From contig CM049316.1 in the NCBI GenBank assembly GCA_026874595.1, positions 69,675,676 through 69,739,675 on the forward strand: a DNA stretch of 64,000 nt, read 5' to 3'. How positions within the stretch are numbered: the stretch's first letter is position 1; each line of letters opens with the position of its first letter. The notes below the pieces were generated by a model that worked only from the letters and a program-made list of their open reading frames with translations, was not told where the DNA came from and ran no database searches. Positions 1 to 64,000 of this stretch are shown here, one piece after another. The position numbers and the translations under genes are program-made. The DNA comes from Sipunculus nudus. Lineage: Eukaryota; Annelida; Sipuncula; Golfingiida; Sipunculidae.

Positions 1-1203
1 TTAAAAATAATAAAATATATGTGTATGCATAATATGACCCAATATGAGCTACACTCTGGATATATAATGATTGCAACTTTTGCAACAATTCTAATATTTT
101 AACTTATAGTTTCAGTTTTTTACTCTGTATATATAATGATTGCAACTTTTGCAACAATTCTAATATTTTAATTTATATTTTCAGTTTTATTATTAAAAAT
201 TTTTTTAAACCTGTAAATAAAAAAAATGATTCAGATAAAAACTTCTTAATGGAAAAAGTGGATATGCTTAAAACAAATAGGCTTATATATAAACTTAAAT
301 GCAGTATTCCCTTGAAAGTGAAATAAAGGTATAAGTCCATTCTGTCCACTTGCCAGTGTCCATCTGTAAATTTTCATATGCATCACAGTATCTCAAAACT
401 TTACTGTTTTTCTTCATGACAGTCTTGTCAGAGTATTAGTTTGCAATCATATATTTAGAAATTTACTATAACCAAGTAGGAGGGCCCCTTTCCTCTTAGC
501 TTTTCATATTCTTATATAAATATAAAACATTACAATAGAATTTTTTTCATATTTTGCATTTGCAAAAATTTCAAACTTTTGTCATGACCCATGGGTCCTT
601 TGTTTATATTCTGGATTCTCCACATAATTGTTTGGCTAAAACTGAATAAATACCAGACATGGTGCAAATACTTTGCAAATGTATATGAATATGAATATGA
701 ATATGTACTCCATTATAAAATTTCTTGCATAAGAATGGGAATTCAGGTAAAAATGAAAGAATTTGAATACCAGTGCAAATACTTTCAAAATGTATTCATG
801 AATGCATATATTCTATAATATTATTTTAATAATTAGTTCAGTTATATTTTTATTTTAAAAAATCATATGATTCTCTTATTATTTTTAATAAATATTATAT
901 TGGCACAACATTTGTTATTAAATTTTAATAAATAGTTGAACTCTTTTATTTTATGTGCTGCTTATAAGTTATAGGGCCAGGTCAAAATCTGTGTGACAAT
1001 AGCACTCCATTTGTTAATAAAATAAATGAAATCAATCCTCTTCCCTGTCTCCAAAAATTCGATCAAAATCATACATAAGCTAAACACCAACAACTCATAA
1101 TAAAGCTTATATTCATACCACACAAAATCAGCATATGCCTCTTTCCCAAATCATATTTTTTATCATATATAACAGCTGAGCACCGTGACCCATGGGTCCC
1201 TTG
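1..1203 (+). mobile_element. 3' portion of a family A element
   Basis: This is the 3' part of a family A element; its 5' part lies outside the window or was lost. The first ~560 bases recur in reverse orientation at about 37.19-37.70 kb, and 590-1203 recurs directly at 25.83-26.45 kb and in part at 36.23-36.53 kb. The end has the family signature: CAGCTGAGC (1173-1181), the palindrome GACCCATGGGTC (1187-1198) and a final CTTG before Ts. No coding potential is seen; the short reading frame at 591-818 is chance in AT-rich repeat. Confidence 0.7.
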
Positions 1204-2226
1204 TTGTTTAAATTTTTTAACACATTTTTTCTCTCTTTTCATAACTTTTATGATGTGGTAATCCGTTAACAGTGCAAAAATCATAACCATTGGTCCTAGA
1301 ATCTTCTTACTTGACATCCAGGGAGTTCCATGAAAACCCTTTTTGGAAACCTGAAATTAGTTCTCTGTTACCCATATTTTCCAAGCTATGGGGCTTATAA
1401 GCACCCCAGGAATAATTGAAAATTAAATAACAAAGCAGGTCACAAATCATAACCATTGGACCTAGAATCTTCTTGCTTGACATCCTGAGAGTTCCTCAAA
1501 AGTTCTCCTCAGAAATTAGGTCACTGTGACCTATATTATCTGAGTTACAGGCCATTTTTGAGTACCCCAGATTCAGCTGACAGATGATTCAGGACAGCTG
1601 GATGAATCATTGTCATCAAATTTGGTGTGCTTATGGATCTTGATGCACTTCAGCTAATATGCATTAACTATGATGCCACATACATCATCTTAATTGTCAG
1701 TGCCTGTGCAAGGACATATTGTTAACATGCCAGTCGGCTTAGCCTCATGACCATGGGTCACTTGTTTAATTAACACTATATTTGGCCCAATAATCGCAAT
1801 TAATTTTTAATAAATAGTTAAACTCTCATATCATTTGTTCTAGTGCTACTCTTGGACGTAGGTAACCTGTAATTATTGAATAACAGTTACCTCCTTTGTA
1901 AATAGCATGTCAATTAACATGACTTATAGTGGACATTTTTTTTCAAATACTTCTGGTGCAATGTAGATAAAGTTAATAGGCTAAGTCAAAACCTGTTTGA
2001 CAATTGCATAACTTTTTCCAAATTAATGTAAATAATATAAATGACATCAGCCCTCTTCCCTCTCCAAGGGTTTTATCAAAATCTTTACATAACTTGAGTA
2101 AAATGCTATCATCCTCATAAAACAGCTTATATTACCACACAAAACCAACATTTTTCTAACCCTTCCTCCAAATCATATTTTATATTCAAAATTAACAGCT
2201 GAGCACTGTGACCGATGGGTCCCTTG
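1204..2226 (+). repeat. Older family A-type fragments with two further 3' ends
   Basis: The sequence after 1203 matches the A2-type body repeat also found at 19.2-20.0 kb and 39.6-40.1 kb (phrases about 'aaatcataaccattgg' and 'acctagaatcttct'). A decayed terminus TGACCATGGGTCACTTG ends near 1764. A better one ends at 2226, with CAGCTGAGC and a hairpin-like GACCGATGGGTC. These are probably overlapping older insertions. No gene is seen. Confidence 0.55.
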
Positions 2227-2817
2227 TTTTCTATCACCTGTTGCACCATACATAACTTTAGCAGGCACAAATCATACCTCTAGTGGATCAAGAAAACTCT
2301 GACTGTCAGGTAACATTCTAAAACAACAGTGCTGAAGGTTGCTGAACAGATCAAGTGATACGCTCTTTACACAGCATTTTACCTATAGGCCTACTACCTA
2401 TATCGTAAGCGCTATTTGTTTTGACCTGATATCCTGAATCGCTACACCAGAGGGAGCACTATATTTTGGTCCAATCAGATGAGACCCTGTGCTAGAAGAC
2501 AAAATGGTTTACCAGCCCAGCAAGGAATACACAGAGCCAATGTTGTTCATGTTGTTTTGAGTGACAGCTCATCACCCCGGCAACCATTTGAACAGTCCAC
2601 AGGCTCAGAGAGAATGGCCCCACACATGGTTTTCACAGGTCCTTGTGTACATAGGATGCCTGGTCGGTGAGCTGTCATTCAAACAAAATGAAACAACATT
2701 GGTTCCATGCACACCTCGCTGGCAAACGGATGCATGGATATGCTAACATAGTCGTAATGTCATAATCGAATCAGTTGATGATGCAAGAACGCAGAGAGAG
2801 CAATTAAATTTCGACTA
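2227..2817. other. No recognisable feature
   Basis: About 590 bases of less repetitive sequence lie between the 3' end of one A copy and the 5' end of the next. The overlapping short frames at 2479-2746 have no recognisable motif, and I see no convincing exon. This may be older non-repeat DNA. Confidence 0.4.
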
Positions 2818-4307
2818 TTTTTAGCTCAGCTGACTATAAGTCATCTGAGCTATAGTCGTGGTCCTGAGGTCCGTCCGTAAGACAGGACCGTTTCGACACC
2901 GTTGGACCCACGAATCTGAAATTCGCCATACTGTTAGATGTCCCCAAAATCTTTTACCAAACTGAAAACTGGGTCACTGTGGCTTCGTTCTTTCGAAAAA
3001 TTAAGGAAAAACTTCAAATTTTCATTAAAAACCTATTATTACACTTCAGGACTGCCTAATATCAAAACCACTTATCTTAATATTTCTTAATATTCATCAG
3101 AAGTATTCTTCTATATATTTTTCTTATACACATGCCAAAAATCCTTTTGGGCCCAAACATAATGGACTTTGTAAAAAATCAGGAAACATATTTACTCACA
3201 TAACATGAAAATTATTGAAGCTAGAGAATTTTTTTCAAGTATATAACTTTGTTTAATTAAGATTAAATTGTATACCACAAATTAGATCTGTATTTTGTAA
3301 ATTTTATAAGTTATTAGCATAAACATAAAATCAGTACCTTAAAGTTTACCCAACTTTGACCATGAACGTTTTCTTCCTGAGTACTGTTGATTTAATTTTC
3401 ACAGCATGTAAACATAAGTATTTTATTTGTTTAAATCTGAAATTTGAAAAGGTTGAAAATTAGGCTAGTTATTGAATTTTTTCTTGAGGCTGTATTGTAG
3501 TCACTTGCTTTGTACCAGATGCAGGTAGGCCACTCCAGGTCACTGGATGTCAGCTATGCCAGGGTTCCTGATTTGTTACAGTCACTTGGGGAGATCCCCT
3601 GCTGTGACAGGTGTACAATTGTTCTCATATCACCCCCCCCCCCCCCCATGAATATATAAATATACATTTGTATGCATGATGTGGTGTTATATGACAAGAT
3701 TTAGATTTATGATGATGCAATTTAGATTTATGAATCAACTTTTATATTCACAAATATATGATATATTGAAAATGTATAGAAATTAAACCTAAAATAAAAA
3801 AATGAGGATTTTATACAAATGTGTTTATTATTTTCCAGCCTCAGCAGAATTGGAGATCAGGCTTTGTTTGCCCTGAACGTATATGCAAAAGTGTTGTTAA
3901 TCCCCCCCCCCCCCACCCCCCAGCTGTCAATGATCCTTTGCACCTGTGTACTGGGACATTAGTTTTTATTGCAAATGTGTACAATTTTTTTAATTTGAAA
4001 AATTATTGGATTAGAAAAAAATTAAGAGCTAATTGAAACATATTCTTGCCTCAGGAGAATGGAACATAAAGTGATCAGCTCTGTCTCTCCATCATCTCTC
4101 CATTATCATTAAATATATATATTAATTATGAAATTTTCCCTTTAAGCACTATTGAAATAACTTTCATATGCTGTATGTGTATGGATTACAGCTATTAAAG
4201 TCTGAAATTTGAAAGCAACTTATATGTTCAGATGTTTAGTATTGCAAATGAAAAACTTTAAAATATTAAAATATATTATCAGTGTTTGTCTAACAGTCTG
4301 TCTGTCC
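2818..4307 (+). mobile_element. Family A element, 5' half, interrupted by a C element
   Basis: The 5' terminus is TTTTTAGCTCAGCTGACT followed by the family hairpin: TAGCTCAGCTGACT pairs with AGTCATCTGAGCTA across a 3-nt loop. A CCGTC-rich stretch follows. The body (accttaaa...cccaactttgacc and onward) recurs at 9.2, 10.6, 24.4 and 25.0 kb, and reversed at 38.4-38.7 kb. Poly-C tracts lie at 3633-3647 and 3902-3914. A C element interrupts the body at 4308 and A-type sequence resumes at 8231. The 3' end of this copy cannot be assigned with certainty. Confidence 0.65.
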
Positions 4308-7300
4308 TTTTTAGCGAATATGTGAGCTTATTTGATGGTGTGGCGTCGTCTGTCGTCTGTATGTTAACCCATACTATCTTGAAAACGGCAAGAGTTAGCA
4401 TCACAAAATCTTATGCAAAAAATTAGTCATCTTAAGAACTCTATCGGATTTTGCTTATTTTTTTGGCTAACTGCATTTTCTTAGATTTTATAGGGATAAA
4501 ACTAAAAAAGCTATAAAAATCTTCTCCGAAACTGTCCAACCAAATTGTCCAATATTTCACAGAAATAATTCCTGGAACAATCTCTTTCAAGTTTTTTCGA
4601 ATGGTTTAAGTTCAGTGATTTTTGGCCGAGTTACAGGAAGTTGAACTTAGTCATCTGTCTAAAAAAGCATTCTAAAATTATAATCTCAGAAACAGCTAAA
4701 GCTATCATCACCAAATATTATGCCAATGTTGGTCACGTGAGTCATATCTGAAATTGAGGTATTGGTGGCGCCACCTGCATCGGCCTTTTTTGTACTGAGG
4801 TCATCAGTGCCTGTATCATACTGACTGCTACAAAAAACTTCTTCTCTGAAACCATATGGCCAAATTGTTTAATATCGCACAGAAATGATCCTAGGGTATT
4901 GCTTTCTTAAGTTTGTTCAAGTGTTCTCAGTTCAGTGACTTTTGGCTGAGTTATGGGAAGCTAAATTTAGTTATATGCCTTTACAGCCCATTTTAGCTCA
5001 GTGGCTACAAAGATCTTCTAAAAAACCACTGGGCCAAATTCTTAAATCTCGCACATTAATTACCCTTAGATGTTGATAATTTAAGTTTGTTCAAATGGTT
5101 TTGGTTCAGTGATTATTGGCTGAGTTATGGAAAGCTTAACTTAGACATTTTGCTGTATTTTCCCATATGAGTTATAAACCTGCAAAACGTTTTTTGACTG
5201 ATGCCACTGAGGCCAATTTGTTTAATATTTTACAAGAATAATCGCCTGAATAATTCCTATAATAATTGTCTTTTATGGTTCCAAAGAATGAATTTTGGCT
5301 GAATTATAAAGATTGAATGGAGTCATTTTACCATATATATTAGCTGTGTAAAGTAGATTCATCTAGCCTGGCACCAGTTTATCAGCATCCGTTACATCAT
5401 ACCTCTAGACATTCAGATTTCAGGTTTTCTATGGTTAATATTGACAAGAATGTTTCTTTAAAAGCTTTTAAAAAATGTAGATTTTTTATTTTAGATATTC
5501 CTCATGCCAGGCAATGTTAACAATCACGGGTATACAGCTCTCTGTGGGTATATAAAGACAGCTCTACATGGATTATAAATAATAAGTATCCATACTCAAC
5601 TTAATTCAAGATTTTGCCATCAGTGAGATGTATCTGTTTTATAATTTTGCATTCAGTATGCATCTGTAGTAATTTTTAGTGAACCTGTGAGCTAATGAGA
5701 TGGTGTGGCGGCGTCCGTCGTCCATCTTCTGTGTGTTAACCCATACTTTCTCGAAAATGACTGGAGCTAGCATCATAAAATTTAATGCAAAAATTAGCCA
5801 TCTAAAAAACTGTACATTTTCTTAGATTTTATAGAGAAAAAGCTAAAAAAAACTTTAAAAATCTTCACCTCCAAACCAGTCAAGCCAAATTGTTCAATAT
5901 TTCACAGAAATAATTTTTTATATCATCTCTCTCAAGTTTGTTTGAATGGTTCAAGTTCGGTTAATTTTGGCCGAGTTACAACGGGAAGTTGAACTTAGTC
6001 ATCTGTACAAAAAAGCATACTAAAATGACAATCTCAGAAACGGCCGCAGCTATCATCACCAAATTTTATGCCAGTGCTGGTCACATGAGTCATATATGAA
6101 ATTCAAGTATTGGTGGCGCCACCTGCATTGACTTTTTTTGTACGGGGGTCTTTGGTCATCTGCACATTAACCCATAATTTCTCAGGAATAGCAGGAGCTA
6201 CCATCCGCAGATTTTATACAGTAATCTGTCACATATCAAATGTTTTGGGATTCAGCTTATTTTTTTACTATCTGCATTTACTTAGATTTCATAGGGAAAT
6301 TAAAGCTGAAAAACCTTTAAAAATCTTCTTCTTGTGAACGGTCAGAAGTTTGTTCAAATGGTTTGCATTTGATGAATTTTAGCGGAGTTACACAACTTTG
6401 AACTTAGTCATTTGGCCAAGTAAGTATACTGATATATACAAATTTTGGTCACATGACTCATTTTTGAAGTTGCAGATTTCGTGGTGACACTAACATAGAC
6501 CTGTTTTTTATAGGCAAAAACCTCATAATTTTAGCCTCTTTCAGCTTAAAAAGTTTATGATGAAACTGTCAAAGTGAATTATTCAATTTTTCAAAAGAAT
6601 TATCCTAGGACATGGTTCCCTATCATATAAGAATAGATTGAGTTTGTTGATTTTTGGTTGAGTCATAAAAAGCTTAAGTTGGTCTTATGGCCATTATTAT
6701 GTTTATTTCAAACTGAGGACTGCAATAGTGCTTTTCTACAAAATTATTGTTTCAATTATTACTTCTGTAACATTGCACAAAAATTATTCTTAGGTGACCT
6801 TTGTTCAAGTGTACTTGAATGATTTTTGGCAGAATTATAGGACCTTTAACAATGAAAGGACTGCATCTTTTATTATTCTAGATATTCTGATAAAAAGTTT
6901 ATGAATATGTCAGCTAAAAAAAAAGCATTTTAGCCAAAGTCTTTCAGTATGTGTAAACAGATTTACCAACAGGCCAAGATTGTGTCTGTATCTTTAAATA
7001 GGTTCAGAAACTGCCAACTATTTCAGATTTGGCAACAGATCAAGAGTTCATTCAGTGCAGCCAGATATAGGTCAAGAGTTCAACCAGTGCAGCCAAGCGC
7101 AAGGCATGTGATCACCTCATGGGTGACATGTGAACACCTCATGGGCACCATGTGATCACCTCATAGTTAGCATGTGATCACCTCATGGTTATCATGTGAT
7201 CACTCTATGTGTGTCATGCACCTCAGGGCTGCATATGGAATCAATCTGTGAGCTTATGCAATGGTGTGGCTACTATTTCAGACTTGGCAACAGACAAAAG

Positions 7301-8230
7301 GTCAGTCTGGATCTATTTATAGCTTTGGCAGACTGCCAACTGTATCAGATAAGGCAACAGGCCAAGAGTTCACTCAGTGCAGCCAGGTATAGGTCAGGAG
7401 TTCACTCAGTGCAGTGGCTGCATTCTATTTAAAGCATTGGCAGACTGCCCACTGCATCAGATTTGGCATCAAAGTTCAGCCTGGAACTATTTATAGCTTT
7501 GGCAGACTGCCAACTGTGTCAGATTATGCAACAGGTCAAGAGTTCACTCAGTGCAGCTAGGTATATAGGTCAAAAGTTCACTCAGTCTAGCCAGGTGCAG
7601 GTCATGAGTTCATTCAGTGCAGTAGCCTGAATCAGCAGTTTGTCACAGTTCACTCAATGGGGCAACTGCCTTTCTCACCTAAGCCTGGCCTGCCCCATGC
7701 ATCAGACTCAAGGTAAGTTTGATGTATTGGCCTGGTATTTTGACCATGTGTCTTTGATGGCTTTCTTGCTCACAAGACAGGTGTTGCCACCTACAATGAC
7801 TTTTGCACAGTGTATATGCCTGCTTATTTTTACAGAGGAATTTGATATATCAGCCTGAAATGGGCATATTTATACATATTTTATAGCTTTGTTGTATACA
7901 AGACTGTTGGTGACACCTACAATAATTTTTGCACAGTGTGTGTCCCTGTGTACTTCTCAGGAGGGGTTTTATATATCAGTCTAAATTGGGCATATGTAAA
8001 TATCTCTGATAGCTTCATTATATACAAGACTGGTGGTGCCAGCTACAATCATTTTTGTGTTGTGTGCACCCATGCCAGAATTTCAGCAGTGATGTTTGTG
8101 TAATTGTTTCGTATTCAAAATGTTTAGTACTTGTATTGTTCATATACATGAAAAGTAATTTTCCAGCATTGAAGCATTATACCTGGTGTATTTCCCAATG
8201 CACAGGTTCGCATTAGGCCTGTAGGCCTTG
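4308..8230 (+). mobile_element. Family C element (Helentron-like, non-autonomous)
   Basis: It begins TTTTTAGCGAATATGTGAGC with a GTCGTC-rich leader. It ends with CACAGGTTCGC, the inverse of the family 5' end GCGAACCTGTG, then hairpin AGGCC-TGTA-GGCCT and CTTG before Ts. The body is a chain of divergent repeats (for example 'gctagcatcaccaaattttatg', 'ttttggctgagttatggga' and 'aagagttcactcagtgcagc'). A second C 5' end lies inside at 5673, so this is probably a C inserted into a C with only one 3' end kept. The palindrome GGTGGCGCCACC occurs near 4766 and 6110. No protein is encoded. Confidence 0.75.
7105..7215 (+). repeat. ~23-bp minisatellite inside a C element
   Basis: About five tandem units of roughly 23 bases, each close to CATGTGATCACCTCATGG with a variable tail. 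They lie in the C element body upstream of the 'gttcactcagtgcag' repeats. TGATCA in each unit makes the array locally self-complementary. Confidence 0.7.
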
Positions 8231-8592
8231 TTTAAATATTATGTAATTTTGAATGAACTATTTTATCCAGTAAGTATTGCTGAATTAAGTGAAAATCCTA
8301 TATGTATATACACTGTATTAATACAGAGATGCAACTCCCATCATTCAGGCCCCCCCCCCCAACACCACCACCAAGTCCTTGCATCAGGGGACTGGGGACA
8401 TCAGTTATATTTCATCTGTATACATTTTATCAATTAAAAATTACATATATTTAATAATATATATTATGTAAAATAGATCCAATTGAGCAAATGTGTAAAC
8501 TACTGAACTGTCAACAATTTATCAAAAAGCCAGCCAATGATAATGGTAATAATATACATCTTATGTTTACAAACTGCTCACATGCTTCAATC

Positions 8593-8649
<57 letters not shown>

Positions 8650-8667
8650 CAGACAAGATCTTTCTAA
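8231..8667 (+). repeat. Resumed A-type body and (TA)n microsatellite
   Basis: After the C element, sequence resembling the A 3' body returns (poly-C at about 8348-8358; compare 13.3-13.7 kb). A (TA)n run of about 54 bases at 8594-8648 precedes the next A element. No gene is seen. Confidence 0.55.
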
Positions 8668-11600
8668 TTTTTAGCTCAGCTGACTATAAGTCCGTCCGTC
8701 CGTCCGTAGATGTGGCACGTTTTGAAACCGTCAGACCTAGGAATCCAAAATTCAGAATAATTTTAGATGCCCCAAAGATCTCCTACCAAGCCGAAAACTG
8801 GGTCTTTGCGACTTCGTTCCTATGAGAAATTAAGGAAAAACCTCAATTTTTTATTAAAAACCTATTTTCACACTTCAGCACTGCCTAATATCAAAACCAC
8901 TCATCTGTTTTTCCTCATATTTACCATAAATATTCCTCTATATAGTTCCTATGTACATGCAAGAAATTAGGTCTGTATTATATAATTTAAAAAAGTTTTG
9001 GGCCCAAACATAATGCATTTTGTAAGAAATCAGGAAAGATATTTGAACACTTAACACAAAACATGTTAAAGCTATAGACTTTTTTCCAGTAATATAACAT
9101 TAATTAATCAAAATTAAATTGTATACCCAAAATTAGATCAAAATCTTTTAAATTTTAAAAAAATATTAACAAAAAAAATAAAAAATTGGTACCTTAAATT
9201 TTGCCCAATTTTGACCATGGCACGTTTTTTTCCTATAAGTACTGTTGATCTAATTTTCACAGCATGTACAAATAAGGATTTAATCTGTTAAAATCTGAAA
9301 TTTGAAAATAAAAGCTTAAAAAATAGTCTAGCTATTGAAGTTTTTTAGAAGACTTAATGTATTTGTATTTTCTAACATCATGACCCTACTTTTGTTTACC
9401 TGGTAATCCAAAAACTGGCATAATGTTAGATGTAATTGTAAATATTCATATTCTTCCATACATTTCCTATGTACATACCAAAATTTAGGTCAGTATTGCA
9501 TAATTTGTTGAAGTTATAGGCCCAAACATAATGAGCTTTGTAAAAAATCAGGATATATTGATACCCCAGCTGGCAGCATTGTTGGTTTTTCTGGCGCTGA
9601 TGTGCTGGAAGGGAATCCCGGTTCATCCACCATAATGATACGGGACCCGGTCTCCACCATAATGATACGGAGGAGGGGTTGGGGATGTCCCCACACTGTA
9701 TCACAAGGGGTTGCTGATGCTGATGCGCGTGGCAGACAATGTTCCAAGACCAGTTTGATGACAGAAGTCTTTATTCAATAGCAAGAGGTCTGGGACAGTC
9801 TCTCTCTCTGAGAGAGCCGCCCAGCCTCCCTGACTCTCCGACTCTCAGTGCGCACTACAGATAGTTTTGTTACAGAGCTTTCACGTGACATATGAGACGT
9901 ACATATCCATATTTCTGCATTTCGTCATAAAAGCTAAACCTTATTGGATGACTCAAAGAATGTCACAATTACATCAGAGTTATAAGTTGACTTTATAAGT
10001 TTTGCCAGATTTTACTGGATGAAAGTATTCTGGAAAATCCCAAGTCTGACCTGACATACATCCAGTTATAGGCTGACCTACAAGTCCTATTTGGAGGACA
10101 GTGCTTATATACACATGCGGAGTCTCATAAAATAACATGTTTTAATTGTTTTCTACCATTCCCTCATAAAGACTAAACACATAAGTCATTCTGTGACACT
10201 ATTTCTGTTGTACAGACTTAAAATAGACCTTAATGGTTTGGTGTACTGTTCTCTGATTGAACTGGGAGAGAAGCCTATATATGTGTGTGACCGGATGACT
10301 GGTTGTCGGGTGTCGTCAATTATGAGAAGTCATTAATTGTTCAGTCTGACATGCCTGAAACTGAGCTTAAATTTGTGAAATATGAAATGTGAAATATTCC
10401 TTGAAATATGTGTTAAGTCACAAATATGCACTTTCCTACCCCATAACAATATATTTACTCACTTAACATAAGAATGGCTGAGACTTTTTATCAGGAATAT
10501 AACATCATTTAATCAAGATTCAATTGTATACGGAAAATTAGATCTGAAATTTGCAATTTTTTTAAGTTATTAGCATAAATATAAAATCAGTACCTTAAAT
10601 TTTGCTCAACTTTGGCCACGGCATAATTTTTTCCTGTAAGTACTGTGGATGTTATTTTCACAGCATGTACACATTAGGATTAAATCTGTTAAAATCTTAA
10701 ATATGAAAAATAAAAGGTGCAAAATTAGGCTATTTATTGAATTTGTTTGGAGGCTCTTGTTGTATTCCCTTAAATTGTCAAGCAGTCCACTGAGGTCACT
10801 GTAGGTCATTCAATGCAACTCTCTATGCTCCCCAGGCTGTTATGTAATTCCATCACTCCCGGCAAGCCCTCTCTCTTGTTGAGCTTGATCAGGCTGCCAG
10901 CATAAATACCACAGGCAGCCTTTCTCTCTCCCCCCCCCCCCCACCCCATTCTGTTGACAGACCTGTACTCTAAACAAGATGAATCTTATAATTTCACATT
11001 TTTTCAGTGATGAACAGTAACAACAGAGACCCCTCACTGAACCCACCGCTTCGATACACAGGACTAATATACAAGACAAAGCTGATAATTTTAATGTTAA
11101 AAAGTTCTTTTTGTTGAGACTTGGACAATTTTGATTTTTTTTAAAGAAAAAAATGTTCAGGAATTTAATCCTAATATTCATATATGGTAAAATATTAGGA
11201 CCTAATGAAAGTGCTAACTGACAAGATTTAAGAAGATATAAATACTTTGTAGCATTTCGTTCATATCTCTTTAAGTTGGTGGGGCCTAGTTACCTAGTTT
11301 TTAAAATTAGAAATATTGGTCAAACTTTGTGGGATTAATTTTTAACTCATATGGCCATATATTTAACTTTTGAAAATTAATTACCTTCACACATTATGTT
11401 TATGAAATGGAACTTTTATATGACACTTACCGTAAGCCCATTTTTTCCCTTGGTGCATCACTAAATGGTTTCAGGCCAAAGGTTTCATTTATTACACAGT
11501 CCATATGCTTTAGCTCACGTCCATTATTTATAATTTACAGAGTTTCATTTACGCTGGGCCATTTTCTCTTAGCTTTTCAAATGGCAATATACATGGAAAA

Positions 11601-11679
11601 ACCATAAGAAACAAAAATATTTTGCAGTTACTAATATTTTCCAAAATTCAGCTGAGCGACGTGACCCATAGGTCCCTTG
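8668..11679 (+). mobile_element. Family A element carrying a solo LTR
   Basis: The 5' end TTTTTAGCTCAGCTGACT is followed directly by (CCGT)n; the right arm of the usual 5' hairpin is lost. The 3' end has TTCAGCTGAGCG (11648-11659), hairpin-forming GACCCATAGGTC and CTTG at 11676-11679. An 890-bp solo LTR interrupts it at 9559-10448, leaving about 2.1 kb of A sequence. A poly-C tract lies near 10930. The reading frames within do not resemble proteins. Confidence 0.7.
9559..10448 (-). mobile_element. Solo LTR of an LTR retrotransposon
   Basis: On the minus strand it starts TGTTATGGGG and ends GGGGTATCA, so it has TG...CA ends. It contains a poly-A signal context (ATTGAATAAAGACTTC) about 210 bases before its end. 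It is flanked by ATATAT at 9553-9558 and 10449-10454. Uninterrupted copies of the same A sequence (for example near 24.90 kb and 26.98 kb, 'caagaaatatatttactcc') carry ATATAT once, which supports a 6-bp target duplication. No internal retrotransposon genes remain. Superfamily is not determined; Ty3/gypsy or BEL are possible. Confidence 0.75.
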
Positions 11680-12058
11680 TTCTTCTTTCTTTTCCATATG
11701 GGAATAACATTACCATAACCGTGCATAGAGAAATATGAAAATATTTCTTTACTTTAAACGCCATATTTTATCTATTTGTGTGTGTGTGTATACTCTAATA
11801 ATGGAACATAAAATAAATTTGAGTTAACAAACAAAACACTTGCCAGTAGTTGACTGGTATAAGTGTAAGGAGAATTTTAGGGGGGGGGCGCGCCCCTTTG
11901 CGCCCCCCTATGAATACTCCCCTGCTCACTTGCATGACAGTTCAACCGGATAATCGTTTTTCGTGTGCCGTACGAACTTTAAAGTGTCATGGCTTGATGT
12001 ACTGTGTGCTTCTTTTTTAACTGTATCACATGGGGTTATGCGAAAGGGCAGGAAATTT

Positions 12059-12103
<45 letters not shown>

Positions 12104-13165
12104 TACAGAAAGTCATGCTTCACCGCGAGTGTCTAAATAAAAACATTTGGTAATAATCTGTCATTTGAGGAGGGAGAGAGGTGACATAATCGTACAAAAT
12201 TGAACTCCATTTGATTACTTAAAACATATTGTTAGTTCTTCTTGATGTAATGTAAACAGACCAACTCACTGCCACAACCACGAAATATCTAATTCCTTTT
12301 GGCCTAGCCTATGATCAACATGTTTTTTTCCTGCTCAGAACTTTCCAGGTCACAATCCTATACGTAATTTGTCATGTGTCTTAATTGAAAAATGAATTTT
12401 TTCATGCTTTTTCTCAGGTGTCAGCCTCATTCATCCCCGTGACCTCTGTGACCCTTAAAATGTTCATACAGCAATATGTGTGTCAGTGGTTGAAGCAGCC
12501 GGTGTCTGCAGCTGTTTGATACTGATTTGGTCTCGTGTTTTAAATTCAAATTGCTAACCAATCAGACTCGCTTAAAAGTTTAGTTTCTACTCAAGGATTT
12601 TATGACATTTATCCATATGTGTTTACACGAATGACATTGTAACTTGATAATAATATGAGGTAGTTATGAGCGGTCGCTGGCTGCCGACATCGTTTCATGG
12701 TTATACATACACTGTCTTAAATTGGCTGGAAACAATGATAACAACAATGCATGCATATTTTTTCCATACATATAACAGCTATTACGTATGATTTTTGTTC
12801 ATTTAATCCTAAATTTTAACCAAGCAGTATATAATATTTTTTAAATATTGCACATTGACGTCAGTAACTTTAAATGTTCAAGCATCAGTTTCTGACTGAA
12901 TAAACTTGGGAATGATCTGGATTCCTGCATTTTTTCTCTTTATTTTGAGCAACCAGGGTTAGAGAAACGCCCTTGATCAAACGGGGAATATGCCAGTCAT
13001 CTGGTCTGAAAAAAGAGGCTTGCGGGAACCTTGTTAACTGTCTAACTTAATGACTTATAACTTCCATAAAATTAATCATGCATTACCATTGCGAAGCCAT
13101 AACATATATATGTTATACTCTAATTGTATAGTTACATTTTCAAACCTGGGAAAAAAATGATGTTA
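11680..13165. other. Low-repeat interval, no gene seen
   Basis: About 1.5 kb with little resemblance to the repeat families. It holds a GC-rich hairpin (GGGGGGCGC at 11883-11891 pairing with GCGCCCCCC at 11900-11908) and (TA)n at 12063-12100. The minus-strand frame at 11926-12123 is largely a translation of the (TA)n. No convincing exon with splice sites was recognised. Confidence 0.45.
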
Positions 13166-14505
13166 TAAAAAAAGGAATTTATGTAAAAATTGTTCATAAT
13201 TTCCTGGCTCAGAAGAATGGGAATTAAAATGATTTGCTTTGTTTTTCTAGCTTTCTGCCTGTTTTAAATATTTAATAATTATGAATAAACTTTTTTTTCC
13301 TGTAAGCACTGATTAATTAAATTTCATATCCTGTATGTATATGCAAGGTTATTGTAACTCAGACCATCCCCTTCCCCCACCCCACTAAGTCCTTGCTCCT
13401 TTGCACTGTGAACAATAGTTCTATTGCTATAGCATAAAATTTAATAATTTGAAGAAAATATATACAGAGAGACAGAGGAGTTGAAACTCCCATCATAACA
13501 CCCCCCCCCCCCCCCCCCCCACCATCAATTCCTTCTGTCTGTGATCTGTGGGGACTTTATAGCAACTGTGTACATATCATAAAATAGAAAAAAAAGATTA
13601 TTTAAAAAATTTGGATATCATTAGACAAATGTGTAAAATATTGAACTGTCAACAGCCTGTCAAAAAGGTATCTAATGGAAACACATGGTCAGATCTCAAA
13701 ATATTATTTGCAACAATTTCTTCAGTCATATCAACCCACCATGGCCTAGATTACCTCTTTCTCTCAGACTTTATCTTCATTTCATAATATTTTAGATTTT
13801 AACCTTCAAGGTGTTTAAGTACTGTTGAATGCTCCGTCCCCTTTCTCTCTATCTCCTTTTCTCTCTACATCCAACCCACCTTGTTGCCCACACTGTTCCC
13901 TACTCTGAACCCCATCCAAATGTCAGCCTCAGTAAACGAGAACAAGATGAATCAGATATATTTATAATTTTATATATTGTATAACAATTTGTTACCTATG
14001 TACATGCCAGAAATTATGTCAATATTGTGTAATATGTAGACATGGTGGGCATTAATATAATGTACCTTGTCAAGACCTAAGAGATATCATGTCATACAGT
14101 CACAATTCTTAAATCCCCTCTTCAGCATAGTTAATCATAACATTATATCTGTCAAATTGAAGTCTTGCAGACTTCCATACACTTATAGATCCTTCAACAA
14201 ATAGCCTTATCATCATTCTACCACTGCTAAGTATACTGTCATTGCATTCATATTTGCTCAAATATATCGCTATTTTCAACAGCTCCCAAATAAATGAAAA
14301 ATAAACCACTATATTGACTCCATATTAATCCATCAGTCAGGTTATTTCATATATCATTTATTCACATATAACATTATATTTCTTTATAATAGCCCAACAT
14401 GTCCATGCTATTCATAAGATTTGTCGACTAAATATAGTACCACAATGGTGATACATTTATAGTGCCATCACGATCAGCTGAGCGATGTGACCCATGGGAC
14501 CCTTG
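13166..14505 (+). mobile_element. 3' portion of a family A element
   Basis: The start is approximate. From about 13.85 kb it is the reverse complement of 36.53-37.15 kb, so this is the same A subfamily in opposite orientation. It ends CAGCTGAGCG, GACCCATGGGAC (imperfect hairpin), CTTG. It holds a poly-C run of over 20 bases at 13499-13521. The 5' end is missing. Confidence 0.65.
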
Positions 14506-15124
14506 TTTTACTAAGAGTAACCACTTGAGTGCATTTGAAGCGCACTTGAAGCACAGCAATGGGCGGAGCCATGATGCTTGTCAAGTGTTTTTTAACTGTC
14601 ATTTGGTTGGCTGCCAGACTGCGACCCTCCAGCAAGTGTCTAAGTGTATCATAAATGGTCAAACCAGGCAGAGGGTAAATCAGTAGCTTCTTCAGAAGCG
14701 CAAGATTTCCACTGCCTCAGGAGAGTAATCAAGTGATAAAATTGAGACACTATGCCTCTTGCAGTTAGACACTTGAGTTTGAAAGCTTAATGATCAATAA
14801 ATAAACCCGCAAATGGAAAACTCTTTACCCAGATATGGCTGGCATAACACTATGTTGATTTTATGAGTGGAATTGCAGACCTGTGGTCTCGGGTATCAAT
14901 TATTTAAAGATTTTCATTTCACTCTGAATTAAAACTGGACTTCTGCTATGATGCAATATCCCCCATCTACAGTCAGTACAAATTATGTCAACAGCTGCTG
15001 CAGCTGTTATCTTGAAATTTTGCAGACAAAAGGACCATGTGTTTGTTTTTAATAGTTTCTGTGATGAAAATATGAAATAAGCCTTTCTCAAACAAATGTT
15101 ATAATTCAATTTTTTTCATTGTAG
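14506..15124. other. Unassigned interval upstream of a putative exon
   Basis: No repeat family or clear exon recognised. If the exon starting at 15125 is real, this interval is the end of its upstream intron. The short frames on both strands at 14462-14686 have no recognisable motif. Confidence 0.4.
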
Positions 15125-15493
15125 CCAACCATCAGGGAGTTTTCTGATTTATTGGAAGTAAAGAGGTACCTTGAAGAGGTCCAGCGTCAACTACAACATC
15201 CGAAGGCTTGGCAAGGAGGGAGTTGGGATAAAGCTTGTTTGGGGAATTTTCAGAGAGTTGTAAACCAAAACCTAGACAGTATTCAGTCCACCCAGGCTGA
15301 GTTAAGTAGGGATAGCGGTTTCTGGACATTACAGTTCATAGACTCTGGGTCTGGAGCCAAATTCCCTCAAAATGTATTGGATAGAGTACAGCTTGAAGGA
15401 TTTCCAGCTGTTTTGGAACCACCATACATAGTGGAAATCAACATAAAAAAGCCAGCAGACAGTTTTACACTGTGTAATGTAGGGAAAATGTGA
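15125..15493 (+). CDS. Putative terminal exon of an unrecognised host gene
   Basis: An open frame runs from a good 3' splice acceptor (pyrimidine-rich tract then GTAG, ending at 15124) to a TGA stop at 15491-15493. In the acceptor frame it gives about 122 residues beginning PTIREFSDLLEVKRYLEEVQ and ending near FTLCNVGKM. The first 30 residues look helical and charged; the rest is mixed, with conserved-looking tryptophans (KAW, GSWDKAC, GFWTLQF). It has balanced composition, unlike the repeats around it. An AATAAA follows about 110 bases after the stop. I do not recognise the family and found no upstream exons, so the product is unknown. The nearest ATG is not needed if this is an internal or last exon. 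A decayed transposon gene is the alternative. Confidence 0.5.
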   Translation, partial: PTIREFSDLLEVKRYLEEVQRQLQHPKAWQGGSWDKACLGNFQRVVNQNLDSIQSTQAELSRDSGFWTLQFIDSGSGAKFPQNVLDRVQLEGFPAVLEPPYIVEINIKKPADSFTLCNVGKM

Positions 15494-15601
15494 ACAGTCT
15501 GACAGATGCACGTGTCCAGGATGTAATATATATCAAAGGAGACAGTGTCAAACCTTCTAGGCATTTGACATTTAATCTGGACAGCTGGTTGATAGGTCAT
15601 T

Positions 15602-15609
15602 GTAATAAA
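15602..15609 (+). terminator. Candidate polyadenylation signal
   Basis: AATAAA lies about 110 bases after the stop codon of the putative terminal exon at 15125-15493. In AT-rich DNA this motif is common by chance, so it is only supportive. Confidence 0.35.
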
Positions 15610-15840
15610 TGACATAATTGACATACCTTGATTTTTACCTTTGTTTGATTGAATGCATGGGTATGTGGATGTGGTTGTATAAATTATGAATAATGTAAGG
15701 AAAATGTGAGACTGTTATGCTCTTTTGTTTTACAGTTGATGTACATTCATATTTAATGCAGAGTAAATCATTGTGTTTCTTTATACCCTAGACTTATTAG
15801 GGATATTCAGTCATTCACACTTGTCCCTTTTTTTTAGCTC

Positions 15841-18100
15841 AGCTGACTGAAAGTCATATAAGTTATGGTGATCTGTCTGTACATCTGTCTGTTAACAGGG
15901 CAAAAATTGTAACTGCTAGACCTAGAATCTTCTAACTTGACATGCAGGAAGGTTCATGAAAAATCTCATGAGCTAAAATTAGGTCTCTGTTCCCCATATC
16001 CTTCAGGCTATGTGATTTTAAAGTTACCCCAATGAATAATTAAAATTTGATACAAAAGCTCCAGTACATGAATAACTAATGCCTTGATTCCCATGATTCT
16101 ATGCATGCATATTGATCATAGAGGGTTTTAATCAGTTGCTGCAGACAGGAGGTGCCACCTGTAATTTTAACAAACCTGTGAGCTTGTGCGAAATTGCAGT
16201 TTCGTCTTTCAGCCATCAGCTGTCATCCTTACATTAACCAATGCTATCTAAAAAATTGCAGGAGCTAGCATCACCAAATTTTATGGAAAAATTAGTCATC
16301 TATAACATTAAAAACTATCCGATTTTGCTTATTTTTTGCTATCTGCCTTTACGTAGATTTTATATGGGGAAAAAAACATTTAAAAATCTTCTTCCTCAAA
16401 ACTGTCCAGCCAATATTTTGCAGAAATAATTCCAGAAACAATCTACCTAAAGTTTGTTCAAATATGGTATAAATTTGGTGATTTTTAGCCAAGTTAAGGG
16501 GAGCTGAAATTTGTCATTTTGCTAAAAAAGCAAACTAAAATTACATCTCAGAAATACCTGGAGATATTACCAATTTTTTTGTAAATGTTGGTCACATGAT
16601 TCATATTTCAAATTGAAATATTGCTGGCCACCTGCATCAACCTTTTTCGTACGGGGGTCATCGGTCTTCAGTACAATAACCATAATTTCTCAGGAAAAGC
16701 ATGAGCTAGCATCCCCAAATTTTATCAAAAAATCTATCACATATCAAATGTTGTGGGATTGAGCTTTTTACGGATTAACTTACATTATACAGGGGAGAAG
16801 CTTGATAACCTATGAAATTCTTTGAAATCTCATTCCGCCAAATTGTTCAATATTTAATAGATATGATCCCAGAGACAAGCTCTCTCAAGTTGGTTCAAAT
16901 GGTTTGGGTTTGATGAATTTTGGCTCAGTTACTCTCCGAGTGAACTTTTATGCTATTTGACCATGTAAACATACTAACAGTCTCAGAAATCACCAAGCTG
17001 ACATCATCAAGTTTTGTGCAAATATAGGTCACATGACTCATATTTGAAATAGCAGTTTTTGTGTTGCCACCTACGTCAACCTGTTTTTTATGGACAAAAA
17101 CCTCATAATTTTAGCCTCTTTCAGTTTTAAAATGTTTTATGATGAAACTGTCAAGCTGAATCGTTTAATTTTTAGTTCAGCTGACTATAAATCATTTAAG
17201 CTATAGTCGTGGTCCATTGTCCGTCGTCCGTCTGTCCATCCGTCCGTCCGTAGATGTGGCACATTTTGAAACCGTAAGACCTAGGAATCCAAAATTTGGC
17301 ATAATGTTAGATATCCCCAAGATCTCCTACCAAGCCAAAAACTGGGTCCTTGCGCCTTTGTTCCGCAATTTTTTTTATTAAAACCCTATTTTTACACTTC
17401 AGGACTGCCTAATATCAAAACCACACATCTGTTTTTCCTCATATTTACCATAAAATTCCCATATATAGTTCCTATGTACATGCCAGAAAGTATGTCTGTA
17501 TTATATAATTTAAAAAAAGTTATGGGCCGAAACAATCCATTTTGTAAAAAATCAGAAAGATATTTGATCACTTAACACAAAACATGTTAAAGCTATGGAC
17601 TTTTTTTCCAGTAATATAACTTTAATTAATCAAAATTAAATTGTATACCCAAAATTAGATCAAAATCTTTTAAATTTTTTGAAATATTAACAACAATAAA
17701 AAATTGGTACCTTAAATTTAGCCCAACTTTGACCATTGCATGTTTTTGAATGTATTTGCATGTATTTGTTAGCATTTCATCTGTTTAGACCAACAATTTG
17801 AAACCAGTTGATCAAACACTAGATTTGATTCAAGTTTTCAAGCACCATGTCACATATTGTTTACATCAAGCTAGTGTTATACAGTTTGCTTGAGCTCAGC
17901 TCCCCAGCTTCAGCTGTCCATTCGTAAAATTTGGCATACAGTTAGATATCTCCAAAATCCCCTACCATGCCAAGAATTTAGTCACTAGGACTTAATTCCT
18001 TCAAGATATCAAGGAAAAACTTCATTTTTCCATTAAAAACCCATTGTTATACTTCAAGACTGCCTAATATCAACACCACTGTTTTGACTTTGATTACCGT
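15841..18100 (+). mobile_element. Nested, 3'-truncated A/C/A elements
   Basis: An A2-type 5' end (TTTTTAGCTCAGCTGACTGA) starts at 15841. It is broken near 16165 by a C 5' end (AACAAACCTGTGAGCTTGTG, degenerate). That in turn is broken at 17169 by an A 5' end (TTTTTAGTTCAGCTGACT) with a mutated hairpin and (CCGT)n. None has a recognisable 3' terminus; family similarity fades near 18.1 kb, so the group is 3'-truncated. No genes are seen. Confidence 0.6.
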
Positions 18101-19124
18101 AATGTCTACATCAGTTCATATCCTTCATTAGTTCGCACACTATAAATTTCCTGAAACATATTTTTCAGTAATATATATATGAATCCGTACACCAACATAC
18201 TGTGCCAATACTAGATATTGCCGGTGACCACCGGCGGTCCGTGTGAACCATATATGTTGCTATGATTAAAATGGCTTTGCATGCTGAGATTAATCAAATG
18301 TCGACGCTGTTCACCTGATAACAAGACATCTTTATGTCCTAGTGCGTGACAGTAACATGATAATTTATCGGAACAATTTTGTCAGATTTGCGACTTCATG
18401 TTTGTAAACAGGAAAAACTGTCACTTAACTGATACCGATGGGCCATCTTTGCTTCAGACTTGTTACAACATGAATGTGATTTGAACAATAGAACTCGAGG
18501 TAAAAAATGTGTTTTAATCGATAATATTTTGTTTACTTAATAATAGAATAAGAAGGATTTGTAACAGGGACAAAAATCACATTAGCTGATGATCAAACAC
18601 TGGTAATCCACTCGAGACAAACCTCACATGGACCACTGATCACAGGCATGACCTGGTGTTGCAAGACATCAAAGGTTAAATGGAGATCGTCAGAGTGCTT
18701 TGAACCGCAGCTACAAAGGATATACCGCTGTCTTCTAGAGTTTTTATTTGATAAATGTCCGTGAAATAATTTATTTTTTTACCCCGCTGTATGAATCTTA
18801 TTAGAATCTCCCAAATAAAAACTTACACGTATTGCGTTGGCATCTGTGGCCTATTGGTTAGAAGTGCATGAACGGTTAGAAAGTTAACCTTATTCACCTG
18901 GTTCAAACCTGTCACCTTTTTCCCCCTTTATGTTATTCCCCTGTCTCAATTTAGAAATATAATAAACATATATTTTTCATTTATTTCTTTCCACAGGAAT
19001 TACCAAACGTGTAAAATAAACATTTAATTTATTGGAATATATAAATAAATCTGGTGAGATTACATATTCATGTTATAAATGTAAATAAAGGAAATCATGA
19101 TTTATCTAATGATGGTTTAATCTG
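18100..19124. other. Low-repeat interval, no gene seen
   Basis: About 1 kb between truncated A elements and the A2 element. It includes a tRNA-like SINE fragment near 18.84-18.91 kb. No coding exon was recognised. Confidence 0.4.
18836..18912 (+). repeat. tRNA-derived SINE-like fragment
   Basis: The sequence has a box A-like segment (TGGCCTATTGGTTAGAAG) and a box B-like segment (GGTTCAAACCTG) about 35 bases apart, then CACC and a T-run. The T-stem and acceptor stem do not pair as in a functional tRNA, so a tRNA-derived SINE head or tRNA pseudogene is likelier than a working tRNA gene. Confidence 0.4.
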
Positions 19125-20004
19125 TTTGTAGCTCAGCTGACTGAAAGTCATCTGAGCTATAGCGATCACCCTTTGTCCGTCATCCGGCCAGCCGGCCGTT
19201 AAGAGGGCACAAATCGTAACTGCTTGACCTGGAATCTTCAAACTTGACATCCAGGGAGGTCCATGAAAAATCTCCTTGGAAACCTGAAATAAGGTCTCTG
19301 TTACCCATATTCTCCAAGCTATGGTTGGACTTTTTCAATTCACTAATTTTTTTCTCTATTTTTGATACCTTCAAAGAAGCTGTCATCTGTAAACGGGGCA
19401 CAAATCAGAACCGTTTGACCTGGAATCTTCTCACTTAACCATACATCAAAGGGGGTCCATGAAAAGTCTCTGTGGAAACCTGATATTTGGTCTCTGTTAC
19501 CCGTATTCTCCAAGCTATGGGTCTCATAAGTACCCCCCAGAATAATCAAAAATTTGATACAAAAGCTCAAGTATCTGTATAACTATTGCATTGATCACCA
19601 TGATTCTTTGTATGAATTTTGATCATGGAGTGTTCCATGAGTTCCTACAAACTGGTGGTGCCACCTGTATTTTTTCAATTTTCAGAATTTTTTCTCTATT
19701 TTTGATACCTTCAAAGAAGCTGTCATCTGTTACCAGGGCACAAATTGTAACTGCTGGACCTGGAATCTTCATACTTGACATCAAAGGAGGTCCATGAAAA
19801 GTCTTCATGGAAATCTGAAATTAGGTCTCTGTTACCTATATCCTCTGAGCTATTTGGCTCGTAAGTACCCCTCAGAATAATTAAAGATGTGATACAAAAG
19901 CTTGAGTATCTGAATAACTAATTCATTGATCACCATGATTCTTTGCGTGAATATTGGTCATGGAGTCTTCCATCAGATCCTGCAAACTGGTGGCCCCACC
20001 TGTA

Positions 20005-21263
20005 TTTTTAGCAATCCTGTGAGCTTATGCGATGGCGCTGCGTTGTCCGTCAGCCATCCGCCATCCAGGGCTGGCTTTCCACTGTCCATGGCTTTAAGTC
20101 AGAAACCGTCAGAGCTAGCAGCTCCAAATTACAGGTAAGAATCAGTCACATGTGAAACTTGGTGCCCTGGAGCTTATTATTGGGTATCTGCATTAATTTA
20201 GATTTTATTAAGAAAAAGCTTAAAAATTAACCTTTAAAAATATTCTTCTCTCATGAAACTGTCCAGCCAAATTGTCCAATATTTCACAGAAATGTTCCTC
20301 AGAACAATCTCTTTCAAGTTTGTTCGAATGGTTTCAGTTCGATGAATTTTGACCAAGTAACAGGAAGTTGAACTTAGTCATCTGTGCAAAATAGCATACT
20401 AAACTTAAAATCTCAGAAACAGCTGGAGCTGTCATCACCAAATTTTATGACAATGTTTGTCATGTGAGTCATAACTGAAATTGAAGTGTTGGTGGCGCCA
20501 CCTACATTGATCTGTTTTTTACAAGCAAAAATGTAAGTTTAGACTCTTCTAGCTTATACACTGTTTTTTTTTTTAAAGAAAATGTTAAGCTGATTGGTTT
20601 TAACTCTACAAGAATTATTCTATGGTTGGGATTTGACAGTTTTATAAGAATAGATTTGGTAAATGCAGCTTTAAAAAAAGCAGTGAAGCCAATTGAAAAA
20701 GGCTTTCTGTGTTTGAAAACAGATTTAGCAACATGCCCAGTTTCAGCAGCCAAGTCAAGAGGTCACTCAGTACAACCATGAGGGTTTCAGACATCACCAT
20801 GGCAACTGACCTAGCTCTGTCTGGTGTCTAGACAATGTGTCTAGAATAGCGTCTAGACGTCTAGACACATTGTCCAGAAGCAGAATGCCCAGATTAGAAT
20901 TATTGGAACTATATAGATCTGTCAATTGTTTGAAAAAACTTGGTTTGTATCTTTAGCGAATCTGTGAGCTTAGGCAATGGTGTGGCATCGTCCGTCTTCT
21001 GTCGTCCGTCGTGCGTCATAACTATCTAAAAAGGGCAGGAACTAGCATCACCAATTTTTTTGCAAAAAAATTGTCATCTTAAATATTCTATCAGATTTTG
21101 CTGATTTTTTGGCTTACTGCATTTTCTTAGATTTTATAGGGAAGAAGCTAAAAAACATTAAAATCGTTCTTCTCCGAAACGATGCTGCCAAATTGTCTGT
21201 TCAACTTGTCCAATAATCCTCCCTGGTAAACATATCCTAAATATTCTGATTGATACATCCTCA
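20005..21263 (+). mobile_element. Two 5' parts of family C elements
   Basis: C-type 5' ends lie at 20005 (TTTTTAGCAATCCTGTGAGC) and about 20952 (TTTAGCGAATCTGTGAGCTT), each with the CGTCCGTC-like leader and 'gctagcatcacca' body. The second is probably inserted into the first. Neither has its CACAGGTTCGC/AGGCCTGTAGGCCT 3' end nearby. A D element interrupts the second at 21264. Confidence 0.6.
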
Positions 21264-22675
21264 TTGTATCCGCCAAAATAGAGTTTTGCAGATACTATGT
21301 TTTCAGTTGGAGGTTTCCGGAGAACTCCTCAATAACCACTGGGCAGAATTTTTTAAAATTTGGAATTTGGATCAGATCACAAGTAAACTGCTGCATCCTC
21401 ATTTTTGGTTGATCTCTGTACTTTCCTCTCTGCCTAGCGTCCATTTGTGCATCTGTTTCCACACATACACCCACATATCTCGGGAAGTGTTTGACCGATC
21501 AGGCTAAAAATGTAGCCCTTGGATAGCTTTATAACATACACTAAAAATGGTGGTGCCATCTGCAACCATTTTTGCACAGCGTCCATCTTTTCATCTGCCT
21601 TGGGATAAAATCACTCATATTTCGGCAGTGGTTGGACTTATTCACCTGAAATTTTGCAGGTTTATACATTCTAGACAGCTTTCTTTTTTTATGAAAGGTG
21701 GCGCCACCTTCATTCACGTTTACGCTGCAGACATCCAAGCTCATATCTCGGGAACCGTTCCACTGATTAGGCCAAACTTTGCATGTGTATAGATCTCACC
21801 AAGTGCTTTTACATAAGCAAAACTGGTGGTGCCACCTGCAACCATTTTTGCACAGCATCAATCTGTTCATCTGCCTTGGAATAAAATCACTCATATCTAG
21901 GCAGTGGTTTGACTTATTCACCTAAAATTTTGCAGGTTTATACATCCTATACAGCTTTCTTGATTTTTTGACAGATGGTGCAACCTTCATTCATGTTTAC
22001 GCTGCAGACATCCAACCGTTTGACCGAATGGGCAAATATTTTGCATGTGTACAGATGTCACATAGCTCTTTATCTTACACAAAACTGGTGGCGCCACCTG
22101 CAACCATTTTTGCACAGTGTCCGTCTGTTTGTCTGCTGTGGGATAAAATCATTCATGTCTAGGCAGTGGTTTGATATATCTGCCTAAAATTTTGCATGTT
22201 TATACATCTTGGATAGCTTTCTCGAATATGTGGCAGGTGGCGCCACCTACATTTATGTTTATGCTGCAGACATTCAGGCTTATATCTCAGGACTGGTTTG
22301 ACATATCCCCCCTGAAATTTTGCATATGTATAGATCTCATATATCTCTTAATCATATACAAAACTGGTGGTGCCACCTGCCACCATTTTTGCACAGCGTC
22401 CTTCTGTTTGTGTGCTGTGGGATAAAATCACTCATATACAAGTAGTGGTTTGATTTATATGCCTCAAATTTTGCATATGTATACAACTTAGACAGCTTTC
22501 TCGATTTTGTGGTAGGTGGCGTAACCTACATACACATTTCGGCTGAAGACATCCATGCTAATATGCAACACACCTCACTCTATTTCCCCTTGCCACTCAA
22601 TCCATGCCTCACTTCACCAGTCCTACTCTGATTTCGGCGAACACATGTAGTTGCTTGTCGACTACTCTTTTCTAG
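21264..22675 (+). mobile_element. Family D element, short copy
   Basis: It starts TTGTATCCGCCAAAATAGAG; the 5' hairpin pairs GTATCCGCCAAAA with TTTTGCAGATAC. It ends with hairpin GTAGT...ACTAC, then CTAG at 22672-22675 before TTTT. The preceding base is A, as in the other D copy. The body has two to three dimers of the 277-bp repeat, with GGTGGCGCCACC palindromes near 21698, 22086 and 22236. No coding capacity; the frames at 21541-22425 are repeat translations. Confidence 0.75.
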
Positions 22676-23259
22676 TTTTAAAATGGCCTAGTCTGAAACT
22701 TGCAGGTCCGAAACATCCATTTTGCTGAAATCATAATACTAAGGTAGATATGCAGGACGTAAATATTGATCATATATATCATATAAATATAGGATCAATA
22801 TTGATTCTCCATGATCACCATGATTCTTTGTATGAATATTGACCATGGAGTTTATCATCAGTTCCTGCTAACTGGTGGTGCAGGAAAATATTTTTTCAAT
22901 TTTTACGAATTTCTTTCTGTATTTTTGATACCTTTCAAAGAAGCTGTCATCTGTAAACGGGGCACAAATCGTAACCACTGGACCTGGAATCTTCGCACTT
23001 TACATCAAAGTCGGTCCATGAAAAGTCTCTGTGGAAACCTGATATTTGGTCTCTGTTACCAATATTCTCTAAGCTATGGGTCTAATAAATAACCCCCAGA
23101 ATAATCAGAAATTTGATACAAAAGCTCAAATATCAGAATAACTAATGCACTGATCACCATGATTCTTTGTATGAATTTTGATTATGGAATGTTCCAATCA
23201 GTTCCTTCAAACTGGTGACTAACTGTATTTTTTTTCAATTTTTACGAATTTTTTCTCTA
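22676..23259 (+). repeat. A2 tandem-repeat body between insertions
   Basis: After about 130 bases of unassigned sequence, the A2 ~330-bp unit resumes at about 22.81 kb ('gatcaccatgattctttgtatgaat', 'gtaaccactggacctggaatc'). It stops at 23259, where an A element begins within TATTTTT. Confidence 0.6.
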
Positions 23260-23792
23260 TTTTTAGCTCAGCTGACTATAAGTCATCTGAGCTATAGTCA
23301 TGGTCCATTGTCCTTCGTCCGTCCATCTGTCCCTCCGTCTGTACATCCGTAGAAGTGGCACATTGGAAACCGCAAGACCTAGGAATCCAAAATTCGGCAT
23401 AATATTAGATGTCCCCAAGATCTCCTACCAAGCCGAAAACTGGGTCTTTGCGACTTCGTTCCTTTGAGAAATTAAGGAAAAACTTCAATTTTTTATTAAA
23501 AACCTATTTTCACACTTCAGGACTGCCTAATATCAAAACCACTCATCTGTTTTTCCTCCCATTTACCATAAATATTCCTCTATATAGTTCCTATGTACAT
23601 GCAGAAATTAGGTCTGTATTATATAATTTAAAAAATTTATGGGCCTAAACAAAATGCATTTTGTAAAAATCAGGAAAGATATTTCATCACTTAACACAAA
23701 ACATGTTAAAGCTAAGGACTTTTTTCCAATAATATAACTTTATTTAATCAAAATTGAATTGTATACCTAAAATTATACCAAAATATTTTAAA

Positions 23793-26445
23793 TTTTTAGC
23801 TCAGCTGACTATAAGTCATCTGAGCTATAGTCGTGGTCCATTGTCCGTCGTCCGTCCGTCTGTCCGTCTGTCTGTCCGTCGTGCCGTCCGTCCGTCCGTC
23901 CGTCCGTAGATGTGGCACGTTTTGAAACCGTAAGACCTAGGAATCCAAAATTCGGCATAATGCTAGATGTCCCCAAGATCTCCTACCAAGCCGAAAACTG
24001 GGTCTTTTCGACTTCGTTCCTTTGAGAAATGAAGGAAAAACCTCAATTTTTTATTAAAAACCTATTTTCACACTTCAGGACTGCCTAATATCAAAACCAC
24101 TCATCTGTTTTTCCTCATATTTACCATAAATATTCCTCTATATAGTTCCTATGTACATTCAAGAAATTATTTCTGTATTATATAATTTAAAAAAGTTATG
24201 GACCAAAACATAATGCATTTTGTAAAAAATCAGGAAAGATATTTGATCACTTAACACAAAACATGTTAAAGCTATGGACCTTTTTTCCAGTAATATAACT
24301 CTAATTAATCAAAATAAAATTGTATACCCAAAATTAGATGAAAATCTTTTAAATTTTTTAAAATATTAATAAAAATAAAAAATTGGTACCTTAAATTTTG
24401 CCCAACTTTGACCATGGCACATTTTTTTCCTGTAAGCACTGTGGATTTAATATTCACAGCATGTTTTTATTAGCTTTTCAACTGTTAACAGCAAAAATTT
24501 GAAACCAGTTGATGAAAAACTGTAGATTTTATTCAAGTTTTCAAACACCATGTAACATATTGTTTACATTAAGCTAGTGTTATGCAGTTTGCAAGAGCTC
24601 AGCTCCCCAGCTTCAGCTCTTAGTTCCTTAAATTTGGCATACAGTTAGATGTCTCCAAAATCCCCTACCATGCCAAGAATTCGGTCACTAGGACTTAATA
24701 CCTTCAAGATATTAATGAAAAACTTCATTTTTCCATTAAAAACCCATTGTTACACTTCAAGACTGCCTAATATCAAAACCACTGATCTGACTTTAATCAT
24801 AAATAATATACATATTTTTCATTCTCTATGCACATGCCAGAATGATGTCAGTATTGCGTAATTGTTTTAAGTTATTGGCCCAAACATAATGCACTTTGTA
24901 AAAAATCAAGAAATATATTTACTCCCTTAACAAGGGGATTGCTGAAGCTAGAGATTTTTTTGTCAGGGATTTAACATTATTTTACAAGATTCAATTGAAT
25001 ACCCAAAAGTTATGAATTTTTCAAATTTTATAAGTTATTAGTATAAATGTAAAATTAGTAACTTAAATTTTGCCCAACTTTGACCATGGCACGTTTGTTT
25101 CCTGTGAGCACTGTTGATATAATAGTCATATCATGCACACATAAGGATTTCAGCTTTTAAGTTTAGAAAGCTGAAAGAAATTGGCCAAAAATTGTAGCTT
25201 TTATTAATGTTTTTATGAGACCCTGTCAGACTTTGGCTCTCTCCAGCCCCTCTTGAGTCACCTGTATGTTGACCTTGTTGAACTTTCAGCAAATTATGCA
25301 TGCTTGAGGCGAGGCATACAAGGGAATCCAGGCAGCTTATGGCCAACCACAGTTGATTCAGGTGTCCAACCCAACTCATCTAGTAGTTTTAACCAACAAC
25401 ATAACAATAAACAATAAATTAATAAATTTTTCATGGTTTTTAATTAAAAAAATTTAAGAAAAATAGAAAAGGAATTTGTTAGTTTATAATAACAGGAGAT
25501 TAACTTGCAGTTACTGATGATATAAGAATCTTGTATCGATGGATAGAATGTCACGTATTCCAAATAACACCATGCAGTCACCTATGGTATTTATCAGTTC
25601 AATTTTAATGATAAAGAAGTAAATCATATCATTCATTACTAATCATTAGGGATCATATGAAGGAAATTAATGATAGACAAATATGCAGTTGATAATATTA
25701 ATCTAGATTCCTACTGTGTCTAGTGTGTACATTGATGTGAAATTAGTCTAAATGATTTTATTACAGTTATTTTTTAATATAAATAAAAGCCATAAAACCA
25801 GGTACTTATGATCATTATTTAAATGTGTGAATTTTGTATATTCTGGATTCTCAACATCATTGTTTGGTGAAAACTGAATAAACACCAGACATGGTGCGAA
25901 TACTTTGTAATTGTATTTAAATACTAATATGATTATGTACTCCATTATAAAATTTCTTGCATAAAGAATGGGAATTCAGGTAAAAATGAAAGTATATGAA
26001 TACCAGTGCAAATACTTTCAAAATGTATTCATGAATGCATTCATGAATATATTTTTTAATATTATTTTATTAATCATTTCAGTTATATTTCATTTTAAAA
26101 AATCATATGATTCTCTTATTATTTTTAATAAAAATTATATTTGGGACAATATTTGTAATTTTTTTTAATTAATAGTTAAACCCTTATATTATATATTCTG
26201 CTTATAAGTTATATGGCCAAGTCAAAATCTGTGTGACAAAAGTACTCCATTTGTTAATGAAATAAATGAAATCAATCCTCTTCCCTGTCTCCAAAGGTAC
26301 TATCAAAATCATACATAAGCTAAACAACAACAACTCATAATACAGCTTATATTTATTACCACACAAAACCAGCATGTGCCTCATTTCTAAATAATATTTT
26401 TTTATCATATATAACAGCTGAGCGTTGTGACCCATAGGTCCCTTG
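23793..26445 (+). mobile_element. Complete family A element (2.65 kb)
   Basis: This is the cleanest A copy. The 5' TTTTTAGCTCAGCTGACT forms a hairpin (TAGCTCAGCTGACT at 23797-23810 with AGTCATCTGAGCTA at 23814-23827), followed by a CCGTC-rich leader. The 3' end has CAGCTGAGCG, GACCCATAGGTC and CTTG at 26442-26445, then TTTTTT. The outer A continues on both sides: AAA before, TTTTTTAATATTAG after. The uninterrupted equivalent (near 24.35 kb) reads AAATTTTTTAAAATATTA, so no target duplication is visible. It encodes no protein; it also serves as the empty-site reference for insertions C1, B1 and E. Confidence 0.8.
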
Positions 26446-29420
26446 TTTTTTAATATTAGCAAAAATAAAAAATTGGTACCTTAAATTTAGCCCAACTTTG
26501 ACCATTGCACGTTTTTGTATGTATTTGCATGTATTTGTTAGCATATCATCTGTTTACACCAAAAATTTGAAACCAGTTGATCAAACACTAGATTTGATTC
26601 AAGTTTTCAAGCACCATGTCACTGTTGTTTACATCAAGCTAGTGTTATGCAGTTTGCTAGAGCTCAGCTCCCCAGCTTCAGCTGTCCATTCGTAAAATTT
26701 GGCATACAGTTAGATATCTCCAAAATCCCCTACCATGCCAAGAATTTGGTCACTAGGACTTAATTCCTTCAAGATATCAAGGAAAAACTTCATTTTTCCA
26801 TTAAAAACCCATTGTTATACTTCAAGACTGCCTAATATCAACACCACTGTTTTGACTTTGATTATATATAAAATACATATTTTTCTATATATTCGCTATG
26901 CACATGCCAGAAATGATGATTTATGCCAGAAGTAATTGATTTAAGTTATGGGCTCAAACATAATGCACTTTGTAAAAAATCAAGAAATATATTTACTCCC
27001 TTAACAAGAGGATTGCTGAAGCTAGAGATTTTTTGTCAGGGATGGAACATTATTTAATCAAGATTCAATTGAATACCCAAAATTAGTTCTGATTTTTTCA
27101 AATTTTATAAGTTATTAGTATAAATATAAAATTAGTACCTTAAATTATACCCAACTTTAACCATGGCTAGTTTGTTTCCTGTGAGGACTGTTGATATAAT
27201 TTTCATATCATGCACAAATAAGGATTTCAACTTTTTAGCGAACCTGTGAGCTTATGCGATGGTGCGGCGTCGTACGTTGTGCGTGGTGTGTCGTACGTCG
27301 TGCGTTTGTCTATACGTTAACCATAGCTATCTCAAAAACGGCAGGAGCTAGCATCACCTAAGTTTTTGCAAATAATCAGTCATCCAAAAAACTATATTGG
27401 ATTTTGTTTATTTTTTTTTTCTTACTGCATTTTCTTAGATTTTATAGGGAAAAGCTAAAAAAGCTTTAAAAATCTTCTTCTCCGAAACTGTCCAGCCAAA
27501 TTGTCCTATATTTAAGAGAAATGATCCCTGGAACAATCTCTCTCAAGTTTGTTCCAATGGTTCCAGTTGGGAGACTTTTGGCCGAGTTGCAGGAGATTGA
27601 ACTTTGTTAAATGTGCAAAAAAGCATATTAAAATTTAAATCTCAGAAACGGCTAAAGCTATCATCACCAAATATTATGCCAATGTTGGTCACATGAGTCA
27701 TATCTGAAATTGAGGTATTGGTGGCACCACCTGCATCGGCCTTTTTTGTACGGGGGTCATCAGTGCCTGTATCATACTGACTGCTACAAAAAACTTTTTC
27801 TCTGAAACCATATGGCCAAATTGTTTAATATCGCACAGAAATGATCTTAGGGTAGTGCTTTCTGAAATTTGTTCAAATGGTCTAAGTTCATTGACTTTTG
27901 GCTGAGTTATGGGAAGCTGAATTTAGTGATATGCTGTAACAGCCCATTTTAATTGGTTTTGGTTCAGTGCTTTTTGGCTGAGTTACGGGAAGCTGAACTT
28001 AGCCAGTTTGCTGTATCTTCCTATATGAGTTATAAACCTGCGAAAGGTTTTTCGACTGATGCCACTGAAGCCAGTTTGTTAAATATTTTACAAGAATAAT
28101 CCCTACAATAATTCTTATAATAATTGTCATTAATGGTTCCACATGAATGATTTTTGGCTGAATTATGGAGATTGAGTTGAGTCATTTTACCTTATATGTT
28201 AGCTGTGTGATGCTGTTACATCTAGCCTGGCACCAGTTTATCAGCATCTATTACATCATGCCACTAGACATTTAGATTTCAGGTTTTCTTTGGTTAATAT
28301 TGACAAGAAAGTTTTTTTAAAAGCTTTTAAAAAATTTGAATTTATGATTTAAGTTATTCATCATACCGGGCAATGTTACTATCATGGATATCCAGCTCTC
28401 TGTGGCTATATAAAAACAACTGTACATGGATTATAAATTATTGGTATCCCTACTCAACTTAATTCAAGAATTTGCCATCAATGAGATATATCTGTATTTT
28501 AATTTTACATTCAGTATGCATCCGTAATAATTTTTCATATATTCCTGATTTCTTTTTTATAAAAAGTCAGCTGAAAAGCATTTTGTATTGGGAAAAAAAA
28601 TTTCAAAGTTATTTCAAGTAGGGACCACTTTGTGTACAAATGGCAGCACTTGGTTTACCATTGGCAGAATTCCAGTGCCTTGATGTTGGCCATTAGCCAA
28701 GATGATGTCAGCTCTATAAACAGTTTTGGCACAGTGCCAGGATTGGAAGAAGTGCAGGCACTTATAGGTCAAAAGTTCACGCAGTGCAGTAGCTGCATTC
28801 TATTTATAGCTTTGGCAGACTGCTCACTGCATCATATTTGGCACCAGAGTTCAGCCTGGATCTATTTATAGCTTTGGCAGACTGCCAACTGTGTCAGATT
28901 ATGCAACAGGTCAAGAGTTCACTCAGTGCAACCAGGTACAGGTCAAAAGTTCACTCAGTCTAGCCAGGTGCAGGTCAAGAGTTCACTTAGTGCAGTAGCT
29001 TGCGGCAGCAATTTGTCACAGGTCACTCGGGGGCAACTGCCTTACTCACCTAAGCCTTGTCAGCCCAGTGCATCAAACTCTGGGGAAGTTTGATGTATTG
29101 GACTGATATTTTGACCTGTCTGTGCGTCTTTGATGGTATTTTCATTTACAAGACAGGTGGTGCCACCTACATTGACTTTTGCAGTGTATGCGCCTGCTTA
29201 TTTCTGCAGAGGAATTTGATACATCAGCCTAAAATTGGGCATGTTTATACATATCGGGTAGCTTTATAGTGTACAAGACTGGTGGCGCCACCTACAATAA
29301 TTTTTAAACAGTGTATGTCCCTGCTTATTTCATAGGAGGGGTTTGACATATCAGTCTGACATTTGGCATATGTATATATCTCTTCGTTGTATACAAGACT
29401 GGTGGTACCAGCTACAATCA

Positions 29421-32400
29421 TTGTATCTGCCAAAACAGAGTTTTGCGGATACTATCTTTTCAGTCAGACACCGACGCTGCCGCCATCGCCGCATAGGTTT
29501 CCGGAGAACTCCTCCATAACCACTGGGCAGAATATTTTAAAATTCGGAATTATGATCGGTCACATGTGAACTGCTGCGCCCTCATTTTTGGTTGACCTCT
29601 GACCTTACCCAGCGTCCATTTGTGTGTCTGTTTCCACACATAAACCCACATATCTCAGGAACCGTTTGATAAGGCTAAAGAGTTTGCACAAATGTAGCCC
29701 TTGAAAAGCTTAATAACATATACTAAAAATGGTGGCGCCACCCGCAACAATTTTTGCACAGCATCCGTCTGTTTGTTTGCTGTGGGATAAAATCACTCAT
29801 ATCTCGGCAGTGGTTTCACATATATGCCTAAAATTTTGCACGTTTATACATCTTGGATAGCTTTCTGGATTTTGTGGAAGGTGGCGCCACCTACATTTAT
29901 GTATACGCTGCAGACATTCAGGCTAAAATCTCAGGACTGGTTTGACTTTTCCCCTGAAATTTTGCATGTGTATTGATCTCACATATCTCTTAATCATACA
30001 CTAAATTGGTGGCGCCACCTGCCACCATTTTTGCACAGCGTCCATCTGTTCATCTGCCTTGGGATATAAACACTCATACCTCTGCATTGGTTAGACTTAT
30101 CCAACTGAAATTTTGCATGTGTATACATTCTGGACAGCTTTTTTGATTTTATGACAGGTGGCGCCACCTACATTCACTTTTAACCTGCAGACATTCAAGC
30201 TCATATCTTGGGAACTGTTTGACCAGTTGGGCCAAAATTTTGCATGTGTATAGATCTCACATAGCTCTTTATCACAAGCAAAACTGGTGATGCCACCTGC
30301 AACCATTTTTGCACAGTGTCCATCTGTTCTTCTGCCTTGGGATAAAATCACTCCTATCTCGGCAGTGGTTTTACTTATTGACCTGAAATCTTGCAGGTTT
30401 ATACATCCTTGACTGCTCTCTTGTTTTATGACAAGTGGTGCCACCTACATTCAAATTTACGCTGCAGACATTTAAGCTCATATCTCAGGAACCATTTTAC
30501 CAATTGGGCAAAATTTTTCAATGTGTATAGATCTCACATAGCTCTTATCATACCCAAAACTGGTGGTGCCACCTGCAACCATTTTTGCACAGCGTCCATA
30601 TGTTCACCTGCTTGGGATAAAAACACTCATATCTCCGCAGTAGTTTGGCTTATCCACCTGACATTTTGCAGGTTTATACATCCTTGACAGCTTTCTTGAT
30701 TTTATGACAGGTGGCGCCACCTACATTCAAATTTATGCTGCAGACATCCAAGCTCATATCTCAGGAACCATTTGACCGATTGGGCAAAAATTTTGCATGT
30801 GTATAGATCTCACATAGCTCTTTTTATACACAAAACTGGTGGCGCCACCTGCAATTATTTTTTGCACAGCGTCCGTCTGTTGTTTGCCGTGGGATAAAAT
30901 CACTCATATCTCGGCAGTGGTTTCACATAAATGCCTAAAATTTTGCAGGTGTATACATCTTGGATAGCTTTCTGGATTTTGTGGCAGGTGGGGCCACCTA
31001 CATTTATGTATACGCTGCAGACATTCAGGCTTATATCTCAGGACTGGTTTGACATATTCCCCTGAAATTTTGCATGTGTATAGATCTCACATATCTCTTA
31101 ATCATACACAAAATTTGTGGCCCCACCTGCCACCATTTTTGCACAGCATCTGTCTGTTCATCTGCCTTGGGATAAAAACACTCATACCTCTGCATTGGTT
31201 GGACTTATCCCCCTGAAATTTGGCATGTGTATAGATCTCACATATCTCCGAATCATACACAAATTGGTGGCCCCACCTGCCACCATTTTTGCACAGCGTC
31301 TGTCTGTTCATCTGCCTTGGGATAAAAACACATACCTCTGCATTGGTTTGACTTATCCAACTGAAATTTTACAGGTTTATACATCCTTGACAGCTCCCTT
31401 GTTTTATGACAGGTGGCGCAACCTACATTCAAATATATGCTGCAGACATCCAAGCTCATATCTCAGAAACCCTTTTACCAATTTGGCAAAAATTTTACAT
31501 GTGTATAGATCTCACATAGCTCTTTATCATACCCAAAACTGGTGGTGCCATCTGCATCCATTTTTGCACAGTGTCCATCTGTTCATCTGCCTTGGGATAA
31601 AAACTCTCATATCTCCGCAGTGGTTTGACTTATCATCCTGATTTTTTGCAGGTTTATACATCCTTGACAGCTATCTTGATTTTATGACAGGTGGCGCCAT
31701 CTTCATTCAAATTTATGCTGCAGACATCCAAGCTTATATCTTAGGAACCAATTGACCGATTGGGCAAAAATTTTGCATGTTAATAGATCTCACATAGATC
31801 TTTATCATACACAAAACTGGTGGCGCCACCTGCAATTATTTTTGCACAGCGTCCGTCTGTTTGTTTGCCGTGGGATAAAATCACTCATATCTCGGCAGTG
31901 GTTTCACATATCAGCCTAAAATTTTACAGGTTTATACATCTTGGATAGCTTTCTGGATTTTGTGGCAGGTGGCGCCACCTACATTTATATATAAGCTGCA
32001 GACATTCAGGCTTATATCTCGGGACTGGTTTGACATATCCCCCTGAAATTTTGCATGTGTATAGATCTCATATAGCTCTTAATCATATACAGAATTGGTG
32101 GTGCCACCTGCCACCATTTTTGCACAGCCTCCGTCTGTTTGTCTGCAGTGGGCTAAAATCACTCATATCTCAGTAGTAGTGTGACTTATCTGTCTAAAAT
32201 TTTGCTTGTTTATACGTCTTGGATAGCAATCTCGATTTTGTGGCAGGTGGCGCCACATATATTTATGTATATGCTGCAGACATTCAGGCTCATATATCAG
32301 GACTCGTTTGACATATCCCCCTGAAATTTTGCATGGGTATAGATCTCACATATCTCTTAATCATACACAAAATTGGTGGTGCCACCTGCCACCATTTTTG

Positions 32401-32685
32401 CACAGCATCCGTCTGTTTGTCTGCCGTGGGCTAAAATCACTCATATCTCAATAGTTGTTTGACTTATCTGCCTAAAATTTTGCATGTTTATACATCTTGG
32501 ACAGCTTTTTGGATTTTGTGGTAGGTGGTGCAACCTACATACACATTTCGGCTGCAGACGTCAAGGCTATTATGCAACACACCCCACTCTATTTCCCCTT
32601 GCCACTCAATCCATGCCTCACTTCACCTTTCCCACTCTGATTTTGGCAGATACACGTAGTCGCTTGTTGACTACCCATATTCTAG
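29421..32685 (+). mobile_element. Family D element, long copy (3.27 kb)
   Basis: It starts TTGTATCTGCCAAAACAGAG, with a 5' hairpin of GTATCTGCC/AAAA against TTTTGCGGATAC. The 3' end has TTTGGCAGATACA (inverse of the 5' TGTATCTGCCAAA), hairpin GTAGTC-7 nt-GACTAC (32656-32674), then CTAG at 32682-32685. Left flank ACAATCA and right flank TTTTTGTG join exactly to the empty site in the C copy at about 8048-8060 (CAATCATTTTTGTG). The body is about ten head-to-tail dimers of 277 bases. No protein is encoded. Confidence 0.85.
29700..32530 (+). repeat. Dimeric tandem array, ~277-bp unit
   Basis: Two different half-units alternate, about 150 and 127 bases. One begins after GGTGGCGCCACC with 'tgcaaccatttttgcacagcgtc'. 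The other begins after the same palindrome with 'tacattcaaatttacgctgcag'. Palindrome-to-palindrome spacing alternates through about ten dimers (for example 29730, 29880, 30007, 30158). Members differ by point changes and small indels, so the array is old. Open frames across it (30097-30444 minus, 31117-31641 plus) only reflect the repeats. Confidence 0.8.
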
Positions 32686-33503
32686 TTTTTGTGATGTGTG
32701 CACCCATGCCAGAATTGCAGCAGTGATGTTTGTTTAATTGTTTCTTGTTCTAAGTGTTTAGTACATGCATTGTTCATATACATGTTACACATGATCTTGA
32801 AAAGTAATGGTCCAGCATTGAAGCATTATACATGGTGTTAACTCATTGCACAGGTTCGCATTAGGCCTGTAGGCCTTGTTAATTTAGAAAGCTGAAAGGA
32901 ATTGGCCAAAAATTGTAGCTTTTATTAATGTTTTTATGAAACCATGTCAGACCCAGGCTCTCCCCAGCCCCTCTTCAGTCACATGTATGTTGACCTTGTT
33001 GACCTTTCAGCAAATTTGGCACGCTTGAGGCGTGGCATACACTGGGGCAGCCAGGCAGCTTATGGCCAGCCACAGTTGATCCAGGTGTCCAACCCAACTC
33101 ATCTAGTAGTTGGTTTGCCTAACAAAATAACAATAAACAATAAATAAATAAATTTTTATTGGTCTTTAATAACAAATTAAAGAAAAATTAATAGAAAAGG
33201 AATTTTTAGTTGATGAGTAACAGGAAATTAACTTGCAGTTACTGATGATGTAAGAATCTTGTATGGATGGATAGAATGCCACATATTCCAAATAACACCA
33301 TGCAGTCACCTATGGTATTTTTCACTTTAATTTTAACGATAAAAAAAATTAAATAATATTATTTATTAGTATTCATTAGGACTCATATGTAGGAAATTAA
33401 TGATAGACAAAGATGCAGTTGATAATATTAATCTAGATTTCTACTGTGTCTAGTGTGTAGATTGATATGAAAGTAGTCCAAAGTGAATATATTACATTTA
33501 TTT

Positions 33504-34866
33504 TTTATGCCCCCGCCACAAAGTGGCCGGGGCATATAGTTTTACCCATGTCCGTCATTCCGTCCTTCCGTCATTCCAAAATCAAACAGTTGTACTGACT
33601 TTTTTTCGCAATGCCTGCAGATATTGACCTGATTTTTGGTGTGTGGGCAGATATAGACCAGTTACAGATCGAGTAAGCGTTTCGTCCCGGTTGACCAATT
33701 TTTGACCATTTTACGGCTCCTAAACTTAGAAAATTTCATGAAAAATAGAAATTTCATGACAAATACACATGTATGGACTTTTTTTCGCAATGCCTGCAAA
33801 TATTGGCCTGATTTTTGGTGTGTAGGCAGATAATGACCAGTTACAGATGGAGTTAGCGTTTCGTCCCGGTTGACCAATTTTTGACCATTTTACGGCTCCT
33901 GAACATAGAAAATTTCATGAAAAATATGAAATTTCATGACAAATACACATGTACGGACTTTTTTTCGCAATGCCTACAACTATTGGCCTGATTTTTGGTG
34001 TGTAGGCAGATATTGACCAGTTACAGATCGAGTTCACGTTTCGTCCCAGTTGACCTACTTTTCATTGTTTTACAGCTCCTGAACATAGAAAATTTCATGT
34101 AAAATATAAATTTTCATGACAAATACACTTGTACAGACTTTTCTTCGCATTACCTGCAGATATTGGCCTGATTTTTGGTGTGTAGGCAGATAATGACCAG
34201 TTACAGATCGAGTTCTTGTTTTGTCCCAGTTGACCTACTTTTGACCATTTGACGGTGCTCTAACATAGAAAATTTCATAAAAAAGTGCACATGTATGGAC
34301 TTTTTTCGCAGTGCATGCTGATAAGGGGCCTGATTTTTGGTGTGTAGGCAGATAATGACCAGTTGTAGATCGAGTTCTTGTTTTGTCCTAGTTGACCTAC
34401 TTTTGACCATTTGACTGCTCCTGAACATAGAAAGTTTCATGAAAAATAGAAATTTTCATAACAAATGCATATGTACTGACTTTTTTTTCTCAATGCCTGC
34501 AGATACCACCCTCATTTTTTATGTGTGGGCAGATAATGACAGTTACAGATCGAGTTTGCGTTTCGTCTCAGTTGACCTACTTTTGATTGTTTTACAGCTC
34601 CTAAACAACAAAAAATTTCATGAAAGACAGAAATTTTTATGGAAAATGCACATGTATGGACTTTTTTTCACAATGCCTGCATATACTGGCATGATTTTTG
34701 GTGTGTTGCTTGATAATGACCCGTTACAGATCGAGTTTGCATTTTGCCCTTGTTGACCTACTTTTGACCATACGACATCTCCTGAACTTAAAAAATTTTT
34801 CAAAATTTTACAAATGTTTCTAATTTGCCCCAGGTGGGGGTATTTGTGTCGTTCCGACACATCTAG
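33504..34866 (+). mobile_element. Family B element (1.36 kb)
   Basis: The 5' hairpin pairs TATGCCCCCGCCAC (33506-33519) with GTGGCCGGGGCATA (33523-33536), loop AAA, followed by a TCCGTC-rich leader. The 3' end has a mutated inverse of the 5' end (GGTGGGGGTAT), hairpin GTGTCG-TTC-CGACAC (34846-34860), then CTAG at 34863-34866. Seven tandem units of about 180 bases start near 33597, 33775, 33955, 34135, 34297, 34478 and 34658. The host A reads ATTTTTTAATATAAAT when empty (about 25.77 kb); no duplication is visible within the T-run. Confidence 0.8.
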
Positions 34867-34911
34867 TTTAATATAAATAAAAGCCATAAAACCAGGAACT
34901 TATGATCATTA

Positions 34912-36222
34912 TTGTATCGCAAGACATAGTCTGGAGATACTATGGTTTAGGCATGGTCGCACCGCCGCCGCCGCCGCCGCTGCCGTCGCCGCAGAGATTT
35001 CTTTTGGACACAATAACTCAAAAAATATTTCATGGATCTTTACCAAACTTGGTATATGTATAGATATGGGTGAGAGGACGAAGCCTATTCAAAATGAGGT
35101 CATGACCTCAACTAGGAGAGTGACCTTGACCTTGAATAGGTTCAATTTTGGGGAAAATCACACAAATTCTTAAATATCTCAAGAAAGCTTGCATGGATTG
35201 ATCCCAAAATCAAGTTGATCGAAGATCATGGATAGGGTTGTCATGTTCCAGAAACTGGTGGCGCCACCTATTATTCTTTACTTGTTTTAATGCCGTTTAA
35301 TATCCCCAATATTGCTACTTGACAGTACTGTGAGCATTATAAGTCAAAAACTAATGGACAGATTTCTTTCATATTATGCAAATACATAGATATGGGTTAT
35401 GGATTGATGTTTATTTAAATTGGGGTCATGACCTTTCCTATGAGAGTGGCCTTGACCTTGAATATTGCCATATATGGTAAAATCACACAAAATCATTAAT
35501 TTCTCAATAAGGAATGCATGCATTGGTCCAAAAATCAATTTGACTGAAGATCTTGGATAGTAATGTCTTGTACCGGAAACAGGTGGCGCCACCTGTTATT
35601 CTTTTACTTGTTTTCGTGCCGTTTAATAGCCCATCATTGCCACTTAACAGTACATTTATAACCTGTGAGCATTATAAGTCAAAAACTAATGGACAGATTT
35701 CTTTCATATAATGCATATACATAGACATGGGTTATGGGATGATGTATATATAAATTGGGGTCATGACCTTTCCTATTAGAGTGGCCTTGACCTTGAATAT
35801 TGCCATATATGGTGAAAATCACACAAAATCATTAATTTCTCAATAAGGGATGCATTGATTGGTCCAAAAATCAACTTGAACGAAGATCTTGGATAGTGTT
35901 GTCATGTACGGGAAACAGGTGGTGCCACCTGTTATTCTTTTACTTGTTTTCATGCCGTTTAATACCCCATCATTGCCACTTAACAGTATTGTGAGCATTA
36001 TAAGTCAAAAACTAATGGACAGATTTCTTGCATATACATAGACATGGGTTAGGGGATGATGTATATTGAAATTTGGATCATGACCTTTTCTATGAGAATG
36101 ACCTTTTCTATGAGTGTGGTCTGATATTAATTGTTGCTGAAGATGGGGGGCCTATTCTTAAAGGGGGGGGGGATTAATTGTCTGGGGATACTATGGCACC
36201 TGCGGTGCCAAGAAATATCTAG
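34912..36222 (+). mobile_element. Family E element (1.31 kb)
   Basis: It starts TTGTATCGCAAGACATAGTC; an imperfect hairpin pairs GTATCGCAAGAC with GTCTGGAGATAC, then (CCG)n. The 3' end repeats GTCTGGGGATACTATGG, then hairpin GGCACC-TGC-GGTGCC (36195-36209) and CTAG at 36219-36222. The body has about three units of 327 bases with GGTGGCGCCACC near 35256 and 35582 and a mutated copy near 35911. Left flank GATCATTA and right flank TTTAAAT rejoin to the empty site at 25811-25824 exactly. Confidence 0.85.
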
Positions 36223-36528
36223 TTTAAATTTGTGAATTTTGCATATTCTGGATTCTCAACATCATTGTTAGGCTTAAACTGAATGAATACCAGACATGAA
36301 GGGAATACTTTGCAAATGTTTTGAATAAGAATATGAATATGTATTCCATTATAAAATTTCTTGCATAAGAATGGGAATTCAGGTAAAAATGATAGTATTT
36401 GAATACCAGTAAAAACTTTCAAAGTGTATTCATGAATGCATTCATGAATATATTCTATATTATTATTTTAATAATCAATTCAGTTACACTTTATTAAAAA
36501 ATCATATGATTCTCATTATTTTTAATAA

Positions 36529-38740
36529 CAAGGGACCCATGGGTCACGGCGCTCAGCTGATCGTGATTGGACTATAAATGTTTCTCCACTGTGATACTAT
36601 ATCGAATCGATAAAGCTTATGAATATCATGGACATGTTGGGCTATTATAAAGGAATGTAATGTAATATGTGAGTAAATGATAAATAAAATTACCTGACTG
36701 GTGGATTAATAGAGTAAAATATTTATTTATTTATTTGGGAGGGGTTGAAAATAGTGATATATTTGAGCAAATATGAATGCAATGACAGCAGTAATAAGCA
36801 GTAGTAGAATGATGATAAGGCTATTTGTTGAAGGATCTTAAGTGAATGGTAGTCTGCAAGCTTTCAATTTGACAGATATGATGTTATGATTAACTATGCT
36901 GATGAAGTGATTTATGAATTTGTGACTGTATGACACAATATCTCTTTAGTCTTGACAAGGTACATTATTGTGATGCCCACTATGTCTACATATTACACAA
37001 TATTGACATAATTTCTGGCATGTACATAGGTACCTATGGACGAATAGTTATATACAAAATATTAAAGTATGAATATATCTGATTCATCTTGTTCTTGCTT
37101 ACTGAGGCTGACTTTGGGATGGGGTTTGGAGAGGAGAAAAGTGAGGGCAGCACAAAGGTGGATGTAGAAATATTCTAGTGTAATGTTTTTCATTTATATA
37201 AGAATATGAAAAGCTAAGAGGAAAGGGGCCCTCCTACTTGGTTATAGTAAAGTTCTAAATATATGATTGCAAACTAATACTATGACAAGACTGTCATGAA
37301 GAAAAACAGTAAAAGTTTTGAGATACTGTGATGCATTTGAAAATTTACAGATGGACAGGCAAGTGGACAGAATGGACTAATACCTTTATTTCACTTTCAA
37401 GGGAATAATGCATTTAATTTTATATATAAGCCTATTTTTTAAAGCATATCCACTTTTTCCATTAAGAAGTTTTTATCTGAATCATTTTTTTTTATTTACA
37501 GGTTTTATAAATTTTGAATATAAAAAACTGAAAATATAACTTAAAATATTAGAATTGTTGCAAAAGTTGCAATCATTATATATACAAAGTAAAAAACTGA
37601 AACTATAAGTTAAAATATTAGAATTGTTGCAAAAGCTGCAATCTTCATATATCCAGAGTGTAGCTCATTTTGGTCATATTATGCATACACATATATTTTA
37701 TTATTTTTAAATCATAAATGTTTAAACTGAATTTAAAAGAAAATAATGCCACAACATGGTATCTACAAGAATATTCCTTGAATCACTATTAAAAAGTTTT
37801 GCACATTGGAGTTTTCAGTACATGCTTAATTTTTCACCAAAATAAAATAAGATTCAGTAAATTTATATAAAAAAAAACATCTTTTAAAATAAAGTATACA
37901 CACTGTTGGTTGAATGAGGGACAAACAATATCATTGTGCTAATTTCTATCCCAGTTTTAATTTATTACTGGAATTAATAGTCAATTTCACACCTGGTGAA
38001 GTTTTTACTCTTCTGAAGTAAGGAATTACTTATCTGATGAACATACACACTTTCATAGCAATACACCACTTTGTGGACACAATTAAATGTACACTTTAAT
38101 AACTGTAACCCTGGTGGTACAATACAAAATCTAAAATGTAGCATAGCCTAGAATAAGAATGAATCAGATACAGAAAATAATAACATTCATCTAGTTTATG
38201 CACCATCGGGGGGGGGGGGGGGAGTGCAGGACAGAGGGGAAGCCTGCTGGTAGTGGCCAAGCTGAGCCAAGGTAAGCTGCCTGGGGTGGGTTACATAATG
38301 CAAGTGAAGGCTGTACTACTAGGTGGGCTAGATGTAAACAACACTTGACATGGTGTATGAAAACGTGAATAAAAGCTATTCTTTCCAATCAATTTCTTTG
38401 AAATTTCAGATTTTAAAAGATTAAATCCTTATGTATATATGCTGTGAAAATTAAATCAACAGTGCCAAAGTTGGACAAAATTTAAGGTATTGATTTTTTA
38501 TTTATGCTAATAACTTGAAAAATTTGCAAAATTCAGATCTAATTTTGGGTAAACAATTGAATCTTGATTAAATAAAGTTATATTCCTGAAAAAAAGTCCC
38601 TAGGTTCAGCAATTCTCATGTTAGGTGAGTAAATATATTTCCTGATTTTTTTTTTTAATTTCATTATATTTTGGCCCATAACTTCAAAATAATACCCAAT
38701 ACTGACCTAAGTTTTGGTATGTTCATAGAAAATGTATAAA
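36529..38740 (-). mobile_element. Family A element in reverse orientation, 5'-truncated
   Basis: On the minus strand this copy ends CAGCTGAGCG, a hairpin-forming GACCCATGGGTC and CTTG at 36529. It contains, in reverse, sequences homologous to 13.85-14.5 kb, 1-560 and 3.17-4.3 kb. Its 5' terminus is lost where B repeats begin near 38.77 kb. A poly-G tract lies at about 38208-38222. It is the only reverse-oriented member of the nest. Confidence 0.7.
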
Positions 38741-38774
38741 AAATGTGAATACTAAATATGATCAAAAACAGATC

Positions 38775-39624
38775 AGTGGTTTGACCAGTTACAGATCGAG
38801 TTCGCGTTTTGTCCCAGTTGACATACTTTTGTACGTTTTACGGCTCCTTAACTTAGAAAATTTCATGAAAAATATAAATTTTCATGACAAATACACATGT
38901 ACTGACTTTTTCGCAATACCTGCAGATATTGGCCTGATTTTTGGTGTGTGGGCAGATAATGACCAGTTACAGATCGAGTTCATGTTTTGTCCAAGTTGAC
39001 CTACTTTTGACCATTTGACAGTGCTCTAACATAGAACATTTAATAAAAAAAGTGCACATGTACGGACTTTTTTTCGCAATGCCTGCAGATACGGGCCTGA
39101 TTTTTGGTGTGTAGGCAGATAATGACCAGTTACAGATCAAGTTTTTGTTTTGTCTCAGTTGACCTACTTTTGACCATTTGACTGCTCCTGAACATTCATG
39201 AAAAATAGAAACTTTCATGACAAATGCATATGTACCAACTTTTTTTCCTCAATGCCTGCAGATACCACCCTGATTTTTTAAGTGTGGGCAGATAATGACA
39301 GTTACAGATCGAGTTCGCGTTTCATCCCGGTTGACCAACTTTTGATTGTTTTACGGCTCCTAAACATAGAAAGTTTCATGAAAGACAGAAATTTTTATGG
39401 AAAATGCACATGTATGGACTTTTTTTCACAGTGCCTGCAGATACTGGCCTGATTTTTGGTGTGTTGCTTGATCATGACCTTTAACAGATCGAGTTTGCAT
39501 TTTGCCCTTGTTGACCTACTTTTGACCATATGACACCTCCTGAACTTAAAACATTTTTCAAAATTTACCAAATGTTTCTAATTTGCCCCAGGCGGGGGCA
39601 TTCGTGTCGTTCCTACACATCTAG
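38775..39624 (+). mobile_element. 5'-truncated family B element
   Basis: About five ~180-bp B units ('cctgatttttggtgtgtgggcagat', 'cagttacagatcgagtt') lead to the B 3' end: GGCGGGGGCAT, an imperfect GTGTCG...ACAC hairpin and CTAG at 39621-39624. The 5' hairpin and leader are missing. GGCGGGGGCAT is the exact inverse of the intact B 5' end ATGCCCCCGCC. Confidence 0.75.
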
Positions 39625-40945
39625 TTTCTCTCTATTTTTGATACCACAAAAAGTCTCTATGGAAACCTGAAATTAAGTCTGTGTTACTCTTATCCTCCGA
39701 GCTATTGGGCTCAGAATAATTAAAATTTTGATACAAAAGCTCAAGTATCTGAATAACTAAAGCATTGATCATCATGATTTTGTGCATGAATATTAATCAT
39801 GGAGTGTTCCATCAGTTCCTGCAAACTGGTGGCGCCACGTATATTTTGATAATTTTTTCGATTTTTTTTTTTGTCTATTTTTGATACCTTCAAAGAAGCT
39901 GTAATCTGTTAACAGCGCACAAATCGTAACCGCTGGACCTGGTATCTTCTAAATTGTCATCAAAGGAGCTCCATCAAAAGTCTCCATGGAAATCTGAAAT
40001 TAGTCTCTGTTACCCATATCCTCCAAGCTATGGGTCTCATAATTACCGCCCAGAATAATTAAAATGTGAAACAAAAACTCTGCTTTAGTTTCCAGAGAAC
40101 TCCTCTGAGACCCTTGGTCTGATCTTTCTGAAACCCAGCGTAGTTTTTCCTTCACCTATGTGGTTGGACCTTACAAAGACAGGTGGCACCACCAGCAATC
40201 CTTTCTGTACAGTATGAATCTGGGTGTCTTTGAGATAACAGCCCAGATCTCAGGACTGGCTGAATGTATTGTGCTGAAACTCTGCATGTCCATAGACCTT
40301 GGATCTCTTAATTGTGACTGGTGGCGCCACCTATATTACTTTTTGCGAAGTTTTTCTGTTCGTCTTAGTGGTTCTTCAATGTATTGGGTTGATGTGTGCA
40401 TGTTCATGGATCCTCAAGACCTACATCTCGTGAACAAGACTGATGGAGCTACCTGCAAACATTTTCCTGTGGCATCCATCAGTACATGTGCTTTTGGTGA
40501 TAACTGCTCATATCTCAGGAATGGTTCAAGATATTGGTATGAAATTAGGCATGTCCACATACTTGGAAAGTTTTCTCATAAGCCAGACAGGTGGCGCAAC
40601 CTACTTTCCTGGTTTTGTAGAATAAAAAAAGCACATTTCTCATGAGTGATTTGCCGTATTTGCCTGAATTGGTGCATACCCAAAGATCTTAGACTCCTCC
40701 AAATTGTACTCAAGACTGGTGGTGCCATCTGCAATAGTTTTCTTGTGGCATCTATCCATACATGTGTTTGCGTCAAAATTGCTCATATTTTAGGAGTGGT
40801 TCAATGTATTGGTCTGAAATTTGGCATATCATCAATCTTGGAGAGTTTCCTCATAAACCAGGCATTTCTAAGGACTCTTCACAAAATTCATGATTTTTTT
40901 TTGCACTCAGGCAATCATTTTGTTCATTGTTCAACATTCCATGAA
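39625..40945 (+). repeat. 3' body of the outermost A2 element
   Basis: A2 ~330-bp units resume to about 40.08 kb, then a distinct repeat series follows ('tctgaaatttggcat', 'cagacaggtggcgc'). It has one perfect GGTGGCGCCACC near 40321 and several degenerate ones. The 161-aa and 102-aa open frames at 40160-40954 translate these repeats and show no domain. Confidence 0.6.
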
Positions 40946-40987
40946 TTCAGCTGAGCGTCATGGCCCATGGGCCACTAGTTACAGGAG

Positions 40988-43006
40988 TACCCTTAGCAAA
41001 AAACGAGCTTGCCGCGCACTGTTGCTGCAAACTTGCTGCAGGCTTGCTGCAACCAATGTTCCCGCAGCCCTTTTCCTGCAGCCTTCTCGCACACTTTCCC
41101 GCAGCCTTCTCGCACACTTCCTGCAGCCTTGCACACTTCCTGCAGCTTCTCGCACACTTTCCCGCAGCCTTCTCGCACACTTTCCTGCAGCCTTCTTGCA
41201 CACTTTCACGCAGCCTTCTCGCACAGTTCCTGCAGCCTTGCACACTTTCTGCAGCTTCTCGCACACTTTCCCGCAGCTTTGCAGCAACCTTGCAGCAAGG
41301 TCACAGTTTGCCATGCAAATTAGTTTGCGGCAACCTTGCTGCAGGCTTGCTGCAACCAATGTTCCCGCAGCCCTTTTCCTGCAGCCTTCTCGCACACTTT
41401 TCTGCAGCCTTCTCGCACACTTCCTGCAGCCTCGCACACTTTCCTGCAGCCTTCTCGCACACTTTCCCGCAGCCTTCTTGCACACTTTCCCGCAGCTTTC
41501 TCGCACACTTCCTGCAGCCTTGCACACTTTCTGCAGCTTCTCGCACACTTTCCCACAGCAGGGGCCAATTAGATAGCAGCCATGATATGTATAAACAATA
41601 GCACGTGGGCTCAGTTATTGTGTACAAGCAGACATGCCATGTCATTAGTCAGTGACTGTCTCTGCTCCAAATATAAATGCAGGTACTCAACAGAACAAGC
41701 TCTCATGAAACTCCATTTAATTTGCACATACAATTAAACCTTAATCCATAATGGCTTTTAAATATAAACCAAACTTAATCAAGCTTTGTTAGAAATTACA
41801 CCTTGATGAATATGAATCAGAGTACACACTACACAGTCACACAAATCCTGCATGAAGTTGTGTAGCTACATAGCTGACTAAAAGTTCTTGGTGAGTATAT
41901 TGTCAGGCCAAGGACTGGAAACATGAACCACAAAGTGACATTGGGTTACTTCAATATTGTTAGGAATTTCCCGTTTACTTAGGGTGACATCTATAGACAT
42001 AGGTCAAACAGAATTTAGCAAATCAACTTTAAATGAAGCTTAGCCTGAGAATTTTAAAGTTTGTGTGAAGATGAAAACAAAACCTTATTTAAAGTTACTG
42101 TTTCATATTCAAATCAATAAAACTCAAAATGCATTGGAATTCAATAAATGCATGATATACACGTTAACCACAGAATTGTTTTCATGCTGCCTTTGATATA
42201 TCTGCCTTCCAGCTTGAAAACATCTTTCAATCCCACCATTAATCTTAGACTTAGTTTTTACTTTTCCACAAAATAAAATTTAATACTACACTTTCTGTGT
42301 ATAAAATTACTTGAGGAAAAATCAATCTTATCAGTGCTGGGCAGCCCTTTATCAATGCTTGCTGCGGCATCCCTTAGGGTACAAATATGTAGTTCAAACT
42401 TACTAGTGGTAGTAACATAACACCCTCTCTTTGTTCCTCCCATCAACTAATTGTATGTTCTAATTAATCCAATGAGTCCTCTGAACATGCTGGATCTGTT
42501 GAATGTTACTCTAACTTGAGCTATTTGGCACAGATCTTCATAATTTATAGAAGAGCTAACAAAGCACTGTCTTTTACTAATTTTGCAAAAATGGCTGCCT
42601 TTCCCTCCAAAATCAGTTTAGCCAATCACAGCAGGGTAAGACAGGAAATAGTAGAGCAAATAAAACTGTAAAAGACTGCGGCTAGCTGCAACCCTCCCGC
42701 AGCCTTCCTGCGCACAGCATCCAGTTAACTCTATGAAGCTGCGGCTAGCCGCAACCCTCCTGCAGCCTCCCTGCACACAGTATTAAAATACTCTATAGGA
42801 CTGCGGCTAGCCGCAACCCTCCCACAACCTTCCAGCACACAATTCAGATTTGCTGCACACTTTCCTGCAGCCTTTGCCAGGCAACGGGAAGCATGCAACT
42901 AGCCGCAGCCTTCCTGCACACTCTTCTTGCAGCCTATTTTGGTTTCTGCTGCTTTGCAGCACGGTTGCAGCAAAGCAGCGGCAAACTTTTCATTTTGCTA
43001 AGGGTA
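40988..43006. mobile_element. TIR element with CTGCAG-rich minisatellite (2.0 kb)
   Basis: The ends are TACCCTTAGCAAAA at 40988 and TTTTGCTAAGGGTA ending at 43006, exact inverses over 14 bases. A weaker inverse (GCTTGCCGC / TTTGCCGC, then TGCTGCAA) lies inside. The interior holds the minisatellites listed separately, about 1 kb of AT-rich DNA and GCGGCTAGCCGCAACCCTCC-type repeats at 42670-42950. No transposase is seen, so it is non-autonomous. I could not find a target duplication or assign a superfamily. It directly abuts the A2 3' end. Confidence 0.6.
41035..41562. repeat. CTGCAGCCTTCTCGCACAC minisatellite, two arrays
   Basis: Units near 24 bases (CCCGCAGCCTTCTCGCACAC plus TTT) fill about 41.06-41.29 and 41.36-41.56 kb. 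Each array is headed by the same ~50-base segment (GCAGGCTTGCTGCAACCAAT and following), so the whole block was duplicated. Several frames stay open on both strands (up to 228 aa plus, 189 aa minus). This is because the unit is a multiple of three without stop codons; I do not consider them genes. Confidence 0.75.
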
Positions 43007-44460
43007 ATTGTCTTTACCTGAGAAATAAAATTAAAAAAAAAATAGTTTTTGATAAAGTTTGCAATTGTCTTAATCTTTTTTTGTAAAGACATTGGTCTAA
43101 TTCATAAGGCAAATTTGTATTTAATTTTCTAAGAGAGGAATGATATTTTGCCAATGTCTTGTATTATTTAACTGGTGTCATATCCTTAAGTTTTTTATTT
43201 CAGATCAGTTAACATGATTGTGACAGAGTTGAAAATGTGTTTTACTGAGCTTTGGATGATTGTTATTTTAAAAAAAGACTGCTTTTTAAGCTTTTATGTG
43301 TTAGTGAAATAAGACATCTCTACCTACGTGCTACAAATTTAAGCCAGATATGACAAAAATTTTTTGACCAAGCAGTATCACCAAGTTGCCCATTTACTGT
43401 GGAATGACAGTAAATATATCTGGGTATGGATTGCATAGGTGGTGGGTAGGTTTGAAGAGAAACAAGTTGCAAATGTTGGACGAGACATGATGGAAGTGGG
43501 TCCACAAGGAATGAAAAAATGATTTGGTGTGAAGGCAGGTTTATCATTTTGATGAACTGTATGTGGATAAATTAGGGACGTATGTGTGAGTTGTGATATC
43601 TTCAAACCTGGCTCATTATCAGTCTTTGATATTAATGAGGTCATTATAACATCATTATAGTTGAATTTTACTAGTCAGAACACATGATATCCAGTCTTAA
43701 AAAGAAGGATAGACATACTGGTACTTTGTGCTATTTACATACCATCTAGGAATGTCAAATTTACATGAGTGTTTTCTCATTGACATATTGTGTCATTGGC
43801 CAATATTTCTTTATAAACCACTTTCTTACTCTTGTACACAATAAGGAAATAGCTAAAAATTCATAAGTTGAGAGCAGTGGTACAAAGAAAGCAAACGGTT
43901 TGTTATATTTTCTGGTTAATGGGAATCTTTAAAACTGAATAATGTTATTTACTGGTAAAGTTATTGACTTAAGAGAATCTATGAGGGTGTTTGGGGTGCC
44001 AGTTGACTTAACCATGAACTCTATGAGTATGAGCCTTAATCAGGCACTGTATTTATTCGGTGAATAATCAGGAGAAGAGCAGTTGTGAACAATCAACAAG
44101 TTACTATTGGCAAAATAAACTTTCAATCAAATGAATAAGAGCAAAATTTGCTGAATTTCAGCAACTCTCCCAAACAGACCACATTATAGTCTCTGTACCA
44201 GTACCTGTGTTGGCATGTTTAATTATTTTCTTCGAAGTGTCTCATATGAAATTACATTCAATGATAAACTGAAACACGTCCCCATCAACATTCACCCCTT
44301 GGTTGAAACAGAAATTACATACCAGTAACCAGTTTGTTTTTAAAAATATTGTCTTCTATCCATTTCAGTCTCAAAGTCATATTGTGAACACCTTAATCTT
44401 GACAGACAGTGTCTATATCTCATACTAGTCACACAAGACAGATATTGAATCTTTCATTTA
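43007..44460. other. No recognisable gene
   Basis: About 1.45 kb of AT-rich sequence without a family repeat I recognise. The minus-strand frames at 43320-43644 overlap each other in different frames and show no motif. Confidence 0.4.
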
Positions 44461-45246
44461 GTTAAAAAAATAATGCATGCAATGAAAACTCTCAATGTTC
44501 AAAACTTTTATTTTTTTTTGGGGGGGGGGATAATTATTTAAAGAATAATCCTGAAGATGTCATGTTGGATTAAGTGATATATTCTTTAAAGAAATATCTT
44601 TTAAATTCATTTTAAATATTTTGTGATTAAAAAATTATAAATATATATGTATGCATAATTTGACTTGATGTGGGCCAAACTAAGGATAAATAATGATGCA
44701 ACTTACAATTCTGAATTGTACTTCAAAATTTGTTTTAGTGCAAATTTATAAAATTTGTAAATACAAAAATTAAGATGGAAAACTCAGAAAATTAATATGC
44801 TAAAAAATACTATTTTTTCCTTATTGAAACATTAAATTGTTCCAGGTTACAAGTTTTAAATAATACAGAGTGCAAGTGTAATGTACACCTGACTGGCTTG
44901 TTTAAACTTTCTTATCACATTAAGTTTGTGCTTATTTGAAAATAAATAATTATTATTTTTTACTGAAAATTTTATTTCAGTTATAAAGTAAATTGTATTA
45001 TTTTACTTGACCTTATGTGCATCATTGAATAATTTTCAGGGTTTCATATGTTCCCAACGGATATATTTGCATTCATATTATAGTCACTTAGTTAAAATAC
45101 TGAAACTTTTACAAATACATGTTTGTGATTATGAGAGCTCCCCAGTCTGTAATAAAAGTACAATCAACACAATCTTTAGTATTTTATAAAAATATTCTCA
45201 GAATAATTTTAGCTGAGTGCTGTTACCCACATATCCATTGTTATTT
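44461..45246 (+). repeat. Decayed 3' portion of a family A element
   Basis: The part around 44.62-44.75 kb ('atatatgtatgcataatttgac', 'gatgcaactt') resembles positions 1-100. It ends in a worn terminus: AGCTGAGTGCTGTTACCCAC and ATTGTT at about 45207-45240. A G-run lies near 44520. Confidence 0.5.
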
Positions 45247-45267
45247 CAATCTATCACATATACTAAG

Positions 45268-46624
45268 TTTTTAGCTCAGCTGACTGTAAGTTATCTGAGG
45301 CATAGGTACGGTGCTTCGTCCATCCTCTGTCTGGCTGTCCATAAGCAGGGCACAAATCATAACTGTTGACCCTAGAACTCTGTAACTCAAAATCTAGGAA
45401 GGACAATGAAAAATCTCCTTGAATACCTGAAATTAGGTCACTGCAACCAATATGCTTCGAGCTGTGTGGCTTGTAAGTACACCCCCCCCCCTCCCCCACA
45501 GAATAATAAAAAATAATTTAATCCAAACCTCCAATATCTTGATAATTATTGCACAGATATTCATGAATCTTGCCTTGAATATTGACCATGACTAGTTTTG
45601 TCAGTTCCAGAAAGGTGTTGGCGCCACCTGTATTTTTTCTTATTTTTAAAAATATATTTTTGGATTTTTTTACTATAAAATGGCAACAATAAGTCAGTTT
45701 CTCTCAGCTTTGATTCCATCTAATGTCCCAAAACCTTTTGTGTTTATTGATCACAAGTGGATGCCCTATAGTATTCACCTTGTCTGTCCATCTGTTCATC
45801 TAGCTGTCTGCCTGTCTGTCTGTCCATCCATCCGTCCACACAAATTTGTTTCCAGATGATAAATCCAGGTTTGATTGAAATAAAGATTTGACTTTAATAT
45901 GTCCCACCAATAAAGCAAGGACCTATATGATTTTTGGGTCATGAGGTCAAAGGTCAAGGTCACAAGACTCACTTATATAAAAAGATTATGGTTGCATTTA
46001 AAGGAAACTTTTCATCCCAAACTTTCCATCTTTTGCATTTAGCGGACTTGCCATTATGACGAAAGCATAAATGAATTTGGGGTCACAAGGTCAAAGGTCA
46101 AGGTCACATGGGCCATCTGTTGACAAATTAGTTTCCAGATGGTAACTCTAGTTTAGTTTGACATATTGGATTCAAACTTACTCATATATGGCTCACCACT
46201 GCTAAAACCCTGTCCAAGGGCCAAAGGTCAAGGTCACAGGGCCCAATTCTTTAAAAAGAATGTGTATGCATGTCAAACCAAACCTTTCATCACAAAACTT
46301 CCATCTTCAAGATATTGCTCACCTGCCAGTAGGGGATGATTCTTTCCAGTTTTGGGGTCGTAGGGTCATCCATTCACAAATTAGTTTATGGATGATTATC
46401 CTGCTTTGGATAGATAGATTTAATTGGCTTCAAACGTGATTTAATAATGATGCACCATTTAAGTAAAACAATTTTGATTTTCAGGGTCCAGATGTCAAAG
46501 GACAATAAGTTATCAGATGTTTTGGTCATAAGGTCAAGGTCACAGGACTTTCACTTTGTAAAAAAAGTTAAAAAATATTCTTACAGACAAATTCAGCTGA
46601 GCATTGAGACCCATGGGTCCCTAG
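45268..46624 (+). mobile_element. Compact complete A-type element (A3, 1.36 kb)
   Basis: The 5' end is TTTTTAGCTCAGCTGACTGT with an imperfect hairpin. The 3' end is TTCAGCTGAGC, GACCCATGGGTC and CTAG at 46621-46624, then TTT. The first part resembles A2 (GGGCACAAATCATAACTG). The second part is four divergent tandem units of about 140 bases around AAGGTCAAGGTCAC. CTAG rather than CTTG links it to A2, B, D and E. Non-coding. Confidence 0.75.
45944..46107 (+). promoter_or_regulatory. DR1-type nuclear receptor motifs inside the A3 element
   Basis: AGGTCAAAGGTCA is present exactly at 45944-45956 and 46088-46100, each followed by AGGTCAC, making TCAAGGTCA as well. Related but weaker copies lie near 46221-46237 and 46531-46542. 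AGGTCA-N-AGGTCA is the DR1 site of RXR/HNF4/COUP-type receptors, and TCAAGGTCA is the extended half-site of NR5A/ERR. Any regulatory use is inference; the motif is part of the element's tandem unit. Confidence 0.4.
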
Positions 46625-46791
46625 TTTATTAAGTAATGTTAAACTAACTTATTAACATCTTTAAATGAAATGAGATACAAAGTTTGAATAGCTTTGACCT
46701 CTGACCAGTTCTTCAGAAATTGGAAGTAAAATTATTGGTAAATTCTCCCACAATTGAAAAGAAAACATGAATTTGGTTGTAGTCATTACTA

Positions 46792-46828
46792 GCTGCATTA
46801 AATGCAGCGATATCCAGGACCCTGGATA
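46792..46828. other. Two adjacent short hairpins
   Basis: GCTGCATT-A-AATGCAGC (46792-46808) is followed after two bases by TATCCAGG-AC-CCTGGATA (46811-46828). Both stems are perfect over 8 bp. They lie just beyond the truncated Tigger fragment and may belong to an unidentified element end. Confidence 0.6.
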
Positions 46829-46859
46829 CCGCCGCATAAAAAGCTTTCATTTCAACACA

Positions 46860-47042
46860 TCAAATCTGCTTTAAAAAGGCAGTAACCTTGATCTTCTCAG
46901 CATTCTTGATCCATTTACACAGCGTGTTGGCGTGGATGTTGAAGACCTTTGCAATCTTTGCCTGGGTCTTGCCACAACGTTCAACTCCGACCAGTACTTC
47001 GTACTTCTGCTCAAGCTTACGCTTAGCAGGCCGCGACGCCAA
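46860..47042 (-). pseudogene. Tigger/CENP-B-type transposase, N-terminal remnant
   Basis: A 60-residue frame starts MASRPAKRKLEQKYEVLVGV and contains GKTQAKIAKVFNIHANTLCK then WIKNAEKI. This is the N-terminal Psq/CENP-B-type helix-turn-helix (about residues 7-52) that binds the transposon ends in Tigger and jerky-like proteins. After about residue 52 the frame loses similarity and ends. The CENPB-type second DNA-binding domain and DDE nuclease of a normal 450-600 aa protein are missing. It sits in the right orientation, inside the terminus at 47674. It is a truncated gene, not functional. Confidence 0.7.
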
Positions 47043-47671
47043 TGCAAACAGGACACAAACAATATGAAAGTGATGCAGTAATACTGTGTAACGTGATCTA
47101 TAGTAAATTAGAGTCCGTCTGATATAGATCTCATCAAAGGTAAGGATCGGATTATGTTTGGTTTATCAATAACTATTTATTGATTCTTTTTCGACGAGAG
47201 AAGAAAGGCGTGATAATGAGTGACTAATTGGCCAAACAAGAAAACAACAGACTAGGTATGTTAGCCATCGCGCTTGATGAGTAAGATCCTAACCGGTATT
47301 AATTATTTAACTAGACATCGCGGCCGTAGGTATGATTGTTGGACCGTGCACACTTGTTGTCCAAACATTAAAGCGGAATGACCTTGAGTCGACAGAGCCA
47401 TCGCGCTTGATATTTATGACTGCTCATCACGGCCCTATCATGATTGACTGGCCCTGTACAACTGTTATCCAATCATGACTTCGAGTTAAGCGATAGAAAT
47501 ACTTGCTAGGGACCAACAAAACACCTCGACACATCCGGTTTTTCGACACATCCGACTACAACACAAGCGGAGTTAAATTAGTAAGGTTTTAACTACTTTT
47601 TGCAGGGACCTCACGTTTGACTTCGATATATGCGGGAATTCCACTTAACCGAGTTCGACACAACGGTTTCA

Positions 47672-47674
<3 letters not shown>
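46860..47674 (-). mobile_element. 5' fragment of a Tigger/pogo-type transposon
   Basis: Minus-strand sequence starting at 47674 reads CAGTGAAACCGTTGTGTCGA and continues with further TCGAA/GTGTCGA motifs, as at Tigger termini. The bases outside (47675-47676) are TA, the target used by Tc1/mariner/pogo elements, and merge into (TA)n. About 630 bases inside, a transposase N-terminus begins. The rest of the transposase and the other terminus are absent. Confidence 0.7.

Positions 47675-47731
<57 letters not shown>
47675..47731. repeat. (TA)n microsatellite
   Basis: About 57 bases of TA repeats between the Tigger terminus and the 172-bp palindrome. Confidence 0.95.
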
Positions 47732-47733
<2 letters not shown>

Positions 47734-47737
<4 letters not shown>

Positions 47738-47905
47738 CTCTGAAGAAAAACAACACTGTTAATTCACAACAGACTGTTTCACGGGATGCGACCCGATCAT
47801 CAGGTGAATGTGGTTAGAATTCTAACCACATTCACCTGATGATCGGGTCGCATCCCGTGAAACAGTCTGTTGTGAATTAACAGTGTTGTTTTTCTTCAGA
47901 GTTAT
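47734..47905. repeat. Perfect 172-bp palindrome
   Basis: Two 86-base arms are exact reverse complements with no spacer; the centre is GAATTC (47817-47822). The outer ends read ATAACTCTGAAG and CTTCAGAGTTAT. It lies between two (TA)n blocks. Each arm contains the hammerhead-like motif listed separately. A tail-to-tail pair of retroelement termini is a plausible origin. I found no other copy of the arm in the window. Confidence 0.95.
47830..47877 (+). ncRNA. Hammerhead-ribozyme-like motif (mirrored on the minus strand at 47762-47809)
   Basis: The core CTGATGA lies at 47836-47842. Stem II is CGGG/CCCG (47844-47847 with 47854-47857). GAAA follows at 47859-47862. A 3-bp stem III (ACA/TGT, loop GTC, 47862-47870) is followed by a permissible cleavage base U at 47871. 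Stem I is ATTCAC (47830-47835) with GTGAAT (47872-47877). A very short stem III is typical of the hammerheads in Penelope-like elements and retrozymes. One departure: the pair closing stem II next to the core is U/U, where G-C is usual, so activity is doubtful. Confidence 0.55.
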
Positions 47906-47967
47906 ACCGCTCTGGCCTAGCTTGTAGGCCATAGAGCACTTTACATCGGAGGGTAACACTACCTTCT

Positions 47968-47971
<4 letters not shown>

Positions 47972-48029
<58 letters not shown>
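47972..48029. repeat. (TA)n microsatellite
   Basis: About 58 bases of TA repeats to the right of the palindrome, after a 65-base unique segment. Confidence 0.95.
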
Positions 48030-48033
<4 letters not shown>

Positions 48034-48359
48034 CACTTTCACACTGTATATGTGATTATAATCACGCTCCATGAAAATTCTCCGATAATCTCTAGGTTTT
48101 ATATAACAATAGAAAACATGGTGGAAACTTCTGACAAGCATAATTTGATGACTGGGGCAGAAGTTCCTGCAGCTCAAGCTCGACGGACACCTGCAGCACC
48201 TTAACTTATGCAGCTTACATCACTTAATGTTAAATATGAATTATCCTGTGACACTGATACTGTGGTTATAAATGCTTTTAAGACCATGACAATATATGGT
48301 AGCTTTTATTATTGATGGATCATTTTATATTAATAATTATGGCTTTAACCTCCAATAAT

Positions 48360-48413
48360 GCCCTGGCGGGCGCGGTTTGTCACAGGTCTAGAATTCAAGG
48401 CGCCCGCCAGGGC
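48360..48413. other. GC-rich 14-bp inverted repeat
   Basis: GCCCTGGCGGGCGC (48360-48373) and GCGCCCGCCAGGGC (48400-48413) are exact inverses around a 26-base spacer. GC-rich stems stand out in this AT-rich DNA. It may be the end of an unrecognised element; its surroundings hold no tandem body like families A-E. Confidence 0.7.
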
Positions 48414-49111
48414 GAGCTAAAACCCATTTTACATACCCGTAATTGGGCAAGTTTTCGGGGTAAAATATCTATTGTCATCCATCATATTTGTACCTAAATG
48501 AAAGAGCAAAACGTCAAGAGTTGTTCTAACATGTAACCAAGATCCAAACTGGCGCGAACGCCGACTTGTTGGGAAAAAAATATAAAAAAATGATTGACTT
48601 TCACTCACGTGGCCTTGTTACGTGTGCCCTGGTAACATGTCGCCTGCGAGAGTAAAATCAGACACTTGCGCTAAATTCATCAGAAATTGGTAAATCACTA
48701 CATGTTGGCTATCAATTCCAGTGACAAAACCAAGTGCAATCTGTTTACAGATTTAACTTCCGTTAAATATTTCCAAGATCATATATTATCCCTTTTTTTA
48801 TTGGTTTAACTTGTGACCAATGATCGCCGTCCGACTGACAGACACCACGCATGTGATCTGAGAGAGCTTCTAATTGTATCATGTATTGGCACTGGAAAAC
48901 CATGTTTAACCAATATCATATAATAAGATGAGTATTTATTTTAAATATTAACATATTTTCATAACTAAAAATCGAAGATACTGTCATATATTATGTCGTA
49001 TATGTCGTGATCATTACTGTGCCTAAAGAATCTATGTACAATCGTAATCGGGCACAATCGGCCGTGCACAAGAACTGTCAATCATTCTAAGAGGCTTTTT
49101 GGATAGTCTCG
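48414..49111. other. No recognisable gene
   Basis: About 700 bases with no family repeat or exon I can support. Confidence 0.4.
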
Positions 49112-49511
49112 CCAACAGACGTCAGGTATCGCTACCGCTCTGCACCAGTACCACCCTTCCGCCAGAGGTCGTTTCTTGAGAGCCCGAGTCTGCGCAGTGT
49201 GCACGAGTACGTCTGTTATTGACGCCTTTTTTCTTAGGAACGGAAGTGTTGTTTGGCATGCGCAAGGAATCCCCCTACTATCCCACCCTTGTAATAGAAA
49301 AGAAAAAATGGATTATTTTTGCCATACAAACAAACAGTATTGTTTACATTTCTTTATTGGGGTCTGCCGGGTCTGTGCAAGGGCGACATCCATTCTGGAT
49401 TCACCTTCAGATGCTAGGGGAGTTTCCTTGCGCATGCCCAACGAGTAGAAACGACCTCTGGCGGAAGGGTGGTACTGATGCAGATCGGTGGCGGCACCTG
49501 GCGTCTGTTGG
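49112..49511. mobile_element. MITE with ~65-bp terminal inverted repeats
   Basis: The left arm 49112-49176 and right arm 49447-49511 are inverted copies. They include an exactly matching 28-base stretch (from CAGTACCACCCTTCCGCCAG through the following GAGGTCGT). Outer ends are CCAACAGACG and CGTCTGTTGG. A second inverted pair (GGCATGCGCAAGGAA near 49256 and its inverse near 49423) lies inside. Length is 400 bases with no transposase. Flanks share GGATAGT, but its position relative to the ends does not give a clean target duplication, so the superfamily is open. The frames at 49176-49515 are spurious. Confidence 0.7.
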
Positions 49512-49657
49512 ATAGTTCTGCGTGAAATGTTTGTACCTTTTAAACATGAAAACTTACCAATAAATACCAGAACTTAACTCTTTTATATATTTCAACCATG
49601 TCATTTTCTCAAATCGGTTTCATTCGCAGCCTATATTCATAAAATATTTACGGCAGA

Positions 49658-49660
<3 letters not shown>

Positions 49661-49719
<59 letters not shown>
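49661..49719. repeat. (TA)n microsatellite
   Basis: About 59 bases of TA repeats. Confidence 0.95.
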
Positions 49720-49722
<3 letters not shown>

Positions 49723-51264
49723 AAAATGTTTGAAGGCTTTGTCTCAAACTTGCCCCCTTCGAAGACCTAAATTACCAAAGTGTCGGCTTCTATTTTACCT
49801 ACCCGACCTTGTCATTTGCACGTTCGTTTGACAGTTCTATTTGCACAAGGCAATTTTCTTATCACACAGGGGATGTTTGCGGAAAGACAGCACACAACAT
49901 GTGGCCAATCAGGCTGGGACTCGGAGTGAAAATTACTTTAAATTGGCATCTATTATATTAATCATCAAAGGATAATGACATCATTTACAATGTTCGGGAA
50001 CCGAAAGACATGTATAATAGCAAGGTGTAGGTCATGGTCCGCGTCTCTTCAGCTGACGGGACTGGTGAATACAAAATAAACAAATGAACAAACACCAAAG
50101 ATATCATTACTTATTAGAAGTTTTTGGAACATGCCTGGTGTTTCCTTAGAATTATTGAAATGTTGCTGCATGTTGTTTTTTACTAACTGGAACTCTGCAT
50201 CTTCGTGAAATCACCACCTTGCAGCCTGGAGAGACCGCAGGCTTTCCTGCTGAAACTGAAGTTTTATCAGCAGTGACTTCTGACTATATGAGGGCTGAAA
50301 AGTGTAAATACAAAGTTTCATACGGAGGTTACCAGATTAAATATATGATTTTAAAATAGGTCTCGTGACCAGAGAACCAAGGAACTGTGCGTCTCAAAAT
50401 TATAAAATAAACTTCCTACTTTTCTTCAAGTTAAGTTGAATTGAATATAATTGTATATTATATTTCCATTTTATATTAATTTTAAATGACGCAGTTATGC
50501 TTCATTTAAATGTCATTAAAATAAAGAGCAAATTGAAGACCTGGATATGTAAGTGAAGATGTGTACGTGCAATTTTCCTCTAAGATATCAGAATGTACTG
50601 CTATGAAATCATAGTAACTAGGCATAATTTTGATAGGCATTGCTGGACTATCGTAGGCCTATATATTTGAATCACATAACATACATAAAAATGTACTGTG
50701 AAAAAAACATGTTTGTTTGGTGTTACTTCACAGTTAAGTATCGTTTTCCCACGTTAATAAACTTTGGTATTATGTGTATTATCCCCAATAGCGCATTTTA
50801 AAACCAACATTCCAACAATAAATATTATTGATTTTCCGTTATTTTATATTCTTGTTCATAACAATTTGTTTACATTAATGTGCATATATATTTTATATGT
50901 TATAAATTATTGCTCTACTATATAGTACTACGAGTATTCTCATATTGTTTCTGATTTCTGCATAGGCCTAGATATGGCATGACGTGAGAGAATGGTTCCA
51001 GGAAACTTTAACTACCACCACCACCCCTCCCCCCGCAATCATGATTCGACCTCTCATGATGCCTTTACATAATAAAAACGCCAGTCCAAGTCACGTGAAC
51101 ATTGTCCATTTAAAAGATTTTTCAAAATAAACACGCCAGACCATATCACGTGAACCTTGCCGATGTAAAAGTAGATCCGATTGGGTGAGAAAGATTTGCA
51201 GCGTCAGTGCATCACCGCTGGCTGAGGGATGACGCGGTAGATTAGGACCGTTCAGGAAAAAAAC
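49720..51264. other. No recognisable gene; small imperfect duplication near 51.1 kb
   Basis: About 1.5 kb upstream of the large transposon. Two similar ~45-base segments lie at about 51079 and 51133 (ACGCCAG...CAC GTGAAC...TAAAAG). I see no exon with domain content. Confidence 0.4.
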
Positions 51265-51299
51265 TAACTGCATGTTATAATGTTGCGTATGTTTCCATA

Positions 51300-51451
51300 A
51301 GTCTATTTGCAGTCACGCGGAATCTCGTTCTCGTTGTCGATCTCGTCCCTCAGGTCAAAGGTCAGGTGGGTAAAAACAACAACACCGGGTGCACGTCTTT
51401 CCCTGCTGTCAGTGTCGGGCAAATAAGTCGTTTTCACAGTTTAACTTGACG
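51300..51451 (+). other. Candidate 5' non-coding exon of the transposase gene
   Basis: A strong donor, GACGTAAGTA, places GT at 51451-51452. A strong acceptor (T-rich tract then CAG ending at 52178) lies just upstream of the transposase ATG. The implied intron is about 730 bases. The promoter and exact exon start are unknown. A segment here (GGTCAGGTGGGTAAAAAC at about 51362-51379) recurs inverted near 60006-60024, close to the other gene's first exon. Confidence 0.4.
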
Positions 51452-52195
51452 TAAGTACACAATTTGTACGTATTTTAATGTTTTTACGGGATGATTAAAA
51501 TTAAAAAACATATTTTATGTTTAACTAAGTGGTCAAGGAGATGTTTATAAATAATATTATGACTTTTCGATGACCATTGCTTTGTTGTGACGGTTCGTGT
51601 GTTACTTGGCCAGGCGGATAGCCTGGCTGTAGTGGTACCAATACCACAACAGTCTTATTTTTACTCTCACATGCAACCAAAGTTTATTTGTATTTCGATC
51701 TGGTTTGTCTTTGACTTTAAAGCACCCATTGTGACAACACAGTAATGTCATTCAAATACGTTTGGAAAAAATCGATCAGTAGTGCCAGTGGGATAATTCA
51801 TTAACCAATCAACCAGAGTAAAGGGTGTTGGTCCAGTGTCACTGTCTAGACTTGTTCATAATAATTAAATATAACTTTGAAATGTATTTCATGTTATATA
51901 TATATGTGTGTGTGTGTGCTCAGACTTCACAAGCCTTTACCATTAGGGGGAGAGGAAATAAGCGTCTCTTTTATTCCACTCCCCCAGGGGAAATAAGGTC
52001 TGCAAAAAAAATTATGGTTGGTATGGGCAGGGGGTGTTGTTGTTTATGGTATAGATAATTTTTTTTTCTGTAGGAGTGGGGGCCCATAGATACTTACTTT
52101 TTATATGTATTATATATATATATACACACACACATAAACACCTACAATGACTACATTTTTGTTGTAATTTTTTTTCAGTGTCTCCACCACACATC

Positions 52196-53875
52196 ATGCC
52201 AAAAGTGACGTGTGCTGTAGTTGGGTGCAGCAACAGCACCTACAGGCTTAACAAGTGGAAAGAGGAAGAGTGTGCCCTCCATAACTCAAGGAAAGGGCGG
52301 GGTAAGTGTGTGTGCTCTCCCCCCTTTGTCTTGTGGCCCTTTCCAACTGGAAGTACCCAGAACAGTCAACATGATAGAGACATATGGATTAAGAATATAA
52401 ACAGATGTGAAGCAGTTGATAGAGAAGTTAAAGAGAAGAGAGGGGAGCAGTATTTTGTAATCAAACACAAAAAAGGAGACAACTGGATGCCAGCCTCATA
52501 CGACAGGGTTTGTTCCCACCATTTCAAAGATGGCCAACCAACACAGGATAACCCATATCCAACATTAAATATGGGATACACAGATATGCAAATGAAAGAA
52601 AACAAAAGAAAACCTCCACTCATTCGCTCACCAAATATACCTGTTAAAAAGAGAATGAAGGTCAAAATCAGCAGTGCTGCCGTATCATGTGATGGACAGC
52701 CAGAAACTAGAGAATGTGCTGTAACTCATGATGACATTCCTACCACACACTCTCTTCATGACCATGATTATTATTACAATGGACCACTTGATTGCAAAGA
52801 ATGCTATAGGAAACAGGAAACCATAAATAAACTGATAAGTTACATTACAGAGCTGGAAGACAGGCTAGATGAAGAAAAAAAAGCAAAACAGTTGGCCGAA
52901 CAAAGACTTTTGAACACTTCAAAAGCTTCAGAGGTTGTCCTTAACTGTCTAAAAAATGATTCACAAATCTCCTATTACACTGGTATACCATCAATAAACA
53001 TTTTTAATCTTCTTTTTAGTTATATATATCCTAGAGTATCAAAAATGTCATACTGGAGAGGGACAAAAAACACTGTTGTCAATAAAGTTAGGAAATTTGT
53101 GGGATCACCCCAAAAACCAGGGACAAAGCGTGCACTAACTATTAAACAAGAGTTTGTTCTTGTTCTTATGAAATTAAGATTAGGTCTACTGAATCAAAAC
53201 ATTGCAGATATGTTTGGTATTTCTGCAACAACTGTTTCAAGTATATTTACAACATGGGTGAAAGTTTTATCAAAAATTCTGAAATTCATTATTCATTGGC
53301 CTGATAAAATATCAGCCAGAGCAAACCTTCCAGCAGTTTTTCAAAAATTGTATCCACGTCATCGTGTAACAATTGATTGTACAGAATTTTTTGTAGACAC
53401 ACCAAGAGATTTACTGTTACAAGCTCAAATATTCAGTGACTACAAGCACCATTGTACAGCTAAAGCTTTAATTGGCATTACAGCCAGGGGTTCAATAAGC
53501 TTTGTTTCCAAATGTTGGGGTGGTCGCACATCTGATCGCCATATTACTTTGAACTCCTGCATCTTGGACTATGCAGATCCCACAGATCAGTGGATGGCAG
53601 ACAGGGGGTTTTTAGTCAAGGGAGAATTGTTAGAAAGGGGTGTGGAACTTATTGTACCACCTGGTGCAAAAGGTCATGAACAACAGATTCCATCAGATGT
53701 TAAAAAGACAAAGGATATCGCAAACCTTAGAATTCATGTGGAGCGTGCCATTCAGCGCATGAAGTGTTACAGATTTTTAAAAAATCAGATTCCTCTAACA
53801 TATTTACCTCTTTTGGATCATGTTTTGATTGTTGTTGCAGCTTTATGTAATCTTCAAGGTCCTTTGGTAAAATAA
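52196..53875 (+). CDS. THAP-domain DDE transposase
   Basis: A 559-aa transposase expected to bind transposon ends and cut and join DNA in the nucleus. The start is the ATG at 52196 (MPKVTCAVVGC, the usual THAP beginning). The frame opens 18 bases earlier with GTG, but a splice acceptor lies there. Residues 1-~112 form a THAP zinc finger with ligands C6, C11, C106 and H109 and the conserved W64; its middle is longer than usual. A charged coiled-coil segment follows (about 207-245). An HTH_Tnp_4-type helix-turn-helix lies near 325-370 (NQNIADMFGISATTVSSIF). The DDE_Tnp_4 catalytic core has D394 (IDCTEF), D469 (MADRGF) and E516 (IHVERAIQRMK). The frame is intact, so the protein may be active. 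DDE_Tnp_4 puts it near the PIF/Harbinger-ISL2EU group, not the P element. The partner gene lies convergently downstream. Confidence 0.85.
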   Translation: MPKVTCAVVGCSNSTYRLNKWKEEECALHNSRKGRGKCVCSPPFVLWPFPTGSTQNSQHDRDIWIKNINRCEAVDREVKEKRGEQYFVIKHKKGDNWMPASYDRVCSHHFKDGQPTQDNPYPTLNMGYTDMQMKENKRKPPLIRSPNIPVKKRMKVKISSAAVSCDGQPETRECAVTHDDIPTTHSLHDHDYYYNGPLDCKECYRKQETINKLISYITELEDRLDEEKKAKQLAEQRLLNTSKASEVVLNCLKNDSQISYYTGIPSINIFNLLFSYIYPRVSKMSYWRGTKNTVVNKVRKFVGSPQKPGTKRALTIKQEFVLVLMKLRLGLLNQNIADMFGISATTVSSIFTTWVKVLSKILKFIIHWPDKISARANLPAVFQKLYPRHRVTIDCTEFFVDTPRDLLLQAQIFSDYKHHCTAKALIGITARGSISFVSKCWGGRTSDRHITLNSCILDYADPTDQWMADRGFLVKGELLERGVELIVPPGAKGHEQQIPSDVKKTKDIANLRIHVERAIQRMKCYRFLKNQIPLTYLPLLDHVLIVVAALCNLQGPLVK

Positions 53876-55178
53876 TGCTGGCAAACACCATATTAAAATA
53901 TACATAATCAGTTTATTACAAATGTCAAATAGCCTGTTGGTACCATATATTGATGTTGTGTGCATATAGCTACATGAATGCTGGCTGTATAAAATATTTT
54001 GTACCAGGCTTTCCAAGTTTTGTCACTGTCATTTCTGCCATGGTGTCTGTCCTATACTGGCTGAAATACACAGCACATACCTTTAAATATGATACATATA
54101 TATATAATACACAGTCTTTTCAAATCAAATGTCTGTATTTTAATATTCTGTGTAAGTATTATTACACTTAGAAGAAGGTTAGTCACAATGCAGCATGTGG
54201 GTTATTCATCATGATGATATTTGAGAACAAATTATTCATTCACTTGTTCAAAATTTTGTATATGTTATATTATCCATAACATTCCATTGTGGTAGAAGCT
54301 ATGATGGAGCCTATATGGGTACTAAGTATTTCAAGTGACAATACATAATCTATGGTTTAACATTATAACCTGTACTGTGGGTATTTTATGATTTAGTTAA
54401 CTGTCTATTAAATGAATTACAGATTGATGTTCTTATATAGAATATTTACAGTAGCAGTGAAATACACAGTATTCTCTTTAAGTCTGACCGCCATGAAAAA
54501 AATGCCCTTAAAGTTTTCATGGTCATGTATAGACAGTACAGGTCCAATCAGTACTGTATGATAAGTGCTTGCAAAACCACACTTGTGCCTCTGTTTATCA
54601 ATAGTTTAGTGATTAAAGGATAAACAGGTCACAGTGTAAAAGCTATTTATTACATGGACATAACTAACCATAAGACTTGCACAATCTGTGCAAGGAATGC
54701 AAGCACAAATATTTGCTTACTGTAATATATAACCAGTTCTCATATCTGTTCGGACACCTTATTTAAGCTAATAGACATACAGAAATAGCTAAGAATACTT
54801 ATCTATACTTCTTAATAGACTTAACACATTAAATATTCAGTACATATTTATTTGATGTGTCCTCATTCCTAATAAGTAAAGCTGTATGCACTGGTACTGG
54901 ACCAGTTTTAAAGCAGATATTATGTATGCACTTTTGTCAATATGCAGTAGGTTAATTTCTTGATATGAAGGGAAGAAGGTATGCAAACCTGTTTGCATAT
55001 TACCATGTTGTATCCAATTGTTGCATTTATTGATTTTTTTAAAAGGTTTCATTTTCTACTAATATTACATAATTTTATCATTAATAATACCATGTGTCTA
55101 CTCATTGAATGCTGAATAAATTTCATATTTCCATGTACTACAAGGCTTGTAGTACCGTTAGGAATAATATAAAAACAT
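53876..55178. other. Convergent intergenic region
   Basis: About 1.3 kb between the 3' ends of the two transposon genes, AT-rich, holding their 3' untranslated regions. An ATTAAA about 20 bases after the transposase stop could be its poly-A signal. TTTATT motifs near 54846 and 55027 could serve the minus-strand gene. No other gene is seen. Confidence 0.5.
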
Positions 55179-56691
55179 TTACTGGCAACACTGGGGACAA
55201 ATATATTCTTCATCTTCCAGTTCTGGTGAATTTTCTGTTAAATTCAAACATGCCATATGGAACCACTTCTTACAAGAGTCACAATAAATGCTGTTATCAA
55301 ACCACTGTGTTATACTGTCAACATTTTTGCATCTTTGTTTGCAAAAACCACACAGGTAAATTGGTGTTACCCTCTGGTTTGTACCCTTCCGCTTCATTTT
55401 AGCTTTACCATGACTTGGTTTTGATTTTGACTTTAAAAGACCTTTAGAAGTGGCACCTTCTGCTTTGTGATCTAGCTTTCTGCTGTCAGTGACTTTTCTC
55501 ATTTTCAGGTTGCTTTTTGCTTTACCTAATATTATTTCTTGTGACAGGAAAACATTAAAAAAATTAACTAAATGGTCCTGGGTAGCATCCCAAAGTTCAG
55601 CATCAAAAGAGATTTCTTCAAGATGGTAACCAGAGTTGCTGAAAACAAAAAAATATGCACATTTGATTTCTGAAAGAGCCATTTGTCCCTGAACTTGTGT
55701 ATAGTATGGGTGATGTTTCTTTAAGCATTGTATGCCTTTATTTACAGTGAGACAGTCAACATTGTCATCAGTTGGTACATTTTTTGCGCATTTGAGTGGA
55801 CATTTTATTTCCAGAACATGGCTACCACAACAGTCACATGTTACAATTCTGTCAGGTGAGGCTCCCAAGAAACTATATTCTTTGGACACAAATAGTCCAC
55901 ATTTTTTAACCTTGACATTTTTGTGTCCAAGCTCCTCCATAACAGCTTTGAACTTTTGGGCAGCCCGCTCTTCCATGCGCCGTCCATATTTGAATGCTGC
56001 CAGCTCACTAGATGGTGGATTGTACTGCATAACATCTGCAAGTAAAGGGTCCATGTTGATATCATTGTCATCAGTGTAGGATTTCATGCGTGAACACACA
56101 CGATGAAATTTTGAAGAGGTAATGCGTCCATTACGTTGAGCATGCCATACATCACTGCCTTGCTCTCTTGTGGCAGATTCAATAAGTTCAGTTTGCTGTT
56201 TGATTTGATGAGTGTCACATGTTAATATTTCAAGCAATTCTTCATGTGTACTGCACTTATCAGCAATTTCAATAATATTTGGTGGAAGAACTTGGGGTTG
56301 AATGTTTTTCCTCTGATCATATTTCATGTATTCAGCATAGCGCTCAGGTCTGCGTTCTCCCAAAGTCACTGACTGTGGACTGATCAAACTTAACTTTTGA
56401 AGGAAATCATCCGCTGACATTCCACTGTCCTTCTTATCAATGCCAAACAACTGTTTTCTCACAGTATTTAACCCAGATCTAGCAGCCCCAATGCATCCTG
56501 CCTTTGGTTTGCAGATATTCATCTGTGAAATAGGGATTGGTTCTGTTTTGGGTCCTGGAGCAATGTTCCAGGTGCTGCGTTTGGATGTACATGCAACCTC
56601 CCCCTCACTTTCCCCCCTCACTTCACCCATCTGCCATGCAGCATCAACACGAAAGAGCAGGGCTGCAACATGGTTGCATGTTTGTCCCAGG
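55179..56691 (-). CDS. SAP-SWIM-YqaJ-PHD protein, second coding exon
   Basis: The exon begins at 56691 after a TTTTTAG acceptor; its first base completes a glycine codon begun in the first exon. It encodes 503 residues plus a stop at 55179. Full-length numbering counts from the ATG at 58011. LGQTCNHVAALLF completes a SWIM finger (C220, H222). A YqaJ/lambda-exonuclease-type nuclease spans about 385-575, with GRITSS, YGRRMEE, D495 (SPDRIV), E509 and K511 (LEIKCP) and YYTQVQGQM. This is the D...ExK metal-dependent active site, complete here. A basic linker leads to a C4HC3 PHD finger (about 662-717: CGFC, CDSC, HMAC, CPQC) that may read chromatin. The frame opens at 56630 with an ATG, but upstream codons belong to the protein, as the SWIM match shows. 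Exact role in transposition is unknown; end processing is a guess. Confidence 0.8.
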
Positions 56692-57367
56692 CTAAAAATA
56701 AATTTTAACTAGTAAGTATGAGTACACTGCATTTACTCATTCATAGTCAAACTTAAAATCTTGGCTGATCTGTTTTGTTATCATGTACAAGCAGTTAAAA
56801 TATACAAAGATGTCCCTATCCATTTTCAATTTTAGAAAAATTGCAATTTGTTATCATAATATACCAATCTTTTTCATAACATTATAAAAAATTAAATCAG
56901 TACTTCATTATGCATCAGAAATTCTTTATTTTATTTTTAACTATGAATAAGTATTTTTATTTTATACAAGGTCTGTGGGTTAACTGTACTCCAAAGATGT
57001 TTAGCTCATAACTCATGGTCTGAGAATTTAATAAGCCTGTTTCAGCCACCCAGAACTCTCAATACTATTCACAGATTCCTGGTTGCATTGCAGTCAGGTA
57101 AGCTCTATTATTGTAGGAAGGTGAACATTTCACAGCCATAAGGAAAGTAAAAAAAAAATCAATAGAATATAATTTTTTATTGCAAGTCAACACAACAATA
57201 ACATTTCAAATGTAACAGGGGGGGGAGTGTAAGAAGGCACACATTTCAGGGACTTGAGGAAAATAAATAAAGTCAATATAATACAAATGTTTATTGCATT
57301 TCAACACAACAATAACATTCAAATGGAACAGAATACACAACTTTAACTCCTTATTTACCAAATTTAC
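56692..57367 (-). other. Intron splitting the SWIM zinc finger
   Basis: The minus-strand donor GG|GTAAAT is at 57367 and the acceptor TTTTTAG ends at 56692, giving 676 bases. Joining restores C-x-C-x7-C-x-H across the junction, which strongly supports both splice sites. The intron holds two similar ~60-base segments at about 57176-57210 and 57290-57330 (CAACACAACAATAACAT). Confidence 0.8.
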
Positions 57368-57978
57368 CCAGCAAAACAGGTACAGTAAGCTGAATGAATT
57401 TCTCCGCTTTCTTTCTGTACACAAACCCAGGCCTCATGGGGCAGATTGTTAAGTCTCATCGATGGAGTACACTTTGTTTTTAAGAAGCAAAAGAGAGATT
57501 CCTTCGTCACTGGATGATACTGCACCTCATAAAGGAATTTGGATTTGAAATAGCTGAAAGCTTTTTGTTCCTTGTAGTCACATAGTAATCTCTTATCGAG
57601 AGATACTTTGTTATATTTTGTCTCACTCTTTCCCAAAAAGTATGAGATATCCCACATCAAACAAGGTGGCCAGTGTTTTATACCAATGTCTTCATTTAAC
57701 CAGCCTTCAGAAAGACTGTCAAATGGGTCCGGTAGCATCCCATTCTCTGTTATGAGGAGCCGACGATACTCATCTTCGCGTATTTCATCACACTCCGCTG
57801 GTGACTGTACCACTGGCACCTTGGCCTCATGGGCAGCAAAGGCTCGAGCCACGAGCACATCTTTTCTTCCGATCACAGGAAGATTTCTTTTTCTTAAATA
57901 TTGTTTCAAAGAAGCTATATCATATCTTCGAAATGAGTCAATTTCCAGACCCGAGTCGTCTGTCTTCTCAACATCCAT
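57368..57978 (-). CDS. SAP-SWIM-YqaJ-PHD protein, first coding exon
   Basis: The exon encodes the N-terminus. A frame is open from an ATG at 58011, but the preferred start is the ATG at 57978 (MDVEKTDD). A splice acceptor (TTTTTTCTGAAAATCAG) ends three bases before it, and the context ATCATGG is good. That start gives a protein of 707 residues; from 58011 it would be 718. Residues are numbered from the ATG at 58011. A SAP DNA-binding helix-linker-helix covers about 29-63 (DIASLKQYLRKRN, then GRKDVLVARAF). The exon ends with YCTCFAG, the first half of the SWIM finger (C210, C212), completed in the next exon. The middle (about 80-200) has no domain I can name but is well-formed coding sequence. 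It points toward the transposase gene, as expected of a two-gene transposon. Confidence 0.75.
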
Positions 57979-57981
57979 GAT

Positions 57982-60039
57982 CTGATTTTCAGAAAAAAGA
58001 AGAGGTGTCACTTTGTATGGACCATGGTATTATAATGCATGACACAAGTCCTTTCGTGTGATATTATGCATGTTGTGTTCTTGGCTGCCTGTCCTTGGTG
58101 AAAGCCACATTAAAAAACTATTATTTATTTTTTTTTTTAATTTTAAACTGAGATTTTATGGAAAATGAAGAGGTATCACTCTGTAGTCTGTACATGTAAG
58201 AATGTTATATGTACAGGTATACTTGTAAAACAGATAACCAGGTCCTCCTTGGCCTATTTATTTTTTTCTGATTTATCTTGGTATGGGTTAAATTAGCAAG
58301 TGAAAAAAATATATAATAATCCCTTCAATGATTTATAATTTCATTATTTTACACACACCCACACACAGAGCCTGCAGTGAGAAGTCTAACTGCATGTTAT
58401 AATGAGGTGTATGTATCCATTCGATGGATACCTGCTGCATATGAAGCTTCAAGTAAACTGGAGAAAGTAAATCCTGTACAGGGCTAAAATTCCTGTAAAA
58501 TCCAATATTGTGTTTCTAACAGGGAAGTTTACGCCTTCAGGGGCAAAAAATTTTAATGTATTCGCCTGAACAATAAATTTTGTTGTAACTCCTGCTTTAC
58601 TGCCTAAACAGTACTCACTTTAAAAGTTTACCTTTCCTGGACCTGACAGTTGTTCCTTAAGTTGGGACAATTGCCAGGTGGCGTGTGTGATGCATCATTC
58701 TCTGTACAGAAATTTATCATGAATGCTAAGGATAACCACAACATATCTTGACTCTGTGCTGGAGGCTGAAAACGGGTATGACATTTTATGTTGGGGAAAT
58801 CCCCTCCAGACATGCTTGTTTTTACCGCTTAAGATCTAAACCTACCTGATTCAACTGTTTAATGGACATGAAAATTATAAAGTGGTATGTTGTGTTACCA
58901 TATGATACAAATATTTTTGTATTCTTTTGTATTCTTCAGTTTTAGCTGGGAGATTATTGTTTAATTGTCCAGTGGCATGTCTCAAGATTTCATACACCTC
59001 GTACTAGGGCTCTCTCAGCGGAGGGCACCAGAGCGCAAGGAGAGAGCACAAAAGCTATGGGCTATGAGAAGTCGGTAAAAAATGAACAACTGTTATGCTT
59101 CACTATGAGTCTTTTACCCTTACAAGCTATAGTGTGATTATATAGAGCAAAACACAGTAAATGGTTTAATGGAGTTTAGCTGAATCAAGTTGACAGTGTG
59201 CAGTCTTGGATGCCAGATCGACAATTTTTTTGCTTGTGTGAATTGCCACATTATGATCGATATAGTTTCCCTGATAGGCCTATAAGACACATATGGTATA
59301 TTTTCTTCTTTAATGTTGTCTTGTAAAAAACAGGTGGGCCAGTGCGCTAAACAATGTAATTATGTTATCCACATAACGTTTTAAATCTATCATAAACCTG
59401 TATTGCTTGTTTATATCCCAGGGAAGCAATCTTTGGTTCACCTAGAGCCCATCCCTAAAACTAGAGGGACATTTGCCATCACTGGAGTGATTCACCAAAA
59501 GTGAATCAGCAGACTCCTTGCCGGCTTCACTGGTTTTCCAATACTTCACCTGCAACCTGCCTCATACTTCCGCAAAGTCTTTCTTATCTCACAACTTATG
59601 ACACAAGTCTCAAAAATATGAAGTTGAATATGAATATGAATTCACTATTTGTCTCGACCAGGACTGATAGACAAATGAAGTAATTGCAACTTGCAAGTGT
59701 CGTCCCTAAGAAAGGTGCGCGAGTTATTCTTCAGTCATTTTTAAAAACACACGAGCAACAAATCTTCAGCATCCATGATTTACAGATTTCAAAGTTATGC
59801 CTTAACTCCAGCATGTTTTATTGTTTACATGGGCGATAATTGGGGTTTGCTAGCTACAGATGCATAAATTTACCCTTCTGTCACTTGATGGGACGGTTCG
59901 AACTTTCTTCTTTCCACCTTGTATGATCGCTTAATTAACGACACCAGAATAATCATGTTATCCGAAGTTATGCGGAGCACAAGCCAAAGGGAGCCGACAT
60001 AAGTTATTTTTACCCACTTGACCTTTCAAGGTCACTTAC
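57982..60039 (-). other. Candidate 5'-UTR intron carrying a nested element
   Basis: A minus-strand donor (CTCTG|GTAAGT) at 60039 and the acceptor ending at 57982 would define a 2.06-kb intron between a non-coding first exon and the ATG exon. The 678-bp element at 58387-59064 lies within it. Transcript evidence would be needed; only the consensus splice sites are seen. The rest of the interval shows no gene. Confidence 0.4.
58387..59064 (+). mobile_element. Small non-autonomous element with 9-bp target duplication
   Basis: It is flanked by TGAGAAGTC at 58378-58386 and 59065-59073. Its first ~36 bases (TAACTGCATGTTATAATG and on) match 51265-51300. Its remainder from ATGGATACC onward matches 60074-60735 at roughly 85-90% identity by eye; both matches stop at the duplication. 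So it equals the two ends of the 9.5-kb element with the middle removed. An 8-bp hairpin (GCTCTCTC...GAGAGAGC) lies near its right end. Terminal inverted repeats are weak or absent. It encodes nothing. Confidence 0.65.
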
Positions 60040-60048
60040 CAGAGCACA

Positions 60049-60058
60049 TCTCGCGAGA
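60049..60058. promoter_or_regulatory. TCTCGCGAGA core-promoter palindrome
   Basis: An exact TCTCGCGAGA lies 9 bases upstream of the candidate minus-strand splice donor (exon end 60040). This motif marks a class of animal promoters (bound by BANP/Kaiso-type factors). Its place near the right end of the large element suggests the promoter of the SAP-SWIM-YqaJ-PHD gene, though so short an exon after it would be unusual. Confidence 0.4.
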
Positions 60059-60735
60059 CCGCGATTTGGCTTATTCCATGGATACCCGCCGCATATGAAG
60101 CTTCAAGTAAATTGGAGAACGTAAATCGTATTCTGGGCAAAAATTCCTATAAAATCCAATATTGTGTTTGTAACAGGAAAGCTTACGTCTTCGGGGGCAA
60201 AAAATTGCTAATGTATTCGCTTGAACAAGAAATTTTGTTGTAACCCCTGCTTTAATGCCTAAACAGAACCCACTCTAAAATTTTACTTTCCCTGGACCTA
60301 AAAGTTGTTCTTAAAGTTGGGACAGTCGCCAGGTGACGTGTGTGATGCATCATTCTCCGTACAGAAATTTACCATTAATGCTAAGGATAAACACAACATA
60401 TCTTGACTCTGCGCTGGAGGTTGAAAACGTGTATGACGTTTTAATACGTTGGGGAACCCATAGGAAATCCCCACAAGACATGCTTGTTTTTACCGCTTGA
60501 GATCTAGACCTACCTGATTCAACTGTTTAATGGACATGACGATTTTAAAGTGGTATGTTGTGTTACCATATGATACAAATATGTTTGTATTCTTATATAT
60601 GACACATTTTTAGCTGGGAGATTATTGTTTTATTGTCCAGTGGCATGTCTCCAGTTTTCAAACACCTCGTACTAAGGCTCTCTCAGCGGAGAGAACCGCA
60701 GCGCAAGGAGAGAGCACGAAAGCTATGGACTATAG

Positions 60736-62140
60736 ATGCCGATGACGAAAAAACTTGTAAACTTGCATAACTGGGAAACTGGTTTTAACGGTCCAAATGA
60801 CCGAAATCGCAAGTAAAGGGATTACCTCCATTTCCCCAATATACAACAGTACCCGAAGTGCTACCCTGTTCTGTAGTGGTACATGTGTACTACTACAGGA
60901 CACTGGGCTGTACCAGTACAGGCCACTGTGCTACCCCTTATCTGGCCAATCATGGGGCTTCATGCCTGACTTGAGGCATGGGAGGAGAAGGGCTACCAGG
61001 GCAATCAGTGTGTCTGGAGCTGGTGCCAGACCTCAAATGATGAGTACACAGTGGTCAGCTGATTATTTGCTTTGTAATAACTAAAGTATTAAGATAACAA
61101 AAACAATGGTACTCTCTCCCTCTCTATTTCTGTCTCTCATTCTCTCTCCCTCTTTCTTTCGTTCCCACCCTCACTTTCTCTCTTTCCCATTCTCTCCCCC
61201 TCTCTCTCTCTATCTATGGTTCTCTTTTTCTCTCTCTTTATCTCTTCCTCTATTTCTCTTTCTCATTCTTTCTTTTTCTCTTCTCTTTTTAATAGTGCTC
61301 CTATAGCTATATTCATAGATACATATAACTGTAATACAATATGTAGAATGATCTATTGTGCTCAGATATCCATATTAATAGATACATATACTTGTAATAT
61401 GTATACACAGTATAAATATATCTAAAACATGTAAATATATCTGTGGACATTCAGGCCTACATGTTTTATTATTTATTTATTGTGTTTGTAGCTTACTGTA
61501 CACATCAAACACTGAAGTACTGTGTAAAATGTAATATGCTTGTCTGTGCAATGGTAACATATGTAAAGTTGATTGATTTGCAGAATAATGGAGTGGTTTT
61601 ATTCCAAACTGATTGTGGATTCTTTAAATGGATACAAAATGTGATACAAAAATTTTGCATGATGTCATACATGATCTGTGTAAAAAATACAAAAATTTGT
61701 GTCCCTGTGTATATAGTAATACATTAATGGTTGTATAATAAAAGAGGTTATTGCTTTTCTTTATTTGAAAAATTAAAAAGAGAATCTTATATGATACATG
61801 TCATATGTAATGAAAATGTTGAACTGGAATTTAGTACCAGAATTGCTATTTGATCTTTTTATATCTTAGAACTATTTATATCTAATGTTATGATTATAGG
61901 ATATGGTCAGTTAACAATGCTAATCATAATTAGATGATACAGTACTGATTGACATGTTTGTTTACCTTACTTTGTTTAATTAGAGATAGTATATCACTTT
62001 TCTTCATAATGTTTTATATATATTATTTGAAAGAATGATACATGGCTTATAGAAGCTTGTAGCTGCTAGTCCAGCCCGTGTCATGGATTTAAGACACCAG
62101 ATGGATCCATGAATCTAAGACACTAGGTCAGTTAATTAGA
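60736..62140. repeat. Non-coding interval with a CT-rich tract
   Basis: A pyrimidine-rich (CT/TCTC)n tract fills about 61105-61290; the plus-strand frames there (mostly L, S, F) are its translation. The remaining ~1.2 kb shows no gene or family repeat that I recognise. Confidence 0.55.
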
Positions 62141-62965
62141 TGTTATATCTGTTTCTTCTGTTATCACATATTTGTCCACTGTACCAGATTCTATTAAATA
62201 TGCCACCCAGAGTTTGTATAGCACAGCCTGGCATTTGTGTGACTGTCCGTCTTTTAGGGGAGAGCAAATTACCAGTACCAAGCTTAAAATCTTGTTTCAG
62301 CCCAGTGCAGCAATAAATGGGATTTAGTCTTGTAAACTATCCCTAGCTTATCAACAGTTGCACCCAGTAAGTTGTCAGAATTGGTTACAATGTCATTTGT
62401 TATTTCATTAAGTCTTGATTAAGTTTACTGTCTGGTAATTATGTTAAGATATTCAGATGTATGAATGCCTACAATTTTTTCTAGCTCCTGAATGGACAAT
62501 CTTTAGTATCCAGGTCAAAAGCTTGTATTTTAATATTCAATAGGGTAACTTCAGGTATCTGGTTGGTTGAACTGATGGACAGACCTGTATATAAGCACAG
62601 CCAGATTTTACTCTGGGAGCACTTCGGCATATTTTCTAAATTCATAAATGGCTCCGTTTCAATAGATTAGTTTTAAGGAAAGATCAACAGATCATAGTGT
62701 AGTTAGCAAGTTTCACTTTTATTTTTTTTTTTATGTTCTGCTGGAATGAACATTATTGTATGAATCATCAGAATAAATCTTCAGTTTTACCATAAAATTG
62801 GACTTTCATTGGACTTGTGTGAACAGGAAAGTGGAATGGAAACAAATCTGAATGCATTTTCAAACTTTGAGCTAATTTCCCCGTTCCATTGGGATCCTCA
62901 GGTGATGATAGAGAGGAGGGAACGTAACATTCCTCAGGTGATGATAGAGAGGAGGGAACGTAACA
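62141..62965 (+). mobile_element. 5' LTR of a Ty3/gypsy-type retrotransposon
   Basis: The borders are TGTTATATC at the left and CGTAACA at the right, giving TG...CA ends with a 5-base inverted terminus (TGTTA/TAACA), 825 bases. A TATA box (TGTATATAAGCACAG, about 62587) and AATAAA (about 62773) are in the expected order. The right end contains a 34-36 base tandem duplication (CTCAGGTGATGATAGAGAGG and following, twice), each copy ending GTAACAT. The 3' LTR is outside the window, so the borders rest on these signals and the adjacent primer-binding site. Confidence 0.65.
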
Positions 62966-62982
62966 TGGTGGAGAATCCGAAG
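62966..62982 (+). other. Candidate primer-binding site
   Basis: TGGTGGAGAATCCGAAG starts directly after the LTR's final CA. Retrotransposon primer-binding sites begin TGG, complementary to a tRNA CCA end. The tRNA was not identified. Confidence 0.5.
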
Positions 62983-63043
62983 TAAGTAATATCGTTTTTT
63001 TTTGGGACTGATATGAAGAACATTTTAAACTCTCTCTGTGAAA

Positions 63044-64000
63044 ATGCAAGCATGCAATGATTCTTATTCTGAAGATACTTCTATTTTATTGGACAATCTA
63101 TTATTTGCAACAGATCTGTGCTCAGTTGTACCAGATTTAGAATTACCATCAATTGAAATTCCACTACCTGAAATTCCACTTCCTGAAATTAATAGAGAAG
63201 AGACAGTAATCATGGCAATGCCAAACAAACTATCAGTGAGAAAATTTCATGGACTTTCCAGTGAACACCCAGAAGAATTTTTAAGTGAATTCGAGTCATA
63301 TGCTACCTTAAATCAATTAAATGGACATAATGGTGATGCTAGAAAAGTGGCTGCATTTCACCTTCAGTTATCAGGACCTGCCCTTGTGTGGTACAATTCT
63401 TTATCACCAAATGTCAAGGCTTCATGGGACAATCTGTTACAGGCCTATAAAGAAAATTACATTAACATTCAGGCAGAGAACAATCCAGCACTACTTGCTG
63501 TTGCCTAAACTTTTGAAAAATTAACCTTGTTGCCTGGACAGCCAATCGAGGAATTCCACAGTGAACTCGTAGCTAAGGCTTTTCGTTTGGGTAAACCACC
63601 CAGGGACATTTTGCTTAAGTTTATATCCGGACTTCCTGAAAAATTAGCATTCTTCGTACGTGCTGGCGGGTCAGCTGACCATTATGCTGCACTCCAGTCA
63701 GCAAAACTTGGAGAGGCACATGGATATCGGTCACATGGTGCCACGGTCAACCAGATGAATGTAAAATCAACAAATCTTGGCAATAGTAATCTCGAAGAAT
63801 TACAGAAGCAGGTATCAGAATTAACAAATGTAGTCAAAAAGTTAACCACATCAACAGCAAATTCACAGCCTCGTACCGTCGGGAGAAGAACCCGGTGGCA
63901 CCAAAACAGACAACCCAGTACACAAGAAACCCTGCAGGCAACAACCAGAAATGGGCAACGGTGTTACAGGTGTGGTGGTCTTGGGCATCTTCAGCGGCAG
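63044..64000 (+). pseudogene. Ty3/gypsy gag, interrupted by a stop, runs off the window
   Basis: The frame starts at the ATG at 63044 (the GTG two codons before is not needed). It is open to TAA at 63506-63508, then open again in the same frame to the window end. The first part has an acidic N-terminus with LPEIPLPEI repeats, then a retrotransposon-gag capsid-like region (VRKFHGLSSEHPEEFLSEFE; GPALVWYNSLS). After the stop, gag-like sequence continues (PGQPIEEFHSELVAKAF). A CCHC zinc knuckle begins at the very end (CYRCGGLGH; last cysteine beyond the window). Gag would form the particle and bind the element's RNA. The single TAA makes this copy defective unless it is read through; protease and polymerase would lie beyond 64000. 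Confidence 0.75.

Follow-up and report, generated by a model that had tools for sequence, protein, structure and literature searches.

Nested insertions at the locus

The window, by which we mean the whole 64,000-nucleotide stretch analysed here (C11:69675676-69739675 of a 1.43-Gb genome), holds a nest of repeat-bearing elements. Self-comparison and reading of the sequence give its order: an A copy starting at 23260 contains a second, complete A; a C element follows, which encloses D, and after C come B and then E (Table 1). A to E represent five distinct insertions in a nest. A sixth family, X, has repeats that align with those of C and D, so that the bodies, described as unrelated-looking in an earlier note on this DNA, are not all unrelated.

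For an empty-site test, the two flanks of each element were joined and searched against the window. An uninserted paralogue was present for all five families: at 17602-17756 for A (92% over 155 positions), 25697-25819 for B (90% over 124), 25080-25231 for C (90% over 152), 7973-8130 for D (87% over 159) and 25773-25893 for E (93% over 121). At the junctions, insertion and empty site differ by 0-3 bases, chiefly in the number of Ts. All five insertion sites are T-runs, with the exact point inside the run not fixable. No target duplication was found at any of the five empty sites. Genome-wide, every one of the 40 scored D 3' ends includes C flank, so that C and the D inside it have spread as one unit.

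Table 1. Elements and features of the window, with the evidence for each.
Element	Position	Strand	Evidence and remarks
A, complete copy (A-type HINE)	23793..26445	+	within older A copy from 23260; empty site; 5' hairpin; 3' end common with Helentrons
C HINE with D inside	27234..32878	+	empty site; 11-nt inverse motif 19 nt from 3' end
D HINE, 277-bp dimeric repeats, in C	29422..32685	+	empty site; 14-nt inverse motif; TRF period 277
B HINE, 180-bp repeats	33504..34866	+	empty site; hairpins at both ends; homology to L051/L052 in the 3' end and last monomer
E HINE, 336-bp repeats	34912..36222	+	empty site; last 143 bp identical at many places
C, copy no. 2, lacking D, whose empty site it provides	5672..8230	+	
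A copy, interrupted; 5' end 8668, A-type 3' end 11649-11679; extent inferred	8668..11679	+	
A copy, only 5' part recognised	2818..3552	+	5' hairpin, alignments
X, A-type 3' end and own body; start approximate	40090..40978	+	last 112-120 bp similar to Rep-downstream loci
A-type element, A 5' and 3' ends, own body; 5' hairpin decayed	45268..46624	+	
A1, A-type 5' end with 335-bp repeats; 3' end not identified	19121..20012	+	
A-type element, 3' end 36529-36559; body cut off at B fragment; extent inferred	36529..38781	-	
B fragment without 5' end; 3' inverse motif intact	38782..39624	+	
A-clade Helentron remnant or deletion derivative	13099..14505	+	short matches to L047, L044, L045, L065; A-type 3' end 14475-14505
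GGTGGCGCCACC palindrome, 21 copies (<=2 mismatches)	29731..32535	.	two per 277-bp D unit

The neighbouring sequence holds features of other kinds. A 122-aa frame at 15125-15493 has no Pfam match and is possibly a host exon, and a perfect palindrome of 172 bp with a TA run on either side (47734-47905) is either a foldback made in assembly or a genuine site prone to cruciform formation. A 574-aa open frame (52151-53875; DDE_Tnp_4, 6.6e-40, and HTH_Tnp_4) encodes a cut-and-paste transposase. On the minus strand, a YqaJ-type recombinase with a PHD finger spans 55179-58029 and adjoins a SAP-domain frame; a retrotransposon gag-like frame at 63029-63508 scored under the cut-off.

Terminal structures of the families

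Do the five families share one terminal plan, as the earlier note had proposed? We folded the DNA of the ends and compared each with 300 dinucleotide shuffles. The 5' hairpin of A and B, previously described as a 14-bp stem, has 13 pairs and one mismatch closed by a 3-nt loop, and that of D has 13 pairs. The fraction of shuffles at least as stable was 0 for B and for the A copies at 2818, 19125, 23260 and 23793, 0.003 and 0.020 for two D copies, and 0.017 for E; it rose to 0.12-0.37 in the decayed A copies at 8668, 15831, 17169 and 45268. In six copies of C, DNA folding gave no 5' hairpin. The 5' hairpin is thus a property of intact A, B, D and E, not of C.

The 3' hairpin is less uniform. By folding energy it is significant in the first B (34826-34868; 0.003) and in E (0.010), weak in C (0.04 and 0.12) and D (0.07 and 0.30), and not significant in the second B (0.38) or at the eight A ends (0.13-0.98). 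Covariation was assessed for the A type on 25 ends, 21 of them distinct (8 from the window, 17 from Helentron loci). One pair is double-changed, from A-T to G-C, in nine of the 25 sequences, and 89.5% of cells pair as against 84.1% in shuffles (0 of 500 as high), with 20-57% in slid versions of the hairpin. Covariation is confined to this one of five pairs, and two pairs deviate solely through non-pairs; the nine sequences are related, and the double change may be a single inherited event.

The inverse copy of the 5' end was evaluated against 2000 randomisations. Its exact length is 9 nt in A (null 0.004), 11 nt in C (0.0005) and 14 nt in D (0/2000), and it sits 19-31 nt before the 3' end. B has 11 nt in the copy ending at 39624; in the first B the motif has decayed to 6 nt, a chance-level length, and the 6 nt of the tested E copy are likewise at chance level and lend the motif no support there. 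What stands of the proposed common plan is separate insertion into T-runs and the HINE layout, with C lacking the 5' hairpin and the inverse motif of E unsupported.

The ends also separate these elements from two other classes. C and many A copies end in CTTG, and the 5' ends begin without TC, so that the A-T insertion, 5' TC and 3' CTRR of canonical Helitrons do not describe A-E; neither does the combination of terminal inverted repeats and target duplication typical of MITEs, with duplications at 0 of 5 sites.

Helentrons with matching ends

The earlier note had suggested searching the genome for a Rep/helicase element by these ends. The word TTGTATC is not enriched by itself, being found 18 times in the window against 13.4 expected, a count that 11 of 100 shuffles reach. 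Helentrons of the genome have the A-type and B-type 3' ends and the 5' end of E; C has an ambiguous candidate and D none.

The Rep domain PF14214 (Helitron_like_N) has at least 143 matches genome-wide, and seven of the open frames exceed 2,200 aa. Among 30 Rep loci compared, 23 form one clade, here called the L012 type, mostly 73-100% identical in overlaps; the rest are divergent. An A-ended element at C7:71189229+ has Pfam matches to Helitron_like_N (9.5e-28), PIF1 (6.5e-21) and DUF6570 (4.6e-18) and, below the cut-off, upstream OB-fold pieces (E ~0.001), a UvrD-like piece and an endonuclease piece. Its A-type 3' end lies 4.47 kb past the Rep start, and copies at C7:70.98 Mb and C3:10.58 Mb stop at the same point; the former shares the flank of the C7:71189229+ element and is thus probably a duplicated segment. 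The Rep of this element is 61% identical to that of L034, whose 3' region is L048. No A 5' end was found in 16.7 kb upstream of this one Rep (C7:71.19 Mb).

We then took a census of 12 + 20 regions downstream of other Rep matches, picked by distance, with the distances for the batch of 20 set from the batch of 12. At most census loci, as at the E partner described below, the part read was the 3' region, exclusive of the stretch from Rep to endonuclease. By BLAST, a sense 3' end of A, B or C type is present in 16 of the 32 loci and an antisense one in a single locus, with none in 30 controls (Rep-centred loci, 107,445 bases). A stricter pattern count gave 16 sense ends, no antisense end and no control hit; its A pattern had been loosened to admit the L072 and L076 variants already seen, and among the ends in the window it misses three of eight for A and the two for B. 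Sense A ends occur at L048, L053, L054, L056, L059 (two), L066, L067, L072 and L075-L079, sense B ends at L051 and L052, and a sense C end at L071. The single antisense A end, found by BLAST and missed by the pattern, sits next to the sense end of L056, and L077 has an additional C end (BLAST) that belongs to a C copy flanking an A-ended element.

An endonuclease frame was recognised in 21 census loci. Outside the L012 clade and L062/L064, 12 of 15 such loci have an A or B end, the other three (L055, L057 and L065) showing no recognised end; the corresponding counts are 0 of 4 in the L012 clade and 0 of 2 for L062/L064, and four of the 11 loci lacking the frame have an end. None of these 3' ends was seen in the ~2-6.5 kb past the endonuclease in the L012 clade, the commonest Rep clade, and inspection by eye and a hairpin scan found no ends proper to that clade. 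The A-type endonucleases, those of L055, L057 and L065 included, are 70-97% identical where frames overlap and the two B loci are 99% identical (L052: Exo_endo_phos_2, 1.1e-6), whereas A and B share 33-45%; the comparison covered the loci other than the C7:71.19 Mb element. Judged by sequence, A-type and B-type ends go with different endonuclease clades. The B 5' ends adjoining L036 and L042 are read as insertions in the flanks.

The partner of E is arranged differently. A helicase-endonuclease frame at C3:82.02 Mb (Pif1_2B, 1.3e-6; Exo_endo_phos, 4.9e-5) is followed downstream by E repeats and the E 5' terminus, which faces the frame. Of 100 matches to this query stretch, 39 break off at its positions 1933-1941, where the E 5' terminus lies, and among the best 40 of 6,257 candidates only the query's own place runs on past it. 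A single stretch comprises both the endonuclease side and the E terminus at C4:85.69 Mb and C9:51.75 Mb, with no gap between them, and partly at C3:93.98 Mb, which indicates that the terminus is carried by an element with an antisense helicase-endonuclease. Six further loci begin at 1567-1674 of the query, after the endonuclease, and in our reading are deletion derivatives. From these alignments, the E 5' end is attached in antisense to a third endonuclease clade. For the E 3' end, the best 40 of 1,145 candidates lie away from the E Helentrons, which is evidence neither for nor against such an end there; 25 of these 40, the own copy included, are 100% identical over the last 143 bp (36080-36222), a sign of recent spread, and E may therefore still be moving.

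For C, the sole candidate is ambiguous: at C3:52.15 Mb, 136 bp of the C 3' end (~90% identical) lie 2 kb past a broken L012-type helicase without endonuclease. Such an end beside a Rep may be a mere flanking HINE, as L077 illustrates. No partner was found for D; L062, which had appeared to be one, holds a D that finishes in a 3' CTAG of its own and is thus a complete, ordinary insertion.

Bodies, proposed mobilisation and related systems

Several bodies share sequence with Helentron 3' regions. The B monomer is homologous to the L051/L052 3' UTR (72% over 106 bp), with which the last B monomer aligns, and at L065 A-body sequence stands directly past the endonuclease, in the 3' UTR (81% over 174 bp). 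The last 112-120 bp of X are 78-88% identical to nine Rep-downstream loci (L048, L056, L067, L072 and L075-L079), and X shares 80 bp with a tenth, L066. The likeness between Helentron and HINE ends directly past CTAG/CTTG and a few Ts. A query with the B-Helentron 3' region showed 30 of 39 other scored places ending at 826-850 (the B terminus is at 828) and 17 of 39 starting at 417/418, a common deletion breakpoint; places sharing that start and the B terminus are, in our reading, deletion derivatives. Copies at C1:46.02, C9:41.01 and C3:51.91 Mb span from inside the endonuclease part to the B end. The homology of the B monomer to a Helentron 3' UTR suggests how satellite DNA could arise from the tail of a transposon, a route that can be tested.

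We conclude, with a probability of about 0.87, that A-E are HINEs, i.e. non-autonomous Helentrons, mobilised in trans by at least three Helentrons. The earlier note's assignment to the Helitron2/Helentron type is upheld: the structure and the empty sites agree with it, and Rep-Hel-EN elements of this genome bear matching ends. Its single presumed helicase is not upheld, because each of the ends of A, B and E is associated with an endonuclease clade of its own, which calls for three helicases or more. Each family would be mobilised by the Helentron bearing its terminus, whose Rep would nick at the T/5' end while the Pif1 helicase peels off the strand in rolling-circle (peel-and-paste) replication, with the 3' hairpin terminating transfer. 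The bodies would be internal deletion derivatives of Helentrons that retained 3' UTR sequence, a piece of which may have become tandemly amplified, and later copies would have inserted into the T-runs of earlier ones to build the nest.

Could a single Helentron, mainly one with the abundant L012-type Rep, move all families by recognising, loosely, their hairpin and CTAG/CTTG end? That end and T-run insertion are indeed common to all families, the type makes up 23 of the 30 Rep loci, and the ambiguous C locus has such a Rep. However, the A and B termini are located on other clades and none of the four L012-clade endonuclease loci of the census shows these ends, and we regard this explanation as improbable. 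Still less probable is that the A and B 3' ends after Rep are chance HINE insertions: HINEs are abundant, the apparent D link proved to be such an insertion and L056 and L077 hold further chance ends, but chance sits poorly with 16 sense loci against one antisense and 0 of 30 controls, with two B Helentrons that are 99% identical up to one common end and differ in their flanks, and with the ten Rep-downstream loci whose final 80-120 nt are shared by X. Canonical Helitrons or MITE-like cut-and-paste elements that merely resemble Helentrons are hardly credible here; CTAG is compatible with a CTRR end and the subterminal inverse motifs recall MITEs, but T-run sites without target duplication, the CTTG ends of C and many A copies, and 3' ends located downstream of Rep and endonuclease all speak against them.

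HINEs of this kind have precedents. In the oyster Crassostrea gigas, eleven Cg_HINE families, related or unrelated in body, are reported with autonomous partners that could not be related to them (PMC7492417). The same study describes a subTIR (11-12 bp in oyster), a 5' IR, a GTCC/GTCY microsatellite, satellite-like central repeats, a 3' subTIR with palindrome and TT/oligo-T sites without duplication, all of which have their likeness here; the Pearl elements of bivalves (CvA/pearl group), as described there, likewise have tandem repeats between HINE-like modules. Both likenesses are by description, not by sequence. For the HINE/DINE-1 elements and Helentrons of mite, mosquito and fly, PMC4067079 reports the same plan, with autonomous partners that share ends and T-rich sites, and a single fly Helentron whose Rep-Hel-EN is oriented in minus, the arrangement also seen for E. 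The mite partners are 84-99.9% identical to the mite HINEs, whereas here the common part is often limited to the 3' end or to a portion of the 3' UTR, and the inverse motif lies 19-31 nt from the 3' end as against ~38-60 in mite. A literature search for HLE2 returned nothing.

Architecture and coexistence of several families are hence already described (PMC7492417 and PMC4067079), and the suggestion that the set may be undescribed narrows to these families and their partner assignment, which are new as far as the literature searched shows; no partner assignment for such HINE families in a mollusc was found in it. Which autonomous elements move tandem-repeat HINEs was left open by the oyster study (PMC7492417). 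Here, unlike in the oyster, Rep-Hel-EN elements were found to bear the 3' ends of A and B and the 5' end of E, and distinct Rep-Hel-EN clades carry distinct HINE termini within one genome.

The repeats themselves share a palindrome. The window holds 49 occurrences of GGTGGCGCCACC at <=2 mismatches, where 0.34 would be expected, and all 12-letter words found in four or five of the eight family groups are GGTGGCGCCACC, its CpG-decayed forms or shifts of it. Each unit of C, D, E, X and A1 has one or two palindromes and the element at 45268 has a single one; within the window the palindrome is absent from B and from the main A copies. The exact 16-mer CAGGTGGCGCCACCTG has 4,777 occurrences genome-wide, its reversed control none. 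Conservation in the two half-unit types of D is 0.93 and 0.94 for the motif columns and 0.86 and 0.82 for the remainder, with another stretch surpassing the palindrome in one type and one equalling it in the other. The sharing would be explained by descent of the repeats from a common ancestor, which is clear for C, D and X, or by retention of a binding site. We speculate, and consider it rather unlikely, that the central repeats of otherwise different Helentron families are kept for the 12-16 bp palindrome (C)AGGTGGCGCCACCT(G), a putative double CTCF-like core. If so, HINEs, with a site or two in every unit of 126-336 bp, would have spread arrays that bind a factor across the genome by the thousand, or, alternatively, would use a host factor to reach or open targets. 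Related literature covers CTCF in molluscs (PMC9023564) and CTCF with AGGTGGCGC; GGTGGCGCCACC itself was listed for one paper, an unrelated one. As a separate observation, three L012-clade Helentrons (L058, L063 and L090) have 319-331-bp tandem repeats past the endonuclease.
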